Part shown: positions 1 through 64,000 of the stretch, piece by piece
Layout: the number at the start of each line of letters is the position of its first letter
How positions within the stretch are numbered: the first letter of the stretch is position 1
Assembly (NCBI RefSeq): GCF_023149135.1
Contig: NZ_JAIWJX010000002.1
Span: forward strand, 4,030,001-4,094,000
DNA length: 64,000 nucleotides
Direction of reading: 5' to 3'
Source: Fictibacillus marinisediminis
GTDB lineage: Bacteria; Bacillota; Bacilli; Bacillales; Fictibacillaceae
Made by a program: the position numbers and the translations under genes
Notes under the pieces: generated by a model
What the model was told of the DNA's origin: nothing
Database searches by the model: none
The model's input: the letters and a program-made list of their open reading frames with translations, nothing else

Positions 1-594
1 GAATCCATTATTGGTGCAGCAGCTGTTCTTTGGCCGCAATCGGCTGAGGTTCTTGCGATGCATTTCGGATTTTCGCTGTTAGCCTTTACAGGTGTAGTTC
101 TCTTGAGTGTGTTTGTCGTTCAAAAGGACAAATCCCATTTACTCGTTAAAAGCGCTGTGTCCAAGCGGTTCAAATGGTTTTCATGGATTGTTGTCGCATA
201 TGCGTATCTCGATATTTATTCCGGTGCGTACTTACGCCACGTAAAAGCAAGTCTGGCGTGTACTGATTTTCCTGGCTGCTATCCCGGCAATTTCTTGCCT
301 CTGTCCGGCCTGCCCGGCATTCATTATCTTCACCGTATGGCAGCGGTCGTCCTTTTCTGTCTTGTACTGGGGCTTTTCATCTACTCGTTCAGGCATTTAC
401 ACGGCAACCGTCCGGACCTTTATTACGCCTCATTGATCGCGTTTATTTTAACCCTTTTGCAGGGCGTCAGCGGCGTGCTCGTCGTTCTGACCCGATTGAA
501 CATTTTTGCGACGCTGTCCCATTCAGCGTTAATCACTCTGCTGTTTGCGGTGCTGTTCTATCTTGCATTGCAGACGAGAAAGAAGCCTGAATAA
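1..594 (+). CDS. ctaA: Heme A synthase CtaA, 3' part (5' end cut by window edge)
   Basis: Membrane enzyme that oxidises the heme O methyl group to make heme A for cytochrome a-type oxidases. The frame is open from base 1, so the visible 197 residues are the C-terminal part of a protein normally about 300 residues long. Membrane segments alternate with short loops. The stretch GAYLRH..SLAC...C, with a Cys pair in an extracytoplasmic loop, and the following HR (LHRMAAVV) match the second half of Bacillus CtaA, including a conserved heme-ligand His. The ATG at 58 is internal, not the start. An intrinsic terminator follows directly. A caa3-type oxidase that needs heme A lies at 33.9-37.5 kb. Family assignment is firm from the sequence pattern; the N-terminus is not visible. 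Confidence 0.9.
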   Translation, partial: ESIIGAAAVLWPQSAEVLAMHFGFSLLAFTGVVLLSVFVVQKDKSHLLVKSAVSKRFKWFSWIVVAYAYLDIYSGAYLRHVKASLACTDFPGCYPGNFLPLSGLPGIHYLHRMAAVVLFCLVLGLFIYSFRHLHGNRPDLYYASLIAFILTLLQGVSGVLVVLTRLNIFATLSHSALITLLFAVLFYLALQTRKKPE

Positions 595-604
595 TAAAGA
601 AAAA

Positions 605-637
605 CGGTCCAGGACGAGTAGCCTGGGCCGCTTTTTT
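605..637 (+). terminator. Intrinsic terminator of ctaA
   Basis: A 9-bp stem (CGGTCCAGG / CCTGGGCCG, one G-U pair) with an 8-base loop is followed by six T's, 10 bases after the ctaA stop codon. Confidence 0.85.
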
Positions 638-673
638 ATGTTGCTTGTATTTAGCCAGATGAAAATGATTGCG

Positions 674-785
674 TCGAAACCGGTCAACCCTCATGTCGAA
701 AGGAATCCAATCGATAATAAAAATGCCCTTTTCGATAATAAATCCGGGTTTTCGATAATAAAAATAGAAAATCGATAATAAAAGC
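674..785. repeat. 21-bp phased array 1, core TCGATAATAAA
   Basis: TCGATAATAAA starts at 711, 732, 752 and 772, a step of 21, 20 and 20 bases. Two degenerate TCGAA copies sit upstream at 674 and 696. Read on the minus strand the core is TTTATTATCGAAAA plus 6-7 variable bases. It lies in the 3'-3' gap between ctaA and pgl, just past the ctaA terminator. No convincing gene is seen in 638-1021: the short open frames across it only translate the repeat, and the 20-base steps break any frame. The rest of this gap holds only the pgl terminator. Confidence 0.85.
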
Positions 786-977
786 CTTGGACAGTGGATG
801 GACAAGATAAATAAGCTTAAAATCCTCCTAAACATGCAGTAAAAAGGCTTCCCACACCACACAAAAGCCGAAATGCCATGGTTTTAAGCGCCATATAGAA
901 CTATTTACTTATTTATTCATCAAAAACACTTCAAATCTTTCAACAAAAGCTAAAAAAACGCCGCAAATGAGAAGAGC

Positions 978-1012
978 AAAATAAAACCACAGAAGGAACA
1001 CACCTTTTGTGG
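978..1012 (-). terminator. Probable intrinsic terminator of pgl
   Basis: On the minus strand CCACAAAAGG pairs with CCTTCTGTGG (one mismatch), followed by TTTTATTTT, just after the stop of the lactonase gene. Confidence 0.6.
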
Positions 1013-1021
1013 CACCTAACT

Positions 1022-2071
1022 TTATTTCACATGCAAAAACTTCACGCAAACCGGATAAGGAACGAACGCATCCGATTGTAAAAGCGTCAGTCTTCCTGTA
1101 TTTTCGTCTCTTGAAAACAGGACGAGGTTGCCGGACTCCTGATTGGAAGCCACGATGAATTTTCCGGAAGGATCGAGCATGAAATCACGCGGCCAGTTGC
1201 CTTCTGTCGGCGTGCGGTCGACAAAGGTCAGTTCGCCTGATTCATCCTTCACGCTCAATATCGCAATGCTGTTATGTCCGCGGTTACCTGCATACACAAA
1301 ACGGCCGTCGGAAGAAACATGAATCGCACTTCCTTGGTTGTTTTCCGTAAAATCTTCAGGAATGGTGGAGATGGACTGAAGGATCGAAAAGCTTCCATTT
1401 TCTTCGTTGTATGCCAATACGATGACTTCCGAGCTGAACTCGGTCATGAGGTAGGCGATTTTTCCGTTCGGATGGAACTCGAGATGCCTCGGACCGCTCC
1501 CAGGCTTCACAGACAGGCTGCTCACCTCTTTTAGCTCTCCGTTATAGAGCTGATATGTGATGAGCTTGTCGATTCCAAGATCAACGACCGCTACATATTT
1601 TTCATCCGGAGTAAAACCGGCATAGTGAGTATGCGGCTTTTCCTGTCTTTCATCGGGGCCAGAACCTTCATGCTGGATAACGGAAGTTGCAGGGTGCACG
1701 CCTTTTCCTTGTTCGACCGCCAAACGCTCAACCGTTCCTCTGTGATAGTTGGCCGTCAGTACGTTGCGGTTATCGCGATCCACACTGACATGGCAAGGAG
1801 AAGCGCCCTCTGTCAGCTGGCTGTTCAGCAGTGTCAGCCCTCTTGATTCATTGGTGATCGAGTAAGCAGCAACGCCTCCCATATCTCCGTCCTTTTTTAC
1901 GGCATAAAGATATTGATTGTCTTCACTGATCGTTAAGTATGTAGGATTCCCTAGTTGAGCTGCAGCTTTAATATCTGTAATTCTGCCTTCTTCTGTATCG
2001 AGCGTAAAAGAGTAGATACCTTTGCTTTCACCTTTAGTATAGGTTCCGATATAGCCTGAGTACTTTGTCAT
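1022..2071 (-). CDS. pgl: Lactonase-fold beta-propeller protein, 6-phosphogluconolactonase (YkgB/Pgl type)
   Basis: Cytosolic seven-bladed propeller of the lactonase family. Bacillus relatives hydrolyse 6-phosphogluconolactone in the oxidative pentose phosphate pathway. The 349-residue length and the opening YIGTYTKGESKGIYSF are typical, as are repeated blade motifs such as NPTYL, SPCHVSVD, SGPRHLEFHPNG and WPRDFMLDPSG. There is no signal peptide. The ATG is preceded by GAGGAG at proper spacing. The gene stands alone, convergent to ctaA. Family membership is clear. The exact substrate rests on homology, because members of this fold also act on other lactones. Confidence 0.85.
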   Translation of the reverse strand: MTKYSGYIGTYTKGESKGIYSFTLDTEEGRITDIKAAAQLGNPTYLTISEDNQYLYAVKKDGDMGGVAAYSITNESRGLTLLNSQLTEGASPCHVSVDRDNRNVLTANYHRGTVERLAVEQGKGVHPATSVIQHEGSGPDERQEKPHTHYAGFTPDEKYVAVVDLGIDKLITYQLYNGELKEVSSLSVKPGSGPRHLEFHPNGKIAYLMTEFSSEVIVLAYNEENGSFSILQSISTIPEDFTENNQGSAIHVSSDGRFVYAGNRGHNSIAILSVKDESGELTFVDRTPTEGNWPRDFMLDPSGKFIVASNQESGNLVLFSRDENTGRLTLLQSDAFVPYPVCVKFLHVK

Positions 2072-2159
2072 CGTGATGATCTCCTCTCTAAAATTCTGAT
2101 TTCTTAAATTTTAACACAAGCAGTCACAAAGAAACCTGTTCGAACCCTTATTGTTCGCG

Positions 2160-2196
2160 CAAAAAAAGCATGATATTCATTCCGAATACCATGCTT
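2160..2196 (-). terminator. Intrinsic terminator of the M28 peptidase gene
   Basis: A 12-bp stem (2166-2177 with 2185-2196, one wobble pair) is followed by a T-run on the minus strand, immediately after the peptidase stop codon. Confidence 0.8.
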
Positions 2197-2203
2197 GAAG
2201 GTT

Positions 2204-4327
2204 TTATTCGACCGCATCCTCTGCTGTCCAGGCTGCTTTTGTGAGCGATTTTTCCAGTTGTTTTACCGCTTTTTTGAAAGCTTCAGTGTCCTTTGCCTGC
2301 TGTGCTTCAACTAATGCAGGCAATGGCTGAGCAGCGTAACCGGTAGTGAGTCCCGGTGCAAAAATCTGATGCTTGAACCAGCTTCGGCTCGCGAGTCCCT
2401 GTTTGCTGATCAGGTCACGCTCCTGCTGGATCAATGCGGAGTTCAGCTGTTTCCATTGCTTCGGCTTCCCTTTTCCGCTGTTCAGAAGGCCTTGGCTGTA
2501 AGTTTCCAGTTGATTCGAGGCTTCTTCCCACTCTTTCGCCTTTGCTTTTAAGCCGCTGATATCCACACCAAGTGTTCCGCCTTTCTCCACGTCAGCCAAC
2601 AGTTTTTGCACAGATTCTGCATACTCGGAGTATTGGAACGGAAGAACTTGTGCGTTGGCCAGCCTCAGGGCCATTAGACCGGTAAAACGGCCCGCTGCAG
2701 CCTGATGTTTGTAGCCAGGGTCAAAAAACCGTTCCACAGAATCGGAGTTATCGTAGGCACTGTGATAAAGGCCACCCGCTGCACCAAAACCGACATCAGC
2801 AGAAGGCACACCGAGATGCTGAAGAAAGGCCGTATAGTCTGAGCCGCTGCCCAACAAGTCGATCTCTTGTTCTTTGCCGTCGTTTCTGACGAGCATGTCA
2901 TCATAAACGGACAGACCTGATCGCGGTTCTGTGACCTTTTTGGCCACATCATAGATCAAAGGATTTAGAGAAGGCACAGCACCGGCACCGAAAAACTGTC
3001 CGGCAATGCCGTCCATGTTAATGTATGCGACCGCATCCTTCGTCAGTTCCTTTTGGTGCTGTTCTGCGTATTCAGTGGAACCGAGCAGACCGTATTCTTC
3101 CCCATCCCAGCCTGCAAGAACAATCGTACGATCCGGGCGCCAGCCGTTTTCATACAGCTTGCCGAGGGAACGGGCCATCTCCATGATCGTGGACCAGCTG
3201 GAAATGTTATCACTTGCACCATACGTCCACGTGTCTCTGTGGCCGCCGATGATGATTTTTTCATTCGGATACTTGGCTCCTTTAAACGTCACCGTAATAT
3301 CATGAATCGGTTTTGTTTCATACTCAATATCAAGGTTAAGGCGAACCTTGGAAGCTTCATTTCCGAGGTGATATTTAAAAGGAAGGCCTCCCTGCCATGC
3401 TTTTGGCGCCTCTTTGCCGCCCATGGCCTGCAGCAGTCCTTGTGCCTCGCCGTAGGAGATCGGCGTTGTCGGGATTCTTGGCAGTGAATTGGCTTTATTG
3501 GCTTGGATTCGTTTCACACCGTCGACCGATGCTTTCCCAGGAGTCAGCGGATCGCCCGGATAGCGGTAGATATAGAGGATACTTCCGCGCTGGATGGCAT
3601 CTTTCGGGCGCCACGGTCCATCAGGGTAAACCGGCCCTTTGAGATAGCCGTCATCTTTCGGATCGGAATAGATTAAAACGCCTTTCGCTCCGTATTGGGA
3701 GGCAAGATCCGGCTTCACGCCGCGGAAGTTTTTGCCGTAGCGGACGATGACGATCTTATCTTTGACCGATACGCCCTGCATGGCCAGTTCTTTGAAGTCT
3801 TCAGGGGTTCCATAGTTGGCATACACAAGCTCTCCTTCCACATCTCCTGAAGGGGAATAGGCGTTATAGCCTTCTACGACTTCGTTTTTAAAAGGCGTGC
3901 CTTTCTTTAAATCTTCGGTGACTTTGAGTTCTCGCTGAAACGGTGCGGTCTGGGTGATGGAGATGCTGTTGGGGTGGGATAGGTAGACATCGTACGTGTG
4001 GACCTTCGGCTTCAGGCCTGCTTTCTTCAGTTCATCGAGCGCATATTGGACGCCGGCATCATTGCCCTTCGTGCCGACCAAAGCCGGACGTTTGCTAAGC
4101 GCCCTGCCATACTTTTTGATCGAGTCTTCCTTTACACCGTTCTGGAATTTCGTTTCAAACTCTGTCTGCCACTCGGACTTGTCCTTTGCAAAACCTGTCA
4201 GATCCTCCTCCTTCGTCTGTGCGGATGCATGTGTGAAAGGCAGAGCTGCGGATGCCAAAAGGGCAAGCGCCATACTGCTTGCCAGGTACTTCTTCCTAAG
4301 TGAGCCGGAATTTTTACGTTTTCCCAA
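2204..4327 (-). CDS. Secreted M28-family zinc peptidase with PA and transferrin-receptor-like dimerisation domains
   Basis: Predicted exported metallopeptidase of the glutamate carboxypeptidase II/transferrin receptor group, 707 residues. Residues 1-36 form a Sec signal peptide (KRK...KK, hydrophobic core, cleavage after ASA). A PA domain spans about 140-300. The M28 domain begins near 345. The di-zinc ligands are visible in order: H in GGHRDTW (~361), D in GASDN (~371), EE in GWDGEEYG (the first as general base), D in YINMDG and H in LYHSAYD. The last ~110 residues resemble the dimerisation domain. The start codon is TTG, with GGGAGG 8 bases upstream. It is monocistronic with its own terminator. 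Likely role is scavenging C-terminal residues from peptides outside the cell; the substrate is unknown. Confidence 0.88.
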   Translation of the reverse strand: MGKRKNSGSLRKKYLASSMALALLASAALPFTHASAQTKEEDLTGFAKDKSEWQTEFETKFQNGVKEDSIKKYGRALSKRPALVGTKGNDAGVQYALDELKKAGLKPKVHTYDVYLSHPNSISITQTAPFQRELKVTEDLKKGTPFKNEVVEGYNAYSPSGDVEGELVYANYGTPEDFKELAMQGVSVKDKIVIVRYGKNFRGVKPDLASQYGAKGVLIYSDPKDDGYLKGPVYPDGPWRPKDAIQRGSILYIYRYPGDPLTPGKASVDGVKRIQANKANSLPRIPTTPISYGEAQGLLQAMGGKEAPKAWQGGLPFKYHLGNEASKVRLNLDIEYETKPIHDITVTFKGAKYPNEKIIIGGHRDTWTYGASDNISSWSTIMEMARSLGKLYENGWRPDRTIVLAGWDGEEYGLLGSTEYAEQHQKELTKDAVAYINMDGIAGQFFGAGAVPSLNPLIYDVAKKVTEPRSGLSVYDDMLVRNDGKEQEIDLLGSGSDYTAFLQHLGVPSADVGFGAAGGLYHSAYDNSDSVERFFDPGYKHQAAAGRFTGLMALRLANAQVLPFQYSEYAESVQKLLADVEKGGTLGVDISGLKAKAKEWEEASNQLETYSQGLLNSGKGKPKQWKQLNSALIQQERDLISKQGLASRSWFKHQIFAPGLTTGYAAQPLPALVEAQQAKDTEAFKKAVKQLEKSLTKAAWTAEDAVE

Positions 4328-4443
4328 TCCTAAAACCTCCCTCGCTTTTTGACTATATTAGTAGATGTCTGTAAATTCAGTCAATTTATTACGTACGATT
4401 TGGAAAAAAATGAATCATTAGTCTTGCGAGGGGGTAAATGTTT

Positions 4444-4493
4444 GGTGCCAGGCACCGCTTTTTGACATATGTCAAAAGACGGTGCCTGGCACC
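4444..4493. repeat. Nested-palindrome terminator element, copy 1
   Basis: GGTGCCAGGCACC, then a core containing TTTTGACATATGTCAAAA, then GGTGCCTGGCACC. Each arm is almost self-complementary, the arms also pair with each other, and the core is a palindrome. It lies 8 bases past the stop of the minus-strand DapA-like gene and probably ends its transcript. Confidence 0.85.
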
Positions 4494-4501
4494 ATTTCAA
4501 G

Positions 4502-5548
4502 CTATTTGGATACATTCAGCTGCTTAACGAACGCATCATCATTTAGATGAGGATAGTCTCTGTACACCCTGTCAATTTCTGCAGACTGACCGGGGCTGAG
4601 TTTTTCTTGCTCAAGGAGACACCAGTTTCCCTGCAGCAGCCCTTGGCGTGCCAATACTTCATTGATGCCGGCAATACATCCTTTGAAACCATTGGCAGCA
4701 TCAAAGAATGCAGCATTGGCATCCGTGATTTCCTGGCTTCTCCGGAGAAGGGAAGCTGGAATAACTTCGTTGTTTCGGACTGATTTGATCTCATCAAACA
4801 GCTCTACAGCCCTTTTCGTCCAGACTGCCCAATGCCCGAGCAAACCGCCAGCAATTGATTTTCTTACCCTTTCACCGTCCACCATCACTTCATACGAAGT
4901 CAAAAGATCTTGCACAATATTATCATCATTTCCGGTATAGAGAGCAATCTCATCCCTCCGCTTGGACTGGCAGACTGCCCTGATGACATCCAATGTTTGG
5001 TACCTGTTGAAAGGGGCCATCTTGATCGCGTATACGTTTGGAATATCCGCAAATTCGCACCAGAAGTCATACGAAAAAACACGTCCACCAACAGTTGGCT
5101 GCAGGTAAAAACCGAAAACCGGGATAATTTCTGAAACTCTTTTTGTCCTTTCCAGCATTTCATCCTCACTTAAGTGGGAAAGCCCGCCAGGACTGAGAAG
5201 ACCCAAATCATAGCCTAGCTCTTTCGCCACGACCGCCTCTTCCTTTGCGTGCTCAGTCCCTCCGCAAATACCTGCAATTTTTATAAAAGGCTTCTGCAGC
5301 TCTCGGTGCTTCACTTCCTCGGCGGCCATACGCAGTACTTTTTCATAGAGATCAAACCGGGGATCTCTTATTTCAAATTGTGTCGTATGCACACCAACAG
5401 CTATACCGCCAGCCCCGGCATCCATATAATAGTTTGTCAGTCTCCTTTGGCTCTTTTCATCCAGCTTTCTATTTTTATGAAGTGCCAAGGGATGTGCAGG
5501 AATTACGGTTCCATCCAATAAAAGCTCTTTGATCTCGGGCTTCAGCAT
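4502..5548 (-). CDS. DapA/NAL-superfamily aldolase-like protein
   Basis: A 348-residue TIM-barrel protein of the dihydrodipicolinate synthase/N-acetylneuraminate lyase superfamily, which forms a Schiff base with a keto acid through a barrel Lys. The likely Lys is in NVYAIKMAPFNRY, the equivalent strand-6 position. The glycine-rich GAGGIAVGVHTTQF near the N-terminus matches the family's strand-2 region. It is about 50 residues longer than DapA itself, so lysine biosynthesis is unlikely. The start codon directly abuts the stop of the upstream epimerase gene (TAAATG), so the two are translationally coupled. A joint role in converting a sugar acid or keto acid is an inference; the substrate is unknown. 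Confidence 0.75.
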   Translation of the reverse strand: MLKPEIKELLLDGTVIPAHPLALHKNRKLDEKSQRRLTNYYMDAGAGGIAVGVHTTQFEIRDPRFDLYEKVLRMAAEEVKHRELQKPFIKIAGICGGTEHAKEEAVVAKELGYDLGLLSPGGLSHLSEDEMLERTKRVSEIIPVFGFYLQPTVGGRVFSYDFWCEFADIPNVYAIKMAPFNRYQTLDVIRAVCQSKRRDEIALYTGNDDNIVQDLLTSYEVMVDGERVRKSIAGGLLGHWAVWTKRAVELFDEIKSVRNNEVIPASLLRRSQEITDANAAFFDAANGFKGCIAGINEVLARQGLLQGNWCLLEQEKLSPGQSAEIDRVYRDYPHLNDDAFVKQLNVSK

Positions 5549-6565
5549 TTAAAAAGCCCCTTGCCTTTCCTGAAAATGGGTCGGTTTATTTATCGTTTGT
5601 CCATCCGCTTCCACCCATTCCGCTGTCCACTCAATCATCGTATTCAGCGGTGTTTTTGGATAACCAAATACCTGATGGGCTTTAGAGGAATTATTAATCA
5701 ATGCGGTTGGCTGCTCCTCACCGAAAAAAGTAACTTGTTTATTGAACCGCTCACCAAACTGCCGGGCCAGCCACCGGATGGAAACCGTTTCAGGCCCAGT
5801 AATGTTTAAAATAGCCGGTGGGCTTTCACTAACATGCAGCGACCGGAGAGCATATTCGTTTGCATCTCCCTGCCAGATCACATTCACATGGCCCATCGTG
5901 ACATCGACTGGATTTCCCTGATAGACTTGCTTGGCAATTTCCAGAAGGACACCGTATTTCATATCAATCGCATAATTCAGTCTGAAAAGGGTGACCTGTG
6001 TACCGTTTTTCCGGGAAAAATACGAGAATATTCTTTCTCTGCCAAGGCACGATTGCGCGTATTCGCCGACGGGATTGACCGGGTGATGCTCGTCACACCC
6101 TCCATGGGCCAGGGGCACGAGAGGATAAACATTTCCCGTTGAGAACACGACATGGCGGGAGTTCGGAAACTTCTCAGCTACCCGGCCCGGAAGGTAAGTA
6201 TTCATGGCCCATGTGTAAAATTCATTGCCTGTCGTGCCAAATTTATGTCCCGCCATATAAATGATATTTCTCACGTCAGGCAGCCTCTGAAGGTCTTCCT
6301 CCTTTAACAGGTCCGCACTGATCGTCTCTATACCGGCCTCTTCCAACTCTGTCCGCAAGGTTCCTGATGAAAAGCGGGACACACCGATCACCCGCTTTGA
6401 AATATTGCCTTGACCGAGAGCACGTTTGGCGAGCTTTGCCAGTGTCGGGCCCATCTTCCCTCCTACTCCAAGAATCATAATGTCTCCATCCAAGTTTCCT
6501 AAGTCCCTGATCAAGTGTTCAGATGGCCTTGTCATTACTTCTTCAAGTTCATGTAACGTTTGCAT
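5549..6565 (-). CDS. NAD(P)-dependent epimerase/dehydratase-family protein
   Basis: Extended short-chain dehydrogenase-like protein of 338 residues. The Rossmann motif is ILGVGGKMGPTLAKLAKRA near the N-terminus (GxGGxxG) and the NAD-binding loop reads IIYMAGHKFG. STGNVYPL stands where the family has its Ser and Tyr, but the usual YxxxK is not clear: EYAQSC has a Gln-Ser in place of the Lys region, so catalysis may be altered. The start was set at ATG 6565, where GAGGTG stands 6-8 bases upstream; an in-frame extension to 6610 lacks a ribosome site. It is first in a two-gene operon with the DapA-like aldolase. The pathway is unknown. Confidence 0.75.
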   Translation of the reverse strand: MQTLHELEEVMTRPSEHLIRDLGNLDGDIMILGVGGKMGPTLAKLAKRALGQGNISKRVIGVSRFSSGTLRTELEEAGIETISADLLKEEDLQRLPDVRNIIYMAGHKFGTTGNEFYTWAMNTYLPGRVAEKFPNSRHVVFSTGNVYPLVPLAHGGCDEHHPVNPVGEYAQSCLGRERIFSYFSRKNGTQVTLFRLNYAIDMKYGVLLEIAKQVYQGNPVDVTMGHVNVIWQGDANEYALRSLHVSESPPAILNITGPETVSIRWLARQFGERFNKQVTFFGEEQPTALINNSSKAHQVFGYPKTPLNTMIEWTAEWVEADGQTINKPTHFQERQGAF

Positions 6566-6722
6566 CGTTTCACCTCGTTTTTTTATTCGTTCATCACTTC
6601 TACACCTCAATGATAAACCGCTTTCTACTGCAAAAAAACGACGTAAATCTGTCTATAAATCTCTTTTGGTGCCGACTAAAAAAATGAACCCCTTTGAGAA
6701 ATGGGATCCATTTTAGAACTTA

Positions 6723-7451
6723 TTAGTTTTTCAGGAAGAAGCACAGCGCCCTTGGCAGATCGTCCTTCCAGAAGATCCAGCGGTGTTCTTCGTCTTCCAC
6801 ATGATAATCAAGGGATAGCTCTTTCTCCCCAAACACCTTCATCATGCTTTTGTTGCCGTCATAAATATGGGCAATTTCCCCGGTAACCGGCGACTTAAAG
6901 TTATTCTCCCGCTCACCGACGACCTGATAGATCTTCCAGTTCGGCTGCTGGATCTGACGCCGTGCATCTTCCGCCATCTCGACATCAAATGCGGCTGACT
7001 GCAGCATGAGGTGAGACCATATCTCCGGCTTTTTCATGGCGAGGTAAAGTGAGATGACTCCGGCAAGCGAATCACCGAGTGATCCCATTTTGACCACGTT
7101 CATATTGATGGCCTTCAGCTTCTGCTGCACGTCCGGCAGCACTTCGTTATAAAAGAAGTCGGTAAATGCCTCAAAGTGCTCGCCGTCCGGATGATACACC
7201 TCTCTTCGCTGTGATGGAGATCCCGGGCTTACCGTTACCATGACGAGGTTCTTGGCGAGTTCAGGCTTTTCCTCCAGCAGCTTTTCAAACGTTTCCTGGA
7301 GTCCTCCGAGTTTCATGTAATAATAACCGTCCTGCACGAAGAGAACCTGCACATCCCCTTCCTGAAGCTGATCAGAAAACAGCCACTTTACGTCAATCTC
7401 GCGGTTTAACTGGCTGCTGTGCATTCGATTTTCGTTGATTAATAGACTAAT
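6723..7451 (-). CDS. Esterase-family alpha/beta hydrolase (YjcH/enterochelin esterase-like), probable ATT start
   Basis: Putative esterase with an alpha/beta-hydrolase fold and about 242 residues. The nucleophile elbow is degenerate but recognisable: MGSLGDSLAGVISLYLAM, equivalent to GDSLAG in Bacillus esterase-like proteins. The acid/His end reads DEEHRWIFWKDDLPRAL. The start is odd: a strong AGGAGG ends 7 bases before an ATT codon at 7451-7449, and starting there matches the family's N-terminal length. The first ATG (7424) and an upstream TTG (7541) have no ribosome binding site. It could also be an older start lost by mutation. No signal peptide is seen and the substrate is unknown. Confidence 0.7.
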   Translation of the reverse strand: MSLLINENRMHSSQLNREIDVKWLFSDQLQEGDVQVLFVQDGYYYMKLGGLQETFEKLLEEKPELAKNLVMVTVSPGSPSQRREVYHPDGEHFEAFTDFFYNEVLPDVQQKLKAINMNVVKMGSLGDSLAGVISLYLAMKKPEIWSHLMLQSAAFDVEMAEDARRQIQQPNWKIYQVVGERENNFKSPVTGEIAHIYDGNKSMMKVFGEKELSLDYHVEDEEHRWIFWKDDLPRALCFFLKN

Positions 7452-7693
7452 GGGTAACCCTCCTGACTGACTGCTCTGTTTTATCCAAGAATTATCATAG
7501 CATGAAAGGGCCTCGCAGTTAAATTGCCCTATGAAAAACAATTCAGGACAGGCAACAATGAGTTTTTTGAAAAACGTGGTGAAAAATTCGCTGTTTCTTG
7601 TTTTACAGACAGGATGAAGCTGCTAAAGGGGGAAAAACATCCTAATTCATCATAAAATTCGCGGCTGAGAGCGGAAATGGGTTCCGAGCCCAT

Positions 7694-7745
7694 ATATTAT
7701 TGATTTCTACCCATTTATTATCGAAAACGGCGCTTTTATTATCGA
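7694..7745. repeat. 21-bp phased array 2, core TTATTATCGA
   Basis: ATATTATTGA at 7694, then TTATTATCGA at 7715 and 7736, an exact 21-base step. This is the same core as array 1 in the opposite orientation on the plus strand. It lies 26 bases past the terminator of the MFS exporter gene in its direction of transcription. The remainder of 7452-7814 has no gene that I can support. Confidence 0.75.
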
Positions 7746-7770
7746 TTCACTCCATTCCTTCTTCAAACAA

Positions 7771-7806
7771 AGAAAAGCAGCCGTGCTTAACTGTAAACAC
7801 GGCTGT
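7771..7806 (-). terminator. Intrinsic terminator of the DHA2 exporter gene
   Basis: On the minus strand CAGCCGTG pairs with CACGGCTG around a 12-base loop, followed by a short T-rich tract, immediately after the exporter stop codon. Confidence 0.75.
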
Positions 7807-7814
7807 CTTTCGAA

Positions 7815-9236
7815 CTATTCTCCTGCTCCCTCAACGGCTTTTTCTTTTTTAATAAAAAAGGTAAGTACAATTCCAATGAGAGAAAGAACAGAAATGACCA
7901 TAAAGGCAATGTTCGCGCCATACATATCCGGATGAGCAATGTCAGGGAGATGCTTGGCCGTTTCTTCGGTCGTCGTCATCACCGTAACAAGAATCGCTGT
8001 ACCAACAGATGCAGCAATCATCCTCATCGTATTATCCATGGCCGCTCCATGAGGAATGAGCCGTTTTGGCAGCTGATTTAACCCGGCGGTGGCCGCTGGC
8101 ATCATGACCATGGACAAGCCGAACATTCGGACTCCATACAATACGGTGATATATGTGAACGATGTCGCCGGCCCTAGAAAGGAAAAGGCGAACGATGACA
8201 CCGTAATGATGGTTAAGCCGGTTAGCGCCAGCCATTTCGCTCCGATCCGATCAAAGATCCTGCCCGTGATCGGTGACATCAGACCGGTGATCAAGGCACC
8301 TGGCAGCAGGGCCAGACCTGCTTCGAATGCTGTGAAATTCCTCATGTTCTGCATAAACAGCGGAATGATCGTTTCCGCTCCGATCAATCCCATAAAAGTG
8401 ATCATTCCAATGGAGACAGTGATCGGGAAAATTCCTTTCGTGAAGACACGAAACTCAAGCATCGGATGTTTCAAGCGCAGCTGCCTTGTAATAAACAGCA
8501 CGAGTGCTGCTGCACCCACCAAAAGGGAGATCACCGTACTCTTCGCCGTCCATCCGTAATTGCCCGCGCACGTAAACCCGTACAGCAGACCTCCGAAACC
8601 AACCGAAGACAAAACGATGGAGAGAACATCCACTTTCGGTTTCGTCACTTCTGTCACGTTTTTCAAAGCAAAATAGGCGATCAAAATATCAATAAGTGCG
8701 ATCGGTAAGATGATAAAAAACAGAACTCTCCATGAATAATGAGAGGTTACCCAGCCTGATAAAGCGGGACCAATCGCTGGTGCAAAGGATATGACGAGAC
8801 CGATTAATCCCATGGCTGCGCCGCGCTTATGCACAGGGAAAATCATTAAAAATACAGTTTGCATCAGCGGAAGCATGACCCCTGCACCGCTCGACTGGAT
8901 GACCCTCCCAAGCAGCAGTGTCTCAAAATTAGGGGCAAATCCAGCCACTAATGTACCAAAAGCAAATACGCTCATGGCGGTGATAAAAAGCTGCCTCGTT
9001 GAAAAGCGCTCCAATAAAAAAGCACTGACAGGAATCATGATTCCGTTCACAAGCATGAAGACGGTTGTCAGCCACTGGGCACTGTTTGCTGTAATGTGCA
9101 TCTCTTTCATAACTGGCGGTATCGCTGTGATCATGAGCGTTTGGTTCAGTATAGCGATAAAAGATCCTGCGAGCAGGAGCGCTACGATGGTAGACTGTTT
9201 ATAACTTGATGTTTCCATTCCTTTTTTGAGCCTCAT
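7815..9236 (-). CDS. DHA2-family MFS drug efflux transporter (EmrB/LmrB-like)
   Basis: Drug:proton antiporter of the 14-TM DHA2 family, about 470 residues, in the cytoplasmic membrane. The first helix carries the family motif FIAILNQTLMITAIP. LGRVIQSSGAGVMLPL is the typical helix-4 motif (R..Q..gag), and GPALSGWVTSHYSWRVLFFI is motif C followed by the SWRW-type stretch. Homologues export lincosamides, dyes or antibiotics. Two starts are possible, 9236 and 9218, and neither has a well-spaced ribosome site; relatives begin near the second (MET...). It has its own terminator and no adjacent regulator gene. Substrate is unknown. Confidence 0.85.
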   Translation of the reverse strand: MRLKKGMETSSYKQSTIVALLLAGSFIAILNQTLMITAIPPVMKEMHITANSAQWLTTVFMLVNGIMIPVSAFLLERFSTRQLFITAMSVFAFGTLVAGFAPNFETLLLGRVIQSSGAGVMLPLMQTVFLMIFPVHKRGAAMGLIGLVISFAPAIGPALSGWVTSHYSWRVLFFIILPIALIDILIAYFALKNVTEVTKPKVDVLSIVLSSVGFGGLLYGFTCAGNYGWTAKSTVISLLVGAAALVLFITRQLRLKHPMLEFRVFTKGIFPITVSIGMITFMGLIGAETIIPLFMQNMRNFTAFEAGLALLPGALITGLMSPITGRIFDRIGAKWLALTGLTIITVSSFAFSFLGPATSFTYITVLYGVRMFGLSMVMMPAATAGLNQLPKRLIPHGAAMDNTMRMIAASVGTAILVTVMTTTEETAKHLPDIAHPDMYGANIAFMVISVLSLIGIVLTFFIKKEKAVEGAGE

Positions 9237-9321
9237 TCCCTTTTATAGTTATTATTGTCTTCATCTTATCTTAAACGTTTACGTAAAGCTATTGAGCCGA
9301 CTTGTCTGTTTTTCTGTTTTT

Positions 9322-9371
9322 GGTGTCAGGCACCGGCTTTTGACATATGTCAAAAAGCGGTGCCTGGCACC
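9322..9371. repeat. Nested-palindrome terminator element, copy 2
   Basis: Same structure as copy 1, with one arm base changed (GGTGTCAGGCACC), which still allows a G-U pair. It lies downstream of the endonuclease/phosphatase-family gene on the minus strand. Confidence 0.85.
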
Positions 9372-9416
9372 AAAGAAAAAACAGCCACAAAAAAAGCCCT
9401 AGCAGCGTCAGCCGCT

Positions 9417-10211
9417 TCAGCTTCTCTTAAGCCCCATCTTCACATACACGGGATAGTGGTCACTTGGAAATTCATCGTTGACTTTTACATCAACGATTTC
9501 TGCTCCTTCTACTTCCCATGATTCACTCACCAAAACCCAGTCAATCCTTTGTTCTTCTCCGCCGCCGTTTTCGTCCGTAAAATCATTAAACGTTCCCAGG
9601 CCGCTGCCCTTCCTTTCATCTGCAGTCCGCCAACTGTCAAACAGTTCTCCGCTCCCGGTTAAGATCTCGTATACACGGCTGCCGGGATGAGTGTTGAAGT
9701 CCCCGGTCAGGATAACCGGAACACCACTCTGAAAACCCTTCCGTTCCTGAACCAGCAATGCGGCTCCTTCTTCCCTCGCTCTCACTGAAATATGGTCCAG
9801 GTGGGTGTTCATTACATAGAAGGTCTCCTTCGTCCCCCTATCCTCCAGGAAAACCCATGTGGCCATACGCGGACAAGCCGTTTCCCACGAAACGGAGCCG
9901 ATTTCCGCCGGTGTTTCCGAGAGCCAGAAATGGTCAAAATCAACAGCCCGATACTTATCTTTCCTGAAAAAGACCGCCATAAACTCGCCTTTTGAACCTC
10001 CTTCGCGGCCTAACCCGATCCAATCATATTGAAGCAGATCCTCCTCCAAGCCGGTCAGCTGCCAATAGGTTCCTTCCTGCGTGCACAATACATCAGGGGT
10101 ATAATTTTGAAGCAGTTTTTTCATCAGCGGCCGCCTCTTTTCCCACGTATGCGGCCCGCTTCCCGCACTTCCTCCTACTCTCAAATTATAAGTCATAATG
10201 TGAATGGTCAT
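9417..10211 (-). CDS. Endonuclease/exonuclease/phosphatase (EEP) family protein
   Basis: A 264-residue metal-dependent hydrolase of the DNase I/sphingomyelinase fold, with no signal peptide. Family motifs appear in order: MTYNLRVGG (Asn), VLCTQEGTYWQL (metal-ligand Glu), NTHLDHISVRAR (His), VILTGDFNTHPGS (Asp and Asn), IDWVLVSE and SDHYPVYVKM (Asp-His). All catalytic positions are present. The start was set at ATG 10211, with GGAGAGG just upstream; the longer open frame to 10355 runs back through the upstream gene's terminator. Members cleave nucleic acids, phosphoinositides or other phosphodiesters, so the substrate cannot be named. Probably monocistronic. Confidence 0.85.
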   Translation of the reverse strand: MTIHIMTYNLRVGGSAGSGPHTWEKRRPLMKKLLQNYTPDVLCTQEGTYWQLTGLEEDLLQYDWIGLGREGGSKGEFMAVFFRKDKYRAVDFDHFWLSETPAEIGSVSWETACPRMATWVFLEDRGTKETFYVMNTHLDHISVRAREEGAALLVQERKGFQSGVPVILTGDFNTHPGSRVYEILTGSGELFDSWRTADERKGSGLGTFNDFTDENGGGEEQRIDWVLVSESWEVEGAEIVDVKVNDEFPSDHYPVYVKMGLKRS

Positions 10212-10242
10212 CTTTCCTCTCCTCCTGTCCTTAACTAACAAG

Positions 10243-10272
10243 CAAAAAAACCCCAGAGATGATCCGGAGTTA
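10243..10272 (-). terminator. Intrinsic terminator of the sugar-ABC operon
   Basis: On the minus strand AACTCCGG pairs with CTCTGGGGTT (wobble pairs included), followed by seven T's. It overlaps the last codon of the 443-residue regulator-like gene and closes the operon that begins near 17.3 kb. Confidence 0.7.
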
Positions 10273-11601
10273 TCCCTTTTCAGATAAGTAATCGTCGATA
10301 AAATGAAAAGCATAGATCTGACGCGGCCTTCCTTTGGAAGATAGCTTCTCCTCACCGACGATTTGAATAAGGCCGGCGTCCAAGCATTGAAGCAGGATGC
10401 GATGGGCGCTTCGGATCGTTACGCCAAGTATGGAAGCTATTTCCTGAGCAGTATAGGTGATCCGTTCTGTCCGCTTGATCTGAGCCATCATTTTTGTGAG
10501 ATAGGTAGCGGTCATTCCTGTCTTTTCCGCTTTGTGTAGAAGAGCTGGGTCTGTGACCGATAGACTGTAAATGAGCGGATTGGACATTTCCACTGGTCCG
10601 ATCACGCTTTTATCTTCACGCACAATATAGCATTGATTACTGCCGAATTGTATGGACTGGCGCAAAGCCACCCAAGCATGGTTTCCGGCATCCTTTGCTG
10701 ATAACCCAAACCCTACCCCAACGGATAGAGACAGCTGATGATCCTCTTTTAACGTCTGCAAAAGCGGGATACTTTTGTATCCTTCCGACACGCGTTCAAA
10801 AATGCCCCGTGTGGTGACAAACAAAAATTCATCTTCCGCGACGGCCGTGAGGTGTCCCTCAAGGGCTTCTGCATACTCCAGGATCATCTGCCGGATGCGG
10901 GCTTTCTTTTTTTGAATTCGATGCCCTGCCAGTTCAAATTCTTCAATCGGCGGATGCACCATCCGGATCAGCCCCATGACGACCTGGGAATCCTTGTTCT
11001 GCCTCTTTTTACAGGAAAGAAGAGCCCGTTCCAGTGAAATGGTGATATCTTCTTCGGTTGGAACCACCCATTCGTTTGGGATCCCGAGTGTATGGAGTTC
11101 ATTCGAAACCGCATTACTTCCCGTCAGTGCTCCCTGTGTCTTGCCTTCTTTAAAGAGCCTTTCGTGAAGACTGATGATCTGACTCCTTGTCTGAAAAACT
11201 CTATGTTCCGCAACGGGTAAAACATCCAGGTTCTCGTTTACTTCTTCAAGCACCTTGCTGACTTCCTGTTCAGAAAGCGTATCGACGGAAATCCCCTGAA
11301 CATCCGGCATACGGCGCATCAGTCTGAAAAGGGCCCCATAAAGGCCGGAAGCTTTTAAAGGAATGTAGTGGGCAGGTACCGGAAATTCCATATGATCCTT
11401 TACAAGTTTATATCCCTCGTATCCTGAGAAAAGCAGCACATCCACTTTCTCCGCAAGTTCTTTTGTGAACGAAACCGCATCTGAAAGGTCTTCGGACACC
11501 TGAAAGACCGGAGTGAACGTCGGAAAAGCCTTGATGACCTTTTGAATGCGGTGAGCAATGACTGCAGGGGCAACGATTCCAATCACAATCTGGCCAGACA
11601 T
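10270..11601 (-). CDS. Regulator-like protein: N-terminal sensor, GGDEF/cyclase-like middle, C-terminal winged helix
   Basis: A 443-residue cytosolic protein that I do not recognise by name. The N-terminal ~200 residues (VIGIVAPAVIAHRIQKVI..., VDVLLFSGYEGY) look like a Rossmann-type sensor resembling PrpR-N domains. Residues about 205-335 resemble a degenerate nucleotide-cyclase/GGDEF fold: the strand-turn SLSVGVGFGLSAKDAGNHAWVAL has the usual G.G.sA..A..HA..AL pattern. The C-terminal ~70 residues are a winged helix (YTAQEIASILGVTIRSAHRILLQCLDAG, then KLSSKGRPRQIYAF). It is last in the operon, 32 bases after the dehydrogenase gene. A second regulator of the sugar operon, or of genes elsewhere, is an inference. 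Confidence 0.55.
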   Translation of the reverse strand: MSGQIVIGIVAPAVIAHRIQKVIKAFPTFTPVFQVSEDLSDAVSFTKELAEKVDVLLFSGYEGYKLVKDHMEFPVPAHYIPLKASGLYGALFRLMRRMPDVQGISVDTLSEQEVSKVLEEVNENLDVLPVAEHRVFQTRSQIISLHERLFKEGKTQGALTGSNAVSNELHTLGIPNEWVVPTEEDITISLERALLSCKKRQNKDSQVVMGLIRMVHPPIEEFELAGHRIQKKKARIRQMILEYAEALEGHLTAVAEDEFLFVTTRGIFERVSEGYKSIPLLQTLKEDHQLSLSVGVGFGLSAKDAGNHAWVALRQSIQFGSNQCYIVREDKSVIGPVEMSNPLIYSLSVTDPALLHKAEKTGMTATYLTKMMAQIKRTERITYTAQEIASILGVTIRSAHRILLQCLDAGLIQIVGEEKLSSKGRPRQIYAFHFIDDYLSEKG

Positions 11602-11633
11602 GTTCCATCACCTCTATGAAAAATATATTTTCT

Positions 11634-12635
11634 TCACTCATAATCGATGACCTTCGTCAGTACACCTGTTTTCCCTTGCTGCAGTTCTTCATAGGCTTCG
11701 TGGATATCTTCAAAAGGAATGGACTCTTGGAGGTAATCGTTGACCTGTATCCTGTGTTCGCTCAAAAGCCTCAGGAATTCCTCCATGTTGCGTCCTTCCG
11801 TCCACCGGACAAAAGCATACGGATAATCCTGGGCGTTCTTTTCATAACCCGGATCGTACCGGCCGGGTCCTCCTGCCCGTGAAATAAGGATCTGTGCTTC
11901 TTTTCCGAACATCCGGCTCCTGTTAAAGTCGGGTTCCACATCTCCTACGATCACAATTTTCCCCTTGTCCCTGATCCATTCCAGGCTTTCATTCGTCAGT
12001 GGAGAATGTCCCCCTCCTGCACAAAGAAGGACAGCGTCCGCCCCGTATCCGTTCGTTTTTTCTTTAATTCGTTCCTCCAGCGTTTCCCGTGTTGTCGAAA
12101 CAGCCACCTTGGAAACCGATTGAAACAATTCCGCTCGGCTGGCATTTACTTCATATGGAAGGACATTATAGGCGCACGCATGAGAAATCTGTGCGATGAT
12201 CTGCCCCAGCACGCCAAGCCCTGCGATCACAACAGACTCCCCAAACTGCAGCTGCGTCATTCGCAGCGCATGGATCGCGATGGCCCCTACGCCAGCAAAT
12301 GCAGCTTCCTTTGCCTGAACATTATCAGGCACAGAGCAGCACAGCGTTTTGGGAACTAGGAGATATTGTGAGTGCCTGACATACGGAACCCCATAACAGG
12401 CAACCAAATCCCCTTTAGAAAAAGGATCCGTATGTTTTCCACATTCCACAACTCTTCCGGCGGCACTGTATCCCAGATACGCCGTGCGGTTCCGGCTCGA
12501 CCGAATGACCGACAATTCGGTTCCGGTACTAATGACTGAATGTGCTGTTTTCACCAAGAGATAATGGTCCTGAACCTTAGGGATATCACTTTCAATCATC
12601 GTAATTTTCCCCTCTTGGGCTGCTACACTTTTCAA
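11634..12635 (-). CDS. Medium-chain (zinc-type) dehydrogenase
   Basis: A 333-residue MDR-superfamily oxidoreductase. It has a GroES-like N-terminal part with LGYSAAGRVVECG and FSKGDLVACYG. A Rossmann domain follows, with VVIAGLGVLGQIIAQ (GxGxxG). The N-terminus lacks the canonical catalytic GHE motif of alcohol dehydrogenases. It resembles the dehydrogenase half of bi-domain (MDR plus Gfo/Idh) sugar oxidoreductases. The start overlaps the end of the GntR-fusion gene by four bases (ATGA), so the two are co-translated. Its place in the ABC operon suggests oxidation of the imported sugar or a derivative. Confidence 0.75.
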   Translation of the reverse strand: MKSVAAQEGKITMIESDIPKVQDHYLLVKTAHSVISTGTELSVIRSSRNRTAYLGYSAAGRVVECGKHTDPFSKGDLVACYGVPYVRHSQYLLVPKTLCCSVPDNVQAKEAAFAGVGAIAIHALRMTQLQFGESVVIAGLGVLGQIIAQISHACAYNVLPYEVNASRAELFQSVSKVAVSTTRETLEERIKEKTNGYGADAVLLCAGGGHSPLTNESLEWIRDKGKIVIVGDVEPDFNRSRMFGKEAQILISRAGGPGRYDPGYEKNAQDYPYAFVRWTEGRNMEEFLRLLSEHRIQVNDYLQESIPFEDIHEAYEELQQGKTGVLTKVIDYE

Positions 12636-14056
12636 TGCTCGTTCCCCCTTTCTCCCGCCATCACGGAGTGAACTGTCTTTGACAGCTTTGCCTCGATTCT
12701 TTTACAAAGAAATGCTTCATCCAACAGCCCCGATAAGTAGAGCCTAAGCTCATCACGGATTTCCTTGAGTTCTTTAAACGAAAGCCCAAGGCTGCTGTAT
12801 AGCCTGTAAGTAGGAACAATCTCCCGGAACATCTTGAAACGGGAAGGCAGGTGGACCTGTTCGCCTCCCGTCCGCTCAGCGACTTTTTTTACGGCCGGTA
12901 TACTCAATGTCTTCTGGCGGATTCTCTCCTGGCATTCCTCGGAAGCCAAAAAGTCCACCAGGAGTTTCGCTGCCTCTTTCTTTTGAGAGTTCTTGTTCAC
13001 AGCAAGGCCGATCATAAGGAGCATCGTCCTCGCGTCCTCTGAATAAGGAAGCGGTGCGATGTCATAAGCAATTTCCGCATCTTTCATCTGGTTTAAACTG
13101 AAGTAAGAGCACATGATCATGGAAGCTTTTCCTGCTTTAAAGAGCGCTTCGGAATCCTGGTCACTGTCCGACAAATAATTCACGGCCATCTTCTGCTGCT
13201 CAACGACATGCTTAAACCGCTTGATGCTCTCGATAAAACGGCCTGAATCAAACTGAACTTCGCCATTTTTGTCCCATGTAAAGTTCACCTGATTCTGCAG
13301 CAAAAAGATCGGCCAGCGGTTAAGAGACAGCGGGTGAAAATAAAAGCCGCACCTTTTTGTTTCGGGATTCAGTACTGACAGCTTCTCAGCAGCTGCCAGG
13401 GCATCTTCCCATTGCCATCCGCTGTCCGGCAAGGCAATGCCATGCTCCTCAAAGTGCGTGACGTTGTAGCACAGGATAATCGGCGAGAAGAGAAAAGGCT
13501 TCACATACTGATCCTGTGTGGAAAATCCTTTATTTAAAAAGGGATAGATATCGTCCGAAACCGGCAGTGGTTCAAACATCTCTTCATGATAAGGCCCAAG
13601 TTCCTGAAAGTCGTTATAGTTAATCGTCACGGCGTCCACCATATCGTTCTGAAAGAAATCATAAACGGTCTGCCCGTAATGGTTGTAAGGAAGGTTGATC
13701 GTCTGGACCTTGATCATGGGATGCTGTTCCTCAAACCGCCTGATGAGTTCATTCAGGACAGCTTCGTTTTTAATGGAAGGATAATATCCCAATTTAAGGG
13801 TCAGCGGTTCAAACGGTCTGCTGGCTGCCACTAAATTGCCGACCCTTGATTTTTTGACAATCAGCCCTTCCTTCACCAGCAGCTCAAGTCCTCTTCTGAC
13901 CGAATTTTTGCTAAGATCATACCGTTCGGCGAGCGTCAGTTCAGAAGGCAAAAATTCTCCCACTGGAAGCAAACCCTCTGTAATCTGTTGTTTTATCGAT
14001 CCAATAAATTGATCAAACTTCAATTTGAATTGTTCTCGGCTCGTTTTTTCACTCAT
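12632..14056 (-). CDS. GntR winged helix fused to a cytosolic type-II solute-binding domain (one-component sugar regulator)
   Basis: A 474-residue fusion. Residues ~10-78 are a GntR-type winged helix (LPVGEFLPSELTLAERYDLSKNSV, LVKEGLIVKKSRVGNLV). Residues ~85-460 are an extracellular-solute-binding-protein fold of the COG1653 sugar type: LKLGYYPSIKNEAVLNELI, QWEDALAAAEKLS, FKAGKASMIMCSYFSL, AAKLLVDFLASEECQERI. There is no signal peptide or lipobox, so the binding domain is cytosolic and should act as the effector sensor. It lies 25 bases after the second permease gene and overlaps the dehydrogenase gene by 4 bases. Control of its own operon by the imported sugar is an inference. Confidence 0.8.
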   Translation of the reverse strand: MSEKTSREQFKLKFDQFIGSIKQQITEGLLPVGEFLPSELTLAERYDLSKNSVRRGLELLVKEGLIVKKSRVGNLVAASRPFEPLTLKLGYYPSIKNEAVLNELIRRFEEQHPMIKVQTINLPYNHYGQTVYDFFQNDMVDAVTINYNDFQELGPYHEEMFEPLPVSDDIYPFLNKGFSTQDQYVKPFLFSPIILCYNVTHFEEHGIALPDSGWQWEDALAAAEKLSVLNPETKRCGFYFHPLSLNRWPIFLLQNQVNFTWDKNGEVQFDSGRFIESIKRFKHVVEQQKMAVNYLSDSDQDSEALFKAGKASMIMCSYFSLNQMKDAEIAYDIAPLPYSEDARTMLLMIGLAVNKNSQKKEAAKLLVDFLASEECQERIRQKTLSIPAVKKVAERTGGEQVHLPSRFKMFREIVPTYRLYSSLGLSFKELKEIRDELRLYLSGLLDEAFLCKRIEAKLSKTVHSVMAGERGNEH

Positions 14057-14081
14057 AACGCCACTACCATCCTCTGAAAGT

Positions 14082-14894
14082 TTACTTTAGACCGGACAAC
14101 GCGATCCCTTTTACAAAATAGCGCTGGAAGAAGAGAAATATGATAAAGGTTGGAATAAAGGATAGGACAGAGCCTGCCATTTCCACCCCGAAGTTTCCTT
14201 CCTTCGTTAAAAGAGAAGCAAGTCCTACGGTTACAGGAAACATATCTTCACTCGTTGTAAAAATGAGCGGTGTCAACAGATCGTTCCAATTGGAGATAAA
14301 AGCAAACGTACCCACCGTTGCAATGACCGGTTTGGACATTGGAAGCATGATTTTAAAGAAGACCGTAAAATCATTTGCCCCATCCATGTGGGCAGCCTCT
14401 TCCAAATCTTTAGGCAGCGTCTGCATATACTGCCTGACAAAGAACACACCGAGAATTCCCCAGATTTCCGGTACAATCAGCGGCATATACGTATTGATCC
14501 AGCCAAAATCGCTGAACATGATATATCTTGGGATAATAAGAAGCTGGCTCGGCAGCATGATGACGGCCATCATGATCCAAAAAATCACCTCTTTAAACGG
14601 AAACTCTTTTTTGGCAAAGATATACCCGAGTACAGCGGCGAAAAACATTTGCGAGAATACGGGTATGATCGTAATGATCAAAGAGTTTATGATCCATTTC
14701 ATAAACTTGGCGTTCACCACGATATAAAGAAAGTTTGATAGAGAAAATTTCTCTTCGGTAATCCATAAAAAAGGGTTTCCGCTCGGGACTTTCATCGGGA
14801 GGAAGGATCCGCAAAGCATAATGAGAAAAGGAGCGATAAAAAGAATCCCAAAAACCGCCAGGGGAACATAGGTCCACTTTGATACTTTGTTCAT
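14082..14894 (-). CDS. Carbohydrate ABC transporter permease, MalG type
   Basis: A 270-residue inner permease subunit with about six membrane helices. The cytoplasmic EAA loop is EEAAHMDGANDFTVFFKIMLPMSKP (E-A-A...G...........LP), which docks to the ATPase. The C-terminal ...KGIALSGLKG-like end (RYFVKGIALSGLK) is typical of MalG relatives. A good AAAGGAGG site precedes the ATG. It is third in the operon, 12 bases after the MalF-type gene. No ATPase gene is present, so a shared MsmX-type ATPase encoded elsewhere probably energises the transporter, as in other Bacillaceae sugar importers. Confidence 0.88.
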   Translation of the reverse strand: MNKVSKWTYVPLAVFGILFIAPFLIMLCGSFLPMKVPSGNPFLWITEEKFSLSNFLYIVVNAKFMKWIINSLIITIIPVFSQMFFAAVLGYIFAKKEFPFKEVIFWIMMAVIMLPSQLLIIPRYIMFSDFGWINTYMPLIVPEIWGILGVFFVRQYMQTLPKDLEEAAHMDGANDFTVFFKIMLPMSKPVIATVGTFAFISNWNDLLTPLIFTTSEDMFPVTVGLASLLTKEGNFGVEMAGSVLSFIPTFIIFLFFQRYFVKGIALSGLK

Positions 14895-14906
14895 GATGCA
14901 CCTCCT

Positions 14907-15860
14907 TTATTTGTAGTTCACTTCTTTTCCTAAAACCTTCTTTTGGATCAAAGAGATTCCAAATACGATAAAGAACAGGATGTAAGCAAGAACACTGGCA
15001 TACCCTAAACGCAAGGAGGTGAACCCCTCCTGATAGAGGTAATAGACGATCGTCGTGGTAGAGAAGTTCGGTCCCCCGCTCGTTAATAGAAAAGCAGAGT
15101 CAAAGATTTGGAAGGAACCGATGGTCGTGATGATCGCGACATAAAAATGGATCGGCATCAATAGCGGAAAGGTAATTTTCCAGAAGATATTCCACTTGGA
15201 GGCACCATCGATCTTCGCCGCCTCATAGTACTCATCTGGTACGGATTGGAGACCCGCATAATAATAGATCATCGTACTCCCGCACACTTTAAACACACTC
15301 AGTCCCGCCAGAACCATCATGGCCTGCAGCGAGTCTGATAGAAACAGCTGCGGTTCGATCCCAAACAACCCCAGAAAAGAGTTAATAAAGCCGCTCTCCG
15401 TTCCTTTGAACAGCCAAGCCCAGATTCCCGAGATCACCACAAACGAGGTGACAACCGGCAAAAAGAAGATGCCCTTGAAAAAGCCGGTTCCCTTCTTGCC
15501 TGTATTGATCAACAGCGCTAAACACAAGCCCAGCGCCATAGTGGGCACAATATAATAAAGTGAAAAAAGAATGGTGTTCCATATGGCTTTCCAGGCGATT
15601 TCATCAGATAAAAAATAAATCCAGTTCTTTAAGCCGATAAATTGCGGATCACCAATGATCGGCCAGTCAGTAAACGTAATATACAGACTGAACAGAATTG
15701 GAAACAGTTGGAAAATCGCAAAATGAACAAGGATGGGAACTAAAAAAATATAGATCATCGCATGTTTGTTCCAATGCTTTTTCATTCTAAACGCCCGGCT
15801 CATCTGCGGGGCAGCCGGTTTCGGAGCCGGTTTTCTGATTGCCAAGTTCGTTTCTCCCAT
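14907..15860 (-). CDS. Carbohydrate ABC transporter permease, MalF/UgpA type
   Basis: A 317-residue permease with about six helices after a proline-rich cytosolic N-terminus. The EAA loop reads EYYEAAKIDGASKWNIFWKITFPL. It pairs with the MalG-type protein encoded next. The start was placed at ATG 15860, where AGGAGG lies upstream; the longer frame to 15890 has no such site. A stem-loop and a repeat fragment separate it from the binding-protein gene, which fits the usual excess of binding protein over permease. Confidence 0.88.
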   Translation of the reverse strand: MGETNLAIRKPAPKPAAPQMSRAFRMKKHWNKHAMIYIFLVPILVHFAIFQLFPILFSLYITFTDWPIIGDPQFIGLKNWIYFLSDEIAWKAIWNTILFSLYYIVPTMALGLCLALLINTGKKGTGFFKGIFFLPVVTSFVVISGIWAWLFKGTESGFINSFLGLFGIEPQLFLSDSLQAMMVLAGLSVFKVCGSTMIYYYAGLQSVPDEYYEAAKIDGASKWNIFWKITFPLLMPIHFYVAIITTIGSFQIFDSAFLLTSGGPNFSTTTIVYYLYQEGFTSLRLGYASVLAYILFFIVFGISLIQKKVLGKEVNYK

Positions 15861-15880
15861 TTCCTCGCCTCCTATAATAG

Positions 15881-15945
15881 AAAAGCGCAAGCGCCTTGCT
15901 TAAGTCCGACAAGCGCTGGAGCTAGACATCGCTTCCTCGAATAAA
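15881..15945. repeat. GCGCAAGCGCC-type intergenic repeat fragment
   Basis: A stretch with AAAGCGCAAGCGCCTTG and, after a short gap, GACAAGCGCTGGAGCTAGAC. Similar sequences recur in intergenic DNA of many Bacillaceae (from memory, not searched). One copy is present here, inside the ABC operon between the binding protein and the first permease. Confidence 0.55.
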
Positions 15946-15951
15946 AAGGAT

Positions 15952-15970
15952 GGGGGAGGCTTACTCCCCC
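15952..15970 (-). terminator. Intra-operon stem-loop after the binding-protein gene
   Basis: GGGGGAG pairs with CTCCCCC around a 5-base loop, 14 bases after the lipoprotein stop codon. Only a weak T-tract follows on the minus strand. It probably acts as an attenuator or mRNA stabiliser rather than a full terminator. Confidence 0.55.
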
Positions 15971-15983
15971 TACCTTTCAAACG

Positions 15984-17249
15984 TTATTTATCCATCTCTG
16001 CCTGGATGGCTTTTGCTGCACCATCAGCTGCCTGCTTTGGCGTTTTCTTGCCTTGCATCATTTCTTGAAGCTTCGCCTGAATCTGAGGCATCACCGACCG
16101 GGACACTGGATGAATGACTCCCGGTTTTGCATATTGCGCGTATTCCGTTAAAATCTTCATATCTTTGTCCCCATCATAGATGGAAGCTGCCGATTTTCTT
16201 GGCGGTACATACTTTGTCAGCTTATTGAAAGCTTCAAGGCTTTCGGTGCTTGTCATCGACTTTACAAGCTGTGCAGAAAGTTGTTTGTTCTTCGAGTTTC
16301 CGGATACAACGAACATCCCGGTCGTTCCAAAGGTCGCTGTTTTCGCCTCTTTGAGCGGCGATCCGATCGCATAGTCTTTAAAGCCTTTTTCCTTCATTGT
16401 TGCCAATGATGCACCCGTTCCCCAGTAAGCCAGCATTTTTCCTTCCAAAAAGAGCGGAAGATGATCTACCGTGTTGATAGAGTCTTTCGGAATCATTTTT
16501 TTCTGATACCAATTATTGACGAGCTCAAAGCCTTTTACGGCATCCGGTTTATTGATGGCTATTTTTCCGTCTTTCGTGATCACTTCTCCGCCTGCTTGCC
16601 ATACATAAGGGTACAGTGTTGCATTTGGCGTGTTGCCGCCTTCATAATTTCGGGCGTAATACCCTTTTTTCACTGCTTTTTCAGCCAGAGTATTAAATTC
16701 ATCCCATGTTTGCGGCAGCTTATTCGGATCTCCGCCAAGCTCTTTTAGAATTTTTGTATTATAAAAGTAGGTTTGCACCTCTTTTAGAAGAGGAAGACCG
16801 TACATTTTGTCCTTATACGTAACCGCTTCCAAAGACGTTTGATCAAAATCTTCTTTATTGTAGTCACCCAGCAGATCATCCAGCGGTGCAAGGACACCTT
16901 TATCCGCAAATTGCGCCATCATGTCCGGAATTAGGTAAAAGACATCTGGTCCCTGCTTGGCTGCCATTGCTGTGAGAATCTTTTGTTCCCGGTTCGCCCA
17001 AGGAATTTCCTCAAACTTTACGGTAACGTTTGGGTACTCCTTTTTAAACCTTTCTCCCATCCCCTTGAATACTTCATTCTGCTTGCCTTTCAGTTCATCA
17101 CTGACGTAAGGGTGAATCCAGACCGTAAGTGTAGCTTTTTGTTTCTTGTCCGTGCTGCCTCCCGATGCTGCCTCTTCGTTTGAACAGGCCGTAAAAGCAA
17201 AAAGTAAAAAGCATAAAAGAACAATGACCCCGCTTTTCCTCCAGAACAT
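15984..17249 (-). CDS. Sugar ABC transporter substrate-binding lipoprotein (COG1653 type)
   Basis: A 421-residue extracytoplasmic binding protein anchored by lipid. A lipoprotein signal peptide ends in the lipobox FTAC with Cys22. Features of the family include VWIHPYVSDE near the start, FEEIPWANREQKILTAMAAKQGPDVFYL and a C-terminal KSMTSTESLEAFNK. It is first in the minus-strand operon and has GGGAGG upstream of its ATG. A sigma-A-like promoter with a palindrome near the start site precedes it. The divergent GH84 enzyme hints at amino-sugar oligosaccharides as ligand; this is an inference. Confidence 0.88.
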   Translation of the reverse strand: MFWRKSGVIVLLCFLLFAFTACSNEEAASGGSTDKKQKATLTVWIHPYVSDELKGKQNEVFKGMGERFKKEYPNVTVKFEEIPWANREQKILTAMAAKQGPDVFYLIPDMMAQFADKGVLAPLDDLLGDYNKEDFDQTSLEAVTYKDKMYGLPLLKEVQTYFYNTKILKELGGDPNKLPQTWDEFNTLAEKAVKKGYYARNYEGGNTPNATLYPYVWQAGGEVITKDGKIAINKPDAVKGFELVNNWYQKKMIPKDSINTVDHLPLFLEGKMLAYWGTGASLATMKEKGFKDYAIGSPLKEAKTATFGTTGMFVVSGNSKNKQLSAQLVKSMTSTESLEAFNKLTKYVPPRKSAASIYDGDKDMKILTEYAQYAKPGVIHPVSRSVMPQIQAKLQEMMQGKKTPKQAADGAAKAIQAEMDK

Positions 17250-17643
17250 CTCAACATCCTCCCTTTTTCTTCTGGTTCATAACTGGTACTCGAGTTCAGA
17301 ATAAGGGACGACATTGCAAGTGTCAATCTATTCTGTATTTTTAGACAATTTAAGGACATAGATAAATATCCGGCAGTTCTTTCAGAAGAATAAGCAGCCT
17401 TTGATTTCTCGACATATTAAAGACATTGCCTGCCGGAGATTGAAAATAAGCTTAAATCCCTTGCTCCATCAGCTTTTTTCGGCCAAAAGACATTCATTCA
17501 TTTTTTTCTAACGAATGACTTGACTGAATTTTCTAAAATTATTATTGGAGGACAGAATAGTTTTATGTATGATTAATAACGAACCAGATATGACCCAACA
17601 AGTTGACTGCGGTGTTTAATTTTATGTAAGGAGGTATGCTCAT
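17250..17643. other. Divergent control region between the ABC operon and the propeller genes
   Basis: No gene is seen. The left end carries the ABC-operon promoter. A 7-bp inverted repeat (CCGGCAG at 17370, CTGCCGG at 17430) spans 67 bases in the middle. A plus-strand TTGACT at 17520 lies upstream of an AT-rich stretch but has no clear -10 partner. A strong AAGGAGG precedes the TTG start at 17644. Confidence 0.5.
17288..17326 (-). promoter_or_regulatory. Sigma-A promoter with start-site palindrome, sugar ABC operon
   Basis: On the minus strand TTGACA (17326-17321), a 17-base spacer and TATTCT (17303-17298). Two bases past the -10 lies the 8-bp palindrome ACTCGAGT (17295-17288), placed where a repressor would block initiation. 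The GntR-fusion protein is the obvious candidate binder (inference). Confidence 0.65.
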
Positions 17644-19628
17644 TTGAACAAGTGGTGCAAAGGAATCGTCTCCTGTTTTTTGCTGGCTGGCCTGCTGGCC
17701 GCTTCCTTTTCCATCCGGGCGGAAGCAGCCGGCAAGACAGAAAATCTTGGAACTGCTCATTACAACATCGGTATTCTCTCCAGTGCTTACGGTAAAGGAC
17801 CAAACGGAAAACAGGCAGTCTATGCTGCAGCAAATGGAGATCCTGCTGTGCTGAATATTATTAATCCTGTAAACGGAGAAATAATCGCAAACCATGCGTT
17901 GGACGGAGCCCCTTCAGCCTGGGGAATGGTCATTGATCCTAAAGGCAAGGTCTATATTGCCGGCGGGGCAAACTTGTACCGTTATGATCCAAAAACAGAT
18001 GCCGTCACCAACCTGGGAAGGCCGATCGCTTCTGAAACGTCTCTGTGGCGGCTGCAAACCGATCAGAAGGGCCGTATCTATGGGGGCACTTATCCGAACG
18101 GCAAGGTCTTCATGTACAATCCAAAAACGAATACGTTCAGAGACTATGGGCAGGTGGCTAAAGACCAGGGCTATACGCGAAGCATTGCTGTTTCAGGAAG
18201 GTATGTCTATGCAGGAACAGGTGTCAAGAAGGCCCAGCTCATACAGCTTGATCCTGGAACCGGTAAAAAACAGAGCATCCCGCTCCCTGAACCGTATACG
18301 AATCAGCAGGACGTGTACGACATTGATGCTGTCCGCCACATGCTGTTCGTCAGGGTCACTCCCGCTAACACTCTGCTGGTCTATGACTTGAAGCAGAAAA
18401 AATGGGTGGATGAAATAGAAAATGCAAAAGGCTCCAAAGTCTCCTCCCCTGATGCCAAAGGCCTTGTCTATTTCAATATTGGAGATGAACTGTATTCCTA
18501 CCGTTTGAAGGACAAAAAACTGGCAGCGACTGGATACAAGGAAAGCTGGAGCAATAAAGGCTTCGGTTGGGTGAACCTGGACGAACAAGGTTTTAAAGGA
18601 AAAAGCCTGATCAGCATGCGCTACAACGGAAGCTACTGGATCTTCAATCCGCAAACCGGAAAATCCAAGAGTATCGATTCTCAAATCGAAGGACAGCCCA
18701 TCCCCATCCAATCGATTGGGAGAGGACCTGACGGAAACATCTATACGAGTGGTTATTTAACCGGGGCTTCTCCAAGTATTCAGTGGATGATCATGAGTTT
18801 ACTAGATTCAAAGGCTTCGGTCAGGCAGAGAACATGATTTCAACAGACAGCTACCTCTATCTCGGTGTATATACGGGCGGAGTAATCTATCAATATGACC
18901 CCACTAAACCATACGACCATGACCCCGTTAATGTTCCAAAATCAACGAATCCGCGCGCTCTTTTTTCCTTAAAAAATGAAGGACAGGACCGTCCTTTTGG
19001 CTTTGCAAAAGGAGATGGAAAAGTCTTTATCGGCACCGTCCCTGACTATGGAAAACTTGGAGGGGCATTAACCGTCCTGGACGAAGCATCCGAAAAATAT
19101 GAAGTTCACAGAAACATCGTCAACAACCAGAGTGTCATCTCCCTCTCGTATAAAGACGGCCTCGTTTACGGAGGCACCAGTGTATCCGGCGGACTTGGTG
19201 TTACGCCTGCCGAATCAGAAGCAAAACTATTTGCATTTGACCCCAAAACCAGTGAAAAGCTGTTTGAAATCACACCACTTCCCGGTGAAAAAGCAATCAG
19301 CGCATTGGCATTTGACCAAGAAGGTTATCTGTGGGGCATGAGTCCGGGGAAAATTTTTAAATTTGATCCGCAGACCCAGAAGGTACTAGCGTCCAAGGAG
19401 TTATTTCCGTTCAGCTGGGACGGCTTCGGCCATTATTGGCGAGGAGCTTTCTTGGACCTGGATCCTGACGGCTGTTTTTATGGAACCACGCTCGGAAAGC
19501 TGTTTAAATTCGATCCCCGAACGTGGGAAACTGAAATTCTCGAAAGTGATGCCTCACTCTTTGCCAAAGATAAGAATGGAACTTTTTACTTTGCAAGAGG
19601 CACAGATTTGTATCGCTATACCCGATAA
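17644..19628 (+). pseudogene. Secreted beta-propeller protein, one-base frameshift
   Basis: Would encode about 661 residues but the frame breaks near 18785. The first part (17644-18783) has a signal peptide (KWCKGIVSCFLL..., cleavage near AEAAG) and propeller blades such as KVYIAGGANLYRYDPKT and RIYGGTYPNGKVFMYNPKT. The second part continues in the -1 frame with VYTGGVIYQYDPTKP. Alignment to its neighbour shows that one extra G (GG to GGG at 18785) restores the frame exactly. The start is TTG with AAGGAGG upstream. It may be a real mutation or a sequencing error. Function unknown; the YDPKT blades suggest a carbohydrate-related or lyase-like propeller, and its neighbours support glycan use. 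Confidence 0.75.
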
Positions 19629-19660
19629 ACGGTTAACGAACAACAAGGAGGAGAATTCTG

Positions 19661-22167
19661 TTGAAAAAATGGTTATCGTTCGGTTTATGCTTGGTTATTT
19701 TATGCTTTGCCAGTTTTGGATTCGGCCAGCAGGCTCTAGCTAAAAGTTCAGGAAAATTGGAAAAAACCTACTTTGGGGAGCCACAAAAGCTGACAGCGCC
19801 GCTGAATCAGGCGATCTCCATTTTTAATGGGGCAGTCGGCACTGAAGACGGGCACCGCGTCATGTATACGACGACCAAAGGATTTCCCGCCAAATTGAAT
19901 GTGCTGGATATTGAAGATTACAAATTGTTAAGAGTTATCGATCTCGAAGACTCTGAAAACTCATGGGCCCATGAAGTCACTCCAAACGGCGATCTGTATG
20001 TGGCTACTGAAGGCGGCGGAGCAAAATTATGGAAATATTCTCCTTCAACCAAACAGGCGAAGCTTGTCTATAAATTCCCGGGGAATCTTTTGCCTTTTCT
20101 ATCACGTCCAATGCAGAGGGCCAGGTGTTCGTCGGTACGTATCCCGGGGGCAAAGTTTTCAAATATGACCCGCTTACCTCTAAGGTAACCGACTACGGTC
20201 GAATGATTGGAGCTGTTTCCCAGGAATATATCCGGTCACTCGCCGTGATCGGCGACAACATTTATTCCGGCACAGGACACGGACAGATCGTGCGCTACAA
20301 CATGAAGACGGGAGAAAAAGAAGATATCGCCAAATCCATTAATGAACCCGGGCATATCTATGACCTTGAAAAAGTGGATGACCGCTATCTCTTCGCACGA
20401 TTCGAGCTTTCAAGCAACGGCTACATCTACGACACCCAGGAAAAGAAATGGCTGGACGTAACGGTACCAAACGTCCGCGGGCTGCATGTGGAAGAGCAAT
20501 CGCTCAACAACAAGATCTACTTTATGTCCACTGATAACAAACTGCGAACGGTCGACCTGTCCACTTTAAAAATTGAAGACACCGGGATTGAATATGAAAG
20601 CGGTTTCCGAGGGGTGGACTGGGTGGAGTTTAATACTCCCGAGCTTCCCGGAAAAAGCCTGGTTACCATTAACTTCAGCGGGTATGTAACGATCATCAAT
20701 CTTGAGACGAAAAAAGTGACAAGGCTGCCCTCTCTTGTTCAGTCCACTCCTACCGTGATGCAAGCCATTGAAAAAGGTCCCGATGGAAATTTCTACATCA
20801 GCGGCATGCAGACGGCCAAAGGTGCTCAATATAATCCCGTCACAGGAAAAGTGACTTCTTTCAACTTAGGCCAGGCAGACAGCATGGCTCCTTTGGGAGA
20901 TAAGATGCTGATGGGAGTATATCCTTCAGGAGACATCCGGGCTTATGATCCGGCACTCCCGCCATCTGACACGAACCCGGAAAAATTATTTGTTCTCGGA
21001 GAGTCTCAAAACAGAATCAAAACGATCTCATCAGGCGGAGGAAAAGCTTTCATCGGCAGCATTCCATTTTACGGCGAGCTTGGCGGGGCACTGACCGTCT
21101 ATGACCCGCAGGCTGAAGGTGAAAAATACAAAGTGTTCCGGAATGTCGTTCAAGACCAAAGTGTAGTGGGCCTTGCTTATAAAGACGGAAAGGTTTACGG
21201 CTCGACTTCCATTACTGGCGGCCTTGGCGCAGATCCTACCGCCGAAGAAGCGAAGATCTTTGTCTGGGATGTAAAAAACGAAAAGAAAATAAGTGAAATC
21301 TCACTGAACGTCGAGGGAATTGAAAAGCCTAATCTCATTGGAGAACTGTCCATCGGTCCCGACGGGCTTTTATGGGGAGCGGTCAAAAATGCCATATTCG
21401 CTCTTGATCCAGAGACCTTAAACGTCGTAAAAAGCAAGAAGATTTATCCAGATGGCGTCCTTCCTGCAGACGCTTGGGGATCCATCGATCTCAAATGGTC
21501 AAATGGCCTGCTGTATGCCGATTTTACAGGTGGAAATCTGACAGCCATCGATCCGAAGACACTCGACAGCAAGAAAATTACCAATGCCTATTCCTTTTCC
21601 ATCGGTGATGACGGAGATATCTACTATTCTCTTGGCTCCAACCGCACCCTGCTCTATAAGATTGAAGTAGATCCAATTTCAAAAATAAAACCTATTCATA
21701 TTACGAACAGCAGTTTTGAGATGCCGCTCATGAACGGCACCGTCCCAGGCTGGACATCGATGTTTGCAGCCGATTCTGAAGTTCAGTACAGCCTTTCCGG
21801 CGAACAGTACAGCAAAGGCATACAAAGCCTGAAGCTCGTGGATGCTTCTCACAAAAAATCAGTCGCCCTCATGAGTACTCCGGTTAAAGTCAACCCTGGG
21901 GATGTCCTGAAAGCAGAGACCCGGCTTTATTTAAAAGAAGGCCTTTCAAGCCTGATGCTTCGCTATTTTGACAGTAATGGAAAAGAGATCTCCTCCACGC
22001 CCGTTCATACTGAAGCCGGATACAACAGCTGGCAGCCGGTCACCATCACGGCAAAGGCTCCAGAGCGGGCCACTTCTGCAAAAGTTCTTGCTTATTCAAC
22101 AGCATACGCGACAACAACTTCTTACTACGATAACGTCAAGCTTTCCAAATTAATCTTAAAGAAATAG
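19661..22167 (+). pseudogene. Secreted beta-propeller with C-terminal carbohydrate-binding-like domain, one-base frameshift
   Basis: Paralogue of the preceding gene, about 835 residues if intact. A signal peptide (KKWLSFGLCLVILCFASFGFG, seen in two halves around Cys residues) is followed by propeller blades like VFVGTYPGGKVFKYDPLT and GELGGALTVYDPQAEGEKY. From about 21700 it ends in a ~150-residue jelly-roll-like domain (ITNSSFEMP...GTVPGWT...SYYDNVKLSKL) typical of carbohydrate-binding modules. The frame shifts by -1 in CCCGGGG at 20077-20083; adding one G restores PGESFAFSITSNAEGQVF. The start is TTG with AAGGAGG. The gap to the previous gene is 32 bases, so one operon with the GH84 gene is likely. 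Confidence 0.75.
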
Positions 22168-22206
22168 GACGAAGAGTAAATTTACCATGTAAAGGAGCGG
22201 CTCAGC

Positions 22207-24102
22207 ATGCCAAATAAAATGCCGGAGAACTATAGGGAATCCATCCGTGTTTCCCCTGTGCCTCAATCCATAGAAATAAGAGACGATGGTTTTCCATTGA
22301 CTCCGATCGTTTGGCTGGTAACCGAAGCCAAAACACCTGCTTCTGCTATGCGGGAAGTAGAGAAAGCTCTCTATCATGCCGGAGTCAAAGAGATTGAAAT
22401 ACGGTCAAATTTCCGTGAAATAGAGGCTGCCATGGTTCCTGTCGTCATCTACCTTGGAGAACTTGCTGAAGATGAAGCTGCTTCTAAAGCACTGGTTGGT
22501 CTCCACGTCGATCCGCATAAGAATCTTCAGGCGGAAGGGTATGTGATCGCATCCGGAACTTCGCCTGCAGGGACGAACCAGATTATTCTGGCAGGTGTGG
22601 ATGAAGCAGGAACCTTTTATGCAGCCCAGACGTTCAGACAGCTCCTCACCATAGAAAATAAAGCGGCATGGATGCCGTCAGTCATCATCCATGATTGGCC
22701 ATCCATGCCGATTCGGGGAGCTATCGAGGGTTTTTATGGCCCTCCCTGGTCCCATCAGGACAGATTGAGCCAGCTTACTTTTTACAGTGAACATAAGATG
22801 AACGCCTATATATACGCTCCTAAGGATGATCCGTACCATCGTGAAAAATGGCGGGACCCCTATCCTGAAAGTAAGATGGATGAGATCCGGGAGCTCGTTG
22901 ATACTGCCAAAAGAAACCACATCACCTTCACCTTTGCCATCTCACCAGGAAATACGATTGCTTTTTCAAATGATGCTGATTTTCAAGACTTGCTGAACAA
23001 GGCACAAGCGGTATGGGACATCGGGGTACGCTCGTTTGCACTCTATCTTGATGATATTGATCCCGCGCTTCGTTCATCACAGGACCAGGAAACGTTTGGC
23101 GGTGATCAGCATCCTCCTGCCGCTGCCCAGGCTTTTCTATTGAACCGTTTTAATGATGAATTTATTAAGAAACACCCGGAGGCTTTACCTTTGATTACAG
23201 TACCTACGGAATATCATGAAGAAAATACTTCTCCTTATCGGGAACGGTTTGCCGGGCTCGTCCAGCATGATATTATCGTACAGTGGACAGGAATCGGTAT
23301 CGTTGCTCCGGTCATTCCAGCGAAAGATGCCCGTTATATCCATGGGATCTTTCAGCATCCGCTGTTGATCTGGGATAACTATCCCGTTAATGATATTGAC
23401 CGCAACCGTCTATTCCTGGCTCCGTTATATGGAAGAGAAGCAGAGTTATGTAAAGAAGAATCCATAATTGGCATCACCGCCAATCCCATGAACGAGGCAG
23501 AAGCTTCCAAGATTCCTTTGTTCACGATTGCAGACTATATGTGGAACGCATTAAACTATCAACCAGATCATTCTTTGGAGAGAAGCGTCAAGGAATTTGC
23601 CGGTAAAGCTTCAGACGCATTGAAGCTTTTCGTTGAAAGCTGTTATGCTACCATCCTTAACAACCATGCAGAACCGCTTTCTATTCGTTTACAGCTTTTA
23701 ATGGATAATTTCTGGAGGGCTAAAGAAACGGAGTCAATGAAAACAGGTGGAGACCCTCTTTTACAGCAGTTTTATGCGATGAAAGAAGCACCTTCCCAGT
23801 TGAAAAGAAAACTTGAGAATCAAAATTTCCTTAAGGAGACTGAGCCCTATCTTTTAAAGCTTGCCTTGTACGGAGCAGCTGGCGAAGCCGCCGTACGAAT
23901 GCTTTTAATGGAAGAAGCACGTAATGCCAACGAGGCACAAGCGCAACGCAATATACTGGAAGGCTTAATGGAAAAAATAAAAAATATTCCTCAAAAATTA
24001 AGCATCAGTGTCATGGATCCCTTTCTCCACCGCGCTTTATTCGGACCTGATTTCCCCCAAAATTCCGCTATGGGGGACTCAGCCTCTGAAACTCTTTCTT
24101 AA
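22207..24102 (+). CDS. GH84 beta-N-acetylglucosaminidase (NagJ/O-GlcNAcase type)
   Basis: Glycoside hydrolase family 84 enzyme, 631 residues, which removes beta-linked GlcNAc through a substrate-assisted mechanism. An N-terminal GH20b-like alpha/beta domain (~10-160) precedes the barrel. Hallmarks are RGAIEGFYGPPWSHQDRL and MNAYIYAPKDDPYHREKWR, and the catalytic Asp pair is in ALYLDDIDP (~282-283). ISPGN, VQWTG and LIWDNYPVNDI complete the active site. Unlike clostridial NagJ it has no signal peptide and no extra modules, so it looks cytosolic and would cut imported oligosaccharides. It follows the propeller genes by 39 bases and is divergent to the ABC transporter. Confidence 0.9.
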   Translation: MPNKMPENYRESIRVSPVPQSIEIRDDGFPLTPIVWLVTEAKTPASAMREVEKALYHAGVKEIEIRSNFREIEAAMVPVVIYLGELAEDEAASKALVGLHVDPHKNLQAEGYVIASGTSPAGTNQIILAGVDEAGTFYAAQTFRQLLTIENKAAWMPSVIIHDWPSMPIRGAIEGFYGPPWSHQDRLSQLTFYSEHKMNAYIYAPKDDPYHREKWRDPYPESKMDEIRELVDTAKRNHITFTFAISPGNTIAFSNDADFQDLLNKAQAVWDIGVRSFALYLDDIDPALRSSQDQETFGGDQHPPAAAQAFLLNRFNDEFIKKHPEALPLITVPTEYHEENTSPYRERFAGLVQHDIIVQWTGIGIVAPVIPAKDARYIHGIFQHPLLIWDNYPVNDIDRNRLFLAPLYGREAELCKEESIIGITANPMNEAEASKIPLFTIADYMWNALNYQPDHSLERSVKEFAGKASDALKLFVESCYATILNNHAEPLSIRLQLLMDNFWRAKETESMKTGGDPLLQQFYAMKEAPSQLKRKLENQNFLKETEPYLLKLALYGAAGEAAVRMLLMEEARNANEAQAQRNILEGLMEKIKNIPQKLSISVMDPFLHRALFGPDFPQNSAMGDSASETLS

Positions 24103-24107
24103 ACATC

Positions 24108-24147
24108 AAAAAACCCCTGTTCGGCCACCAGGCAGAACAGGGGGTTT
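24108..24147. terminator. Bidirectional terminator between GH84 and the subtilase
   Basis: ACCCCTGTTC pairs with GAACAGGGGT-type sequence around an 11-base loop, flanked by A's on the left and T's on the right. It serves both convergent genes. Confidence 0.85.
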
Positions 24148-24158
24148 TCATGTTTTTG

Positions 24159-26861
24159 TTACTTCACTGTCACTTTCACGGCTTTGCTTTCGCGTTTAGC
24201 GGCATCCGTCACGGTTACGGAAAGGACAGTGCCTTTCTTTTGTTTCTTGATGCTGGCTTTGAAGGTTCCTTTTGCGCTTACTTTTGCAGAAGAGATGACC
24301 TTTTGGGCTTTGTCTTTCACTTTAATCGTTCCGTTGGCTACTGCTTTGCCCGTTACTGCGGTGGATTTCGTCGTTACTTTATCCACTTTTGGCATATCAG
24401 GAGCCGGAGCTTTTCCTACCACTGCTTTCAGGGCTGTTTTTTCAGACCCTGAAGCGTTGGAAATCTCAACGTGGAGCACTTGGCCTGCTTTTTGAACCGG
24501 AATTTTAACGGCATATGTTCCTAAGGCGGGTACCGTTGTTATTCCAAGCACTTTCTTGCCGTTCTTCACGGTAACTTTAGAGCCTTTCGCTGCGATACCT
24601 GAAAGGGTGTTCAGATTATCAAGAACCGGGTTCACTTTTGCGTTGAGTTTAACCGCACTAAGTGCACTGAATGCATCCAGTCTTCCCCATCCTGATGCTT
24701 CATCATAGCCTGGAACCGGTTTTGGTCCTTCTTCATATTGGTCATCCGGCTTATCGACTTCACCAAAGGCAATGTCATCCGCACTCTGTGTTAGAACTCT
24801 TTCAATATCTTTTGCTTTTAAGCGCGGGTTCTCAGACAGCAAGAGCCCTGCAACCGCTGCAACGTGCGGTGTGGCCATGGACGTTCCTGACATATACGTG
24901 ACGTTTCCGTTTGGCACAAGACTTGGGATATTGGAGCCCGGTGCTACGAGATCAAGTCCTTTGCCATAGTTGGAATAGTCGCCCACAACATCCATATCAT
25001 TTGTTGCGCCAACACCGATCGCGTATTTCGAAGAACCTGGATAGCCGACCATGGAATCGCCGTCGTTTCCAGTCGCTGCAACAATGGTCGCACCTTTGTC
25101 AGAAGCATATTTCATCGCATATTCAAGCACACGGCTGTATTCGCCGCCAAGGCTAAGGTTGATGACCTTTGCCCCTTTATCTGCCGCGTATTTAATTCCC
25201 TTTGCGATCTGTTCGGTATCCCCGGAGCCAGAAGCGTCAAGAACTTTAACCGGAAGAATTTGTGCGTTCTGATTGATTCCTGCCATGGAGTAGCCATTGT
25301 CTGCGGCTGCAGCGATGATGCCGGACACGTGAGTACCATGGCCCATATCATCCAACGGAGCCTCACCAGATGTGACAAAATTTTTCCCGAGGTCAACACG
25401 TACTTTGTCTTTCAAATCAGCGAGGGTATAATCTACCCCGGTATCAACAACCGCGATCAGTGAGCTGTTCAGGTTTGATTGATCCGCGAGCTTTTTCATC
25501 GGTTCAAAATTGATGTCTGCTCCTGCAGCACCTTCATTTTTCCCTGTATTCTTCAGTGACCATTGATCGTTGTACTGAACATCATTGGACATGGAGTGAT
25601 AATGCTGAACAGGTTCAACAAATTCTACGCCCGGCAGCTTTGCAAGCTTTTCCGCTGCTGCTTTTACTGACGCTGCTCCACTTTTTGATGTGGCGCTGTA
25701 TTTGCCTGAATCATCTGCTCCATCCACGTGCACCACGTACATGCTGCCAAGAATTTTATCTTCGGATTTGAATGCCGATTTTGCAGCTGATTCGATGCCA
25801 TAGGTTTGAAGCTTGTTGTTTATTGACTTGCTGGTATAGCCGTCTTTCATTTTAACAATAAGTTTGCTGGACATTTCTTTCGTGCTTTGCGGAACGAGTT
25901 CTGCTTTTCCTAAAAGATCAGAAAGTCTCTCGCCTGCAAGCGAAGAAACGCCTACCTGCTTCCCGATTTTTTCGATATCGTCCTTATAAGCATCAGGTGA
26001 GGCTTTCAGCACAATATCATAAAGTTCCTTGATCGAGTTCTGGTCTTTGCTGGAGAGGACATACGTGCTTTGTGCACCGTTCTCTGCCAGTTCATTAAAT
26101 AAAGGTTTTAGAGCGACAAGATTGTTGAACACATCTTGGCGAAGATCCTTGCTGAACACCATCTTTCCTACGAGGAATGGTGCGGTATTGTAATAGAGGG
26201 AGGAAAGAGATCTGCCTTCCTCAGTCTTTGACAGCAAGCCGTCCCGCAGCTGGCGAAGCTGAGTTAAAAGCTCTTTTCCAGATTTCTGCTGGCCGGCACT
26301 CATTTCTACCGGGCATTCTTCTTCCCCAGCTGACTCAACGGATGGCGGAAGTTTTTCGCCTTTATAGCCGAGCGTGTAATTTGCTTTTTTCGGCTCAGCA
26401 GAAGCCGGCGGATCCTCAGGTGTTTCGGTATCTTCACCGAGGTATTCCACCTTTATGTAATAAGGTCCCTGCCATGCATACGGCACGTCCAGTTTTACCG
26501 GTTTATCAGGTGTTTCGGTCGTTGTAAAGCCGCGATACATGCTAAATGTTTCATCATTTCCTGCTTTTTCAATGCTTGGATATACGGAAATGTTTAAATT
26601 TGCATCACTAGTTAATGAGATTCGCATATGAGAATCTTTTTGAATATCCTCTTGATTCGGTGTAATCTTGTACCATTGTGTTTGTTCAGGCTGGTCGAAC
26701 GTTCCATCCACCGTTTGATCCTTCTCGAGCGGTGCCGCTTTTTCAAGGGACGAGCCGCCTTCTGCCTTCGCTACACGTGCTGCCGCTGGTGAAAACATGC
26801 CTGCGATCAGTGCAAATACGAGCAATAAGGCCGTCATACTCGATGTCTTTCTCATTCTCAT
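24159..26861 (-). CDS. Large secreted subtilisin-family (S8) serine protease with Ig-like C-terminus
   Basis: A 900-residue exported protease. A signal peptide (MRMRKTSSMTALLLVFALIAG, split by its core, cleavage near AKA) is followed by a PPC-like beta domain (GTFDQPEQTQWYKITP) and a ~250-residue linker/propeptide region with an I9-like end (AEKLAKLPGVEFVEPVQHYH). The catalytic triad is intact: Asp in AVVDTGVDYTL (~470), His in GHGTHVSGI (~505) and Ser in SGTSMATPHVAA (~659). The tail has two Big_6-like Ig modules (VTVKNGKKVLG; ITGKAV-like TVTGKAVANGTIKVKD). The start is ATG 26861 with AAGGAGG; the upstream frame lacks a site. Probably wall-associated or released. Confidence 0.88.
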   Translation of the reverse strand: MRMRKTSSMTALLLVFALIAGMFSPAAARVAKAEGGSSLEKAAPLEKDQTVDGTFDQPEQTQWYKITPNQEDIQKDSHMRISLTSDANLNISVYPSIEKAGNDETFSMYRGFTTTETPDKPVKLDVPYAWQGPYYIKVEYLGEDTETPEDPPASAEPKKANYTLGYKGEKLPPSVESAGEEECPVEMSAGQQKSGKELLTQLRQLRDGLLSKTEEGRSLSSLYYNTAPFLVGKMVFSKDLRQDVFNNLVALKPLFNELAENGAQSTYVLSSKDQNSIKELYDIVLKASPDAYKDDIEKIGKQVGVSSLAGERLSDLLGKAELVPQSTKEMSSKLIVKMKDGYTSKSINNKLQTYGIESAAKSAFKSEDKILGSMYVVHVDGADDSGKYSATSKSGAASVKAAAEKLAKLPGVEFVEPVQHYHSMSNDVQYNDQWSLKNTGKNEGAAGADINFEPMKKLADQSNLNSSLIAVVDTGVDYTLADLKDKVRVDLGKNFVTSGEAPLDDMGHGTHVSGIIAAAADNGYSMAGINQNAQILPVKVLDASGSGDTEQIAKGIKYAADKGAKVINLSLGGEYSRVLEYAMKYASDKGATIVAATGNDGDSMVGYPGSSKYAIGVGATNDMDVVGDYSNYGKGLDLVAPGSNIPSLVPNGNVTYMSGTSMATPHVAAVAGLLLSENPRLKAKDIERVLTQSADDIAFGEVDKPDDQYEEGPKPVPGYDEASGWGRLDAFSALSAVKLNAKVNPVLDNLNTLSGIAAKGSKVTVKNGKKVLGITTVPALGTYAVKIPVQKAGQVLHVEISNASGSEKTALKAVVGKAPAPDMPKVDKVTTKSTAVTGKAVANGTIKVKDKAQKVISSAKVSAKGTFKASIKKQKKGTVLSVTVTDAAKRESKAVKVTVK

Positions 26862-27202
26862 TCCGATGCCTCCTTGGGTTATGGTCAAAAAAAGAAAAGA
26901 GCCTGTTTCGCCCATAACGCTATTTAAACACATTCAGCAGATTAATAGGTAAAATCTTCTAAAATTAACAGAAAAACATTCTATCGGCCTACTTAAACGG
27001 CTTCAGTTGCCGTAAAACGGTAATTATTTCCTACTCTGTTACCAAAACTAGCAAACCATATTTTTTATAAAAATTTACATTCTCGTCATTGAGGATCCGC
27101 TCAGTCCCCTTTCATTGATTTTTATAGGAAAATTTGCTTTAGTTAAATAAAGAATCATAACAAGAATGACGGAAGATCCGCCAAAGAAAGGAAACGATCC
27201 TC
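26862..27202. other. Divergent intergenic region, no gene seen
   Basis: Separates the subtilase (minus) from the TauE permease (plus). It is AT-rich with short inverted bits such as ACGGC...GCCGT near 26997-27015. I see no riboswitch consensus, no open frame with a ribosome site, and no clear repeat. Confidence 0.4.
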
Positions 27203-27952
27203 TTGTTTATTACGTTAACCATGCTCGTCATCGGACTGATCTGCGGTTTTGTCGGCGTCGGCGGAGCAGGTTTTATCATCGCTATACTGGTACTTTTTCA
27301 TATTCCCATCCATACAGCGCTCGGCACATCGCTCGCCGCCATGGCCTTTACAACCCTGTCAGGAGCCTACAGCCATTTGAGGGAAGGAAACATATCGCTC
27401 AAGGCCGGCGTTTGGACGGGCGGATTTGGAGCCATCGCTGCGTTCTTCGGTTCCAAGCTGTCCTCTCTCATTCCCAGTGAACATCTGCATTATTTGACAG
27501 CTGGCATGCTGTTCCTGTCAGCAATCTTATTTATTTTGCGTTTCTTTATGATGAAGGGCAAAGTGGAGGAAGTCATCGATGAAACGCTGGGCTACCCTAC
27601 CTTGCTGGTAAAAGCGCTTCTGCTCGGTATGACAACCGGGCTTTTATCCGGAGCGTTCGGTATCGGTTCTGCCCCGTTCATTCAGATCGGGCTCATGCTG
27701 CTGTTCGGCCTGTCCATCCGCCAATCGATCGGAACAACGATGCTCGTTATTCTGCCGATCGCGGCTGGCGGCGGGTTTGGGTACATTATGGAAGGCTATC
27801 TTGATTTAATGCTGCTGTTTCAGGTGCTGGCCGGTACGATGGCTGGTGCTTACCTTGGCGCCAAACTGACGAAATTTGCTCCGAAACCCGTGCTGAAGAC
27901 TGCGATGGTTGCCACACCGGTGGTCGCTGCGCTGCTGATTTTGTTTGAGTAG
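27203..27952 (+). CDS. TauE/SafE-family (DUF81) sulfite/anion exporter-like permease
   Basis: A 249-residue membrane protein with about eight helices. The glycine-rich repeats are typical: GLICGFVGVGGAGFIIAILV at the start and GLLSGAFGIGSAPFIQIGLML in the second half, an inverted-repeat arrangement. Small-residue motifs GTSLAAMAFT and GTTMLVILP match TauE/SafE members. The chosen start is TTG at 27203 with GAAAGGAAA about 12 bases upstream, which is loose; an ATG seven codons in is possible. Members move sulfite, sulfoacetate or other organic anions; the substrate here is unknown. It is monocistronic. Confidence 0.82.
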   Translation: MFITLTMLVIGLICGFVGVGGAGFIIAILVLFHIPIHTALGTSLAAMAFTTLSGAYSHLREGNISLKAGVWTGGFGAIAAFFGSKLSSLIPSEHLHYLTAGMLFLSAILFILRFFMMKGKVEEVIDETLGYPTLLVKALLLGMTTGLLSGAFGIGSAPFIQIGLMLLFGLSIRQSIGTTMLVILPIAAGGGFGYIMEGYLDLMLLFQVLAGTMAGAYLGAKLTKFAPKPVLKTAMVATPVVAALLILFE

Positions 27953-27978
27953 AGATTATGGGGAAATGGAGTGCCGAA

Positions 27979-28022
27979 GAGGGCTTTTCTGAAGTATTTT
28001 GCTTCAGTTAAGCCCTCTATTT
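27979..28022 (+). terminator. Intrinsic terminator of the TauE-family gene
   Basis: GAGGGCTT pairs with AAGCCCTC, and an inner CTGAAG pairs with CTTCAG, followed by TATTTT. Confidence 0.8.
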
Positions 28023-28110
28023 TCATTTGATCGCGTAAAAAGCTGGTTGAGCGGGAAGTTTTCGAGGGCGAGAGCTGAGTTTCGATCTGAGAATGGGTCC
28101 TCCAAGCGTT

Positions 28111-28202
28111 TTATTTTCAAAAAATCAGCTTTATGTTCAAAAAACATACTTTTTTATTCAAAAATCCGAGTTTATGTTCAAAAACCGCCTTTTTATTTTC
28201 AA
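28111..28202. repeat. 21-bp phased array 3, core TTTATGTTCAAAAA
   Basis: Five units with the core TTTAT[GT]TTCAAAAA; the TTCA element is at 28117, 28137, 28158, 28178 and 28199, steps of 20, 21, 20 and 21. It lies between the TauE terminator and the aprX terminator (3'-3' gap). The open frames across it translate only repeat, and the 20-base steps change the frame. Nothing else is seen in 27953-28313 beyond the two terminators. Confidence 0.85.
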
Positions 28203-28272
28203 TTTGTTGATACGCGACACATTTCGACGAGTTTTGACACATTCATTTCCGCAACATCCACCACCCAACCCC

Positions 28273-28307
28273 ACAAAAAGAGGCGGCCCTCAAGGAACCC
28301 CCTCTTT
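28273..28307 (-). terminator. Probable intrinsic terminator of aprX
   Basis: On the minus strand AAAGAGG pairs with CCTCTTT, with a long loop and a T-run, directly after the aprX stop. Confidence 0.6.
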
Positions 28308-28313
28308 CTTCTT

Positions 28314-29615
28314 CTATATTAACTTGCTGACATCGAGATACCCTTTTCCTTGCGTATTTCCCGGCAATCTCCAGTCTTCAGCGCTATTAAGCAGCTTTTC
28401 TTTTACTTCGTCAGGCGTCAGTTCCGGATTTTGCTGAAGAACGAGCGCTGCCACACCCGCACAGATCGGTGTTGCCATGGAAGTGCCGGAAAGTGAGAAG
28501 TAATTCTCGGCTACACGGCTGCTCTTAGATACCTTGTCCAAGTAAGAACCCGGCGAACGCAGTGAAACAATATTGACGCCCGGTGTTAGAAGGTCTGGCT
28601 TTGTTAGTCCGTCAATCGTAGGACCTCTGCTGGAAAAATTGGCAGGAATATCATCCGTGCGTTCAATCGTATTTTGATCGTCCATCGCGCCGACCGTAAT
28701 GACTTTCGGGCTGATTCCTGGACTGGAAATCGTTTTTTCATCTGGTCCTTCGTTGCCGGCAGCGATACAGACAACGATCCCTTGTTTCCAGGCTTCCTCT
28801 ACTATTTTTACAACAGGATCTTCAGCAGCCGGCTGAGTCGCCTGGCTTCCAAGCGACATGGAGATAATTTTAATTCCATACTTCTCTTTATTATCAATGC
28901 ACCATTGCACACCCGCAATAACGGTGGACAATGAACCAGAGCCCGTCTTATTCAGCACTTTTACGCCTACAATGTTCGCTTCCGGCGCAGGGCCTTTGTA
29001 TTTTCCATCCGACAAGTAGCCGTTTCCTGCTGCATCCCCTGCACAGTGTGTACCATGCCCGTTATCATCGTAGGTTTCTGTTTTCTGGTTTACTAAATCC
29101 TTAAAAGCTGCAATACGGTCTTTCAGATCGGCGTGAGGATAGACCCCAGTATCCACTACCGCAATCGTGACATCCTTTCCGGTGACTCCAGATGAGTTCA
29201 GGACATCCGACCGAATGGAGGGTGAAGCCTTGTCCAGCAAAGCTTTTACTTCGCGGTCATGGTGTATTTTCTTAATATGAGTGCAATTATTTAAAAGTTC
29301 CTCCATCACATTGGCCGTTAAAGTCGCAGCGCAAAAAGGAATACTTGTGAACTGATGATGGACGGCACACTTACGATGGCCTGAAACCGTCTGATGAACT
29401 TGTTCCAGCCCTAAAGAGCATGCGTCACCCTCTTCATAAAACTCAATAATCACCGGCAGTTTATTTCTCTTTTTCAATCGATTTTCTAGCATGCTATGAA
29501 GAAAACAGGGAACTTTTTGAAACGGCCGATATAAATTTACGAGCTGTAAACGCATTGACCGGTCCAGCTTATCCGCATGCTGGCGAACCATTTTTATCAT
29601 AGAAAAACCCAACAC
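28314..29615 (-). CDS. aprX: AprX-type intracellular subtilisin-like serine protease
   Basis: A 433-residue S8 protease without signal peptide, matching Bacillus AprX over its length. The start LGFSMIKMVRQHADKLD corresponds to the AprX N-terminus. Triad: Asp in VAVVDTGVYPHADL (~153), His in NGHGTHCAGDAAG (~186) and Ser in LSGTSMATPICAG (~376). NQKTETYDDNGHGTH and SSRGPTIDG are also typical. The start was set at GTG 29615, preceded by AAAGGGGG. The frame stays open 81 codons further upstream, but that part has no ribosome site and no resemblance to AprX. AprX is a late-phase, nonessential protease in B. subtilis. Confidence 0.88.
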   Translation of the reverse strand: MLGFSMIKMVRQHADKLDRSMRLQLVNLYRPFQKVPCFLHSMLENRLKKRNKLPVIIEFYEEGDACSLGLEQVHQTVSGHRKCAVHHQFTSIPFCAATLTANVMEELLNNCTHIKKIHHDREVKALLDKASPSIRSDVLNSSGVTGKDVTIAVVDTGVYPHADLKDRIAAFKDLVNQKTETYDDNGHGTHCAGDAAGNGYLSDGKYKGPAPEANIVGVKVLNKTGSGSLSTVIAGVQWCIDNKEKYGIKIISMSLGSQATQPAAEDPVVKIVEEAWKQGIVVCIAAGNEGPDEKTISSPGISPKVITVGAMDDQNTIERTDDIPANFSSRGPTIDGLTKPDLLTPGVNIVSLRSPGSYLDKVSKSSRVAENYFSLSGTSMATPICAGVAALVLQQNPELTPDEVKEKLLNSAEDWRLPGNTQGKGYLDVSKLI

Positions 29616-29824
29616 CGTTTTTCCCCCTTTGTTTAGAAGTTGTACTATTCTATGAAAACTGCCAGAAAGGGAAACGGTGTTTGTCCATGCTTTTACTAGA
29701 TTGTCGAAAATGATAGAATCGCCCTTATGTAAGTAGAGCGCCGGACGGGACTTTGTCCCATCCATCCGCTCAGCGGTGATGACGAGCCCTCGAGGGTTCA
29801 TCTCAGCAACAGTATGAATTTCAA

Positions 29825-29854
29825 TAAAAAGGACAGCTCCTTGGAAGAGCTGCC
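29825..29854 (-). terminator. Intrinsic terminator of the fdhF-DUF1641 operon
   Basis: On the minus strand GGCAGCTC pairs with GAGCTGTCC (one bulge), followed by TTTTT. It lies 17 bases past the DUF1641 stop. Confidence 0.75.
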
Positions 29855-29871
29855 TCAATTATGCTTGTTAT

Positions 29872-30369
29872 CTACTTTTTAGAGGGGGCCTTATCCTTCG
29901 GCCCGTGCCCGAGCCCGCGCAGGATCTGCAGGAGGATGTAGATCCCGCGGCTGATCTCAGGATCCCGGAGCGCTTTGATCAATCCGAAGAACCCTACATT
30001 TTTGACAACCGGCACTTCTGTTCCTTCTTCCTTTTCCTTCCTCGTATACCGGGCTGTGAGGTGGTCGATGCCTTCAAGATCCAGCATGCCTAGCAATTCT
30101 ATTAATCGGGTGGCATTATGCAAGATGGTAGAATTCGGTTTTTGATTGGCTTCATACGCAATGTTCCCCATGATGTGCTGCTGTTGGGAGATCATCGCGT
30201 TCAGCATGGACATTTTGCCGGTCTCATGCAGCAAAGAGGAGAACCGGATCGTCTCCAGCATCGCCTCCTTGTTGTCCGACAAGGCATCCAGCAGTTCGTT
30301 CAGATTGTCTTCTCTTATTTTTTCCTTGGGTATCTCCATGCGTTTGATTTCCTTGATCCGCTCAGCCAT
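29872..30369 (-). CDS. DUF1641 protein, formate dehydrogenase partner (YjgD/YrhD-like)
   Basis: A 165-residue protein with the DUF1641 core: [34 protein letters not shown] and [29 protein letters not shown]. In B. subtilis the equivalents (yjgD, yrhD) lie next to formate dehydrogenase genes; their function is unknown and an accessory or membrane-recruiting role is often assumed. The start at 30369 has GGGAGG upstream and overlaps the end of fdhF by 8 bases, so the two are translationally coupled. A predicted amphipathic or hydrophobic patch lies near the C-terminus. The extended frame to 30408 has no ribosome site. Confidence 0.82.
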
Positions 30370-33307
30370 CTTGTCTAACCTCCCTGCTTCCAGGATAAAT
30401 ATAGTCACTTCGGTCCCACTTCTTCTGGACGTTCACGCCCGGCTGCGGATTGCGGTGCCCGCGTCTGTAATTGAACAGAGGCAGCGGCGAATCGCCTTTC
30501 TTCTCCAGCACTTCGACTTTTGCCGGAATCTCTTTATAAGCCGGGGTGTTCGTATCTTTATCCGTATCATTGTTCGTTAAATAGTTGATCGCGCTCTTTC
30601 CGTTGTCATTCAGCGGAAGGTACATCTCGTTTCCGAAAACTTCCGGTGACACATGAACCCGGGCGACTGTTTCACCAGAAGGGTTTTCCATCCGGATGGT
30701 CGAGCCTTCTTCCATTCCGTATTTTTCAGCGGCTTCTTCGGATACAGCGATCCATGAGTTCGGCACTTTCTTTCGGATGCCTTCTGTATGATAGGTCATG
30801 TTGCCTTCATGAAAGTGCTCCAGGATCCGGCCGTTATTGATATGAAAGTTATGTTCTTCCGTCGTACGGTAATGGTGGGCGAATTCCAACGGATACAATT
30901 TCGCTTTTCCGTCGTCTGTATGAAACTCCTCTGTATAAAGAAGCGGTGTATCTTTTCCATCCTCGCTGACCGGCCATTGCAGACTCTTGAACCCTTCGAG
31001 GCGCTCATAGCTCACACCGGCAAACATCGGAACAAGGCTTGCTGCTTCTGCCATGATGTCGGCGGGCGAAGTGTAGCTCCAGTCAAAACCCATGCGTCTC
31101 GCGATTTCACTGTAAATTTCCCAGTCCGGCTTCGACTCGCCAAGCGGGCTTAACGCCGGATACAGACGCTGAATTCTTCGTTCGGTATTGGTGAACGTCC
31201 CTTCTTTTTCAAGGCTTGGAGAAGCCGGCAGCACCACATCCGCATATTGGGCGGTGTTTGTTAAAAACAAATCCTGTACGATGAAAAAGTCCAGCTTCTT
31301 GAACGCACTGGTCACATAGTTGATATTGGAATCCACGACACCCATATCCTCGCCCGTCACGTAGAGGGCTTTGAGCTTGCCGTCATGGATGCCCTGTACC
31401 ATCTCATGGTTGTCCATGCCTTTTTCTCTTGGCAGGTTGACTCCCCATGCTTTTTCAAACTTCGCAATCACTTTATCATCCGTTACCTTCTGATAACCCG
31501 GGAGTGTGTCAGGCATGCTTCCAAAATCACTCGCACCCTGTACATTGTTGTGGCCGCGCAGCGGATAGGCTCCTGTCCCCGGACGGCCATAGTTGCCCGT
31601 CACGAGCAAGAGATTGGAGATGGCAGTCGATGTATCTGAACCGATCTGGTGCTGTGTCACGCCCATCGCCCAGCAGATGCAAGTCCTGTCCGAATCACGG
31701 ATCGCTTCTGCCGTTTGGATCAGAACCTCTTTAGAGATCCCGGTGATCTCTTCCGCCATTCCGAGTGTAAAGGGCTGCAGACTTTCTAAGTAATCCGCAT
31801 AACCGTTCACTTTTCCAGATAAAAATTCTTTATCATGCCATCCCTGATCAATGATGTATTTTGTGACCGCAGAAAGCCATACGAGGTCTGTCCCTGGATT
31901 TGGATGAATGTACAGATCCGCCCTCTCAGCCATCTCATGTTTGCGAAGATCGGCTACGATCAATTTTTGCCCAAACAGCTTATGGGCACGTTTGATTTTT
32001 GAAGCGAGAACAGGATGGGCTTCTGCTGTATTGGAACCAACAATGATGACAAGTTCCGCGTTCTCCAGGTCTTCCATGGAACCGGCGTCGCCTCCATAGC
32101 CGACGGTCCGCTGCAGCCCCATCGTAGCAGGAGACTGGCAGTAGCGGGAGCAGTTGTCGATGTTATTCGTGCCGATGACCTGGCGGGCCAGCTTTTGAAT
32201 CAGGTAGGATTCCTCATTCGTCGCTTTGGAAGAAGCGATGAACGCCAGTGAATCAGGACCATGCTTTTCTTTAATCTCCTTGAATTTCTCGGTGATGAGG
32301 CTGATCGCCTCCTCCCACTCGACTTCTTTAAAATACTCACCGTCACGGACGAGCGGACGGATCAGGCGGGCCTCACTGTTGATGTGGCCCCAGCCGAATT
32401 TCCCTTTGATGCAGGAGGAGATGCCATTGGCCGGTGCTTCCTCTACCGGTTCGATCTTCAGGATTTCCCGGTCTTTCGTCCATACTTCAAAACTGCATCC
32501 AACCCCGCAGTACGTACAAACGGTCTTCGTTTTTTCGATCCGGTCTTCCCTCATTTTCGCTTCAGAGTCTGAAACAGCGAACAGCGGGCCAAAACCGGTC
32601 TCCGCCTCCTTCGTCACTTCAATCATGGAACGGAGGTAATCCGGGCGGATGTCCGTCAGAAAACCGGCCTGTCCCTGCATGCTGTTCTCCATAAGGGCAT
32701 TGCACGGACAGACCGTGACACATTGCCCGCAGCTGACACAGGACGATTCTTCAATCGGTACATTGTCATCCCAAATGACCCTCGGCTGCATGAGGTCCCA
32801 GTCGATCGAAAGGGTTTCATTCACCTCAACGGTCTGGCACACCTCCACACATCTTCCGCAAAGGATGCACTGATCCGGGTCATACCGGTAAAACTGGCCG
32901 TGGTCAATATCGTATTGCTTCGGTTTAAACTCTTTGATCTGATGCTCGAGGCCCATATCTTTGACCGTGTTATGAAGCGTGCAGTCGCCATTATTGTTAT
33001 CACAGACCGTACAATACAGTTCATGATTTTCAAGGATATTATCCATCGCCTTGAACTGAGCTTCTTTCACCTCTGGCGTGCTCGTGCGAATGTCCATCCC
33101 TTCTTCCAAAAACGTCCCGCAGCCTCTTTTTACCTCGCCGTTTACAAGAACGGCACACGTATCGCACGTTTCGATGCTTCCCAGGCTTTCGTGGTAGCAG
33201 ACGTGAGGAATTTCAATATTCTTATCAAGCAGGAGCTGAAGAACCGTCTGTCCTTGATCTGCCTGGTACTGATCTCCGTTTACAATGACTGAAAACTCTT
33301 TTTTCAT
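30362..33307 (-). CDS. fdhF: Formate dehydrogenase alpha subunit, molybdopterin type (YjgC/YrhE-like)
   Basis: A 981-residue cytosolic enzyme that oxidises formate to CO2. Domains in order: [2Fe-2S] ([15 protein letters not shown]...C), a NuoG-like His/Cys cluster ([15 protein letters not shown]), two [4Fe-4S] motifs ([12 protein letters not shown] and [13 protein letters not shown]), the molybdopterin cluster motif CTYCGVGC...C, then bis-MGD domains. The catalytic position is Cys rather than selenocysteine, in [11 protein letters not shown] (~386), where YCQSPA identifies formate dehydrogenase. The C-terminal MGD cap includes [13 protein letters not shown]. The start ATG has GAGGAG upstream. 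Electrons probably pass to NAD or quinone through partners not encoded here. Confidence 0.9.
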
Positions 33308-33350
33308 GAAGCTCCTCCTTTTTTGTATAGCTTATGTGGCTTTTGAGAGC

Positions 33351-33480
33351 AGTGGATTTCCGTTTTGGGTAGCTCGCTTTCCGCGGGGCGTGCGGTAAGC
33401 CCCACGGCGCAAGCGCCTTTGGGTCTTACCTGTCACGCTCGTCCCGCTGGAGTCTCGCACCCTTCACTACAATCCACTTG
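33351..33480 (-). repeat. ~130-bp structured Bacillaceae element, copy 1
   Basis: Read on the minus strand it begins with GTGGATT and ends with AAATCCAC, and contains GTGCGAGACTCCAGCGGGA and CGCACGCCCCGCGGAAAGCG, like the copies near 51.3 and 56.1 kb. Inner stem GTAAG/CTTAC replaces TGAA/TTCA of the other copies. It lies upstream of fdhF in a 585-bp gap; the rest of that gap holds the palindrome at 33768 and no gene. Confidence 0.8.
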
Positions 33481-33767
33481 GCATTGAAGACTATCAAAAA
33501 ATTGTTTTCGTAAGTACATTTTTGTTCCTGAAAACAGTGAATCACTGTTTCGGGATGATCGCTTTTTACAGGGTTACAAAACTTTTATCATGAAATTATA
33601 AAATGTAAATAACTAACCTAGTGAATTAAATTGCAGTAAATGCAAAGGAAAATGATAAGCCAGATGGTTCACCTCACTCTTCCCGGATTGGTTAGTCTGC
33701 ACCTATCCTTGTTTCATTTCCCTCATTAACGAACGCGATAAACTATTTAAACGTAAAATTTATGATA

Positions 33768-33779
33768 ATTAACGTTAAT
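33768..33779. promoter_or_regulatory. Perfect 12-bp palindrome upstream of the oxidase operon
   Basis: ATTAACGTTAAT, followed at about 33788 by a related half, TTTAACGTTTTA. It lies 114 bases before the subunit II start in otherwise AT-rich DNA. A regulator site is possible; the binder is unknown. Confidence 0.4.
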
Positions 33780-33892
33780 GTGAGAGTTTAACGTTTTATT
33801 CTAAGCAAAGAGGGGATTAAAACATAAAAGTCCGTTTACATATGGGCAGCTGCATCTAAAACCCCGCCTCCATTCAGCTGAAAGGAGTACCT

Positions 33893-34888
33893 ATGAAAAA
33901 AAATTTGTATTTGTTCAGCAGTTTCTGCCTTCTTTTTATATCCGGCTGTTCCTCGATCGATGTGCTGAATCCGAAAGGAAGCCAGGGTAACGAACAGCTC
34001 TCCTTAATTAAACTGAGCATCTATATTATGATGCTCGTTATTTTCGTCGTTGTCGTGCTCTTCATCTGGTTCGTTTATAAGTACAGAGCAAGGCCGGGGT
34101 ACCAGCCTTCCACCCACCAGGAAAACCGCAATAAAAAGCTGGAGATCACGTGGACTGTGCTTCCGTTCATCCTCCTGTTCATTCTTGCCGTTCCAATGGT
34201 AAAGAGTGTGTTTGGAGAAGCTCAGAAAGATCGTTCCGAAGCTATGAAAATAAAGGTGACAGCGAGTGAATTCTGGTGGAAATTCGAGTATCCGGCAGAG
34301 GGTATCGTGACCTCTCAGGAGCTGCATCTTCCCAAAGGCAAACGAGTGGTTCTTGAGCTTCATTCCAAGGATGTCATCCATTCCATCTGGGTGCCGCAGC
34401 TTGGCGGCAAGCAGGACCTCATTCCCGGACGTACGAACCGGCTCGCCCTCACACCCGAAAAATCCGGCATCTTTCAGGGGAAATGTGCGGAATTTTGCGG
34501 AACCGGACATTCTTACATGCGGTTTACCGTTAAAGTGGACAGCAAACAGGATTATGAAAAGTGGCTGAGCTCCATGAAAAAAGATCAAAACAGCAGCCAA
34601 TCGCTCAGTGCGGACGAATCAGAGGGCCAAAAGCTTTTTGAAAAGAACTGTTTAAGCTGTCATGCGACAAGCGGATTAACTGCCGCTGACAAAAAAGGTC
34701 CGAACCTGGCTGACTTTGGCAACCGGGATCACATAGCAGGAGTCCTAAAGAATACTCCGCCTAATGTAAAAGAATGGCTGAAGGATCCTGAAAAAGTAAA
34801 ACCCGGTTCACATATGCCGAAACGTGAAGGACTTAGCGAACATGACTACACAGCTCTTTCTCATTACCTGCAGACACTCAAAAAATGA
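33893..34888 (+). CDS. ctaC: Cytochrome c oxidase subunit II with fused cytochrome c domain (caa3 type)
   Basis: A 331-residue lipoprotein with lipobox SGC (Cys19) and two membrane helices. The CuA site is visible as CAEFCGTGHSYM (~198-209) with an upstream His in DVIHSIWVP. A C-terminal cytochrome c domain has CLSCH (~253) and the axial Met in PGSHMP. It accepts electrons from cytochrome c and passes them to subunit I. Good AAAGGAG site before the ATG. It is first in a three-gene operon. Another ctaCDEF cluster could exist elsewhere, since this one lacks ctaF, so the symbol means family rather than orthology. Confidence 0.85.
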   Translation: MKKNLYLFSSFCLLFISGCSSIDVLNPKGSQGNEQLSLIKLSIYIMMLVIFVVVVLFIWFVYKYRARPGYQPSTHQENRNKKLEITWTVLPFILLFILAVPMVKSVFGEAQKDRSEAMKIKVTASEFWWKFEYPAEGIVTSQELHLPKGKRVVLELHSKDVIHSIWVPQLGGKQDLIPGRTNRLALTPEKSGIFQGKCAEFCGTGHSYMRFTVKVDSKQDYEKWLSSMKKDQNSSQSLSADESEGQKLFEKNCLSCHATSGLTAADKKGPNLADFGNRDHIAGVLKNTPPNVKEWLKDPEKVKPGSHMPKREGLSEHDYTALSHYLQTLKK

Positions 34889-34915
34889 GTCATCCAGTAA
34901 CGAAGGGGGTCCAAC

Positions 34916-36868
34916 ATGTCGATACCGTTTTTCAACACACACATCAAACTTGCTTCTGATATAATAGCGGCTAACCTTTCGATCATTGTCATGATGATCG
35001 CAGCACTTATTTTTCTTACCGTCGCGAAAAAATGGAAATCCCTTTGGATGCTGATCAGTACGACCGATCATCGCAAAATCGGGATCTTTTATATCGCTTT
35101 TGGATTTCTATTTTTCCTGCGCGCCGGCCTTGATGCGATGCTCATGCGAACTCAGCTCGCTTTTCCGGACTTTCATTTCTGGGTCTTTCACGGCGAAAAG
35201 TACAATCAAGTCATGACAACCCACGGTACGCTCATGATCTTTTTTGTCGCCATGCCTTTCCTGATCGGTCTGATGAACATCGCTGTTCCACTGCAGATCG
35301 GGACACGGGATATGGCGTTCCCTTTCTTTAATTCCCTAAGCATGTGGCTGTTCGTAATTGGCGGTGTGCTCATTAATATGAGCTTTGTTTTGGGCGGTGC
35401 CCCTTCCGCCGGCTGGACTTCGTATGTCCCCCTTGCCGTGGATAAGGATATCGCCGGAAACGGAACAGCCTTTTATGCAATGGGCCTGCAGGTATCGGGA
35501 ATTGGAACGATCATGACGGCCATCAATTTCATCGTCACAATCTTGAAGAACAGGGCACCCGGCATGGGCTTCATGAAGATTCCTCTGTTCACGTGGTCCG
35601 CTCTCATTACCTCGACTCTCATTCTTTTGGCTTTTCCCGCATTAAGCGCCGCCCTGATCATTCTTATTTTTGATAATCAGTTCGGAACTCAAGCTTATGA
35701 CGGAGGAAACGGAAGCCCTGTACTTTGGCAGCACTTGTTCTGGGCGTTCGGCCACCCGGAGGTCTATATTGTCATTCTGCCGGCATTCGGTATTTTTTCA
35801 GAGGTGATCGCCACCTTTTCTTCCAAACGAATCTTCGGCTATTCCTCCATGGTCTTATCCATGCTCGTCATCGGCTTTTTAAGCTTTATGGTCTGGATTC
35901 ATCACATGTTTACGGTAGGGCTTGGACCGCTCGCCAATGTCGTGTTTGGGATCACCTCCATGCTGATCGCCGTGCCAACAGGAATTAAAATCTTTAACTG
36001 GCTTTTCACATTGCGGGGCGGCTCCATCCGCTTTTCGACGGCCATGCTGTTTTCTCTCGCCTTCATTCCATCCTTTGTGATTGGGGGCGTAACCGGGGTC
36101 ATGCAGGCGGTCGTTCCTGCCGATTACCAATATCATGATTCCTATTTTGTTGTCGCCCATCTTCATTACGTCATGATCGCAGGTACGATATTCGGGGCCT
36201 TTTCAGGCTTTTATTATTGGTGGCCCAAGATGTTCGGCTATATATTGGACGAGAAGATCGGGAAATGGCAGGCGTGGACGTTTATCATCGGCTTTCATGT
36301 CACCTTCTTTCCGATGCACATTTCAGGCTTGAAGGGCATGCCGAGAAGAACCTTTACCTACCTGCCCGAAGATGGCTTGTTTGAGCTCAACTTCATCAGC
36401 ACGATGGGCGCCTACTTGATGGGCATCAGTGTTCTGCTGTTTGCCTGGAATCTCTTCTTCAGCTACCGAAAGAAAGAGAAAAGTGGTGTGGCTGATCCAT
36501 GGAACGGCCGGACGCTGGAGTGGGCGGTTTCCTCGCCTTCCTCCCACATGCGCTGGCCTCGAGCCCCTCTCATCCGGGATCTTGAAGCCTTCTGGCATGA
36601 AAAAGAACGGGGAGACGGCACGCTGATTCCTTCTACGAAAGAAGAGAGCCAAATCTTTGTAGAGAAACCGACCATCCTGCCTGTCCTTCTCGGCGGCGGA
36701 TTTTTCACCCTTTCGTTCGGACTCATTTTTGAAGTTCTGTGGATCGCGGTCATTGGAGCGGTGGGAATTCTCTTGCTGATGGGCTGGCGGTCGATCTCTT
36801 TTGAGCGGAACATCAAGCTGTACACAAGCAAACAGCTGGAGAACGCCATCCGAAAGGAGGAAGGATAA
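34916..36868 (+). CDS. ctaD: Heme-copper oxidase subunit I
   Basis: A 650-residue membrane protein of the A-type heme-copper oxidases. All metal ligands are visible: low-spin heme His in TTHGTLMIFF, CuB His and the cross-linked Tyr in GHPEVYIVIL, CuB HH in WIHHMFT, and heme a3/a ligands in VVAHLHYVMIAG. Its length, extra N-terminal helix before STTDHRKIG and C-terminal part (GRTLEWAVSSPSS) look more like QoxB/CyoB quinol-oxidase subunits than like the ~620-residue CtaD, yet its partner has CuA and heme c. It starts 27 bases after the subunit II gene, with a GAAGGGGG site. Confidence 0.88.
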   Translation: MSIPFFNTHIKLASDIIAANLSIIVMMIAALIFLTVAKKWKSLWMLISTTDHRKIGIFYIAFGFLFFLRAGLDAMLMRTQLAFPDFHFWVFHGEKYNQVMTTHGTLMIFFVAMPFLIGLMNIAVPLQIGTRDMAFPFFNSLSMWLFVIGGVLINMSFVLGGAPSAGWTSYVPLAVDKDIAGNGTAFYAMGLQVSGIGTIMTAINFIVTILKNRAPGMGFMKIPLFTWSALITSTLILLAFPALSAALIILIFDNQFGTQAYDGGNGSPVLWQHLFWAFGHPEVYIVILPAFGIFSEVIATFSSKRIFGYSSMVLSMLVIGFLSFMVWIHHMFTVGLGPLANVVFGITSMLIAVPTGIKIFNWLFTLRGGSIRFSTAMLFSLAFIPSFVIGGVTGVMQAVVPADYQYHDSYFVVAHLHYVMIAGTIFGAFSGFYYWWPKMFGYILDEKIGKWQAWTFIIGFHVTFFPMHISGLKGMPRRTFTYLPEDGLFELNFISTMGAYLMGISVLLFAWNLFFSYRKKEKSGVADPWNGRTLEWAVSSPSSHMRWPRAPLIRDLEAFWHEKERGDGTLIPSTKEESQIFVEKPTILPVLLGGGFFTLSFGLIFEVLWIAVIGAVGILLLMGWRSISFERNIKLYTSKQLENAIRKEEG

Positions 36869-37474
36869 ATGGGTATGGAGACGACGGTTCAGGAGACGGC
36901 GGAAGGTGTGGTTGAACATCAATCTCAAAGAAAAACAGCAATGTTTCTTTTTATCTGTGCGGAAGCCGTTATCTTCGGCTGTTTGTTTGCAACCTATTTT
37001 GTCATGCTGCATCACCAGGGTAACGGGCCGGGTCCCAGTGAATTCTTTCACTTTAAAAAAATCATTCTTCCAACTGTCCTGCTCCTGTCCAGCAGTCTGA
37101 CCTGGTACTTTGCCAATGAAACACTAAGGATGAAGGAAAGGGGAAAAGCGATGGTGTTTGCTGCGGCTACAGCCGGGCTCGCTCTTGGTTTTCTTAGTTT
37201 AGAAGTGATGGAGTTTCTGCAGAATGCAAGTGACGGAAACACACTGTCCCGAAGTCCATTCGTGTCCTCTTACTATCTGCTGGTCGGACTGCACGGCTGC
37301 CACGTCCTGTTCGGGGTCTTGTGGATGGGTCTTCTGATGATGCATGTGAAGACAAAAGGCGAAACCGAAGCGAACCGAGGCCGCTTTGCTTCGTTTGGCA
37401 TCTACTGGCACTTCGTCGATTCCGTTTGGGTGTTTATTTTCATTCTGCTTTATGGTCTAGGGGAGTTTTTGTGA
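36869..37474 (+). CDS. ctaE: Heme-copper oxidase subunit III
   Basis: A 201-residue membrane protein with five helices. Family features: FLFICAEAVIFGCLFATYFV at the first helix, LLVGLHGCHVLFGVLWM, and YWHFVDSVWVFIFILLYG at the end, which carries the typical WHFVDxVW motif. The start codon follows the subunit I stop directly (TAAATG), with AAGGAGG inside the end of the upstream gene. A strong terminator follows, so this operon lacks the small subunit IV (ctaF) seen in B. subtilis. Subunit III stabilises the core complex. Confidence 0.88.
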   Translation: MGMETTVQETAEGVVEHQSQRKTAMFLFICAEAVIFGCLFATYFVMLHHQGNGPGPSEFFHFKKIILPTVLLLSSSLTWYFANETLRMKERGKAMVFAAATAGLALGFLSLEVMEFLQNASDGNTLSRSPFVSSYYLLVGLHGCHVLFGVLWMGLLMMHVKTKGETEANRGRFASFGIYWHFVDSVWVFIFILLYGLGEFL

Positions 37475-37476
37475 GA

Positions 37477-37515
37477 AAAAGCCCGGCCCACTGCGAAAAA
37501 GCGGGCCGGGCTTTT
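37477..37515 (+). terminator. Intrinsic terminator of the oxidase operon
   Basis: A 13-bp perfect stem (AAAAGCCCGGCCC with GGGCCGGGCTTTT), with T's within and after the 3' arm. Confidence 0.9.
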
Positions 37516-37559
37516 GTTATTTAGTAGATTACAGATGTTTGCTTTAGCGTATGACTCGT

Positions 37560-37653
37560 TTTACTGGCGAGAATGAGAGATTTACTGGCCAAATCGTCAT
37601 ATTTACTGGCCAAAATCATAAAATACTGGCCAGAACAGAGGATTTACTCGCCA
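37560..37653. repeat. 21-bp phased array 4, core TTTACTGGCCAAAA
   Basis: Five units starting at 37560, 37581, 37602, 37622 and 37643 (steps 21, 21, 20, 21) with core TTTACTGGCCAAA and variants TTTACTGGCG and TTTACTCGCC. It lies in the 3'-3' gap after the oxidase terminator. Confidence 0.85.
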
Positions 37654-37723
37654 AACCGGAATTATGGTAAACTAGCGGTCGGCCTTTGTCACTCTATCCC
37701 TCACAACCCTTCAAAACAACACT

Positions 37724-38755
37724 TTACTTAGTTATTGCAGAATAGCTTTTCCCAATCTCGGAAAGCTCGACTCTCCTGCCCTCTTTATGGGAGAGTGCCG
37801 CGGCTTCGTTCATCAGGGTCAGGCTGCGGATGTCTTCTTTTGTGATGGTAGGATCCGTATTTTTCGTAATCGCAGCCACCCATTGCTCCATCGCTGAAGG
37901 CAAAGCCTTTGGCAGCTGATCGGACATGATGAGACCATCTTTTTCCACCCTGTCGCTGATCAGCTCTCTCGGTTCCCGGTTTTCAATCAGCAAGGTTCCT
38001 TCTGTGCCGTACAATTCAAGCTGGTCCGGGCATCCGTAGGATAGGAATCCGGTCTCAATGGTTCCGAGTGCGCCTGATTCAAACTCCACGATAACGACTG
38101 CATTGTCGTCTACATCGTGGCCGTTGGTCTGCTGCAGACGTGCCGTCACTGCTTTTACTTTTCCACCCAAGCGGTTGGAAAGGTAGATCGGATGCGCCCC
38201 GAGATCGATGAGGGCTCCTCCGCCTGCTTCTTCTTTGTTAAAAAATTGTCCAGGCAGCCATCCATGCCGGCTTTCTTCTGTTGGAACTGCACCATGGTGG
38301 GCCACTCGGCAGCGTACCGACGTCAAATTCCCGAGACAGCCCTCGTCCAATATTTTTTGCGCGTAAAGGTAAAAGCGTTCGGTAAGCCTTGGCAAGGAAA
38401 CCATCAGCTGAACGCCTGCCTCCTCCACCGCCGAAAAAATTTCATCGCACTCTTTCACTGTCGGAGCAAGCACTTTTTCCGTAAAAATGTGCTTGCCATG
38501 CCTTGCAGCAGCGGTGATGATCTCGGTATGAGCAGTCGTTGGCGTCGTCACAATGACCCCATGGATGGAGCTGTCGGAGAACACGTTTTCAAGATCGGCT
38601 TCAAACGGGACGCCAAGCTCTTGAGCCCACTGTTCGCCCCGTTCCCTGTTTTCATCCCAAACGACGCTGATCGTAATGTCCTTGTTCTCGCTTGCTTCCT
38701 TTGCGTAATCCTTCGCATGAACATGCCATTTGCTTAATAGTGCCACATTGATCAT
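37724..38755 (-). CDS. Gfo/Idh/MocA-family NAD(P)-dependent oxidoreductase
   Basis: A 343-residue dehydrogenase with an N-terminal Rossmann domain (VALLSKWHVHAKDYAKEA, a variant of the usual GxGxxG) and the family's EKP-type motif as TEKVLAPT. The C-terminal alpha/beta domain contains GGGALIDLGAHPIYLSNRL, where the D..H pair is the usual substrate/catalytic site. A GGGAG site precedes the ATG. Members oxidise sugars, inositols or other polyols; the substrate cannot be told. It stands alone, convergent to the oxidase operon. Confidence 0.82.
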   Translation of the reverse strand: MINVALLSKWHVHAKDYAKEASENKDITISVVWDENRERGEQWAQELGVPFEADLENVFSDSSIHGVIVTTPTTAHTEIITAAARHGKHIFTEKVLAPTVKECDEIFSAVEEAGVQLMVSLPRLTERFYLYAQKILDEGCLGNLTSVRCRVAHHGAVPTEESRHGWLPGQFFNKEEAGGGALIDLGAHPIYLSNRLGGKVKAVTARLQQTNGHDVDDNAVVIVEFESGALGTIETGFLSYGCPDQLELYGTEGTLLIENREPRELISDRVEKDGLIMSDQLPKALPSAMEQWVAAITKNTDPTITKEDIRSLTLMNEAAALSHKEGRRVELSEIGKSYSAITK

Positions 38756-38836
38756 CTATTCCAGCTCCCTTTATGTATGAATATGTATGACTCCTTATTT
38801 CCCGTTAAATCAGCCTTGGAAACTTGGCGGCCATTT

Positions 38837-39171
38837 TTACTGGTCGATTTCCTTCAGCCGCTTTTCCACTTTGACGAAAAGGAGGATGATGAACAGGAGC
38901 ATCACTCCCATCGTGGCAAACACCCCTGCCAGCGCATTTTTTATCAATAGACTGAAGACCCCGCCGAACACTGCTTCGCTGCACCGTATTTCATCATAAG
39001 ACCCGCACTGTACGTATTGGCCTCGTTCCAGAGCTTCTCATTTTTCATGGAACGGAACGTGCGATAGCCGTACAGTGGATTGATTTTGGCCGGAGGCTTC
39101 ACTTTCATGATAAGTCCAGCTAAAACGAAGATTACACCAATCAGCAGACTGAACAGCAGGTTAACCATCAT
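38837..39171 (-). pseudogene. SdpI-family small membrane protein, one-base frameshift
   Basis: The first ~65 residues (LLIGVIFVLAGLIMKVKPP, then INPLYGYRTFRSMKNEKLWNEAN) carry the NPLYGYRT and W..AN signature of SdpI/YfhL immunity-like proteins. The frame then breaks between 38967 and 38985. The -1 frame continues with VFGGVFSLLIKNALAG and MGVMLLFIILLFVKVEKRL up to a stop at 38837. One added base gives a 111-residue protein of the family's normal length. SdpI protects B. subtilis from the SdpC toxin; other members have unknown roles. Either a pseudogene or a sequencing error. Confidence 0.75.
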
Positions 39172-39280
39172 CCATTCCCCCTCTTTTCTATTTCCCTAAA
39201 AATACCATATGTTCATCAATAATGCTTCTGTTTTTTTGAGCGTGGGGATGATGGTTCGCCAGTTAGCGTAATCCAGTTTT

Positions 39281-39396
39281 GGCGGGTAAATGTGCAATTC
39301 TGGCGGATAAAATTCTCATTTCGGCGGGTAAATCTGTCGTTTCCGCGGGTAAACACTGCAAAACAGCGGGTAAACCCGTATTTCCCGCCAGATAAA
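39281..39396. repeat. 21-bp phased array 5, core TTTACCCGCCAAAA on the minus strand
   Basis: Plus-strand GGCGGGTAAA-type units start at 39281, 39302, 39323, 39344 and 39365, with a degenerate sixth near 39387; the steps are 21 (last 22). It immediately follows the terminator of the quinone-reductase gene. The core is related to array 4 but inverted. Confidence 0.88.
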
Positions 39397-39430
39397 AAAA
39401 GGATGACGCCCGCCCAGGCGCCATCCTTTT
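39394..39430 (-). terminator. Intrinsic terminator of the quinone reductase gene
   Basis: AAAAGGATG.CGCC pairs with GGCG.CATCCTTTT (one mismatch), followed on the minus strand by T's. Confidence 0.8.
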
Positions 39431-39436
39431 CTCTTT

Positions 39437-40417
39437 TTATCTAACTTTCGCTACAATTTTCCCTTTCACGTGGCGTTCGGACAGACGCACAAGCGCTTCT
39501 GGAACTTCCTCGAGTGAAACGGTCTCTTTCAGCATGGAAGCAAGCTTTCCTTCTGCCATCAGCTTGAGCATTTCGTCTCCCATGACGGCGAGGTCTTTTT
39601 CTGAGCGCTCGTCGTTGGACTGATGGGCCGCGCCTAAAGCGATCTCGTGGTAAGAAACCACTTTTGTGAACGGCGTAATTTTTGTAAAATCAGGTGCTCC
39701 GGCAATGTAGACGATGTGCCCCATGAAGGCGAGCAAGTCCAGAGAATCCGTGGCACTCTGTCGGCTCACGGCATCAACCACTGCATCCACGCCCCGTCCG
39801 CTCGTAATCTCCATCACTTTCGCCTTGATGTCCTCTTCACGGTAATCGATCACGTAATCGGCACCGAGCGATTTCACGTAGTCATGGTTGTGGCTTGAAG
39901 CCGTAGAGATCACCAGTTTGCCTGCGAGTTTGGCCATTTGGACGCCAAATCCGCCGACACCGCCTGCGCCGCCATGAATCAGGATCGTTTCCACTTGATC
40001 AAACGGGAGCTTGCGGAACAGTGATTGATAGGCGGTATATCCTGCTGTGGGAATTGCCGCTGCATCTTCAAAGGATACGCTGTCCGGAATGCGTGATACC
40101 GTGTGAGCCGTTACGACCGTGTATTCGGCGTATCCGCCCTTTTTCGTAAGATCACCGTGATAGACGACCCGGTCTCCTTTTTTCCATTGAGTCACTCCTA
40201 CCCCTGTTTCAACGACAACACCCGCTGTATCAAGGCCAAGAATATGAGGATACGTCCAGTTTGGGTTTCCGTTGGTAGCTGTTTTGTAATCGACCGGGTT
40301 CAGGCCAACCGCATGTACCTCGATGAGCAGTTCCCCTTTTTTCGGTTTCGGGATTTCGACTTCCTCTACCTTCATGTTCTTCCATTGATTTTTGTCATGT
40401 AAAAGTAATGCTTTCAT
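39437..40417 (-). CDS. Zinc-binding-family alcohol dehydrogenase / NADPH:quinone reductase-like
   Basis: A 326-residue MDR-family enzyme. Motifs: VGLNPVDYKTATNG, LGLDTAGVVVE, GDRVVYHGDL, the cofactor loop ILIHGGAGGVGGFGVQMAKL (AxxGGVG), and GRGVDAVVDAVS. It lacks the zinc ligands of true alcohol dehydrogenases, as quinone reductases do. A good AAAGGAG site precedes the ATG. It is divergent to an HxlR-type regulator gene, a common pairing in which the regulator senses quinones or aldehydes and controls the reductase. Confidence 0.85.
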   Translation of the reverse strand: MKALLLHDKNQWKNMKVEEVEIPKPKKGELLIEVHAVGLNPVDYKTATNGNPNWTYPHILGLDTAGVVVETGVGVTQWKKGDRVVYHGDLTKKGGYAEYTVVTAHTVSRIPDSVSFEDAAAIPTAGYTAYQSLFRKLPFDQVETILIHGGAGGVGGFGVQMAKLAGKLVISTASSHNHDYVKSLGADYVIDYREEDIKAKVMEITSGRGVDAVVDAVSRQSATDSLDLLAFMGHIVYIAGAPDFTKITPFTKVVSYHEIALGAAHQSNDERSEKDLAVMGDEMLKLMAEGKLASMLKETVSLEEVPEALVRLSERHVKGKIVAKVR

Positions 40418-40467
40418 TTCTATTCGCTCCTTTATAGATTAAGGCTTCTATAGTTTTTCCTCGTACG

Positions 40468-40482
40468 GTATATAATATATAC
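40468..40482. promoter_or_regulatory. Inverted repeat GTATATAATATATAC, likely HxlR operator
   Basis: Two 7-base arms (GTATATA, TATATAC) around one base, in the 126-bp gap between the quinone reductase and hxlR-type genes. It overlaps a minus-strand promoter-like TTGTTT, 17 bases, TATTAT. The binder is inferred from position. Confidence 0.55.
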
Positions 40483-40543
40483 TGGTTTTATTGAAAACAA
40501 GGCACCATTTCGTAACCTGTCCAAAATAAGAGGAGGACTTGCA

Positions 40544-40909
40544 GTGAAACAGCTCCAACCTGAGTACACATGCGCCATCGATCTTGTCATCGACATCATC
40601 GGCGGAAAATGGAAGGTTTTAATTTTATGGAATTTAAATGAAGGACCGAAACGGTTTAACGAGCTGAAACGTTCGATGCCGGAGATCACACAGAAAATGC
40701 TCACCCAGCAGCTGAAAGAACTTCAGGAACATGGCTTAGTCAGCCGAACAGCATTAGGAGAATCACATGTGGAATACGCCACCACTGACATGGGGAAAAA
40801 GCTGCAGCCTGTTCTTTTTAAAATGTGCAGATAGGGTGATGAGTTCGCTGAACAAAACCAGATTACGATGAACCGCTGCTGGACATCCTATGATTTCATG
40901 AGTAAATAA
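40544..40909 (+). pseudogene. HxlR-family regulator truncated by an in-frame TAG
   Basis: A winged-helix regulator. CAIDLVIDIIGGKWKVLILW and GPKRFNELKRSMPEITQKML are the family hallmarks. The frame stops at TAG 40832-40834 after 96 residues. Coding continues in the same frame as GDEFAEQN...CWTSYDF to TAA at 40907. The stop falls where relatives have the Trp of a conserved WG, so a TGG to TAG change is the simplest reading. The lost ~24 residues form the C-terminal dimerisation helix in the family. The remaining protein (40544-40834) might still fold. The divergent quinone reductase is the likely target. Confidence 0.75.
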
Positions 40910-40912
40910 TTG

Positions 40913-40954
40913 TTGACGGCAGATTTGTTTTCGTGTTAATTTGTATATGCAAAT
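40913..40954 (+). promoter_or_regulatory. marR promoter overlapped by operator 1
   Basis: TTGACG (40913-40918), a 17-base spacer, then TTAATT (40936-40941). The inverted repeat ATTTGTATATGCAAAT (40939-40954) overlaps the -10. A near-identical site precedes the next gene. Confidence 0.65.
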
Positions 40955-40965
40955 GAAAGGGATGG

Positions 40966-41406
40966 ATGACCGTGACCGAAGAAGAAAAAGTACTGATGCA
41001 TTGTTTATATTTTACTGCCAGCCGTTTTGCAAGAAACATTACAAAATTGGCAGAAAAGACATTGGACGGCGGAGATCTGGCTCCCTCTTATTTGTACATG
41101 ATCATGATTGTGAAGTTTAATCCGGATATTACCCAGAAAGAGCTGTGCAGCAAGCTGTCGATCGCTCCTTCCACAAGCACAAGGTTTATCGATAAGCTCG
41201 AAAAACAAATGCTCGTGAACAGAAAGGTGAACGGCAAAGAAACGCACATTTCACTGACGGAAGAAGGGGTAAAGGTCTATGATCGTTTCCGCGCTTCGTT
41301 AAAAGAGATGTTTGCCAGCTATTCTGACGTGCTGGGCAAAGACTTCAGCCTGGATTTAAGCAAGATGCTTCATGAAGCAAGCAACAAACTCGAAGAAGAG
41401 CATTAA
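40966..41406 (+). CDS. MarR-family transcriptional regulator
   Basis: A 146-residue winged-helix repressor. The HTH reads DITQKELCSKLSIAPSTSTRFIDKLEKQ, followed by the wing VNRKVNGKETHISLTEEG (D/N..R...I.LT..G). The ATG follows GAAAGGGATGG. It is first in a cluster with an SDR and an NQO-type reductase. Two copies of a TTTGTATAT-type palindrome flank the gene, one over its promoter and one before the SDR gene, so it probably represses both itself and the reductases until an electrophile or quinone relieves it (inference). Confidence 0.85.
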   Translation: MTVTEEEKVLMHCLYFTASRFARNITKLAEKTLDGGDLAPSYLYMIMIVKFNPDITQKELCSKLSIAPSTSTRFIDKLEKQMLVNRKVNGKETHISLTEEGVKVYDRFRASLKEMFASYSDVLGKDFSLDLSKMLHEASNKLEEEH

Positions 41407-41422
41407 AAATTTTTACCTGTTC

Positions 41423-41438
41423 ATTTGTATATACAAAC
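41423..41438 (+). promoter_or_regulatory. MarR operator 2, before the SDR gene
   Basis: ATTTGTATATACAAAC contains the perfect 14-bp palindrome TTTGTATATACAAA. It matches operator 1 at 13 of 16 positions, and lies 22 bases before the SDR start codon. Confidence 0.7.
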
Positions 41439-41460
41439 ATTTTTCAAGGAGGTTGGATGG

Positions 41461-42108
41461 ATGACTGAAAAAGTGATCGTTATCGTCGGTGCAGGCCCAG
41501 GGATCAGTATGGGAGCGGCGAAAAGGTTTGGACGTGAAGGGTTTAAAGTCGCACTTATCGCAAGAAGGCTTGAAGCACTTCAGGAGTATGAAAATGAACT
41601 ACGAGCTGCCGGGATTGAAGCAAAAGGCTTCACAGGAGATGTTTCTTCGGAAATCAGCTTAAAAACGGCGATTTCTGCTGTCGTTGATACGTTTGGCCGA
41701 ATTGACGTACTGCTTTACAATGCTGCTTCCGGCAAGCCTGGTAGGCCGACCGAACTTACCGCTGAAGACCTTGTCCGTGATTTTAAAATCAGTGTGGCCG
41801 GGGCATTACTAAGTGTGAAAGAAGTCCTGCCGCATATGGAAAACGGATCCATTCTGCTGACTGGCGGTGGATTGGCTCTTCAACCGTATGCTGATTATGC
41901 TTCATTAGCTGTCGGAAAAGCGGGAATCCGCAACCTGGCGTATAGCCTAAGCCAGGAATTAAGCGAAAAAGGCATCTATGTGGGCACCTTGACGGTTAAA
42001 GGGTTTGTTAAAGAAGGAACACCTTTTTCACCAGAACATATCGCAGACACTTTTTACACGATGAACCAAGAGCGCTCTGAGACAGAAGTCGCTTTTGAAG
42101 GAAAATAA
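41461..42108 (+). CDS. Short-chain dehydrogenase/reductase (atypical)
   Basis: A 215-residue SDR. The cofactor motif is VIVGAGPGISMGAAKRFGREG (GxGxGIG variant, GAGPGIS), and LYNAAS replaces the usual NAG. The catalytic region is degenerate: SILLTGGGLALQPYADYASLAVGKAG keeps a Ser-free GGG where Ser is usual, and Y..LAVGK for YxxxK. The length is about 30 short of classical SDRs. The start at 41461 has AAGGAGG; the longer frame to 41425 overlaps the operator. It is probably co-transcribed with the NQO-type gene. Confidence 0.8.
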   Translation: MTEKVIVIVGAGPGISMGAAKRFGREGFKVALIARRLEALQEYENELRAAGIEAKGFTGDVSSEISLKTAISAVVDTFGRIDVLLYNAASGKPGRPTELTAEDLVRDFKISVAGALLSVKEVLPHMENGSILLTGGGLALQPYADYASLAVGKAGIRNLAYSLSQELSEKGIYVGTLTVKGFVKEGTPFSPEHIADTFYTMNQERSETEVAFEGK

Positions 42109-42130
42109 AAAAAACCTAGGAGGAAATCAA

Positions 42131-42655
42131 ATGAAAACTTTAGTTATTGCCGCTCACCCAAATATGGAAGGATCACTTGTAAACAAAACATGGATGAATC
42201 GTCTTCGTGAAGAAGAGGATGTAACGGTTCATGAATTATATGCTGCCTATCCGGATGGAAAGATTGACATGGAGCGTGAACAAGAGCTTTTGCTGGCACA
42301 TGACCGCATCGTCTTCCAATTCCCGCTCTACTGGTACAGCAGCCCTGCTTTATTAAAAGAATGGCAGGATGTTGTGTTGACTTACGGATGGGCTTACGGC
42401 GCTGAAGGCACTAAATTGAACGGCAAGGAATTCATGCTTGCGATCTCAACCGGCGGACCGGAAGAAGCGTATCAAGCAGGAGGCTACAACAACTACAGCC
42501 TTAGTGAACTGCTGAAGCCGTTCCAGGCGACTGCCAATCTGACTGGCATGCGTTACCTACCTGTCTTCAAAGTACAGGGCGTCCGCATGTTAAATGAAGC
42601 GCAAGTGAAAGAAAGCGCTGAAGCGTTGGCTGCTCAAATTAAAGCTCAGTTTTAA
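42131..42655 (+). CDS. NAD(P)H-dependent flavin oxidoreductase, NQO/KefF/MdaB type
   Basis: A 174-residue flavodoxin-fold protein. Motifs: IAAHPNMEGSLVNKTW (FMN/FAD phosphate loop), RIVFQFPLYWYSSPALLKEWQDVVLTYGWAYG and LAISTGGPEEAY, all typical of quinone reductases such as YwrO and KefF. It catalyses two-electron reduction of quinones, which fits the MarR-controlled cluster. The start at 42131 has AGGAGG upstream. A nested-palindrome element ends the transcript. Confidence 0.86.
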   Translation: MKTLVIAAHPNMEGSLVNKTWMNRLREEEDVTVHELYAAYPDGKIDMEREQELLLAHDRIVFQFPLYWYSSPALLKEWQDVVLTYGWAYGAEGTKLNGKEFMLAISTGGPEEAYQAGGYNNYSLSELLKPFQATANLTGMRYLPVFKVQGVRMLNEAQVKESAEALAAQIKAQF

Positions 42656-42662
42656 TTGATAT

Positions 42663-42720
42663 GGTGCCAGGCACCCCTTTTTGACATATGTCAAAGAGCG
42701 GTGCCTGGCACCGTTTTTTT
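42663..42720. repeat. Nested-palindrome terminator element, copy 3
   Basis: GGTGCCAGGCACC, core TTTTTGACATATGTCAAA, GGTGCCTGGCACC, then seven T's on the plus strand. It sits between convergent genes and overlaps the gerKB stop region. Confidence 0.88.
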
Positions 42721-43831
42721 AGTTTGCCTTTTGATTTTTACTTTTATTCTTATTTTTAAAATACGCCACGATGAAGACAATGATAGGGAAAATGTATTGA
42801 AAAGGAAGATGCAATAAGAGCGGAACGATCCCGATTCCTTCTTTAATATGCTCAGAATAGTTGCTTGCCATTGTCATGGACATAAACAGTACGACAAGCC
42901 CGAGCGGATAACTCAGCCTGGAAGCCGGTTTTACGTTGAAGAGGTTCGCCGTCCCTATTACAGCCACGTACAAAAAGAGACTTATCTTAAAAAAACCTCC
43001 CACGACTAAAGCAATCATGAAATAGACGTCCAGGCGCTCCAAAAAATCGGCGACCTGGATGGTTTGGATGGTGCTCAGCAAAGGGAATTGAGACAGTGCT
43101 GTAAGATTCACACCAAGGATGCTGATATTGAACATCATGACCAGAGCCAGCGACAGCCCACTGACCACAGTGGCAAGCACACTGGCGTTCCTCAGCTTTT
43201 TGGCATCCTCCACATAAGGAAAAATCATCGTAAACACAAGGAGTTCTCCAAAGGGAAAATACATGGACTCTTTTAGGGTGGTTTTAATAATCGGCTTCCA
43301 GCCGTTTTCTAGCACAGGCTGCAGGTTGTGGATATCAATTACTCCAGAGAATAATACGAGGATCACACCAGATCCTGCCAACAAATAAATGAAGACCAAA
43401 AAGAGTTCTCCTGTTCTCGCCAATACTTCAATTCCTTTTGAGACGGTATAGATAATGACCAGGATCATTAAGGTGTTGGCGATTAAAAGGGGTGTTTCAA
43501 TGTAAGCAAATGTCAGCAGCATGGTGCCAAAATCCCGCAGGACCCTTCCCGCGATATAAAGGTTATACAGCATGTACAAATAGGCAATCGGACGCCCGAT
43601 TCCTTTGCCTACAACCTTTTGAAGGTATTCTGTCGGCAGCATGTCCGGGTAAAAACAATACAGCCGGTAACAGATGAAAAAAAGCCCTAATCCCCCAAGC
43701 ATCCCAAGCAGGATAACGATCCACGCATCCTGCTTGGCTTCGATCCCCACCGCTACAAGCAGGGCACTGCCCAGCTCAAATAATAGAACAAGGGCAAACA
43801 GCTGATATGGTGTTATTCTTGCTTTTTCCAT
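42719..43831 (-). CDS. gerKB: Spore germination receptor B subunit (GerKB-like permease family)
   Basis: A 370-residue inner spore membrane protein of the GerAB/endospore germination permease family (APC superfamily), with about ten helices. It starts ARITPYQLFALVLLFELGSA and contains YLYMLYNLYIAGRVLRDF and FPYVEDAKKLRNA. It is thought to bind nutrient germinants. The start was set at ATG 43831 with AAGGGGGG; the frame to 43861 overlaps the C-subunit stop region. It is third in the operon. The A-C-B order matches B. subtilis gerK rather than gerA, so the symbol is by order and similarity. Confidence 0.8.
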   Translation of the reverse strand: MEKARITPYQLFALVLLFELGSALLVAVGIEAKQDAWIVILLGMLGGLGLFFICYRLYCFYPDMLPTEYLQKVVGKGIGRPIAYLYMLYNLYIAGRVLRDFGTMLLTFAYIETPLLIANTLMILVIIYTVSKGIEVLARTGELFLVFIYLLAGSGVILVLFSGVIDIHNLQPVLENGWKPIIKTTLKESMYFPFGELLVFTMIFPYVEDAKKLRNASVLATVVSGLSLALVMMFNISILGVNLTALSQFPLLSTIQTIQVADFLERLDVYFMIALVVGGFFKISLFLYVAVIGTANLFNVKPASRLSYPLGLVVLFMSMTMASNYSEHIKEGIGIVPLLLHLPFQYIFPIIVFIVAYFKNKNKSKNQKAN

Positions 43832-43850
43832 TGCTTTGCCCCCCTTCTTT

Positions 43851-45065
43851 TTATTTCTCATCTGTGAGATAAGAATTGTTCCTCAGAGCGGTTTGGCGAA
43901 CGAAGGCATGGACCTTCACCTTAATGTTTGCTTTCGAAAAATAATCCTCCTCCCATTTTCCCGAAATCCTTTTCCATGTGTCAGGCTGCGAACGATGGAC
44001 CGTATCCCCGAAGCCGAATATATCGGTTTTTTTATGTTGTGCCTCTTTTATGGCGCTTCTAATCTCTGCAGCGATCTCCTTTTCAAAACCTTTCTCCAAT
44101 TGTGCGATCACATGCGGGTCTTTAAGATTGACAGGAACATCCGTTCCCCCAATATTTCCTTCGGTTTGTACACTGACAGTAAGCTGGGTACTTCCTTTCT
44201 TAACGGAAGAAGAAATCTTCGTGTTCTGCCGGAGTACTTCAAAAGCAATCGCTTCCTTCCTCCCCTTTTTGTTTATATTGACTTCTGTTTTTTGAGTCTT
44301 GTTCATCACCCAGACGGCTCCTTTGGCTTTCCTCCCATAGAGCCAGCCCTTAAGCTTTCCGCCTTTAAATAAAGCCAGGCCATCAATTTGGGGAGCTGCC
44401 TGGGGTGTTGACTGCGTTATGTTCTCAACGCGTTCTCCGATCGCACTAGAACCCTTTAAATAAAACCCGCTGATGACGGGCTGTTTTCCGTCATCCAATA
44501 AATCTTTTACCACATCCAATAAGGTTACATTGATCGCCTGCCCCCATACTCTTTCGGAGAACCTCAACAGTTTGATCACTTTGTTCGCTGGAACTTTATC
44601 GATAGCTGTCAGTGTTTTTACAATATCACTTGCCTTTGTTTTATGAGCGATCACGATGGTTGCTGTTTTCCGGAACGTCGCATCCCGGTCAAAGGCATCC
44701 AGGATGGGATTCAACCCTTTTTTCTTCGCCAATTTGTCACTGATGACAAGCAGATTCGCATGGGCATAATAGAGGTTTCGCGAAACTTTGGTAGACATGC
44801 GGCGGCTTAACTCATCCATATTATCCCCTGTTGTCGAATAGACGGAGACCGCATTTCCGCTGCCCCCACCTCCCCCTTGGAACCCTCCTGTCACATTGCC
44901 TGGATTAACAAATTGAAAGGTGCCTAAATATCTTCCTTTTTTATCAAGATCAATGCCCACCGCAGAGACGAGGGCCAGATCGTTCAGCTCTTTTTTGCTC
45001 CAGCAGCCTGAAAGCAATGAAAGCAGCAGTCCCACTGTGATAAAAACGATCACGCTACGTCTCAT
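43851..45065 (-). CDS. gerKC: Spore germination receptor C subunit lipoprotein (GerKC-like)
   Basis: A 404-residue lipoprotein (lipobox LSGC, Cys21; then WSKKELNDLALVSAVGID, typical of the Ger(x)C family). The stretch NPGNVTGGFQGGGGGSG closely resembles GerKC of B. subtilis, as does the end FGFGDTVHRSQPDTWKR. It is anchored to the outer face of the inner spore membrane as part of the receptor complex. The start at 45065 has AAGGTGAT and overlaps the A-subunit gene by 11 bases. An alternative ATG at 45080 has a weaker site. Confidence 0.82.
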   Translation of the reverse strand: MRRSVIVFITVGLLLSLLSGCWSKKELNDLALVSAVGIDLDKKGRYLGTFQFVNPGNVTGGFQGGGGGSGNAVSVYSTTGDNMDELSRRMSTKVSRNLYYAHANLLVISDKLAKKKGLNPILDAFDRDATFRKTATIVIAHKTKASDIVKTLTAIDKVPANKVIKLLRFSERVWGQAINVTLLDVVKDLLDDGKQPVISGFYLKGSSAIGERVENITQSTPQAAPQIDGLALFKGGKLKGWLYGRKAKGAVWVMNKTQKTEVNINKKGRKEAIAFEVLRQNTKISSSVKKGSTQLTVSVQTEGNIGGTDVPVNLKDPHVIAQLEKGFEKEIAAEIRSAIKEAQHKKTDIFGFGDTVHRSQPDTWKRISGKWEEDYFSKANIKVKVHAFVRQTALRNNSYLTDEK

Positions 45066-46680
45066 TTTGATCACCTTCATTTTCTGTAACCAGAATCCGT
45101 CTCTGTTCCGGCTCCGGTTTGCTCATATTGTCTCCATCACGCTGCTGGTTGGGTCCGCTGATGTAGGCCGGCCGTTTCGTTCCCGTCCACATGGGAGCCC
45201 GAATAAACGTGTCTCCTACCTCTGCAGGGATGAATGGAGCAAGAGGAGACATGTAAGGAACGCCGAAAGATCTTAGGCTGCATAAATGAACGACCAGCAT
45301 GATAAAGACTAAGATCATGCCATAAAAACCAAAGGTAGCGGCACTGATCATAAAAATAAAACGAAGCAGACGGGCCGATATCGCGATCGCAATGGACGGA
45401 GTGGCAAAACTGGCGATCGCGGTAATTGCTACGATAATGACCATGGCAGGCGATACGACTCCCGCCTGAACCGCTGCCTGTCCGATAACAAGGGCACCGA
45501 CGATGGAGATGGCAGACCCAATCGCTTTAGGCATTCGGATTCCTGCTTCCCTCAGGATCTCAAACGTAACTTCCATGATGAGTGCTTCCACAAAACTCGG
45601 GAAAGGAACGGCTTCCCGCTGTGCGGCGATGGCAATCAAAAGCTGAGTCGGAATCATCTCCTGATGGAAGGTCGTTGCGGCAATATAGGTCGCTGGTCCG
45701 ATGAGCGAGATAAAAAAGACCAGAACCCGTAATAATCTTATAGCGGTGGAGATGTAAAAACGTTCGGTGTAATCTTCAATCGACTGAAAGAACTGCACAA
45801 ATACGGCAGGTCCGAGAAGAACGAACGGTGTTCCGTTAACGAAGACTGCAAAGCGCCCTTCCAATAGATTGCCCGCAACCGTATCCGGACGCTCGGAATA
45901 GTACAGGGTAGGAAATGCTGTAATGGATTGGTCTTCAATGAGCTGTTCGATATACCCGGACTCCAGAACTCCATCGATATCGATTTTATTAAGCCGTTTA
46001 CGAAGCTCAACAATCACCTCATCCTTCGCTATTCCTTTGATATACATGATGGTGACGTTGGTTTTGGTCACTTTTCCAATTTTCATGGATTCGGTCCATA
46101 GCAGGGGATTCTGAATCAGTCTTCGGACCATGGATATGTTCGTTTCTATATATTCTGTAAATCCTTCTCTTGAACCTCGGATCGCCCGCTGTGTACTCGG
46201 TTCTTCAATGGAACGTTTTTCTCCGCCTTCTGTACATGCCCGTACGGCCGAATAATAGCCATCGACAAAAATAATCGTGTCCCCCGCCATGAGAGATTCG
46301 AACAAGACAGACCAATCATCAACCTGTTCTATGTTTCCAAGAGGCATGATTTCTTCCACCATCGCTGCCAGATTTTCCTGATCTGCCACATGAGCACCTG
46401 GTTTCAGGATCGATTCGATCAAAAGATCCTGAATGGTCTGCTGGTCCGTTATCCCTTTCACATAAACAATAGCGGTTCGGGCTTGAAACCGGGGAGAATG
46501 GTTAAACGTTCGAATGATAATCTCACTGCTGTTCCCTGTCTGTGTTTTAATGATCTCAATATTCTCATCAAGTACAGGAGAAATGGGAAAAGAATTAGGC
46601 TTTTTTGGCTTCTCATGCTCTTGAGAGGGTTGATTCTTTTGAAGTTTTTTCTTTTTGAAAAAAGAAGGCATAAGAGGCAC
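45055..46680 (-). CDS. gerKA: Spore germination receptor A subunit (GerKA-like)
   Basis: A 541-residue GerA-family protein. It has a ~280-residue hydrophilic N-terminal domain (ARTAIVYVKGITDQQTIQDLL, SLMAGDTIIFVDGYYSAV) followed by about five helices (QEMIPTQLLIAIAAQREAVPFPSFVEALIME) and a short tail. The oligomeric A subunit is thought to form the ion channel that opens on germination. The start is GTG 46680 with AAAGG close upstream; ATG 46671 is possible. It begins the operon, and no clear sigma-G promoter was identified by eye. Confidence 0.85.
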   Translation of the reverse strand: MPLMPSFFKKKKLQKNQPSQEHEKPKKPNSFPISPVLDENIEIIKTQTGNSSEIIIRTFNHSPRFQARTAIVYVKGITDQQTIQDLLIESILKPGAHVADQENLAAMVEEIMPLGNIEQVDDWSVLFESLMAGDTIIFVDGYYSAVRACTEGGEKRSIEEPSTQRAIRGSREGFTEYIETNISMVRRLIQNPLLWTESMKIGKVTKTNVTIMYIKGIAKDEVIVELRKRLNKIDIDGVLESGYIEQLIEDQSITAFPTLYYSERPDTVAGNLLEGRFAVFVNGTPFVLLGPAVFVQFFQSIEDYTERFYISTAIRLLRVLVFFISLIGPATYIAATTFHQEMIPTQLLIAIAAQREAVPFPSFVEALIMEVTFEILREAGIRMPKAIGSAISIVGALVIGQAAVQAGVVSPAMVIIVAITAIASFATPSIAIAISARLLRFIFMISAATFGFYGMILVFIMLVVHLCSLRSFGVPYMSPLAPFIPAEVGDTFIRAPMWTGTKRPAYISGPNQQRDGDNMSKPEPEQRRILVTENEGDQNET

Positions 46681-46796
46681 AATACCTTTCTACGTGATTT
46701 TCTTTTAGGGTTTCCCTGGCTCCTCTTCCTTATTCTGTCCTCTCTTAATGGATAGCGTTCATTTTGGAGATACTAGGGGCGGAGTGTGATGGAACG

Positions 46797-47027
46797 ATGA
46801 AAATTCTGGGTATTACCCTATCGATGTTTATACTGTTGACATGTTTCTCTCTGACTTTGGATATCTACGAAGGATTTGATATGAAAACAGCGATCCTTAA
46901 TGCCTTGTCTCCTTTCAAAGTAATGGAACTCATAGAAATCTGTGTTGTGGTGTTATTGATTGCTTTATTTTTTGCCCAATCGGTCTTCCAGCTGTTCACG
47001 AAGTTCAAAAGCCAAAGGAGATCATAG
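46797..47027 (+). CDS. Small two-helix membrane protein, candidate germination-receptor D subunit
   Basis: A 76-residue protein with two predicted membrane helices (ILGITLSMFILLTCFSLTL and ELIEICVVVLLIALFFAQS) and a basic tail (KFKSQRRS). It is divergent to the gerK-like operon, 116 bases away. Small two-helix proteins encoded in or beside GerA-type operons of B. subtilis and B. megaterium are termed D proteins and modulate germination; size, topology and place match. The start at 46797 was chosen over 46764 by the helix and length, though its ribosome site (GGAGTG) is distant. Identity as a D protein is an inference. Confidence 0.6.
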   Translation: MKILGITLSMFILLTCFSLTLDIYEGFDMKTAILNALSPFKVMELIEICVVVLLIALFFAQSVFQLFTKFKSQRRS

Positions 47028-47041
47028 AGCAATAAAAAAAC

Positions 47042-47091
47042 GGTGCCAGGCACTCGCTTTTGACAGATGTCAAAACGCAGTGCCTGGCACC
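47042..47091. repeat. Nested-palindrome terminator element, copy 4
   Basis: Arms GGTGCCAGGCACT and AGTGCCTGGCACC: the C to T and G to A changes compensate each other. The centre has one mismatch (TGACAGATGTCA). It lies between the convergent D-protein and alkD-like genes. Confidence 0.87.
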
Positions 47092-47102
47092 GTTTCACCG
47101 TT

Positions 47103-47771
47103 CTAGGCTAACTGTATATTCTTAAGGGCTTCTTTTCTGCTCAAGGGCTGGAGTTCTGTGGAGTTGACGAACTCGACAACGTAATCGGGGTTGGTCTTGG
47201 CATATTCCCTCAATGCCCAGCCGATCGCTTTGCGGATAAAGAACTCTTTGTTCTCCTTCTGCTGCTCAATAACGTATTTTAAGATGTCTTCGTTCGTATC
47301 TTTTTTATAGCCGAGCTGATAAAGAATCGCGGTCCGGTTCAGCCACATGTTCGGTGAATGAATCCATTTCTCCACCAATTCCTGTTCCCGATGCTTGAAC
47401 GTTTGTATGTAATGTCCCATATGGTGCTTGGCGATATGATCCACCGTATCCCACCACGACTTTTCAGTGATCGTGTTCTCTAAAGCTTTAAGATCGTCTT
47501 CCTGCATGCCCTTCTTCAGCTTGTCCACAAAAAACATGCCCATGTACTGCATTTCCCGTTCTCTGTAGTTCCAGCATTTCTTCGTCATTTCGGGGATGCT
47601 CATCTCAGGCAGCCCGTACATTTTCACATGATTCTTCATAACCTCTTTCATAATCGGTGACTTCAAGCCATAGAAGGTAAATTTATTCTTCATGTAAGAC
47701 TGCATCTTTACCGCATCGGCCGGATTCTGCCTGCTTCGTATTTCTTCATGCAAGGTTTCAAGGTACGTCAT
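47103..47771 (-). CDS. AlkD-like DNA alkylation repair protein
   Basis: A 222-residue all-helical HEAT-like repeat protein. The signature region KSWWDTVDHIAKHHMG (Trp and Asp of the active cleft) and IHSPNMWLNRTAILYQLGY match the AlkD group of DNA glycosylases, which excise cationic alkylated bases without flipping. FFIRKAIGWALREYAKTNP is also typical. The start was set at ATG 47771, where GGAG lies six bases upstream; earlier ATG/GTG options lack spacing. It is flanked on both sides by nested-palindrome elements. Confidence 0.87.
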   Translation of the reverse strand: MTYLETLHEEIRSRQNPADAVKMQSYMKNKFTFYGLKSPIMKEVMKNHVKMYGLPEMSIPEMTKKCWNYREREMQYMGMFFVDKLKKGMQEDDLKALENTITEKSWWDTVDHIAKHHMGHYIQTFKHREQELVEKWIHSPNMWLNRTAILYQLGYKKDTNEDILKYVIEQQKENKEFFIRKAIGWALREYAKTNPDYVVEFVNSTELQPLSRKEALKNIQLA

Positions 47772-47822
47772 CGTCATCTCCGTTAACCCCCTCAACAGTA
47801 GTTCCCTAAATTATAACAGAAA

Positions 47823-47874
47823 GGGTGCCAGGCACCAGCTTTTGACATATGTCAAAACGCGGTGCCTGGCACCC
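47823..47874. repeat. Nested-palindrome terminator element, copy 5
   Basis: GGGTGCCAGGCACC, a core with TTTTGACATATGTCAAAA, and GGTGCCTGGCACCC. It begins 4 bases past the DUF4405 stop on the minus strand. Confidence 0.87.
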
Positions 47875-47878
47875 TCCA

Positions 47879-48832
47879 TTAACTCAACCTCTTCTTTCTT
47901 CTCCCCAAAAACTTTCCGCCATAGTAAGCCAGCACGGCGAAGACCGCCATGACCCCGGTATAGGTAGCAATGACAGACAGGGCGCTCACATCGCCCCCGA
48001 AGCCATGCTCCCGGCCTCCAAAGTCTTCCCGTTCGCGTCCGCCTCCCATATCATCGTCACCATCGAATCCAGAAGGCCGTTCTCCCTTGCTGAACGATCC
48101 CGGTGCCGGCCTTCCCGATTGACCGCCATCACTCGTTCCGCTTGCCTGCTCTCCAGGACGCGGTCCGCCGAATTCCTGTCCGCCGCCGTCTCCATCCATG
48201 TCAGGCCTCTGCCCGAATGCCCCCTTGCCACCTTCAGCCATCGCCGGCTGCCCGCCGCTTGAAAAGATGCCGAACACACTCACCGACCGTGAAATAAACC
48301 CTGTTTCAAAGATCTGAAAGACACCAAACAGCAGAACAACTGCCATCGCTCCATTAGCCGTCCAGCCCATCCATTGTTTCGGTTCCTTAATGGAAAAGAT
48401 GCGGTTCCAGATGTTGATGACCCATTTCCAATGCATGCCGACATGAATTCCCACAATGATCAAGGTCAAGAACGATAACGAAATGTGCAGCATCTTAAAC
48501 CATCCTTCATTTCCTATATTAGTATTGGGAAAGAGCACCCTTGAAACAAAAATTCCGCTTACCATAATGGTGGTCATACATACTAACAGTACAAGATTTA
48601 ATCCATAGCTAAACCGTGTTTTTCCTGGCAATTTCTTATCGAATAGTTTCAAAGAAACATTCTTGATCCATCGCCAGTTCAAGGCCATGTGAGTCAGAAA
48701 TGCAACCCCGATCACCGTTCCTGCCACTTCGTGAAAAGTCATCCCGCCAAACACTCTCTTGTTAAACAGCAAAACAAACGTAATACTCATCGCCAAGTCC
48801 AAACCAAACTTTACATAATTGTTCTTTTTCAT
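47879..48832 (-). CDS. DUF4405 membrane protein, cytochrome b561-like, with Gly/Asp-rich loop
   Basis: A 317-residue membrane protein with five to six helices. Two similar halves each carry His pairs: FHEVAGTVIGVAFLTHMALNW and LHISLSFLTLIIVGIHVGMHW, which look like bis-His heme b sites of DUF4405/b561-type proteins. Residues ~208-287 are a low-complexity loop rich in Gly, Asp, Glu and Arg (e.g. GDGGGQEFGGPRPGEQ, GGGREREDFGG), followed by one last helix and a basic tail. A GGAGTG site precedes the ATG. An electron-transfer role is inferred from the His pattern; the function is unknown. Confidence 0.75.
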   Translation of the reverse strand: MKKNNYVKFGLDLAMSITFVLLFNKRVFGGMTFHEVAGTVIGVAFLTHMALNWRWIKNVSLKLFDKKLPGKTRFSYGLNLVLLVCMTTIMVSGIFVSRVLFPNTNIGNEGWFKMLHISLSFLTLIIVGIHVGMHWKWVINIWNRIFSIKEPKQWMGWTANGAMAVVLLFGVFQIFETGFISRSVSVFGIFSSGGQPAMAEGGKGAFGQRPDMDGDGGGQEFGGPRPGEQASGTSDGGQSGRPAPGSFSKGERPSGFDGDDDMGGGREREDFGGREHGFGGDVSALSVIATYTGVMAVFAVLAYYGGKFLGRRKKRLS

Positions 48833-48914
48833 CTTTCATCACTCCTGTCCATTTCTTCCTAGGAGTAACTCTAAACGGGTTTCCTTAAGATAACCTTAAT
48901 TTTGAAAAATTTGG

Positions 48915-48943
48915 TTGCTTCCTTTACCTTTCTTCTATATAAT
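48915..48943 (+). promoter_or_regulatory. Sigma-A promoter of the T-box/argS unit
   Basis: TTGCTT (48915-48920), 17-base spacer, TATAAT (48938-48943); transcription would start just before the T-box stem I. Confidence 0.7.
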
Positions 48944-48962
48944 CACAAAAAACAATACCTTT

Positions 48963-49195
48963 TCGATGAGGAAGAGAGTAATCCTGCATGCAGAACAAAG
49001 CGAGTCAGGGACGGTGAAAGCCTGACGGATGCTGTACGATGAACCGCACTTCTGAGGAGCCAGCCTAAACAGTAATCCGTATGGCGGCCGGGGAGAACCC
49101 CGTTATTAGCATTAAGTCGGTTCTTTATTGAACAATAAGAGTGGTACCGCGGGTCATACATCCCGTCTCTAATTTTAGAGGCGGGATTTTTTTAT
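48963..49195 (+). ncRNA. T-box leader, arginine specifier (CGC), upstream of argS
   Basis: Shows stem I with AGTA (48977-48980) opposite GAA at 49041-49043, and the GGTGAAAG distal-loop motif. The specifier CGC (Arg) is at 49045-49047. The T-box sequence GTGGTACCGCGG is at 49141-49152, and the terminator (TCCCGTCTCT with AGAGGCGGGA, then T's) is at 49161-49193. Uncharged tRNA-Arg should stabilise the antiterminator and switch on argS. Confidence 0.9.
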
Positions 49196-49266
49196 TTTTG
49201 CTGGCTGGATCGTTCTTCTGCAATAAACGCGTCGGATTCTGCCGAAAGGTGTCGCGTATAAACCGG

Positions 49267-49355
49267 TTGAAAATAAAGGAGTGGATTTTGAACATAAATC
49301 AGGTTTTTTGAACATAAATCGGCATTTTTGAACATAAACCCGTAAATTTGAAAAT
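49267..49355. repeat. 21-bp phased array 6, core TTGAACATAAA
   Basis: TTGAA elements at 49267, 49288, 49308, 49328 and 49348 (steps 21, 20, 20, 20). It is the reverse complement of the array 3 core. It lies 74 bases past the T-box terminator and 190 bases before argS, that is, inside the argS leader. The remaining 49356-49548 shows nothing but an AT-rich leader and the argS ribosome site. Confidence 0.85.
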
Positions 49356-49548
49356 AAAAAAACTGGCATGACGACTTTGCATTTAAAAGGGGCAGATCCA
49401 GCGTCCGAATTCCCCGCAAAAAGGTTTAAAGGAAACAATAATAACCATCCAACACGGATGATTAAGAACCACCGCTTAAAAATTTATTCAAAATCATTCA
49501 TTTTTGCTTAAAAAATAACCTTATTTCAAAAAAAGGCGGTCGAACATA

Positions 49549-51237
49549 ATGTCGGAGCTAAAAAAAGAATTTGCCCAAATCATCGCAAATCAGCTTAATG
49601 ATGTTCTTAGCTTAGAAAAAATTGAGAAACTCATTGAAAAACCGAGGCATTCGGTTCAAGGTGATATTGCTTTCCCTTGTTTCACTCTCGCAAAAACGCT
49701 GAAAAAAGCGCCGCAGCTCATCGCGTCAGACCTCTCTTCTCAAATCAGCACCCCGCTGTTTGAAAGAGTGGAAGCGCAGGGTCCCTACATCAATGGTTTT
49801 TATAAAAGAGAAGCCGTCAGCAAGGAAATCGTGACGGCAATCCTGAAGCAGCATAACGCTTACGGATCAGCAGCCATCGGCAACGGAGAACACATCACGA
49901 TTGATCTCTCTTCCCCGAACATCGCCAAGCCGTTCTCCATGGGCCACCTCCGCTCGACCGTCATCGGAAACGCGCTCGCCAATCTTACCGAAAAGTGCGG
50001 CTACAAGCCTGTCCGTATCAACCATATCGGCGACTGGGGAACTCAATTCGGCAAGTTGATCGTCGCTTACAAGCGCTGGGGAAGCGAAGAAACGGTGAAG
50101 CAGAATCCGATAAAAGAGCTGCTAAGCCTTTATGTAAAATTCCATAAAGAGGCCGAATCACAGCCTGCCCTTGAGGATGAAGCGAGATTTTGGTTTAAAA
50201 AGCTCGAGGACAAAAATGAGGAAGCAACAGCGCTATGGAAATGGTTCCGTGATGAATCGCTTCAGGAGTTTTCAAAAATCTACTCGCTGCTGGATATTGA
50301 GTTTGATACGTACCACGGCGAGGCTTTTTATAACGATAAGATGGAAAACACGGTTGCTCTTTTAAAGGAAAAAGGACTGCTTACACAATCTGACGGTGCG
50401 AAAGTTGTGAAGCTCGATGATTCCGGCCTTCCTCCTTGCCTCATCAAAAAATCAGATGGCGCTACACTCTATGCGACCCGGGATCTGACAGCAGCCCTCT
50501 ATCGCCAGGAAATCTATCATTTTGTGAAAAGTCTGTATGTCGTCGGTCACGAACAAAGCCTGCATTTCCAGCAGATCTTCCTCGTTCTTCAGAAAATGGG
50601 CTATCACTGGGCCGAGGAGATGGTCCACATCCCGTTCGGCTTCATTTTAAAAGACGGGAAAAAGATGTCGACCCGAAAAGGCAAAGTCGTTCTCCTGGAA
50701 GAAGTCATTCAAGAAGCGATCACACTCGCCAAGAAGAATATCGAGCTTAAGAATCCAGGCCTTCCCAACAAAGAGGAAGTAGCAAAGCAAATCGGTGTGG
50801 GATCGATTATTTTCCACGATTTAAAGAACGAAAGACTGAACAATATCGAGTTTTCACTTGAAGATATGCTGAAGTTCGAGGGGGAAACAGGTCTGTATGT
50901 TCAATATGCACACGCACGTGCCTGCTCCATCCTGAGAAAAGCAGGAAACGTGAGCGGTATGAACACCGGGCTTGATGACGACTATAGCTGGGAGCTGGTA
51001 AAAACGCTCATGGCGTTTCCTGATGTCATTCAAAAAAGTCTCAGACTCTATGAACCTTCCCAGATTGCCAAGTACTTGATCAATGTGGCTCAGGAGTTTA
51101 ATGCATTTTACAGCCACATTAGAGTGCTTGAGGAGGATGAAACCCTCGCCAGCCGTGTCTCACTCGTTAATGCCGTAACCGTCGTACTAAAAGAAGGTTT
51201 GCGCCTTCTCGGCATTAAAGCGCCCGAAGAAATGTAA
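49549..51237 (+). CDS. argS: Arginyl-tRNA synthetase
   Basis: Class I synthetase of 562 residues that charges tRNA-Arg. The N-terminal Add-1 tRNA-binding domain covers about 1-110. The HIGH-like motif is in SPNIAKPFSMGHLRSTVIGN (~131) and the KMSKS loop is KKMSTRKG (~371). The C-terminal helical anticodon-binding domain includes YVQYAHARACSILRKAG. The T-box upstream carries an Arg specifier, which fits the assignment. The ribosome site is AAGGCGGT. A second T-box-free argS may exist elsewhere, as in the B. cereus group. Confidence 0.93.
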   Translation: MSELKKEFAQIIANQLNDVLSLEKIEKLIEKPRHSVQGDIAFPCFTLAKTLKKAPQLIASDLSSQISTPLFERVEAQGPYINGFYKREAVSKEIVTAILKQHNAYGSAAIGNGEHITIDLSSPNIAKPFSMGHLRSTVIGNALANLTEKCGYKPVRINHIGDWGTQFGKLIVAYKRWGSEETVKQNPIKELLSLYVKFHKEAESQPALEDEARFWFKKLEDKNEEATALWKWFRDESLQEFSKIYSLLDIEFDTYHGEAFYNDKMENTVALLKEKGLLTQSDGAKVVKLDDSGLPPCLIKKSDGATLYATRDLTAALYRQEIYHFVKSLYVVGHEQSLHFQQIFLVLQKMGYHWAEEMVHIPFGFILKDGKKMSTRKGKVVLLEEVIQEAITLAKKNIELKNPGLPNKEEVAKQIGVGSIIFHDLKNERLNNIEFSLEDMLKFEGETGLYVQYAHARACSILRKAGNVSGMNTGLDDDYSWELVKTLMAFPDVIQKSLRLYEPSQIAKYLINVAQEFNAFYSHIRVLEEDETLASRVSLVNAVTVVLKEGLRLLGIKAPEEM

Positions 51238-51242
51238 CTTTT

Positions 51243-51277
51243 AAACTCTCTTATCTCCCCTGATAAGAGAGTTTTTT
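51243..51277 (+). terminator. Intrinsic terminator of argS
   Basis: A 12-bp stem (AACTCTCTTATC with GATAAGAGAGTT) followed by T's. Confidence 0.85.
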
Positions 51278-51278
51278 A

Positions 51279-51410
51279 TTTGATTGGAGCGGAAGGTGCG
51301 AGACTCCAGCGGGACGAGCGGGACAGGTGAAACCCGCAGGCGCCAGCGCCGAGGGGTTCAGCGCACGCCCCGCGGAAAGCGAGCGTCCTGGAACGGAAAT
51401 CAACCACTTC
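51279..51410 (+). repeat. ~130-bp structured element, copy 2 (left flank of the acid-sugar operon)
   Basis: Starts TTTGATTGGAG and ends GGAAATCAACC (outer TTGATT/AATCAA pairing). It contains GTGCGAGACTCCAGCGGGA, TGAAACCC pairing with GGGGTTCA, and GCACGCCCCGCGGAAAGCG. Same orientation as copy 3. Confidence 0.82.
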
Positions 51411-51525
51411 CAAGGACAACATAGGCTAAGAAAACAGCCTTTTTATAAATATTCTGAAAAAAACCTTGCATAAATGAACATAAAGTAACATAATTGAACA
51501 AAAGATGATGATAAGGATGAACAAC

Positions 51526-52305
51526 ATGCTCCCGTTAGAACGAAAACTAGAAATCTTAAAACGAACCGATAAAGAAGGAAAAGTTCAAATTGAACAGCTG
51601 GTTGGAGAATTGAACGTTTCTGGTATGACGATCCGAAGGGATCTGGCCCAGTTAGAAAAGGAAGGGAAAGTCATCCGGACCCACGGAGGGGCTGTTGCGG
51701 TGAACCCGCTCATCCCGGAGACCCCCTATCAAAACAAATCGATGACGAGGGTGAACCAAAAACACCTGATCGCCAAGTATGCGGCAAGCCTGATTCCGGA
51801 GGGGGCACAGATTCTATTAGACTCCGGGACAACCACTCTGGAGATTGCCAAAGTGATCAAATCCAGAGACGACTTAACGATTGTGACAAACGATCTGAAG
51901 ATTGCCGCTGAACTGATCGAAAGTCCATCGGAGATCATCTGTACGGGCGGCACCCTGCAAAGAGGAATTGGTTCGTTCGTGGGCCCTCATGCGCAGGACC
52001 TGCTTAATCAGATCCGAGTCGACCTTTTATTCATGGGCACGCACGCTATCAATCTTGAAAAAGGGCTGACCGCTCCAACAATGGAAAAAGCCTTGATTAA
52101 GAGATTGATGGCTGACGCAGCCACTACAACTTGGGTCGTAGCAGATTCTCAAAAGTTCAACAAAAGCTCTTTTTCACAAGTATGTTCTCTGGAAAAGATA
52201 GAAGGCATCATTACCGATGCAGAATTAACACCTGAAGATGAGGTGCGATATGGAGAAATAACCTCCATATATACCGTAAAAGAAAACGAGGTGAGTCATG
52301 GATGA
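51526..52305 (+). CDS. DeoR/GlpR-family transcriptional regulator of the acid-sugar operon
   Basis: A 259-residue repressor-type protein. The N-terminal HTH is VQIEQLVGELNVSGMTIRRDL, followed by KVIRTHGGAV. The C-terminal sugar-phosphate-sensing domain has LLDSGTTTLEIAK and VTNDLKIAAEL. The start was placed at ATG 51526, with AAGGATG upstream; two earlier ATGs have no site. It overlaps the kinase gene by 4 bases (ATGA) and is first in a four-gene operon. It likely responds to a phosphorylated acid sugar or to DHAP (inference). Confidence 0.87.
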   Translation: MLPLERKLEILKRTDKEGKVQIEQLVGELNVSGMTIRRDLAQLEKEGKVIRTHGGAVAVNPLIPETPYQNKSMTRVNQKHLIAKYAASLIPEGAQILLDSGTTTLEIAKVIKSRDDLTIVTNDLKIAAELIESPSEIICTGGTLQRGIGSFVGPHAQDLLNQIRVDLLFMGTHAINLEKGLTAPTMEKALIKRLMADAATTTWVVADSQKFNKSSFSQVCSLEKIEGIITDAELTPEDEVRYGEITSIYTVKENEVSHG

Positions 52306-53621
52306 GAATTGCAGTGATCGCCGATGATCTGACTGGCGCCAACGCGACGGGAGTACTTCTGACCAAACAAGGTATATCAACAGCAACCATCCTGCATGGC
52401 TTCTCCCCGCAAACGGCCTATAACTATGACGCGATCTGCATTGACACTGACAGCCGCTACACCCCGAAGCACGTAGCGTACAAACGAGTTTCAGATATTA
52501 TCGGCAGCCTGTCGGGACAGGGCGTAGAGCTCTTTTGCAAACGCATCGACAGTACAGGCCGGGGAAATATTGGCGGTGAAATCGATGCCTGCCTGGATGC
52601 CTTGGGAGAAGATTCCGTTGCCGTCGTTATGCCGTCCTATCCTGTGTCTGGACGAACGACCGTTGGAGGCTACCTGCTTGTGAACGGCACGCCAGTCCAG
52701 GAAACTGACGTGGCTAAAGATCCGCAAGCACCGCTGAACGAGTCGCACGTTCCTTCCATTATTAGCAGACAATGCGCCAAGCCTGTGGCCACCCTGGAGA
52801 TGAATGAAGTCCTGCAAGGATCGTTCCAGCTCACTTCCTGCCTTCAGGAAAAAATCAGTGATGGCAGCCGGGTCATCGTAGCAGACGCCGTGAATGAAGA
52901 ACAGATAGAAGCTGTCGCCAAAGCGATGGCGGCTCTGGATGTGACGTTCGTTCCTGTCGATCCGGGACCGCTGACTGCCGCTTATGTAAAGGAAAAATAC
53001 AGCGGTTCTCCCTTCACACCGAAGATTTTGCTCACGATCGGCAGCTGTACGTCGGTAACTGGAAAGCAGATTCATCATCTGGCTGAAAACCTGCCGCTTC
53101 ATACCGTTTATATCGATCCTTTAAAACTGGCAAGGGATGAGAATGGAGAAAGAGACGCAGAAATTTTAAGAGGAATGAACGAAGGGCTGCGGCTGCTGGA
53201 GGAACAAGCAGTTGTGCTGGTTACGACGTTCCAGGAGGATGCCCCGCTGCTTGATCTTCGGGTAATTGCCAAAGAGCAGCTCACAACCGAAGCATCACTT
53301 GCCAGAAGGATTACAGACGGCCTTGCCATTATCAGCCAGAGAATCATCCAAAAAAGCAGAACGAGCATCAGCGGATGTTTTTCAAGCGGAGGAGATGTGA
53401 CTGCTTCAATATGCGCCGCCGGCAAAACCCATGGCATTCAGCTGCTTGACGAGGTGTTTCCTCTAGCCGCCTACGGAAGGTTTATCGGCGGCTACCTCGA
53501 CGGCCTGCCTGTCGTAACAAAAGGCGGCCTGGTAGGCAGTGAATCTGCGATTACAGAATCCGTTTTATTTTTACAGCGGCAGCTCACAAAAAAGACAAAT
53601 GAAAAGGAGATATTATCATGA
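52302..53621 (+). CDS. dtnK: Four-carbon acid-sugar kinase (DUF1537), probable D-threonate kinase
   Basis: A 439-residue kinase of the DUF1537 family, which phosphorylates acid sugars such as D-threonate, D-erythronate or L-threonate at O4. The N-terminal substrate domain starts with [12 protein letters not shown] and has [20 protein letters not shown]. The C-terminal nucleotide domain contains [13 protein letters not shown] and a Gly-rich end ([12 protein letters not shown]). It overlaps both neighbours by 4 bases. Partnership with PdxA2 indicates the D-threonate or D-erythronate route, in which the kinase and PdxA2 yield DHAP. Substrate choice is an inference. Confidence 0.82.
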
Positions 53622-54637
53622 CACAATATACTGCTAAACCAATCATTGCCATTCCTATGGGGGATCCTGCCGGAATCGGGCCTGAAATCAGTGTTAAGGC
53701 ACTCGCTAAAAAGGAAATCTATGACCTTTGCCGCCCTGTTCTAATCGGGACAGCCTCCGTTGTTGAACAGGCAATGACCTTTGCTGGTGTTTCTCTTGGG
53801 CTGAATCCCATCAATGACCCCGCAGAAGGAAAATATGAATTCGGAACAATCGATATCGTTAATCTTGAGAATATAGATATCAGCCAGCTGAAGATCGGAA
53901 AGGTTCAGGCGATTTGCGGCCAAGCCGCTTTTGACTATATTGAAAAAAGCATTGCCTTTGCCAACAATGGGCAGGTTGACGCCATTGCCACCACACCGAT
54001 CAATAAAGAATCCTTGAAAGCCGCAGAAGTGCCGTATATCGGCCATACCGAAATGCTTGCCGGCCTAACGGGTGTAGACGATCCGCTAACCATGTTTGAA
54101 GTACGTTCATTGCGAATTTTCTTCCTGACACGACACTTATCACTGAAGGATGCGATCGGCCAGATTACTGCTGACCGTGTGCATGATTATTTAGTCCGCT
54201 GTGACGAAGCACTAAAGCGTCTTGGAATTGAAAGTAGAAAAATGGCGGTAGCCGGCCTGAATCCTCACAGCGGTGAGCATGGACTGTTCGGCTCGGAAGA
54301 ACTGGATGAGATCGGCCCGGGGATTGAGCGTGCGAAGCAGCAAGGCATCAATGCATTTGGCCCTGTCCCTGCAGATTCTGTTTTCCATCAGGCACTTCAC
54401 GGAAAATATGATGCAGTGCTCTCCCTTTATCATGATCAGGGGCATATCGCCGCTAAGATGACCGATTTTGAACGTACGATCTCCATCACCAATGGCTTGC
54501 CGTTCCTTCGTACATCAGTCGACCACGGCACAGCGTTTGACATTGCAGGCCAAGGGATCGCGGGCTCTGTCAGCATGGAGGAAGCCATCAAGCTCGCTGC
54601 TCAATATTCTGTTCATTTCCGTACACTGAAGGTCTGA
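53618..54637 (+). CDS. pdxA2: PdxA2-type 4-phospho-acid-sugar dehydrogenase
   Basis: A 339-residue NAD- and metal-dependent beta-decarboxylating dehydrogenase. Motifs: [28 protein letters not shown] (metal His), [23 protein letters not shown] (metal His) and [14 protein letters not shown] (metal His). The family includes PdxA of pyridoxal-phosphate synthesis, but the DUF1537 kinase neighbour indicates conversion of 4-phospho-D-threonate to DHAP and CO2. [20 protein letters not shown] departs from the usual GLP-preceding VNVTLG sequence; the second copy at 62 kb keeps the usual form. The start overlaps the kinase stop by 4 bases. Confidence 0.85.
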
Positions 54638-54650
54638 TTTTAGAAAAACG

Positions 54651-54703
54651 AGAGAGGAATCACCGCCTCTCTCTTCTTCCAAAAACAAATGTAAACGGTT
54701 TCT
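54651..54703 (+). promoter_or_regulatory. Intra-operon stem-loop and cre-like site before the MFS gene
   Basis: AGAGAGG (54651) pairs with CCTCTCT (54666), with only a weak T-tract, so it is probably an attenuator. TGTAAACGGTTTCT at 54690-54703 matches the CcpA cre consensus at 13 of 14 positions, suggesting carbon catabolite control. Confidence 0.55.
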
Positions 54704-54736
54704 TTTTCAACAATTTTAAAAACAGGAGGGGTTACG

Positions 54737-56005
54737 ATGGCTTCAGCAAAATGGGGAAAGATCATCCCGGTCGCATTTATCATGTACATGCTCGCATATA
54801 TGGACAGAATCAATATTGGTGTCCTGATGCCTTATATTCAAAAAGATTTGGACATTTCCTCGTCAGCCGCCGGAGATATTGCCGGAATTTTCTTTGTCGG
54901 TTATTTGATCCTGCAGATTCCCGGAGGCATTTTGGCCACGAAATGGTCAGCGAAAAAGTTTATCTTCATTCTCATGATCCTGTGGGGCCTTGCCGCGATG
55001 GCAACAGGCTTTGTTCAGACAGAAGGCCAGCTGAAATTCGTCCGTTTTCTTTTAGGAGTTGCGGAAGGCGGGGTCTGGCCGGCTGTGCTTGTCCTGCTCG
55101 CCAACTGGTTTACCCTTAAAGAACGAGCAAGAGCCAATGCGTTCTGGATGGCTTGCCTGCCTGTATCCGCCATGCTGATGGCTCCCCTGTCCGGCCTTTT
55201 GCTTAAACATTTCGACTGGAAGACGGTTCTGATCTTGGAAGGTGTACCACCGCTGATCTGGGCGTTCGTCTGGTATGCCATGGTCAAAGATAAGCCTTCT
55301 GAGGCCAAATGGATGAGTGACCAGGAACGGAACGAGCTTACGGCTGAACTTCAAAATGAACAAAAAGGCGCCGTAAAATCATCCGGATACGGTGCAGCAT
55401 TTAAGAACATGACCGTATGGGGACTAGTCGTTATGTATTTCTTCTGGATGACCGGCTTCTACGGATACACCTTGTGGGTACCGAGCGTGGTCAGCACATT
55501 TACGAAAGACTCTGCAGTCATGGGCTGGCTGACGGCGATTCCGTTTACCTTCGCACTGGTAGGAATGGTCCTTAACTCTTATTGGTCCGACCGGCGCATG
55601 AACCGGGTGCAGCACGTGGTCATTCCTTTGCTGATTGGTGCTGCTGCGATGGTAGCAGGACAATTTGTGGAATCACCCGCCCTTCAGATGATCTTGTTAT
55701 CCATTACGGCGATTGGTGTCTATGCGCCGTACGGACCGCTTTGGGCGATTCCTACAGCGATCATTCCTGCAGGCATTGTCGGTGCGGCTCTCGGCCTGCA
55801 AAACGCCATTGGCAACCTCGGCGGCTATAACGGCCCAAAATTTGTCGGGCTGTTTAAAGACTTAACAGGCAGCTTCCATGCCGGATTCTATTTCCTGGCT
55901 GCTTCACTCGTACTTGCTGCCATCATCACACTTATTCTGGGACGGTCCATCCAGGCCAGCCAGAAGGCTTCATCAGACAAGCCAAAAATCCATAAAATCT
56001 CGTAG
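54737..56005 (+). CDS. MFS anion:cation symporter-type acid-sugar transporter
   Basis: A 422-residue, 12-helix major facilitator of the ACS (GudP/ExuT/NarK-unlike) type. Features: LAYMDRINIGVLMPYIQKDL in helix 1, GYLILQIPGGILATKW, RFLLGVAEGGVWPAVLVLLANWF in helix 4 and LGLQNAIGNLGGYNGP in the second half, all typical of organic-anion importers. It is last in the DeoR-kinase-PdxA2 operon, so uptake of D-threonate or a similar aldonate is likely. An AGGAGG site precedes the ATG. Confidence 0.86.
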   Translation: MASAKWGKIIPVAFIMYMLAYMDRINIGVLMPYIQKDLDISSSAAGDIAGIFFVGYLILQIPGGILATKWSAKKFIFILMILWGLAAMATGFVQTEGQLKFVRFLLGVAEGGVWPAVLVLLANWFTLKERARANAFWMACLPVSAMLMAPLSGLLLKHFDWKTVLILEGVPPLIWAFVWYAMVKDKPSEAKWMSDQERNELTAELQNEQKGAVKSSGYGAAFKNMTVWGLVVMYFFWMTGFYGYTLWVPSVVSTFTKDSAVMGWLTAIPFTFALVGMVLNSYWSDRRMNRVQHVVIPLLIGAAAMVAGQFVESPALQMILLSITAIGVYAPYGPLWAIPTAIIPAGIVGAALGLQNAIGNLGGYNGPKFVGLFKDLTGSFHAGFYFLAASLVLAAIITLILGRSIQASQKASSDKPKIHKIS

Positions 56006-56012
56006 CATTTCA

Positions 56013-56064
56013 AGGCTGGTTTCTTACATGCGGTTCTCCGCGTTAAGAAACCAGCCTCTTTTTT
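56013..56064 (+). terminator. Intrinsic terminator of the acid-sugar operon
   Basis: A 13-14-bp stem (AGGCTGGTTTCTTA with TAAGAAACCAGCCT) and a T-run. Confidence 0.88.
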
Positions 56065-56128
56065 GTCGGGTATTTTCTAGAAGATTGTTGCTTTAGGAAC
56101 GTTTCTGTAAATAACCTTCATTGATTAG

Positions 56129-56259
56129 TTGATTGGAGTGCAAGGTGCGAGACTCCAGCGGAACGAGCGTGACAGGTGAAACCCGCAGGCGCTTGCGCCG
56201 AGGGGTTCAGCGCACGCCCCGCGGAAAGCGAGCAGCCTGAAGCGGAAATCAACCACTCC
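56129..56259 (+). repeat. ~130-bp structured element, copy 3 (right flank of the acid-sugar operon)
   Basis: About 90% identical to copy 2 by eye and in the same direction. It contains GTGCGAGACTCCAGCGGAA, GCAGGCGCTTGCGCCGAGG and GCACGCCCCGCGGAAAGCG. The rest of the 453-bp gap before brnQ holds the brnQ promoter region. Confidence 0.82.
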
Positions 56260-56348
56260 CAAGAGCAACAATGAATAGTTAGCCATTATTTAAAAAGGCT
56301 TTCAAAAAAAGAAAAATTGAAATTTACTAAAATCTTTTGCATTTACCC

Positions 56349-56416
56349 TTGAAAAATTATTTAAGCATGTTATTATCGAATAATGAATTCGACACTAGAT
56401 TCGACATCAATCGACA
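56349..56416 (+). promoter_or_regulatory. brnQ promoter and TCGACA direct repeats
   Basis: TTGAAA (56349), 16 bases, TATTAT (56371). Downstream lie ATTCGACA at 56387 and 56399 and ATCGACA at 56410 (TCGACA at 56389, 56401, 56411), which may be regulator sites in the 5' untranslated region. No binder can be named. Confidence 0.45.
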
Positions 56417-56458
56417 TGAAGTAAATATTCACAATATTCTTATTCGGAGGGTTTTTTC

Positions 56459-57817
56459 GTGTCTACTAAAGCTCAGTCTTCACATACATTGGTTATCGGC
56501 CTCATGTTATTTGCTCTTTTTTTTGGAGCAGGCAACTTAATCTTTCCAGCAATGCTCGGACAAACTGCAGGAACCAACGTCTGGATTGCGACAGCCGGTT
56601 TCTTGATTACTGGAGTCGGTGTACCGCTGCTCGGTGTTTTTGCTTTCGGAATTTCCGGCAGCGACGACCTCCGGGCGATGGGAAATCGTGTACACCCTTG
56701 GTTCAGTTCTCTTTATAGTTTTGTTCTTTATTTAGCAATCGGTCCTCTTTTTGCTTTGCCAAGAGCAGGAAGTGTTTCTTTTGAGATCGGTGTTAAGCCC
56801 TTTTTGCCAGAGGACAGCGGTCATTTGCCGCTTCTCATCTTCACGGTCGTCTTTTTCAGTATCACATGTGCCCTTTCACTTAATCCTTCAAAGATCGTTG
56901 ATATCGTAGGTAAGATTTTAACGCCGCTTAAGCTTTCGTTCATCGGAGTGTTAGTAGCCGCTGCTTTCATTCATCCGATCGGTCCGATTCAGGCGCCTAC
57001 GAAGGAATTTGTTCAAAACTCCTTCTTTAAAGGATTTCAGGAAGGCTACCTGACGATGGACACATTGGCTGCCTTCGTTTTTGGTATTATCATCATCAAT
57101 GCCATCAAAGAAAAAAGAGGCAGCGATAAAAAAGTCATCGCAAGAACTTGTGCAAAGGCAGCTACCATTGCAGCTGCTGTATTGGCAATCGTGTACACTT
57201 CCCTATCGTACATGGGAGCTTCCAGTGTTTCTGAACTTGGCCATTTAAGCAATGGCGGAGAAGTTTTATCAGCTGTAGCCAATTACTATTTTGGCTCTCT
57301 CGGGAATGTTTTTCTAGGACTCATGATCACAGTAGCATGTCTGACAACCAGTGTTGGATTAGTTACAGCATGTTCCTCTTATTTTCACAGTGTTTTTCCG
57401 AAAATCTCATACAAAGCATTGGCTGTTATTCTTTCCGCTTTCAGTGCATTAACCGCAAATCTCGGGTTGAACGAGCTAATCGCCATCTCAGTTCCTGTGC
57501 TGACAGCGATCTATCCGCTGGCCATCATGCTTATTTTCTTAAGCTTCGCACACAACCTCTTTAAAGGGCGTTCAGAAGTGTATCAAGGAAGCTTGCTGTT
57601 TACCTTTATCGTTAGTCTATTTGATGGATTAAATGCAGCTAACCTATCTATAGATGGTGTGAATTCCTTTTTCTCAAGCATCCTCCCTCTTTATGACACA
57701 GGGCTTGGATGGATTCTGCCGGCAATCGTTGGAGCTCTCCTAGGCTATGCTGTTAGTCTTGTAAGATCGAATGGTACGGTTCTTCATACTGATAAAGAAA
57801 CCAGAAAAGTTTCATAA
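56459..57817 (+). CDS. brnQ: Branched-chain amino acid transport carrier BrnQ (LIVCS family)
   Basis: A 452-residue, 12-helix sodium- or proton-coupled importer of Leu, Ile and Val. Motifs: LFALFFGAGNLIFPAMLGQTAG in helix 1 (FFGAGNLIFP is the family mark), GPLFALPRAGSVSFE and CLTTSVGLVTACSSYF. The start is GTG with CGGAGGG upstream. Monocistronic with a bidirectional terminator. Confidence 0.9.
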   Translation: MSTKAQSSHTLVIGLMLFALFFGAGNLIFPAMLGQTAGTNVWIATAGFLITGVGVPLLGVFAFGISGSDDLRAMGNRVHPWFSSLYSFVLYLAIGPLFALPRAGSVSFEIGVKPFLPEDSGHLPLLIFTVVFFSITCALSLNPSKIVDIVGKILTPLKLSFIGVLVAAAFIHPIGPIQAPTKEFVQNSFFKGFQEGYLTMDTLAAFVFGIIIINAIKEKRGSDKKVIARTCAKAATIAAAVLAIVYTSLSYMGASSVSELGHLSNGGEVLSAVANYYFGSLGNVFLGLMITVACLTTSVGLVTACSSYFHSVFPKISYKALAVILSAFSALTANLGLNELIAISVPVLTAIYPLAIMLIFLSFAHNLFKGRSEVYQGSLLFTFIVSLFDGLNAANLSIDGVNSFFSSILPLYDTGLGWILPAIVGALLGYAVSLVRSNGTVLHTDKETRKVS

Positions 57818-57831
57818 CCAAATTAGATATA

Positions 57832-57866
57832 AAAAAGCTGAATGAGCAGTCTCATTCAGCTTTTTC
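57832..57866. terminator. Bidirectional terminator between brnQ and the PhzF unit
   Basis: AAAAGCTGAATGAG pairs with CTCATTCAGCTTTT around a 4-base loop, with T's on either strand. Confidence 0.88.
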
Positions 57867-57875
57867 GTGTTCATT

Positions 57876-58394
57876 TCACCGGTCGGGTGCATCTTCAACA
57901 TAATCAGAGGTCGTAAAAGCCCCGGCTGGAGGTGCCTGATTTTGATGGGATGATTGCCCGCTCCCGCCGTTTAAATAGGCATTCGTTGAAGCTACCCATG
58001 TTCCATATTCACCCCCCAGCATAGATGTCGGCTTCATGTAAAGACGCCCGTTGATCAGATAATGGCGTGTGGAAATCGAGGGGTCATCATAAATGAACAG
58101 ATTGCCTGAAAAGGTGGCATATGGTGAATCAAAAGAGATCTGTCTTGTATTTTCGGTCCAATATCCCTGAATTGGAATCGGAGCTCCCCGAAAATTGAGG
58201 GTGCCCATTATTTTATTGTTTTCTATGGAGTTGAGGACGACCGTTCCCCAGATGAGCGGCCTGCCGCCGACATCTGCACTGATTCCCCATCTCGATGGAA
58301 CTGGTAAGGTTATCATTGCTGCTTGCTCCCCTTTATGTTCAAGAAATTCAGCTTTCTTGCCAGTATATGTGCGGCCTGGGGGAATGCTCACCAA
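57876..58394 (-). CDS. Unrecognised 172-residue protein
   Basis: I do not recognise this protein. It is beta-rich and soluble-looking: RWGISADVGGRPLIWGTVVLNSIENN, GTLNFRGAPIPIQGYWTENT and ISFDSPYATFSGNLFIYDD suggest a small beta-barrel or jelly-roll. The last ~35 residues are polar and disordered (GGSGQSSHQNQAPPAGAF). No signal peptide or membrane segment. The start is TTG 58394 or GTG 58391, and no strong ribosome site is visible. It follows the PhzF gene by 12 bases and is probably co-transcribed. It ends at the shared terminator. Confidence 0.55.
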   Translation of the reverse strand: MVSIPPGRTYTGKKAEFLEHKGEQAAMITLPVPSRWGISADVGGRPLIWGTVVLNSIENNKIMGTLNFRGAPIPIQGYWTENTRQISFDSPYATFSGNLFIYDDPSISTRHYLINGRLYMKPTSMLGGEYGTWVASTNAYLNGGSGQSSHQNQAPPAGAFTTSDYVEDAPDR

Positions 58395-58406
58395 CTGAAT
58401 CGTGTA

Positions 58407-59330
58407 TTACTTCTGACTAATCAGCAGCTCTCCTGAACCCATGATGACGCTTCGGCCGCCAATTTTAACTTCCTCATACTCCCTTTCTTTGCGAATCGTA
58501 ATATCAATGATGCTTGGTCTTTCCATTTCAAATCCCTGTTCACTTCGAATACGATAAACTCCTTGTTGATTCTGGGCAATGTCCGTATGCTCAACAATAT
58601 AGGCACCTAATGGACCGCTTGCTGCGCCTGTCGCAGGATCTTCAGGTATCCCCATCGCAGGTGCAAACATCCGGCTGTGTACAGTGGAATCCTTCATTTC
58701 TGTTTCCGCTGTAAACGTGAAAATGTGTTTCGTAGAAGGGCTTTGTCTAAAATACTTCTCCCAAATGTCTGTCCGGAAGCTGATTCTTTTCATCGCATCA
58801 AGGGAACGAACAGGAATGAATAAGAATGGTACTGCGGTTGATACCGTCCGGATTGGAAGCTCATCCGGCAAATCTTCCGGGGAAAGAGAAAGCAATTCTG
58901 CCGCCAATGTTCTGTCTTCAAAATATTCCCCGAATAGTGGCATCGGCTGATTCATTTCAACGTTTAATACACATCCATTCTCCATATAAACCGTAACAGG
59001 AATATCTCCAACACCTTCTTCAAAAATCCACTCATTCTTACCTTCAGAAGCCTCAAGCAAACCCTTATGAGCCATCACATAGCCTGCGCCAAGGGTCGGG
59101 TGTCCAGCCATCGGGAGCTCCACATCCGGTGTGAAAATGCGCAGCTTTTTATCGTTTGCAGGATTGCTTGGAGACTGAACAAATACCGTTTCCGATAGAT
59201 TCAGTTCTCTCGCTATTTTTTGCATCATTTCTGTCGTTAAGCCGGTATCATCCTGAAAAACAGCCAGTTGATTTCCGCTGAAAGGCTGGTTGGTAAATAC
59301 GTCTACAAGCGTATACGTTAAAGGTTTCAT
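58407..59330 (-). CDS. PhzF-family isomerase
   Basis: A 307-residue protein of the diaminopimelate-epimerase-like fold. Motifs: YTLVDVFTNQPFSGNQLAVF (Asn/Gly/Asn near the start), LNLSETVFVQ (the catalytic Glu) and MAGHPTLGAGY, plus EDPATGAASGPLG in the second half, all standard for PhzF. No phenazine genes are near, so the role is probably another isomerisation. The start was set at ATG 59330 with GAGGAGG. It is divergent to a LysR gene that likely controls it. Confidence 0.87.
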   Translation of the reverse strand: MKPLTYTLVDVFTNQPFSGNQLAVFQDDTGLTTEMMQKIARELNLSETVFVQSPSNPANDKKLRIFTPDVELPMAGHPTLGAGYVMAHKGLLEASEGKNEWIFEEGVGDIPVTVYMENGCVLNVEMNQPMPLFGEYFEDRTLAAELLSLSPEDLPDELPIRTVSTAVPFLFIPVRSLDAMKRISFRTDIWEKYFRQSPSTKHIFTFTAETEMKDSTVHSRMFAPAMGIPEDPATGAASGPLGAYIVEHTDIAQNQQGVYRIRSEQGFEMERPSIIDITIRKEREYEEVKIGGRSVIMGSGELLISQK

Positions 59331-59374
59331 CTTTTTCCTCCTCAAGTGTTCTTGCTCTCATCATATGACGGCAG

Positions 59375-59403
59375 TTAACATTAATCAAATGAATGTTTAT
59401 AAT
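59375..59403 (+). promoter_or_regulatory. Promoter of the lysR-type gene
   Basis: TTAACA (59375-59380), 17 bases, TATAAT (59398-59403). The AT-rich dyad around it (ATGA...TCAT) lies in the 114-bp divergent gap, where a LysR regulator would bind. Confidence 0.65.
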
Positions 59404-59444
59404 ATAAATCATGAAAAATATTAATGCATTGAGGTGTGATCTGT

Positions 59445-60320
59445 ATGACATTGCTTCAATATCAGGTTTTAAAAACGGTTGTAGAGACAGAAAGTTTTAC
59501 AAGAGCAGGAGAAAAGCTGGGGCTTACCCAATCGGCGGTCAGCCATGCTATCCGGGGATTAGAAACAGAACTGGAATTAACGCTGATGAACAGAGGGCGC
59601 AGCGGCATAACGTTAACGAGCGAAGGAAAAAGGATGATGGAATACATCCAGGAGATTCTGGATTTGTCAGAACGAATGAAACAAGAAGCAGGTCTGCTGA
59701 ACGGTTTAAAAATCGGAACGATCCGCATCGGTACATTTCCAAGCGTATCTGCTAGTCTTTTGCCTTCTATCTTAAAGCAGTTTCATCAAGCCTTTCCGGG
59801 GATTCAAACAGAAATATACGAAGGGGGATACGAGGAAATCAAACAAATGATCACTTCAGGAAAGATTGATATCGGTTTTCTGACATCTTCAACCTCAGAG
59901 AGCCTTGATTTTATCCCTCTTATGGAGGATCACCTTTATATCCTCCTCCCTGACAGCCACGAACTGAAAAGGAGGAAAAGGATCAGCATCCATGAAATCA
60001 GCGATGAACCTTTTATCATGCCCAAAGCAGGCTGTGATGAGTTGATCAAGGGGCTTTTTAAAGAGAACAAAATCCTGCCCCAGATATTTTGCGAAATTGC
60101 AGATAACCAAACGATTATGGCTATGGTGGCAAAGGAATTGGGAGTAAGCATCGTCCCTGAACTGGTTTTGCAGGGCGATACAAGAAAAAATGTTGCTGCA
60201 GTTACTATGAAAGAAAACTGTTACCGGACGATCGGCTTAGCCGTCAACTCTCTCGAACGGTGTTCTCCGGCTGCAGAAGCTTTTATTGAACTGGCAAAAA
60301 AATCTTTCATAAATAACTGA
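59445..60320 (+). CDS. LysR-family transcriptional regulator
   Basis: A 291-residue regulator. The N-terminal winged helix reads FTRAGEKLGLTQSAVSHAIRGLETEL and the linker LTSEGKRMMEYIQEIL is typical. The C-terminal periplasmic-binding-like effector domain begins GTIRIGTFPSVSASLLPSIL. The start at ATG 59445 has GAGGTG 8 bases upstream. It is divergent to the phzF-type gene, its likely target. The effector is unknown. Confidence 0.88.
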   Translation: MTLLQYQVLKTVVETESFTRAGEKLGLTQSAVSHAIRGLETELELTLMNRGRSGITLTSEGKRMMEYIQEILDLSERMKQEAGLLNGLKIGTIRIGTFPSVSASLLPSILKQFHQAFPGIQTEIYEGGYEEIKQMITSGKIDIGFLTSSTSESLDFIPLMEDHLYILLPDSHELKRRKRISIHEISDEPFIMPKAGCDELIKGLFKENKILPQIFCEIADNQTIMAMVAKELGVSIVPELVLQGDTRKNVAAVTMKENCYRTIGLAVNSLERCSPAAEAFIELAKKSFINN

Positions 60321-60390
60321 GTTTTTACTGTGATTCATGAAGCAATTTTTTAATGACCGGGACAGGATCATGCATCATTATTGCAGCCGT

Positions 60391-60414
60391 AAGCTCTCCG
60401 GCGAAGGAGAGCTT
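60391..60414. terminator. Stem-loop between lysR and the ArgH-like gene
   Basis: AAGCTCTCC pairs with GGAGAGCTT around GGCGAA, followed by ATTTTG on the plus strand. It overlaps the stop codon of the convergent lyase gene. Confidence 0.6.
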
Positions 60415-61921
60415 ATTTTGCTGCGATCAAGTTTTGCACGGCACTATCCAGAGATTGATCCGCCTGGAGCAAGCATTCTTTTTTGTTTTGAAGGGTCTTT
60501 TCCATATTGAAAAGATCTTCCTCACGCTCCGCAATCATCCGCTTTACTTCGTCCGGATTAGGTCCGCCCTGAATCTTGCGGCGTTTGACGAATTCACGTG
60601 GACAGACGATTCCCTTCCATTCTTCTTCTGTCAAGGCTGCAGGATAAATGCTGCTGATCCATTCGTTCGCTGCTTCCACCTCAATTTCGTTCAATTCTTT
60701 TCCTGCTGATGTACACTGTTTCGCAACGGCGCTCGCAATCTGGTGCGCTTTTCGGAACGGGACACCTTTATCTCGAACCAGCACATCTGAAAGTTCTGTA
60801 ATCGTGATGCATGATTGGTTCGCACGCTTGCCGATCTTTTCTGCATCGACCTCCATCGTCCGGATGACGGCATGCATGAGCTGCAATACCCGTGATGCCT
60901 TCTCATAGCTTCGATACAGATGAGGCTGCAGGTCGTCTTCCGTGTCCACGATGTCACCAAACGGCGTGTTATGGATCATTTGTATTGCTGACATCGCTTC
61001 ACCGGCTGCTGAGCTGGCAAGGGATCTGGAATGTTCGATCGACACTGGATTCCGCTTTTGCGGCATGATGCTGCTGATCTGTACGTATGGATCGGCCACA
61101 CGTATGACCCCGAACTCACGGGTCGCCTGTAGAAGCAGGTCCTGGATCCAGCGGCCGGCGTTGATCATGAGCGTCATGACTGCTGTCGCCGTCTCGAGCA
61201 AATAGTCTCCGCCAGCAATGGCATCATAGGAGTTCTCTACAATACTACCGAACCCTAAAAGTTCTCGGACCCGGTCGCGGCTGATTGGAAAGCTTGTCGT
61301 GGAAAGGGCAGCGGCGCCCAGAGGTGAACGGTTGACTCCTTCATACGCGGACCATAGGCGCTGGATGTCCCTTATGACGACATCATAGATGGCCAGCAGA
61401 TAGTGGCCGAGCGTAGTCGGCTGAGCCGGCTGTGTATGGGTATAGGCGGTCATGACCGTTCCGGCATGTTCCTTCGCCTGCTCCAGGAGGGCCTCGCCGA
61501 GCAACAGTGCATTTTGAATAAGTGTAAGTATATGACTCCTCAGAACAAGGCGGTACATCGCCACTCCCATATCATTACGGCTCCTCGCGATATGGACCTT
61601 TCCTGCAAGGTCTGCACCTATTTCTTCCGCAAGCCGGCTTTCCATCATAAAAAATAAATCTTCATAAAGAGGATCATAATTCAGCTTGCGGAAATCGATC
61701 TGCCGCACCTTTTCCACACCGGCAAGAATGGTCCCCGCTTCATCCCTCGCCAAAATGTTCTGCTCAGCCAGCATGACCACATGCGCCCTGTGGATCGCGA
61801 ACATTTCCGCAAACAAATAATCTCGCTGATCATTAAAAACGTGCCTCAGGAGATGTTCCTCATAGGTCTTGCCGGGGAACGAGCTGCCATCTTCGTGGAT
61901 GAATTCATCCCTAGTTTTCAC
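60413..61921 (-). CDS. Argininosuccinate lyase-family protein (ArgH-like)
   Basis: A 502-residue fumarase/aspartase-superfamily lyase. Signature SSIMPQKRNPVSIEHSRSLA (~283, catalytic Ser loop), the N-terminal HIARSRNDMGVAMYRL and TAYTHTQPAQPTTLGHYLL are all present. It is about 40 residues longer than ArgH, and no argG is adjacent. It lies beside a second PdxA2/DUF1537 pair, with a terminator between. A catabolic lyase that releases fumarate from an N-substituted aspartate, as in EDDS lyase, is possible; arginine biosynthesis is not supported by context. The start is GTG with AAGGAGG. Confidence 0.75.
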   Translation of the reverse strand: MKTRDEFIHEDGSSFPGKTYEEHLLRHVFNDQRDYLFAEMFAIHRAHVVMLAEQNILARDEAGTILAGVEKVRQIDFRKLNYDPLYEDLFFMMESRLAEEIGADLAGKVHIARSRNDMGVAMYRLVLRSHILTLIQNALLLGEALLEQAKEHAGTVMTAYTHTQPAQPTTLGHYLLAIYDVVIRDIQRLWSAYEGVNRSPLGAAALSTTSFPISRDRVRELLGFGSIVENSYDAIAGGDYLLETATAVMTLMINAGRWIQDLLLQATREFGVIRVADPYVQISSIMPQKRNPVSIEHSRSLASSAAGEAMSAIQMIHNTPFGDIVDTEDDLQPHLYRSYEKASRVLQLMHAVIRTMEVDAEKIGKRANQSCITITELSDVLVRDKGVPFRKAHQIASAVAKQCTSAGKELNEIEVEAANEWISSIYPAALTEEEWKGIVCPREFVKRRKIQGGPNPDEVKRMIAEREEDLFNMEKTLQNKKECLLQADQSLDSAVQNLIAAK

Positions 61922-62005
61922 TTTTTTTCCTCCTTGTTTTTAGAGAGAGCGTTCGATCAAGTTGATACACTATCTTATGAAGCAGAAGAATGATGGGTTA
62001 TGAAG

Positions 62006-62045
62006 ACAAAAGCACCTCCCGCATGTAAACAAGCAGGAGGTGCTG
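62006..62045 (-). terminator. Intrinsic terminator of the second PdxA2 gene
   Basis: On the minus strand CAGCACCTCC pairs with GGGAGGTGCT, followed by TTTTG. It separates pdxA2 from the ArgH-like gene. Confidence 0.75.
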
Positions 62046-62059
62046 AATTTCTATCTATA

Positions 62060-63067
62060 CTATAGCCTCTTCGGAGCCAATTCCACTGCCTGGCGGAGGG
62101 CTTCGGTCATGCTTTTTTCGTCGGCAATACCTTTACCTGCAATGTCGAACGCAGTTCCGTGGTCCACGCTCGTCCGAATAATAGGCAATCCGACTGTGAT
62201 ATTTACGCCTGCATCCAGTCCCAATACTTTGACCGGTCCATGGCCCTGATCGTGATACATGGCGACGACAATATCAAAATCACCGCGGACCGTGCGGAAA
62301 AATAGTGTGTCAGCAGGAAGGGGGCCAACGACATTAACGCCTTCTTTTTGTGCTCTTTGCACCCCCGGTATTACTTTCTCATCTTCCTCACCGTATCCGA
62401 ACAGACCGTTTTCCCCAGCATGCGGATTAATTCCGCAGACTGCGATCTTTGGCGACTCAATTCCTGATTTCTTCAACGTCTCATCTGCAAGTTTAATAAC
62501 ACGATAGACCCGCTCAGGATTAATCATTTTTACGGCATCAATGATACCGACATGAGTGGTAACATGAATGACTTTTAAATTAGGAGCCGAAAGCATCATG
62601 GAAAACTCATCTGTTCCCGTCAGCTCGGCCAATATTTCAGTATGGCCCGGGTACTTATGTCCACCTTTATGCAATGCTTCTTTGTTTAAAGGCGCAGTAC
62701 AAATCGCATCAATCTTTCCTTTATTGGCAAGGTCAATTGCCTTGCTTAAATATTCAAAAGCGGCATGACCAGCAATAGGCGAAACCTGCCCAACCGGCAG
62801 ATCTTCAGGGACCAGATCTAAATTAAGTGTGTATACCGTACCATACTCAAATTCAAGATGATCTAACTCTTCTTCTGTAATATTTTGAATCGCAAGGCCA
62901 CTGTTTACGTAGCTCTTGGCCCGCTCAAGAATTTTGCTGTCCCCGATAACGAAAGGACGGCAAAGATCGTATATTTCTTGGCTCGCGAGGCTTTTTAAGA
63001 TAATCTCCGGACCAACACCTGCCGCATCTCCCATTGTAATCCCGACAATACTTTTATTTTGATTCAT
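62060..63067 (-). CDS. pdxA2: Second PdxA2-type 4-phospho-acid-sugar dehydrogenase
   Basis: A 335-residue PdxA-family enzyme. Motifs: [78 protein letters not shown]. All three metal His are present. It keeps the usual VNxTxGLP loop, unlike the copy at 53.6 kb, which suggests a different acid sugar. Its start overlaps the end of the kinase gene by 14 bases. It forms an operon with a DUF1537 kinase that continues past the window. Confidence 0.87.
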   Translation of the reverse strand: MNQNKSIVGITMGDAAGVGPEIILKSLASQEIYDLCRPFVIGDSKILERAKSYVNSGLAIQNITEEELDHLEFEYGTVYTLNLDLVPEDLPVGQVSPIAGHAAFEYLSKAIDLANKGKIDAICTAPLNKEALHKGGHKYPGHTEILAELTGTDEFSMMLSAPNLKVIHVTTHVGIIDAVKMINPERVYRVIKLADETLKKSGIESPKIAVCGINPHAGENGLFGYGEEDEKVIPGVQRAQKEGVNVVGPLPADTLFFRTVRGDFDIVVAMYHDQGHGPVKVLGLDAGVNITVGLPIIRTSVDHGTAFDIAGKGIADEKSMTEALRQAVELAPKRL

Positions 63068-64000
63068 GCTCTAACACCTCTCCTGTCATATGGTTCAACG
63101 CATGGACTAAAGAATCTTCATTGCCGAATCCCCCGGCCTTTGTAACCGCCAAAAACGAGCGTTGGATGTCGCTTAGTATTCCTAGAGGAAGACCCGGTTC
63201 CAGCTCAGACCACAGTTCCATTTGTGTCATTCCAACCTCTGAACATACCGCCTTAGCGGTGTCTCCACCAGTAAGCACCAAGCCTGCAATTTCAGGAAAC
63301 TGATCAAGCAAAGACCGGGCTATGATTCCAAGCTCCCTTGATATCATTTCCCCCACCTGATTTTTATGCAAGCCCAAGTCCCTGCCAAGCTCATGAGCTG
63401 CTGCTCGGTTTTCATCTGAACCATCTACATAAAGGACAAGATGGCGCATACCCTGGGCCTGATTTATTAGTTGAATCAGATGCTGCAGATCATAGGTTTT
63501 TTTCATTAGATCAGCCGGTTTCATTTCAATCATAAGAGAGTCCGGCATTGTACTCACCTTCGCCAGCTGAATTTTCGTCGTCATTGATAAGCTCGCTGAT
63601 ACAGTAAGGGTTTGTCTTATTACTGCCTTTTCCTTTTTCAATGGTTTTGGTACTTCGAGCTTCAGAGCAGCCGGCAGGTACTCGATGAGGCCCGCTGACC
63701 CCGCCCATAAGGTTCTTTTATTTAATGAGGCAAAAATTTGAGCAGCTTTTTCTAGATGTTCTTCCTTTTCGGCATCGCAAACAAACCACTTTTTCCCTTC
63801 ATCCATATCTTCAAGAACGTTTGCTAAAATCTCTTTCCTGGAACGAGACAGCAATTGGCTGTCTATTGTGCTGATTTTATGTTCAGCGTACTTCGTCAAA
63901 AGAGCAGGGATTCCGCTTTCTGTTACAGGCGTTTTTGGATCTTGCCCAAATTCTGTCTGGTCTACAAGTGTACCGCCAACATATTGGAAGCCATTGATCG
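63054..64000 (-). CDS. Second DUF1537 four-carbon acid-sugar kinase, 5' end cut by window edge
   Basis: The frame is open to the window end, so the first ~100 residues (with the ADDxTGA motif) lie outside. The visible part starts NGFQYVGGTLVDQTEFGQD, the family's substrate region, and ends LVLTGGDTAKAVCSEVG (Gly-rich nucleotide loop) and VTKAGGFGNEDSLVHAL. In relatives it phosphorylates D-threonate or D-erythronate. It is distinct in sequence from the kinase at 52.3 kb. The apparent start at 63899 is a TTG inside the gene, not the true start. Confidence 0.82.
   Translation of the reverse strand, partial: INGFQYVGGTLVDQTEFGQDPKTPVTESGIPALLTKYAEHKISTIDSQLLSRSRKEILANVLEDMDEGKKWFVCDAEKEEHLEKAAQIFASLNKRTLWAGSAGLIEYLPAALKLEVPKPLKKEKAVIRQTLTVSASLSMTTKIQLAKVSTMPDSLMIEMKPADLMKKTYDLQHLIQLINQAQGMRHLVLYVDGSDENRAAAHELGRDLGLHKNQVGEMISRELGIIARSLLDQFPEIAGLVLTGGDTAKAVCSEVGMTQMELWSELEPGLPLGILSDIQRSFLAVTKAGGFGNEDSLVHALNHMTGEVLEHESK

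Follow-up and report, generated by a model that had tools for sequence, protein, structure and literature searches.

Interspersed extragenic repeats are known, and several described systems resemble the arrays reported here. The STAR elements of Staphylococcus aureus are intergenic tandem copies in which a short, GC-rich constant core is joined to variable, longer spacers; they are not known to show two-turn phasing. Plasmid iterons are direct repeats of about 20 to 22 bp that bind protein in register, and Tn7-like ends carry tandem transposase-binding sites, with several ~22-bp sites following one another. REP/BIME elements are palindromic and are found in many extragenic copies; binding of gyrase, IHF or Pol I is among their characteristics. 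Lastly, clusters of A-tracts about 100 bp long have been proposed to lie at the apexes of nucleoid loops (Tolstorukov et al. 2005, via PMC4761138).

The window, by which we mean the whole 64-kb stretch of DNA analysed here, had been predicted to hold six intergenic arrays of a phased repeat with one architecture and three different cores. We found that the six loci are real. In a motif-free scan at lags of 20 to 22 bp they were the top six of the 25 peaks listed (scores 7.62, 7.00, 6.97, 6.95, 6.51, and 5.94; best other peak 5.63), and direct reading of the letters confirmed all six, together with their three cores and the unit steps of 20 or 21; TRF picks up 4 of the 6. The locus at 7694-7745 is weak alone, its peak being barely above background (5.94 versus 5.63), and is credible because two clear units carry the core of array 1. 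At 674-785, four clear units at 711-785 stood up to inspection and positions 674-710 did not, being a leader with GTCGAA-like words and no units. The features are as follows:

674..710, plus strand: leader of array 1, two GTCGAA words (GCGTCGAA, ATGTCGAA) that are not repeat units
711..785, plus strand: array 1, four units, TTTTCGATAATAAA, steps 21/20/20
7689..7745, minus strand: array 2, two clear TTTTCGATAATAAA units and one degenerate unit, weak alone
28110..28205, minus strand: array 3, class A, five units, TTTTTGAACATAAA inside and TTGAAAATAAA at both ends, steps 20/21
28206..28250, minus strand: class A leader of array 3, GTCAAAACTC-GTCGAAATGT-GTCGCGTATCAAC, GTC words at a 10-bp step
37560..37655, minus strand: array 4, class B, five units, TTTTGGCCAGTAAA and variants
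37656..37677, minus strand: class B leader of array 4, CTAGTTTACCATAATTCCGG
39259..39276, plus strand: diverged class B leader of array 5, CCAGTTAGCGTAATCCAG
39279..39376, plus strand: array 5, class B, five units, TTTTGGCGGGTAAA and variants, step 21, adjoining the terminator-like hairpin of a minus-strand dehydrogenase gene
48957..49173, plus strand: T-box leader before argS
49221..49266, plus strand: class A leader of array 6, GTCGGATTCT-GCCGAAAGGT-GTCGCGTATAAACCGG
49267..49360, plus strand: array 6, class A, five units, TTTTTGAACATAAAT inside and TTGAAAATAAA at both ends, between the T-box and argS
49549..51237, plus strand: argS (arginyl-tRNA synthetase), separated from its T-box by the inserted element

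Chance occurrence in AT-rich DNA was tested in 864 kb of the same genome, made up of the window and 40 further stretches, of which half had been picked for nearby pattern hits. We counted chains of three or more units with at least 10/12 matches: there were 22 at lags 19 to 23 and none in a single Markov-shuffled copy, while control lags centred on 15, 27, and 33 gave 3, 1, and 0. The lag table from 14 to 33 has its maximum at 20 to 22. A few such chains, some of them (e.g., L031 and L038), fall within coding sequence. Nine intergenic arrays in 400 kb of sequence suggest roughly 100 per genome, and copies are dispersed over the 4.35-Mb contig. Class A is itself a dispersed family: a class A query found 15 further places in its own genome and four in G104, and the copies, 14 of the 16 own-genome places being aligned, have the leader in common and the spacers partly so. 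Two array queries gave no plasmid match and one gave no phage match. The array family is chromosome-wide and present in many Bacillus-like bacteria of several genera, which extends the original prediction. By the number of genomes matched, a looser pattern of two units could not be told from its reversed control (26/100 versus 29/100), with totals of 100 versus 58 matches, G011 alone giving 47 versus 18. Lag 21 showed no excess over 100 kb of G011 (3 versus 5 at lag 14).

Across several related genera the layout TTTT-N6-TAAA plus 6 to 7 bases, with a step of 20 or 21, occurs with other six-base cores; in the window arrays the core is 14 bases long and the spacer 6 to 7. In most families the site reads TTTT-(C/G/T)GNNNR-TAAA. 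Since the arrays of the named genomes are among the matches listed for a TTTA...AAAA pattern, their frame score is biased; in G005, G008, G013, and G006, sampled regardless of arrays, the frame fitted at 7/8 letters in only 3 of 10 arrays, with 0.6 expected. A/T tracts recur every 10.2 to 10.4 bp in G000, G100, G101, and G011, beyond column-permuted units (half-step power 1.16-1.83 versus 0.20-0.36, four genomes). Individually, 77 of 98 arrays reached p<0.05, coding chains included, and the phasing was weaker in G008 (2/5 arrays) and G013 (0/3). These results support one architecture with interchangeable cores, a step of two helical turns and in-phase A/T tracts, as well as the reading as iterated protein sites or phased bends. 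Several cores coexist in one genome, so a single protein would not account for all of them.

In one lineage, the core is under purifying selection, as judged from one genome pair and one core. We compared 12 orthologous array pairs between two Rossellomorea-type genomes (12 of the 16 listed pairs, nine anchored on both flanks and three hand-chosen with one anchor). Core identity was 97.3% (676/695) and spacer identity 84.8% (379/447), while adjacent DNA was 73-77% identical (837/1148 in the 50-bp flanks); the core exceeded both spacer and flank in 12/12 pairs. It is this excess of core identity over spacer and adjacent DNA that argues for selection. Outside the T run, changes per core letter were G 1/57, A 0/58, T 1/58, A 0/58, A 0/57, T 3/58, and A 0/59, compared with 2-3 changes per 57-59 for each letter of the T run and 4/58 for the variable letter. 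The core letters outside the T run are therefore conserved at least as well as the T run itself, which counts against pure intrinsic curvature, where phased A-tracts would matter and the core would be incidental. Strong in-phase A/T tracts favor that explanation, as does the description in PMC4761138 of ~100-bp A-tract clusters as a nucleoid feature. However, the same-genus genome G001 has GC-rich 21-bp arrays with little A-tract signal (L250), so curvature is not universal, and we regard curvature as sole function as improbable.

Neutral tandem repeats produced by replication slippage are very improbable. Some adjacent units are identical or almost so, spacers included (e.g., L084, L107, and L134), which implies that local duplication occurs. 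Yet several genomes combine different cores with the period of 20-21, and arrays are biased toward 3′-ends (below); both facts speak against slippage, and for the Rossellomorea core we rejected it because the conservation of core versus spacer contradicts it. Four arrays of G000 that were compared with relatives were missing or reduced there, so their functionality is not required. Selection has maintained one well-sampled family, and this points to an undescribed DNA-binding system.

Some classes have conserved leaders or ends and behave as inserted elements. For instance, the argS leader lacks the array in three relatives (G104, G004, and G001), where the T-box lies ~45-60 bp from argS; the array at argS is an insertion. 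In subfamily sf1, the best flank stem in 21/29 copies is formed by inverted ends of GGTAT type that lie 15-21 bp away from each edge of the array, the right end having served to define sf1. No terminal inverted repeats, which mark MITEs along with target-site duplications and a transposase, were seen in class A and G011 arrays, and no target-site duplication was noticed by eye in sf1 flanks. Around 25 arrays (of 27 low-overlap ones, two AT-rich arrays having been removed by eye), the word TGTCGAA occurred in leaders 6 times in sense and 0 in antisense orientation, with 0.5 expected; around 109 other arrays it occurred 5 times upstream and 0 downstream. At strict spacing, GTC words at a 10-bp step were found in 6/14 class A copies. 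TGTCGAA may be a Spo0A box; as the copies are not independent, this reading was set aside and kept only as a lead. A promoter reading of TTTTTGATAATA, in which a -35/-10 pair 16-17 bp apart would lie between units, was made by eye and rejected, as the other cores do not fit.

Arrays prefer convergent gene ends and avoid divergent promoters. In five genomes pooled, with orthologous arrays that are not mutually independent included, convergent regions made up 35/120 with arrays versus 68/560 without (OR 3.0, p=1e-5) and divergent regions 11/120 versus 141/560 (OR 0.30, p=6e-5); in G100 the convergent excess was absent (4/20 versus 4/24). One core occurs in both orientations relative to genes: pooled over the five genomes, arrays beside tandem genes were 29 on the same and 29 on the opposite strand (L322, also in L356, counted once). 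The counts were 5 same and 2 opposite in G000, and 2 and 6 in G011. By subfamily in G100-G102, sf1 lay on the same strand in 1/18 cases and the opposite in 17/18, whereas another subfamily with an identical core lay on the same strand in 21/25 and the opposite in 4/25. A purely strand-blind role of the DNA does not predict so strong a bias, and the opposite leanings of the two subfamilies lowered our preferred explanation and raised that of an RNA-level element (a 3′ UTR structure, an sRNA sponge, or an RNA-protein tail). Arrays near gene ends, one of them between a T-box and argS, also fit RNA. The even pooled strand count speaks against it, as do the sf1 flank stems, the one subfamily tested, which were no longer with their own partner than with others' (6.38 versus 6.30), so that covariation was not found. 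In addition, the T-box was the only Rfam match in the window at gathering thresholds, and a 10.5-bp phase has no evident sense for single-stranded RNA. An RNA role is disfavoured and quite improbable; the original interpretation is thus partly supported, its RNA tail less so than its protein sites or bends.

By local GC skew, with arrays of |skew| under 0.03 set aside, sf1 lay on the lagging side in 25/26 cases and the other subfamily, with the sf1-like L352 counted in it, on the leading side in 23/30. Two zones of G102 C1 hold same-orientation clusters (10/10 and 9/9, in fetched stretches only). We rejected replication polarity as a function because orientation flips with subfamily in G102 under one skew sign in both zones, G000 is mixed (9 lagging, 10 leading), and orthologous clusters are not independent; we read the skew pattern as local same-orientation spread. 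Such clusters and the strand fixed per subfamily would suit selfish miniature elements whose repeats, like the tandem sites at Tn7 ends, bind a transposase or similar enzyme and have no host function, as would the dispersed class A with its common leader, the block insertion at argS, and the inverted ends of sf1. But orthologous cores are far better conserved than adjacent DNA, unlike dead copies, and the listed G011 arrays have mostly unrelated flanks (L195 and L204, which share flanks, excepted). With neither target-site duplications nor plasmid or phage matches in the searches given above, we consider purely selfish elements unlikely.

The explanation we favor, tentatively and as nearly an even call, is that the arrays began as mobile elements and have been kept as curved DNA with rows of sites for a putative DNA-binding protein. 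Each array would be a chromosomal extragenic DNA element of ~75-125 bp, expected to be intrinsically curved and carrying ~4-6 direct repeats of the short site given above, with the two-turn spacing placing every site on one face. Whole elements, with class-specific leader or ends, would be inserted or copied, for the most part into DNA immediately beyond gene ends. They may be retained because a putative sequence-specific protein occupies neighbouring sites together, bending or wrapping the DNA, most likely in an architectural or topological role at transcription-unit ends comparable to that of REP/BIME elements. A bolder version, which we hold to be unlikely, is a chromosome-organising system in Bacillaceae with dozens to ~100 curved, two-turn-phased arrays per genome at transcription-unit ends. 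Their reader would be a putative family of DNA-binding proteins that changes its six-base target from one lineage to another. The cores of many loci would then shift in concert, with the frame TTTT-BGNNNR-TAAA and the phasing of 20/21 (a 41-bp dimer) left unchanged.

We found no description of such arrays in the papers searched; nine of the ten papers that contain any of six core strings concern, by title, other subjects. CRISPR has repeats of at least 23 bp and unique spacers over 20 bp, versus 14 and 6-7 here, and neither covarying stems (sf1 flanks) nor an Rfam family (window) marks the arrays as structured RNA. By sequence, the arrays do have A/T tracts phased at ~10.5 bp over ~100 bp, with predicted curvature, as in A-tract clusters. 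The part of PMC4761138 concerned presents such clusters neither as a dispersed family of repeats nor as a conserved core repeated in tandem. Unlike iterons, the arrays are chromosomal, in dozens of dispersed copies, and not at a single replicon origin beside rep. They differ from Tn7-like ends in having cores under selection in one lineage and no established inverted partner array. Like STAR elements, they are intergenic with a short core and variable spacers; their two-turn phasing is not known from STAR elements. With REP/BIME elements they share many copies, extragenic positions, and frequency between convergent genes; however, REPs are palindromic hairpin units, whereas array units are direct, in one orientation, helically phased, and carry different cores on one frame. 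What we found no description of is a family defined by helical phase, interchangeable cores on a constant frame, and measurable purifying selection on the core. In Bacillaceae, the arrays offer a concrete handle on what shapes the nucleoid and its supercoiling at gene ends, and they let one follow from genus to genus how a binding word changes at many loci. If the chromosome-organising reading were true, they would parallel, in bacteria, a satellite that co-evolves rapidly with the protein binding it.

We scanned the window without a motif, summing the best 10-base self-matches at lags of 20 to 22, and the six intergenic arrays of a ~21-bp repeat named in the original prediction took ranks 1 to 6. 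The array at 7.7 kb belongs among these six and is marginal by itself (5.94 vs 5.63 for the best other peak). The locus said to begin at 674 does hold four units, but bases 674-710 form a leader containing GTCGAA words, and the units start only after it. We took the window together with 40 further 20-kb stretches from its genome (864 kb in total, with 20 of the stretches picked around pattern matches) and counted chains of at least three units: there were 22 at lags of 19 to 23, compared with 3, 1, and 0 at other lags and 0 in a single Markov-shuffled copy. The array-blind sample of 20 stretches (400 kb) contained 11 chains, two inside coding sequence; leaving out these two and extrapolating to the 4.57 Mb of the genome gives about 100 intergenic arrays.

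The units follow a frame, TTTT-N6-TAAA, in which the T run lies ~10.5 bp, centre to centre, from the AAA run, as does the AAA run from the next T run. For 98 arrays from the window's genome, two Rossellomorea-type genomes (G100 and G101), and a further relative (G011), median A/T-tract period peaks fell at 10.2-10.4 bp, and 77 of the 98, a sample that includes coding chains, were individually phased (p<0.05). AAA/TTT power at the half step was 1.16-1.83 in these four genomes vs 0.20-0.36 for column-permuted units. The phasing test was also passed by 58 of 83 arrays of named loci, among the matches listed, by 2/5 arrays in G008 and 0/3 in G013, and by one of two, at very low power, in the stretch L250 of G001, a member of the window's genus. 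Of the 20 arrays in the window's genome with at least four units, 12 fitted seven or more of the eight frame letters (1.5 expected); so did 15/15 from G011 and 3/10 pooled from G005, G008, G013, and G006. L250:1-3800 carries, at several places around one gene, GC-rich arrays that lack A-tracts; they run to ~10 units of period 21, of the type TGCGCGCGAACGGAGTGCCTC and its relatives.

The six-base word within this frame, the core, differs between genomes. The window's genome uses TGAACA, GGCGGG, and GGACAG; G011 uses GCACGA and GATCGA; and Rossellomorea-type genomes use TGATAA. Named loci among the matches listed gave CGCCAA for Mesobacillus and Cytobacillus and GGCAAA/G for Bacillus sp. DNRA2 and B. 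marasmi. In Rossellomorea-type genomes steps of 20 and 21 often alternate, and spacer similarity is highest at lag two (0.573, n=110; 0.46 at lag one, n=174; 0.434 at lag three, n=50), which amounts to a 41-bp dimer. A second core family, GATAATCTTYSAG, of period ~21, coexists with the TGATAA family in the Rossellomorea-type genome G102 (L375, C1:797137 and 798881; L404, C2:102537).

We paired 12 orthologous arrays of G100 and G101 by their flanks, labelling cores from either member. Cores were identical at 676/695 positions, spacers at 379/447, the adjacent 50 bp on each side at 837/1148, and the next 50 bp at 861/1115; when only the nine pairs with an anchor in each flank were counted, the values were 500/515, 290/336, 669/879, and 688/844. 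Because array and flank have had equal time since divergence, these identities argue that the core is constrained in Rossellomorea-type genomes, on the basis of one core and one species pair. Gene conversion could instead produce the core identity, but locus-specific spacers persist, and curvature alone leaves the conserved core letters unexplained.

Among 199 genomes from the same order, a strict three-unit pattern with TAWA ends matched 10, the window's own included; a slightly stricter one with TAAA ends, run on 121 genomes drawn from the class, matched only that of the window. The reversed control gave 0 for both. A looser two-unit pattern did not discriminate (26/100 relatives vs 29/100 for the control). 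Exact tandem pairs of one core numbered 52 in G100, 78 in G101, 22 in G102, and 0 in G103, with 0 control matches in all four. Samples of 100 kb from eight other genomes held lag-21 chains as follows: two in G005, five in G008, three in G013, two in G006, one, coding-like, in G004, three in G011 (two low-complexity and coding-like), and none in G036 or G038. Other-lag chains were 0 in most of these samples but reached 5 in G011. Near-identical 21-bp arrays of GCGAAAACGAACYTTTTATAA, similar in layout, occur outside Firmicutes, in Rufibacter and two Flavobacterium contigs (L090:3873, L111:3694, L117:1223).

Class A elements (in the window, the arrays at 28 kb and before argS) have a common leader whose GTC words mostly keep a 10-bp step, inner units TTGAACATAAA, and usually a terminal unit TTGAAAATAAA. 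The argS-leader element as query found 15 further places in its own genome, some partial, and four in the relative G104. A T-box lies ~45-60 bp before argS in G104, G004, and G001, where no array was found in the argS leader, and ~375 bp before it, array included, in the window. At the 28-kb locus G005 retains the leader and one relic unit. For the gene at 37.7-38.8 kb, no array was found next to its orthologue in G003, G004, or G005, and the sole array in G002 is ~1 kb off with a different core. From these three comparisons, elements are gained and lost; yet at least 9-12 arrays in Rossellomorea-type genomes are old and constrained. A transposase-site element without a host role would account for insertion, for the common leaders, and for the inverted ends of the Rossellomorea subfamily sf1, but leaves the core constraint unexplained. 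Among other words near arrays, TTTTGTCGAAT/A, which resembles a Spo0A box, precedes arrays on different named contigs (L077 ~4405, L082 ~4580, L159 ~4258, and upstream of the L192:3269 array), and CTGGAAA...TTTCCAG, a possible hairpin, directly precedes the first unit of Mesobacillus-type arrays (L101, L107, L110, L114). Another dispersed repeat, GCTCGCTTTCCGCGGGGCG or its complement, occurs at 56186 and ~33370 of the window and in G104 (L410 ~1320).

In five genomes, with genes called by a codon-score script, we compared intergenic regions 150 bp or longer: the 120 with arrays comprised 35 convergent, 74 tandem, and 11 divergent regions, orthologous arrays not being independent, vs 68, 351, and 141 of the 560 without; the convergent excess is absent in G100 taken alone. 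Relative to tandem neighbour genes, arrays pooled from five genomes were split evenly (29 same strand, 29 opposite), but sf1 gave 1 same and 17 opposite and the other Rossellomorea subfamily, with the same core, 21 and 4 (5 and 2 in the window's genome; 2 and 6 in G011). Hence one core serves both orientations to genes, and orientation is fixed within each subfamily. RNA-level readings must accommodate one core on both strands, and covariation was absent where tested. The transposase-site explanation accounts for the fixed strand and for same-orientation clusters. TGATAA arrays of one subfamily share orientation across 150-330 kb of fetched stretches in G102 (10/10, C1:729-885k, L374-L376; 9/9, C1:967-1300k, L392-L401); C1 887-966k, fetched whole, has none of them.

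The array anatomy fits a model in which several copies of a putative protein would sit along a single side of the curved helix; where one genome uses more than one core, the model would call for several proteins, or for one reading mainly the frame. The position of the arrays past genes, and their scarcity in regions that hold promoters only, fit a possible topological or architectural role. A role of this kind has been considered for REP elements (PMC1525189) and for A-tract clusters, which are placed at loop apexes (PMC4761138).
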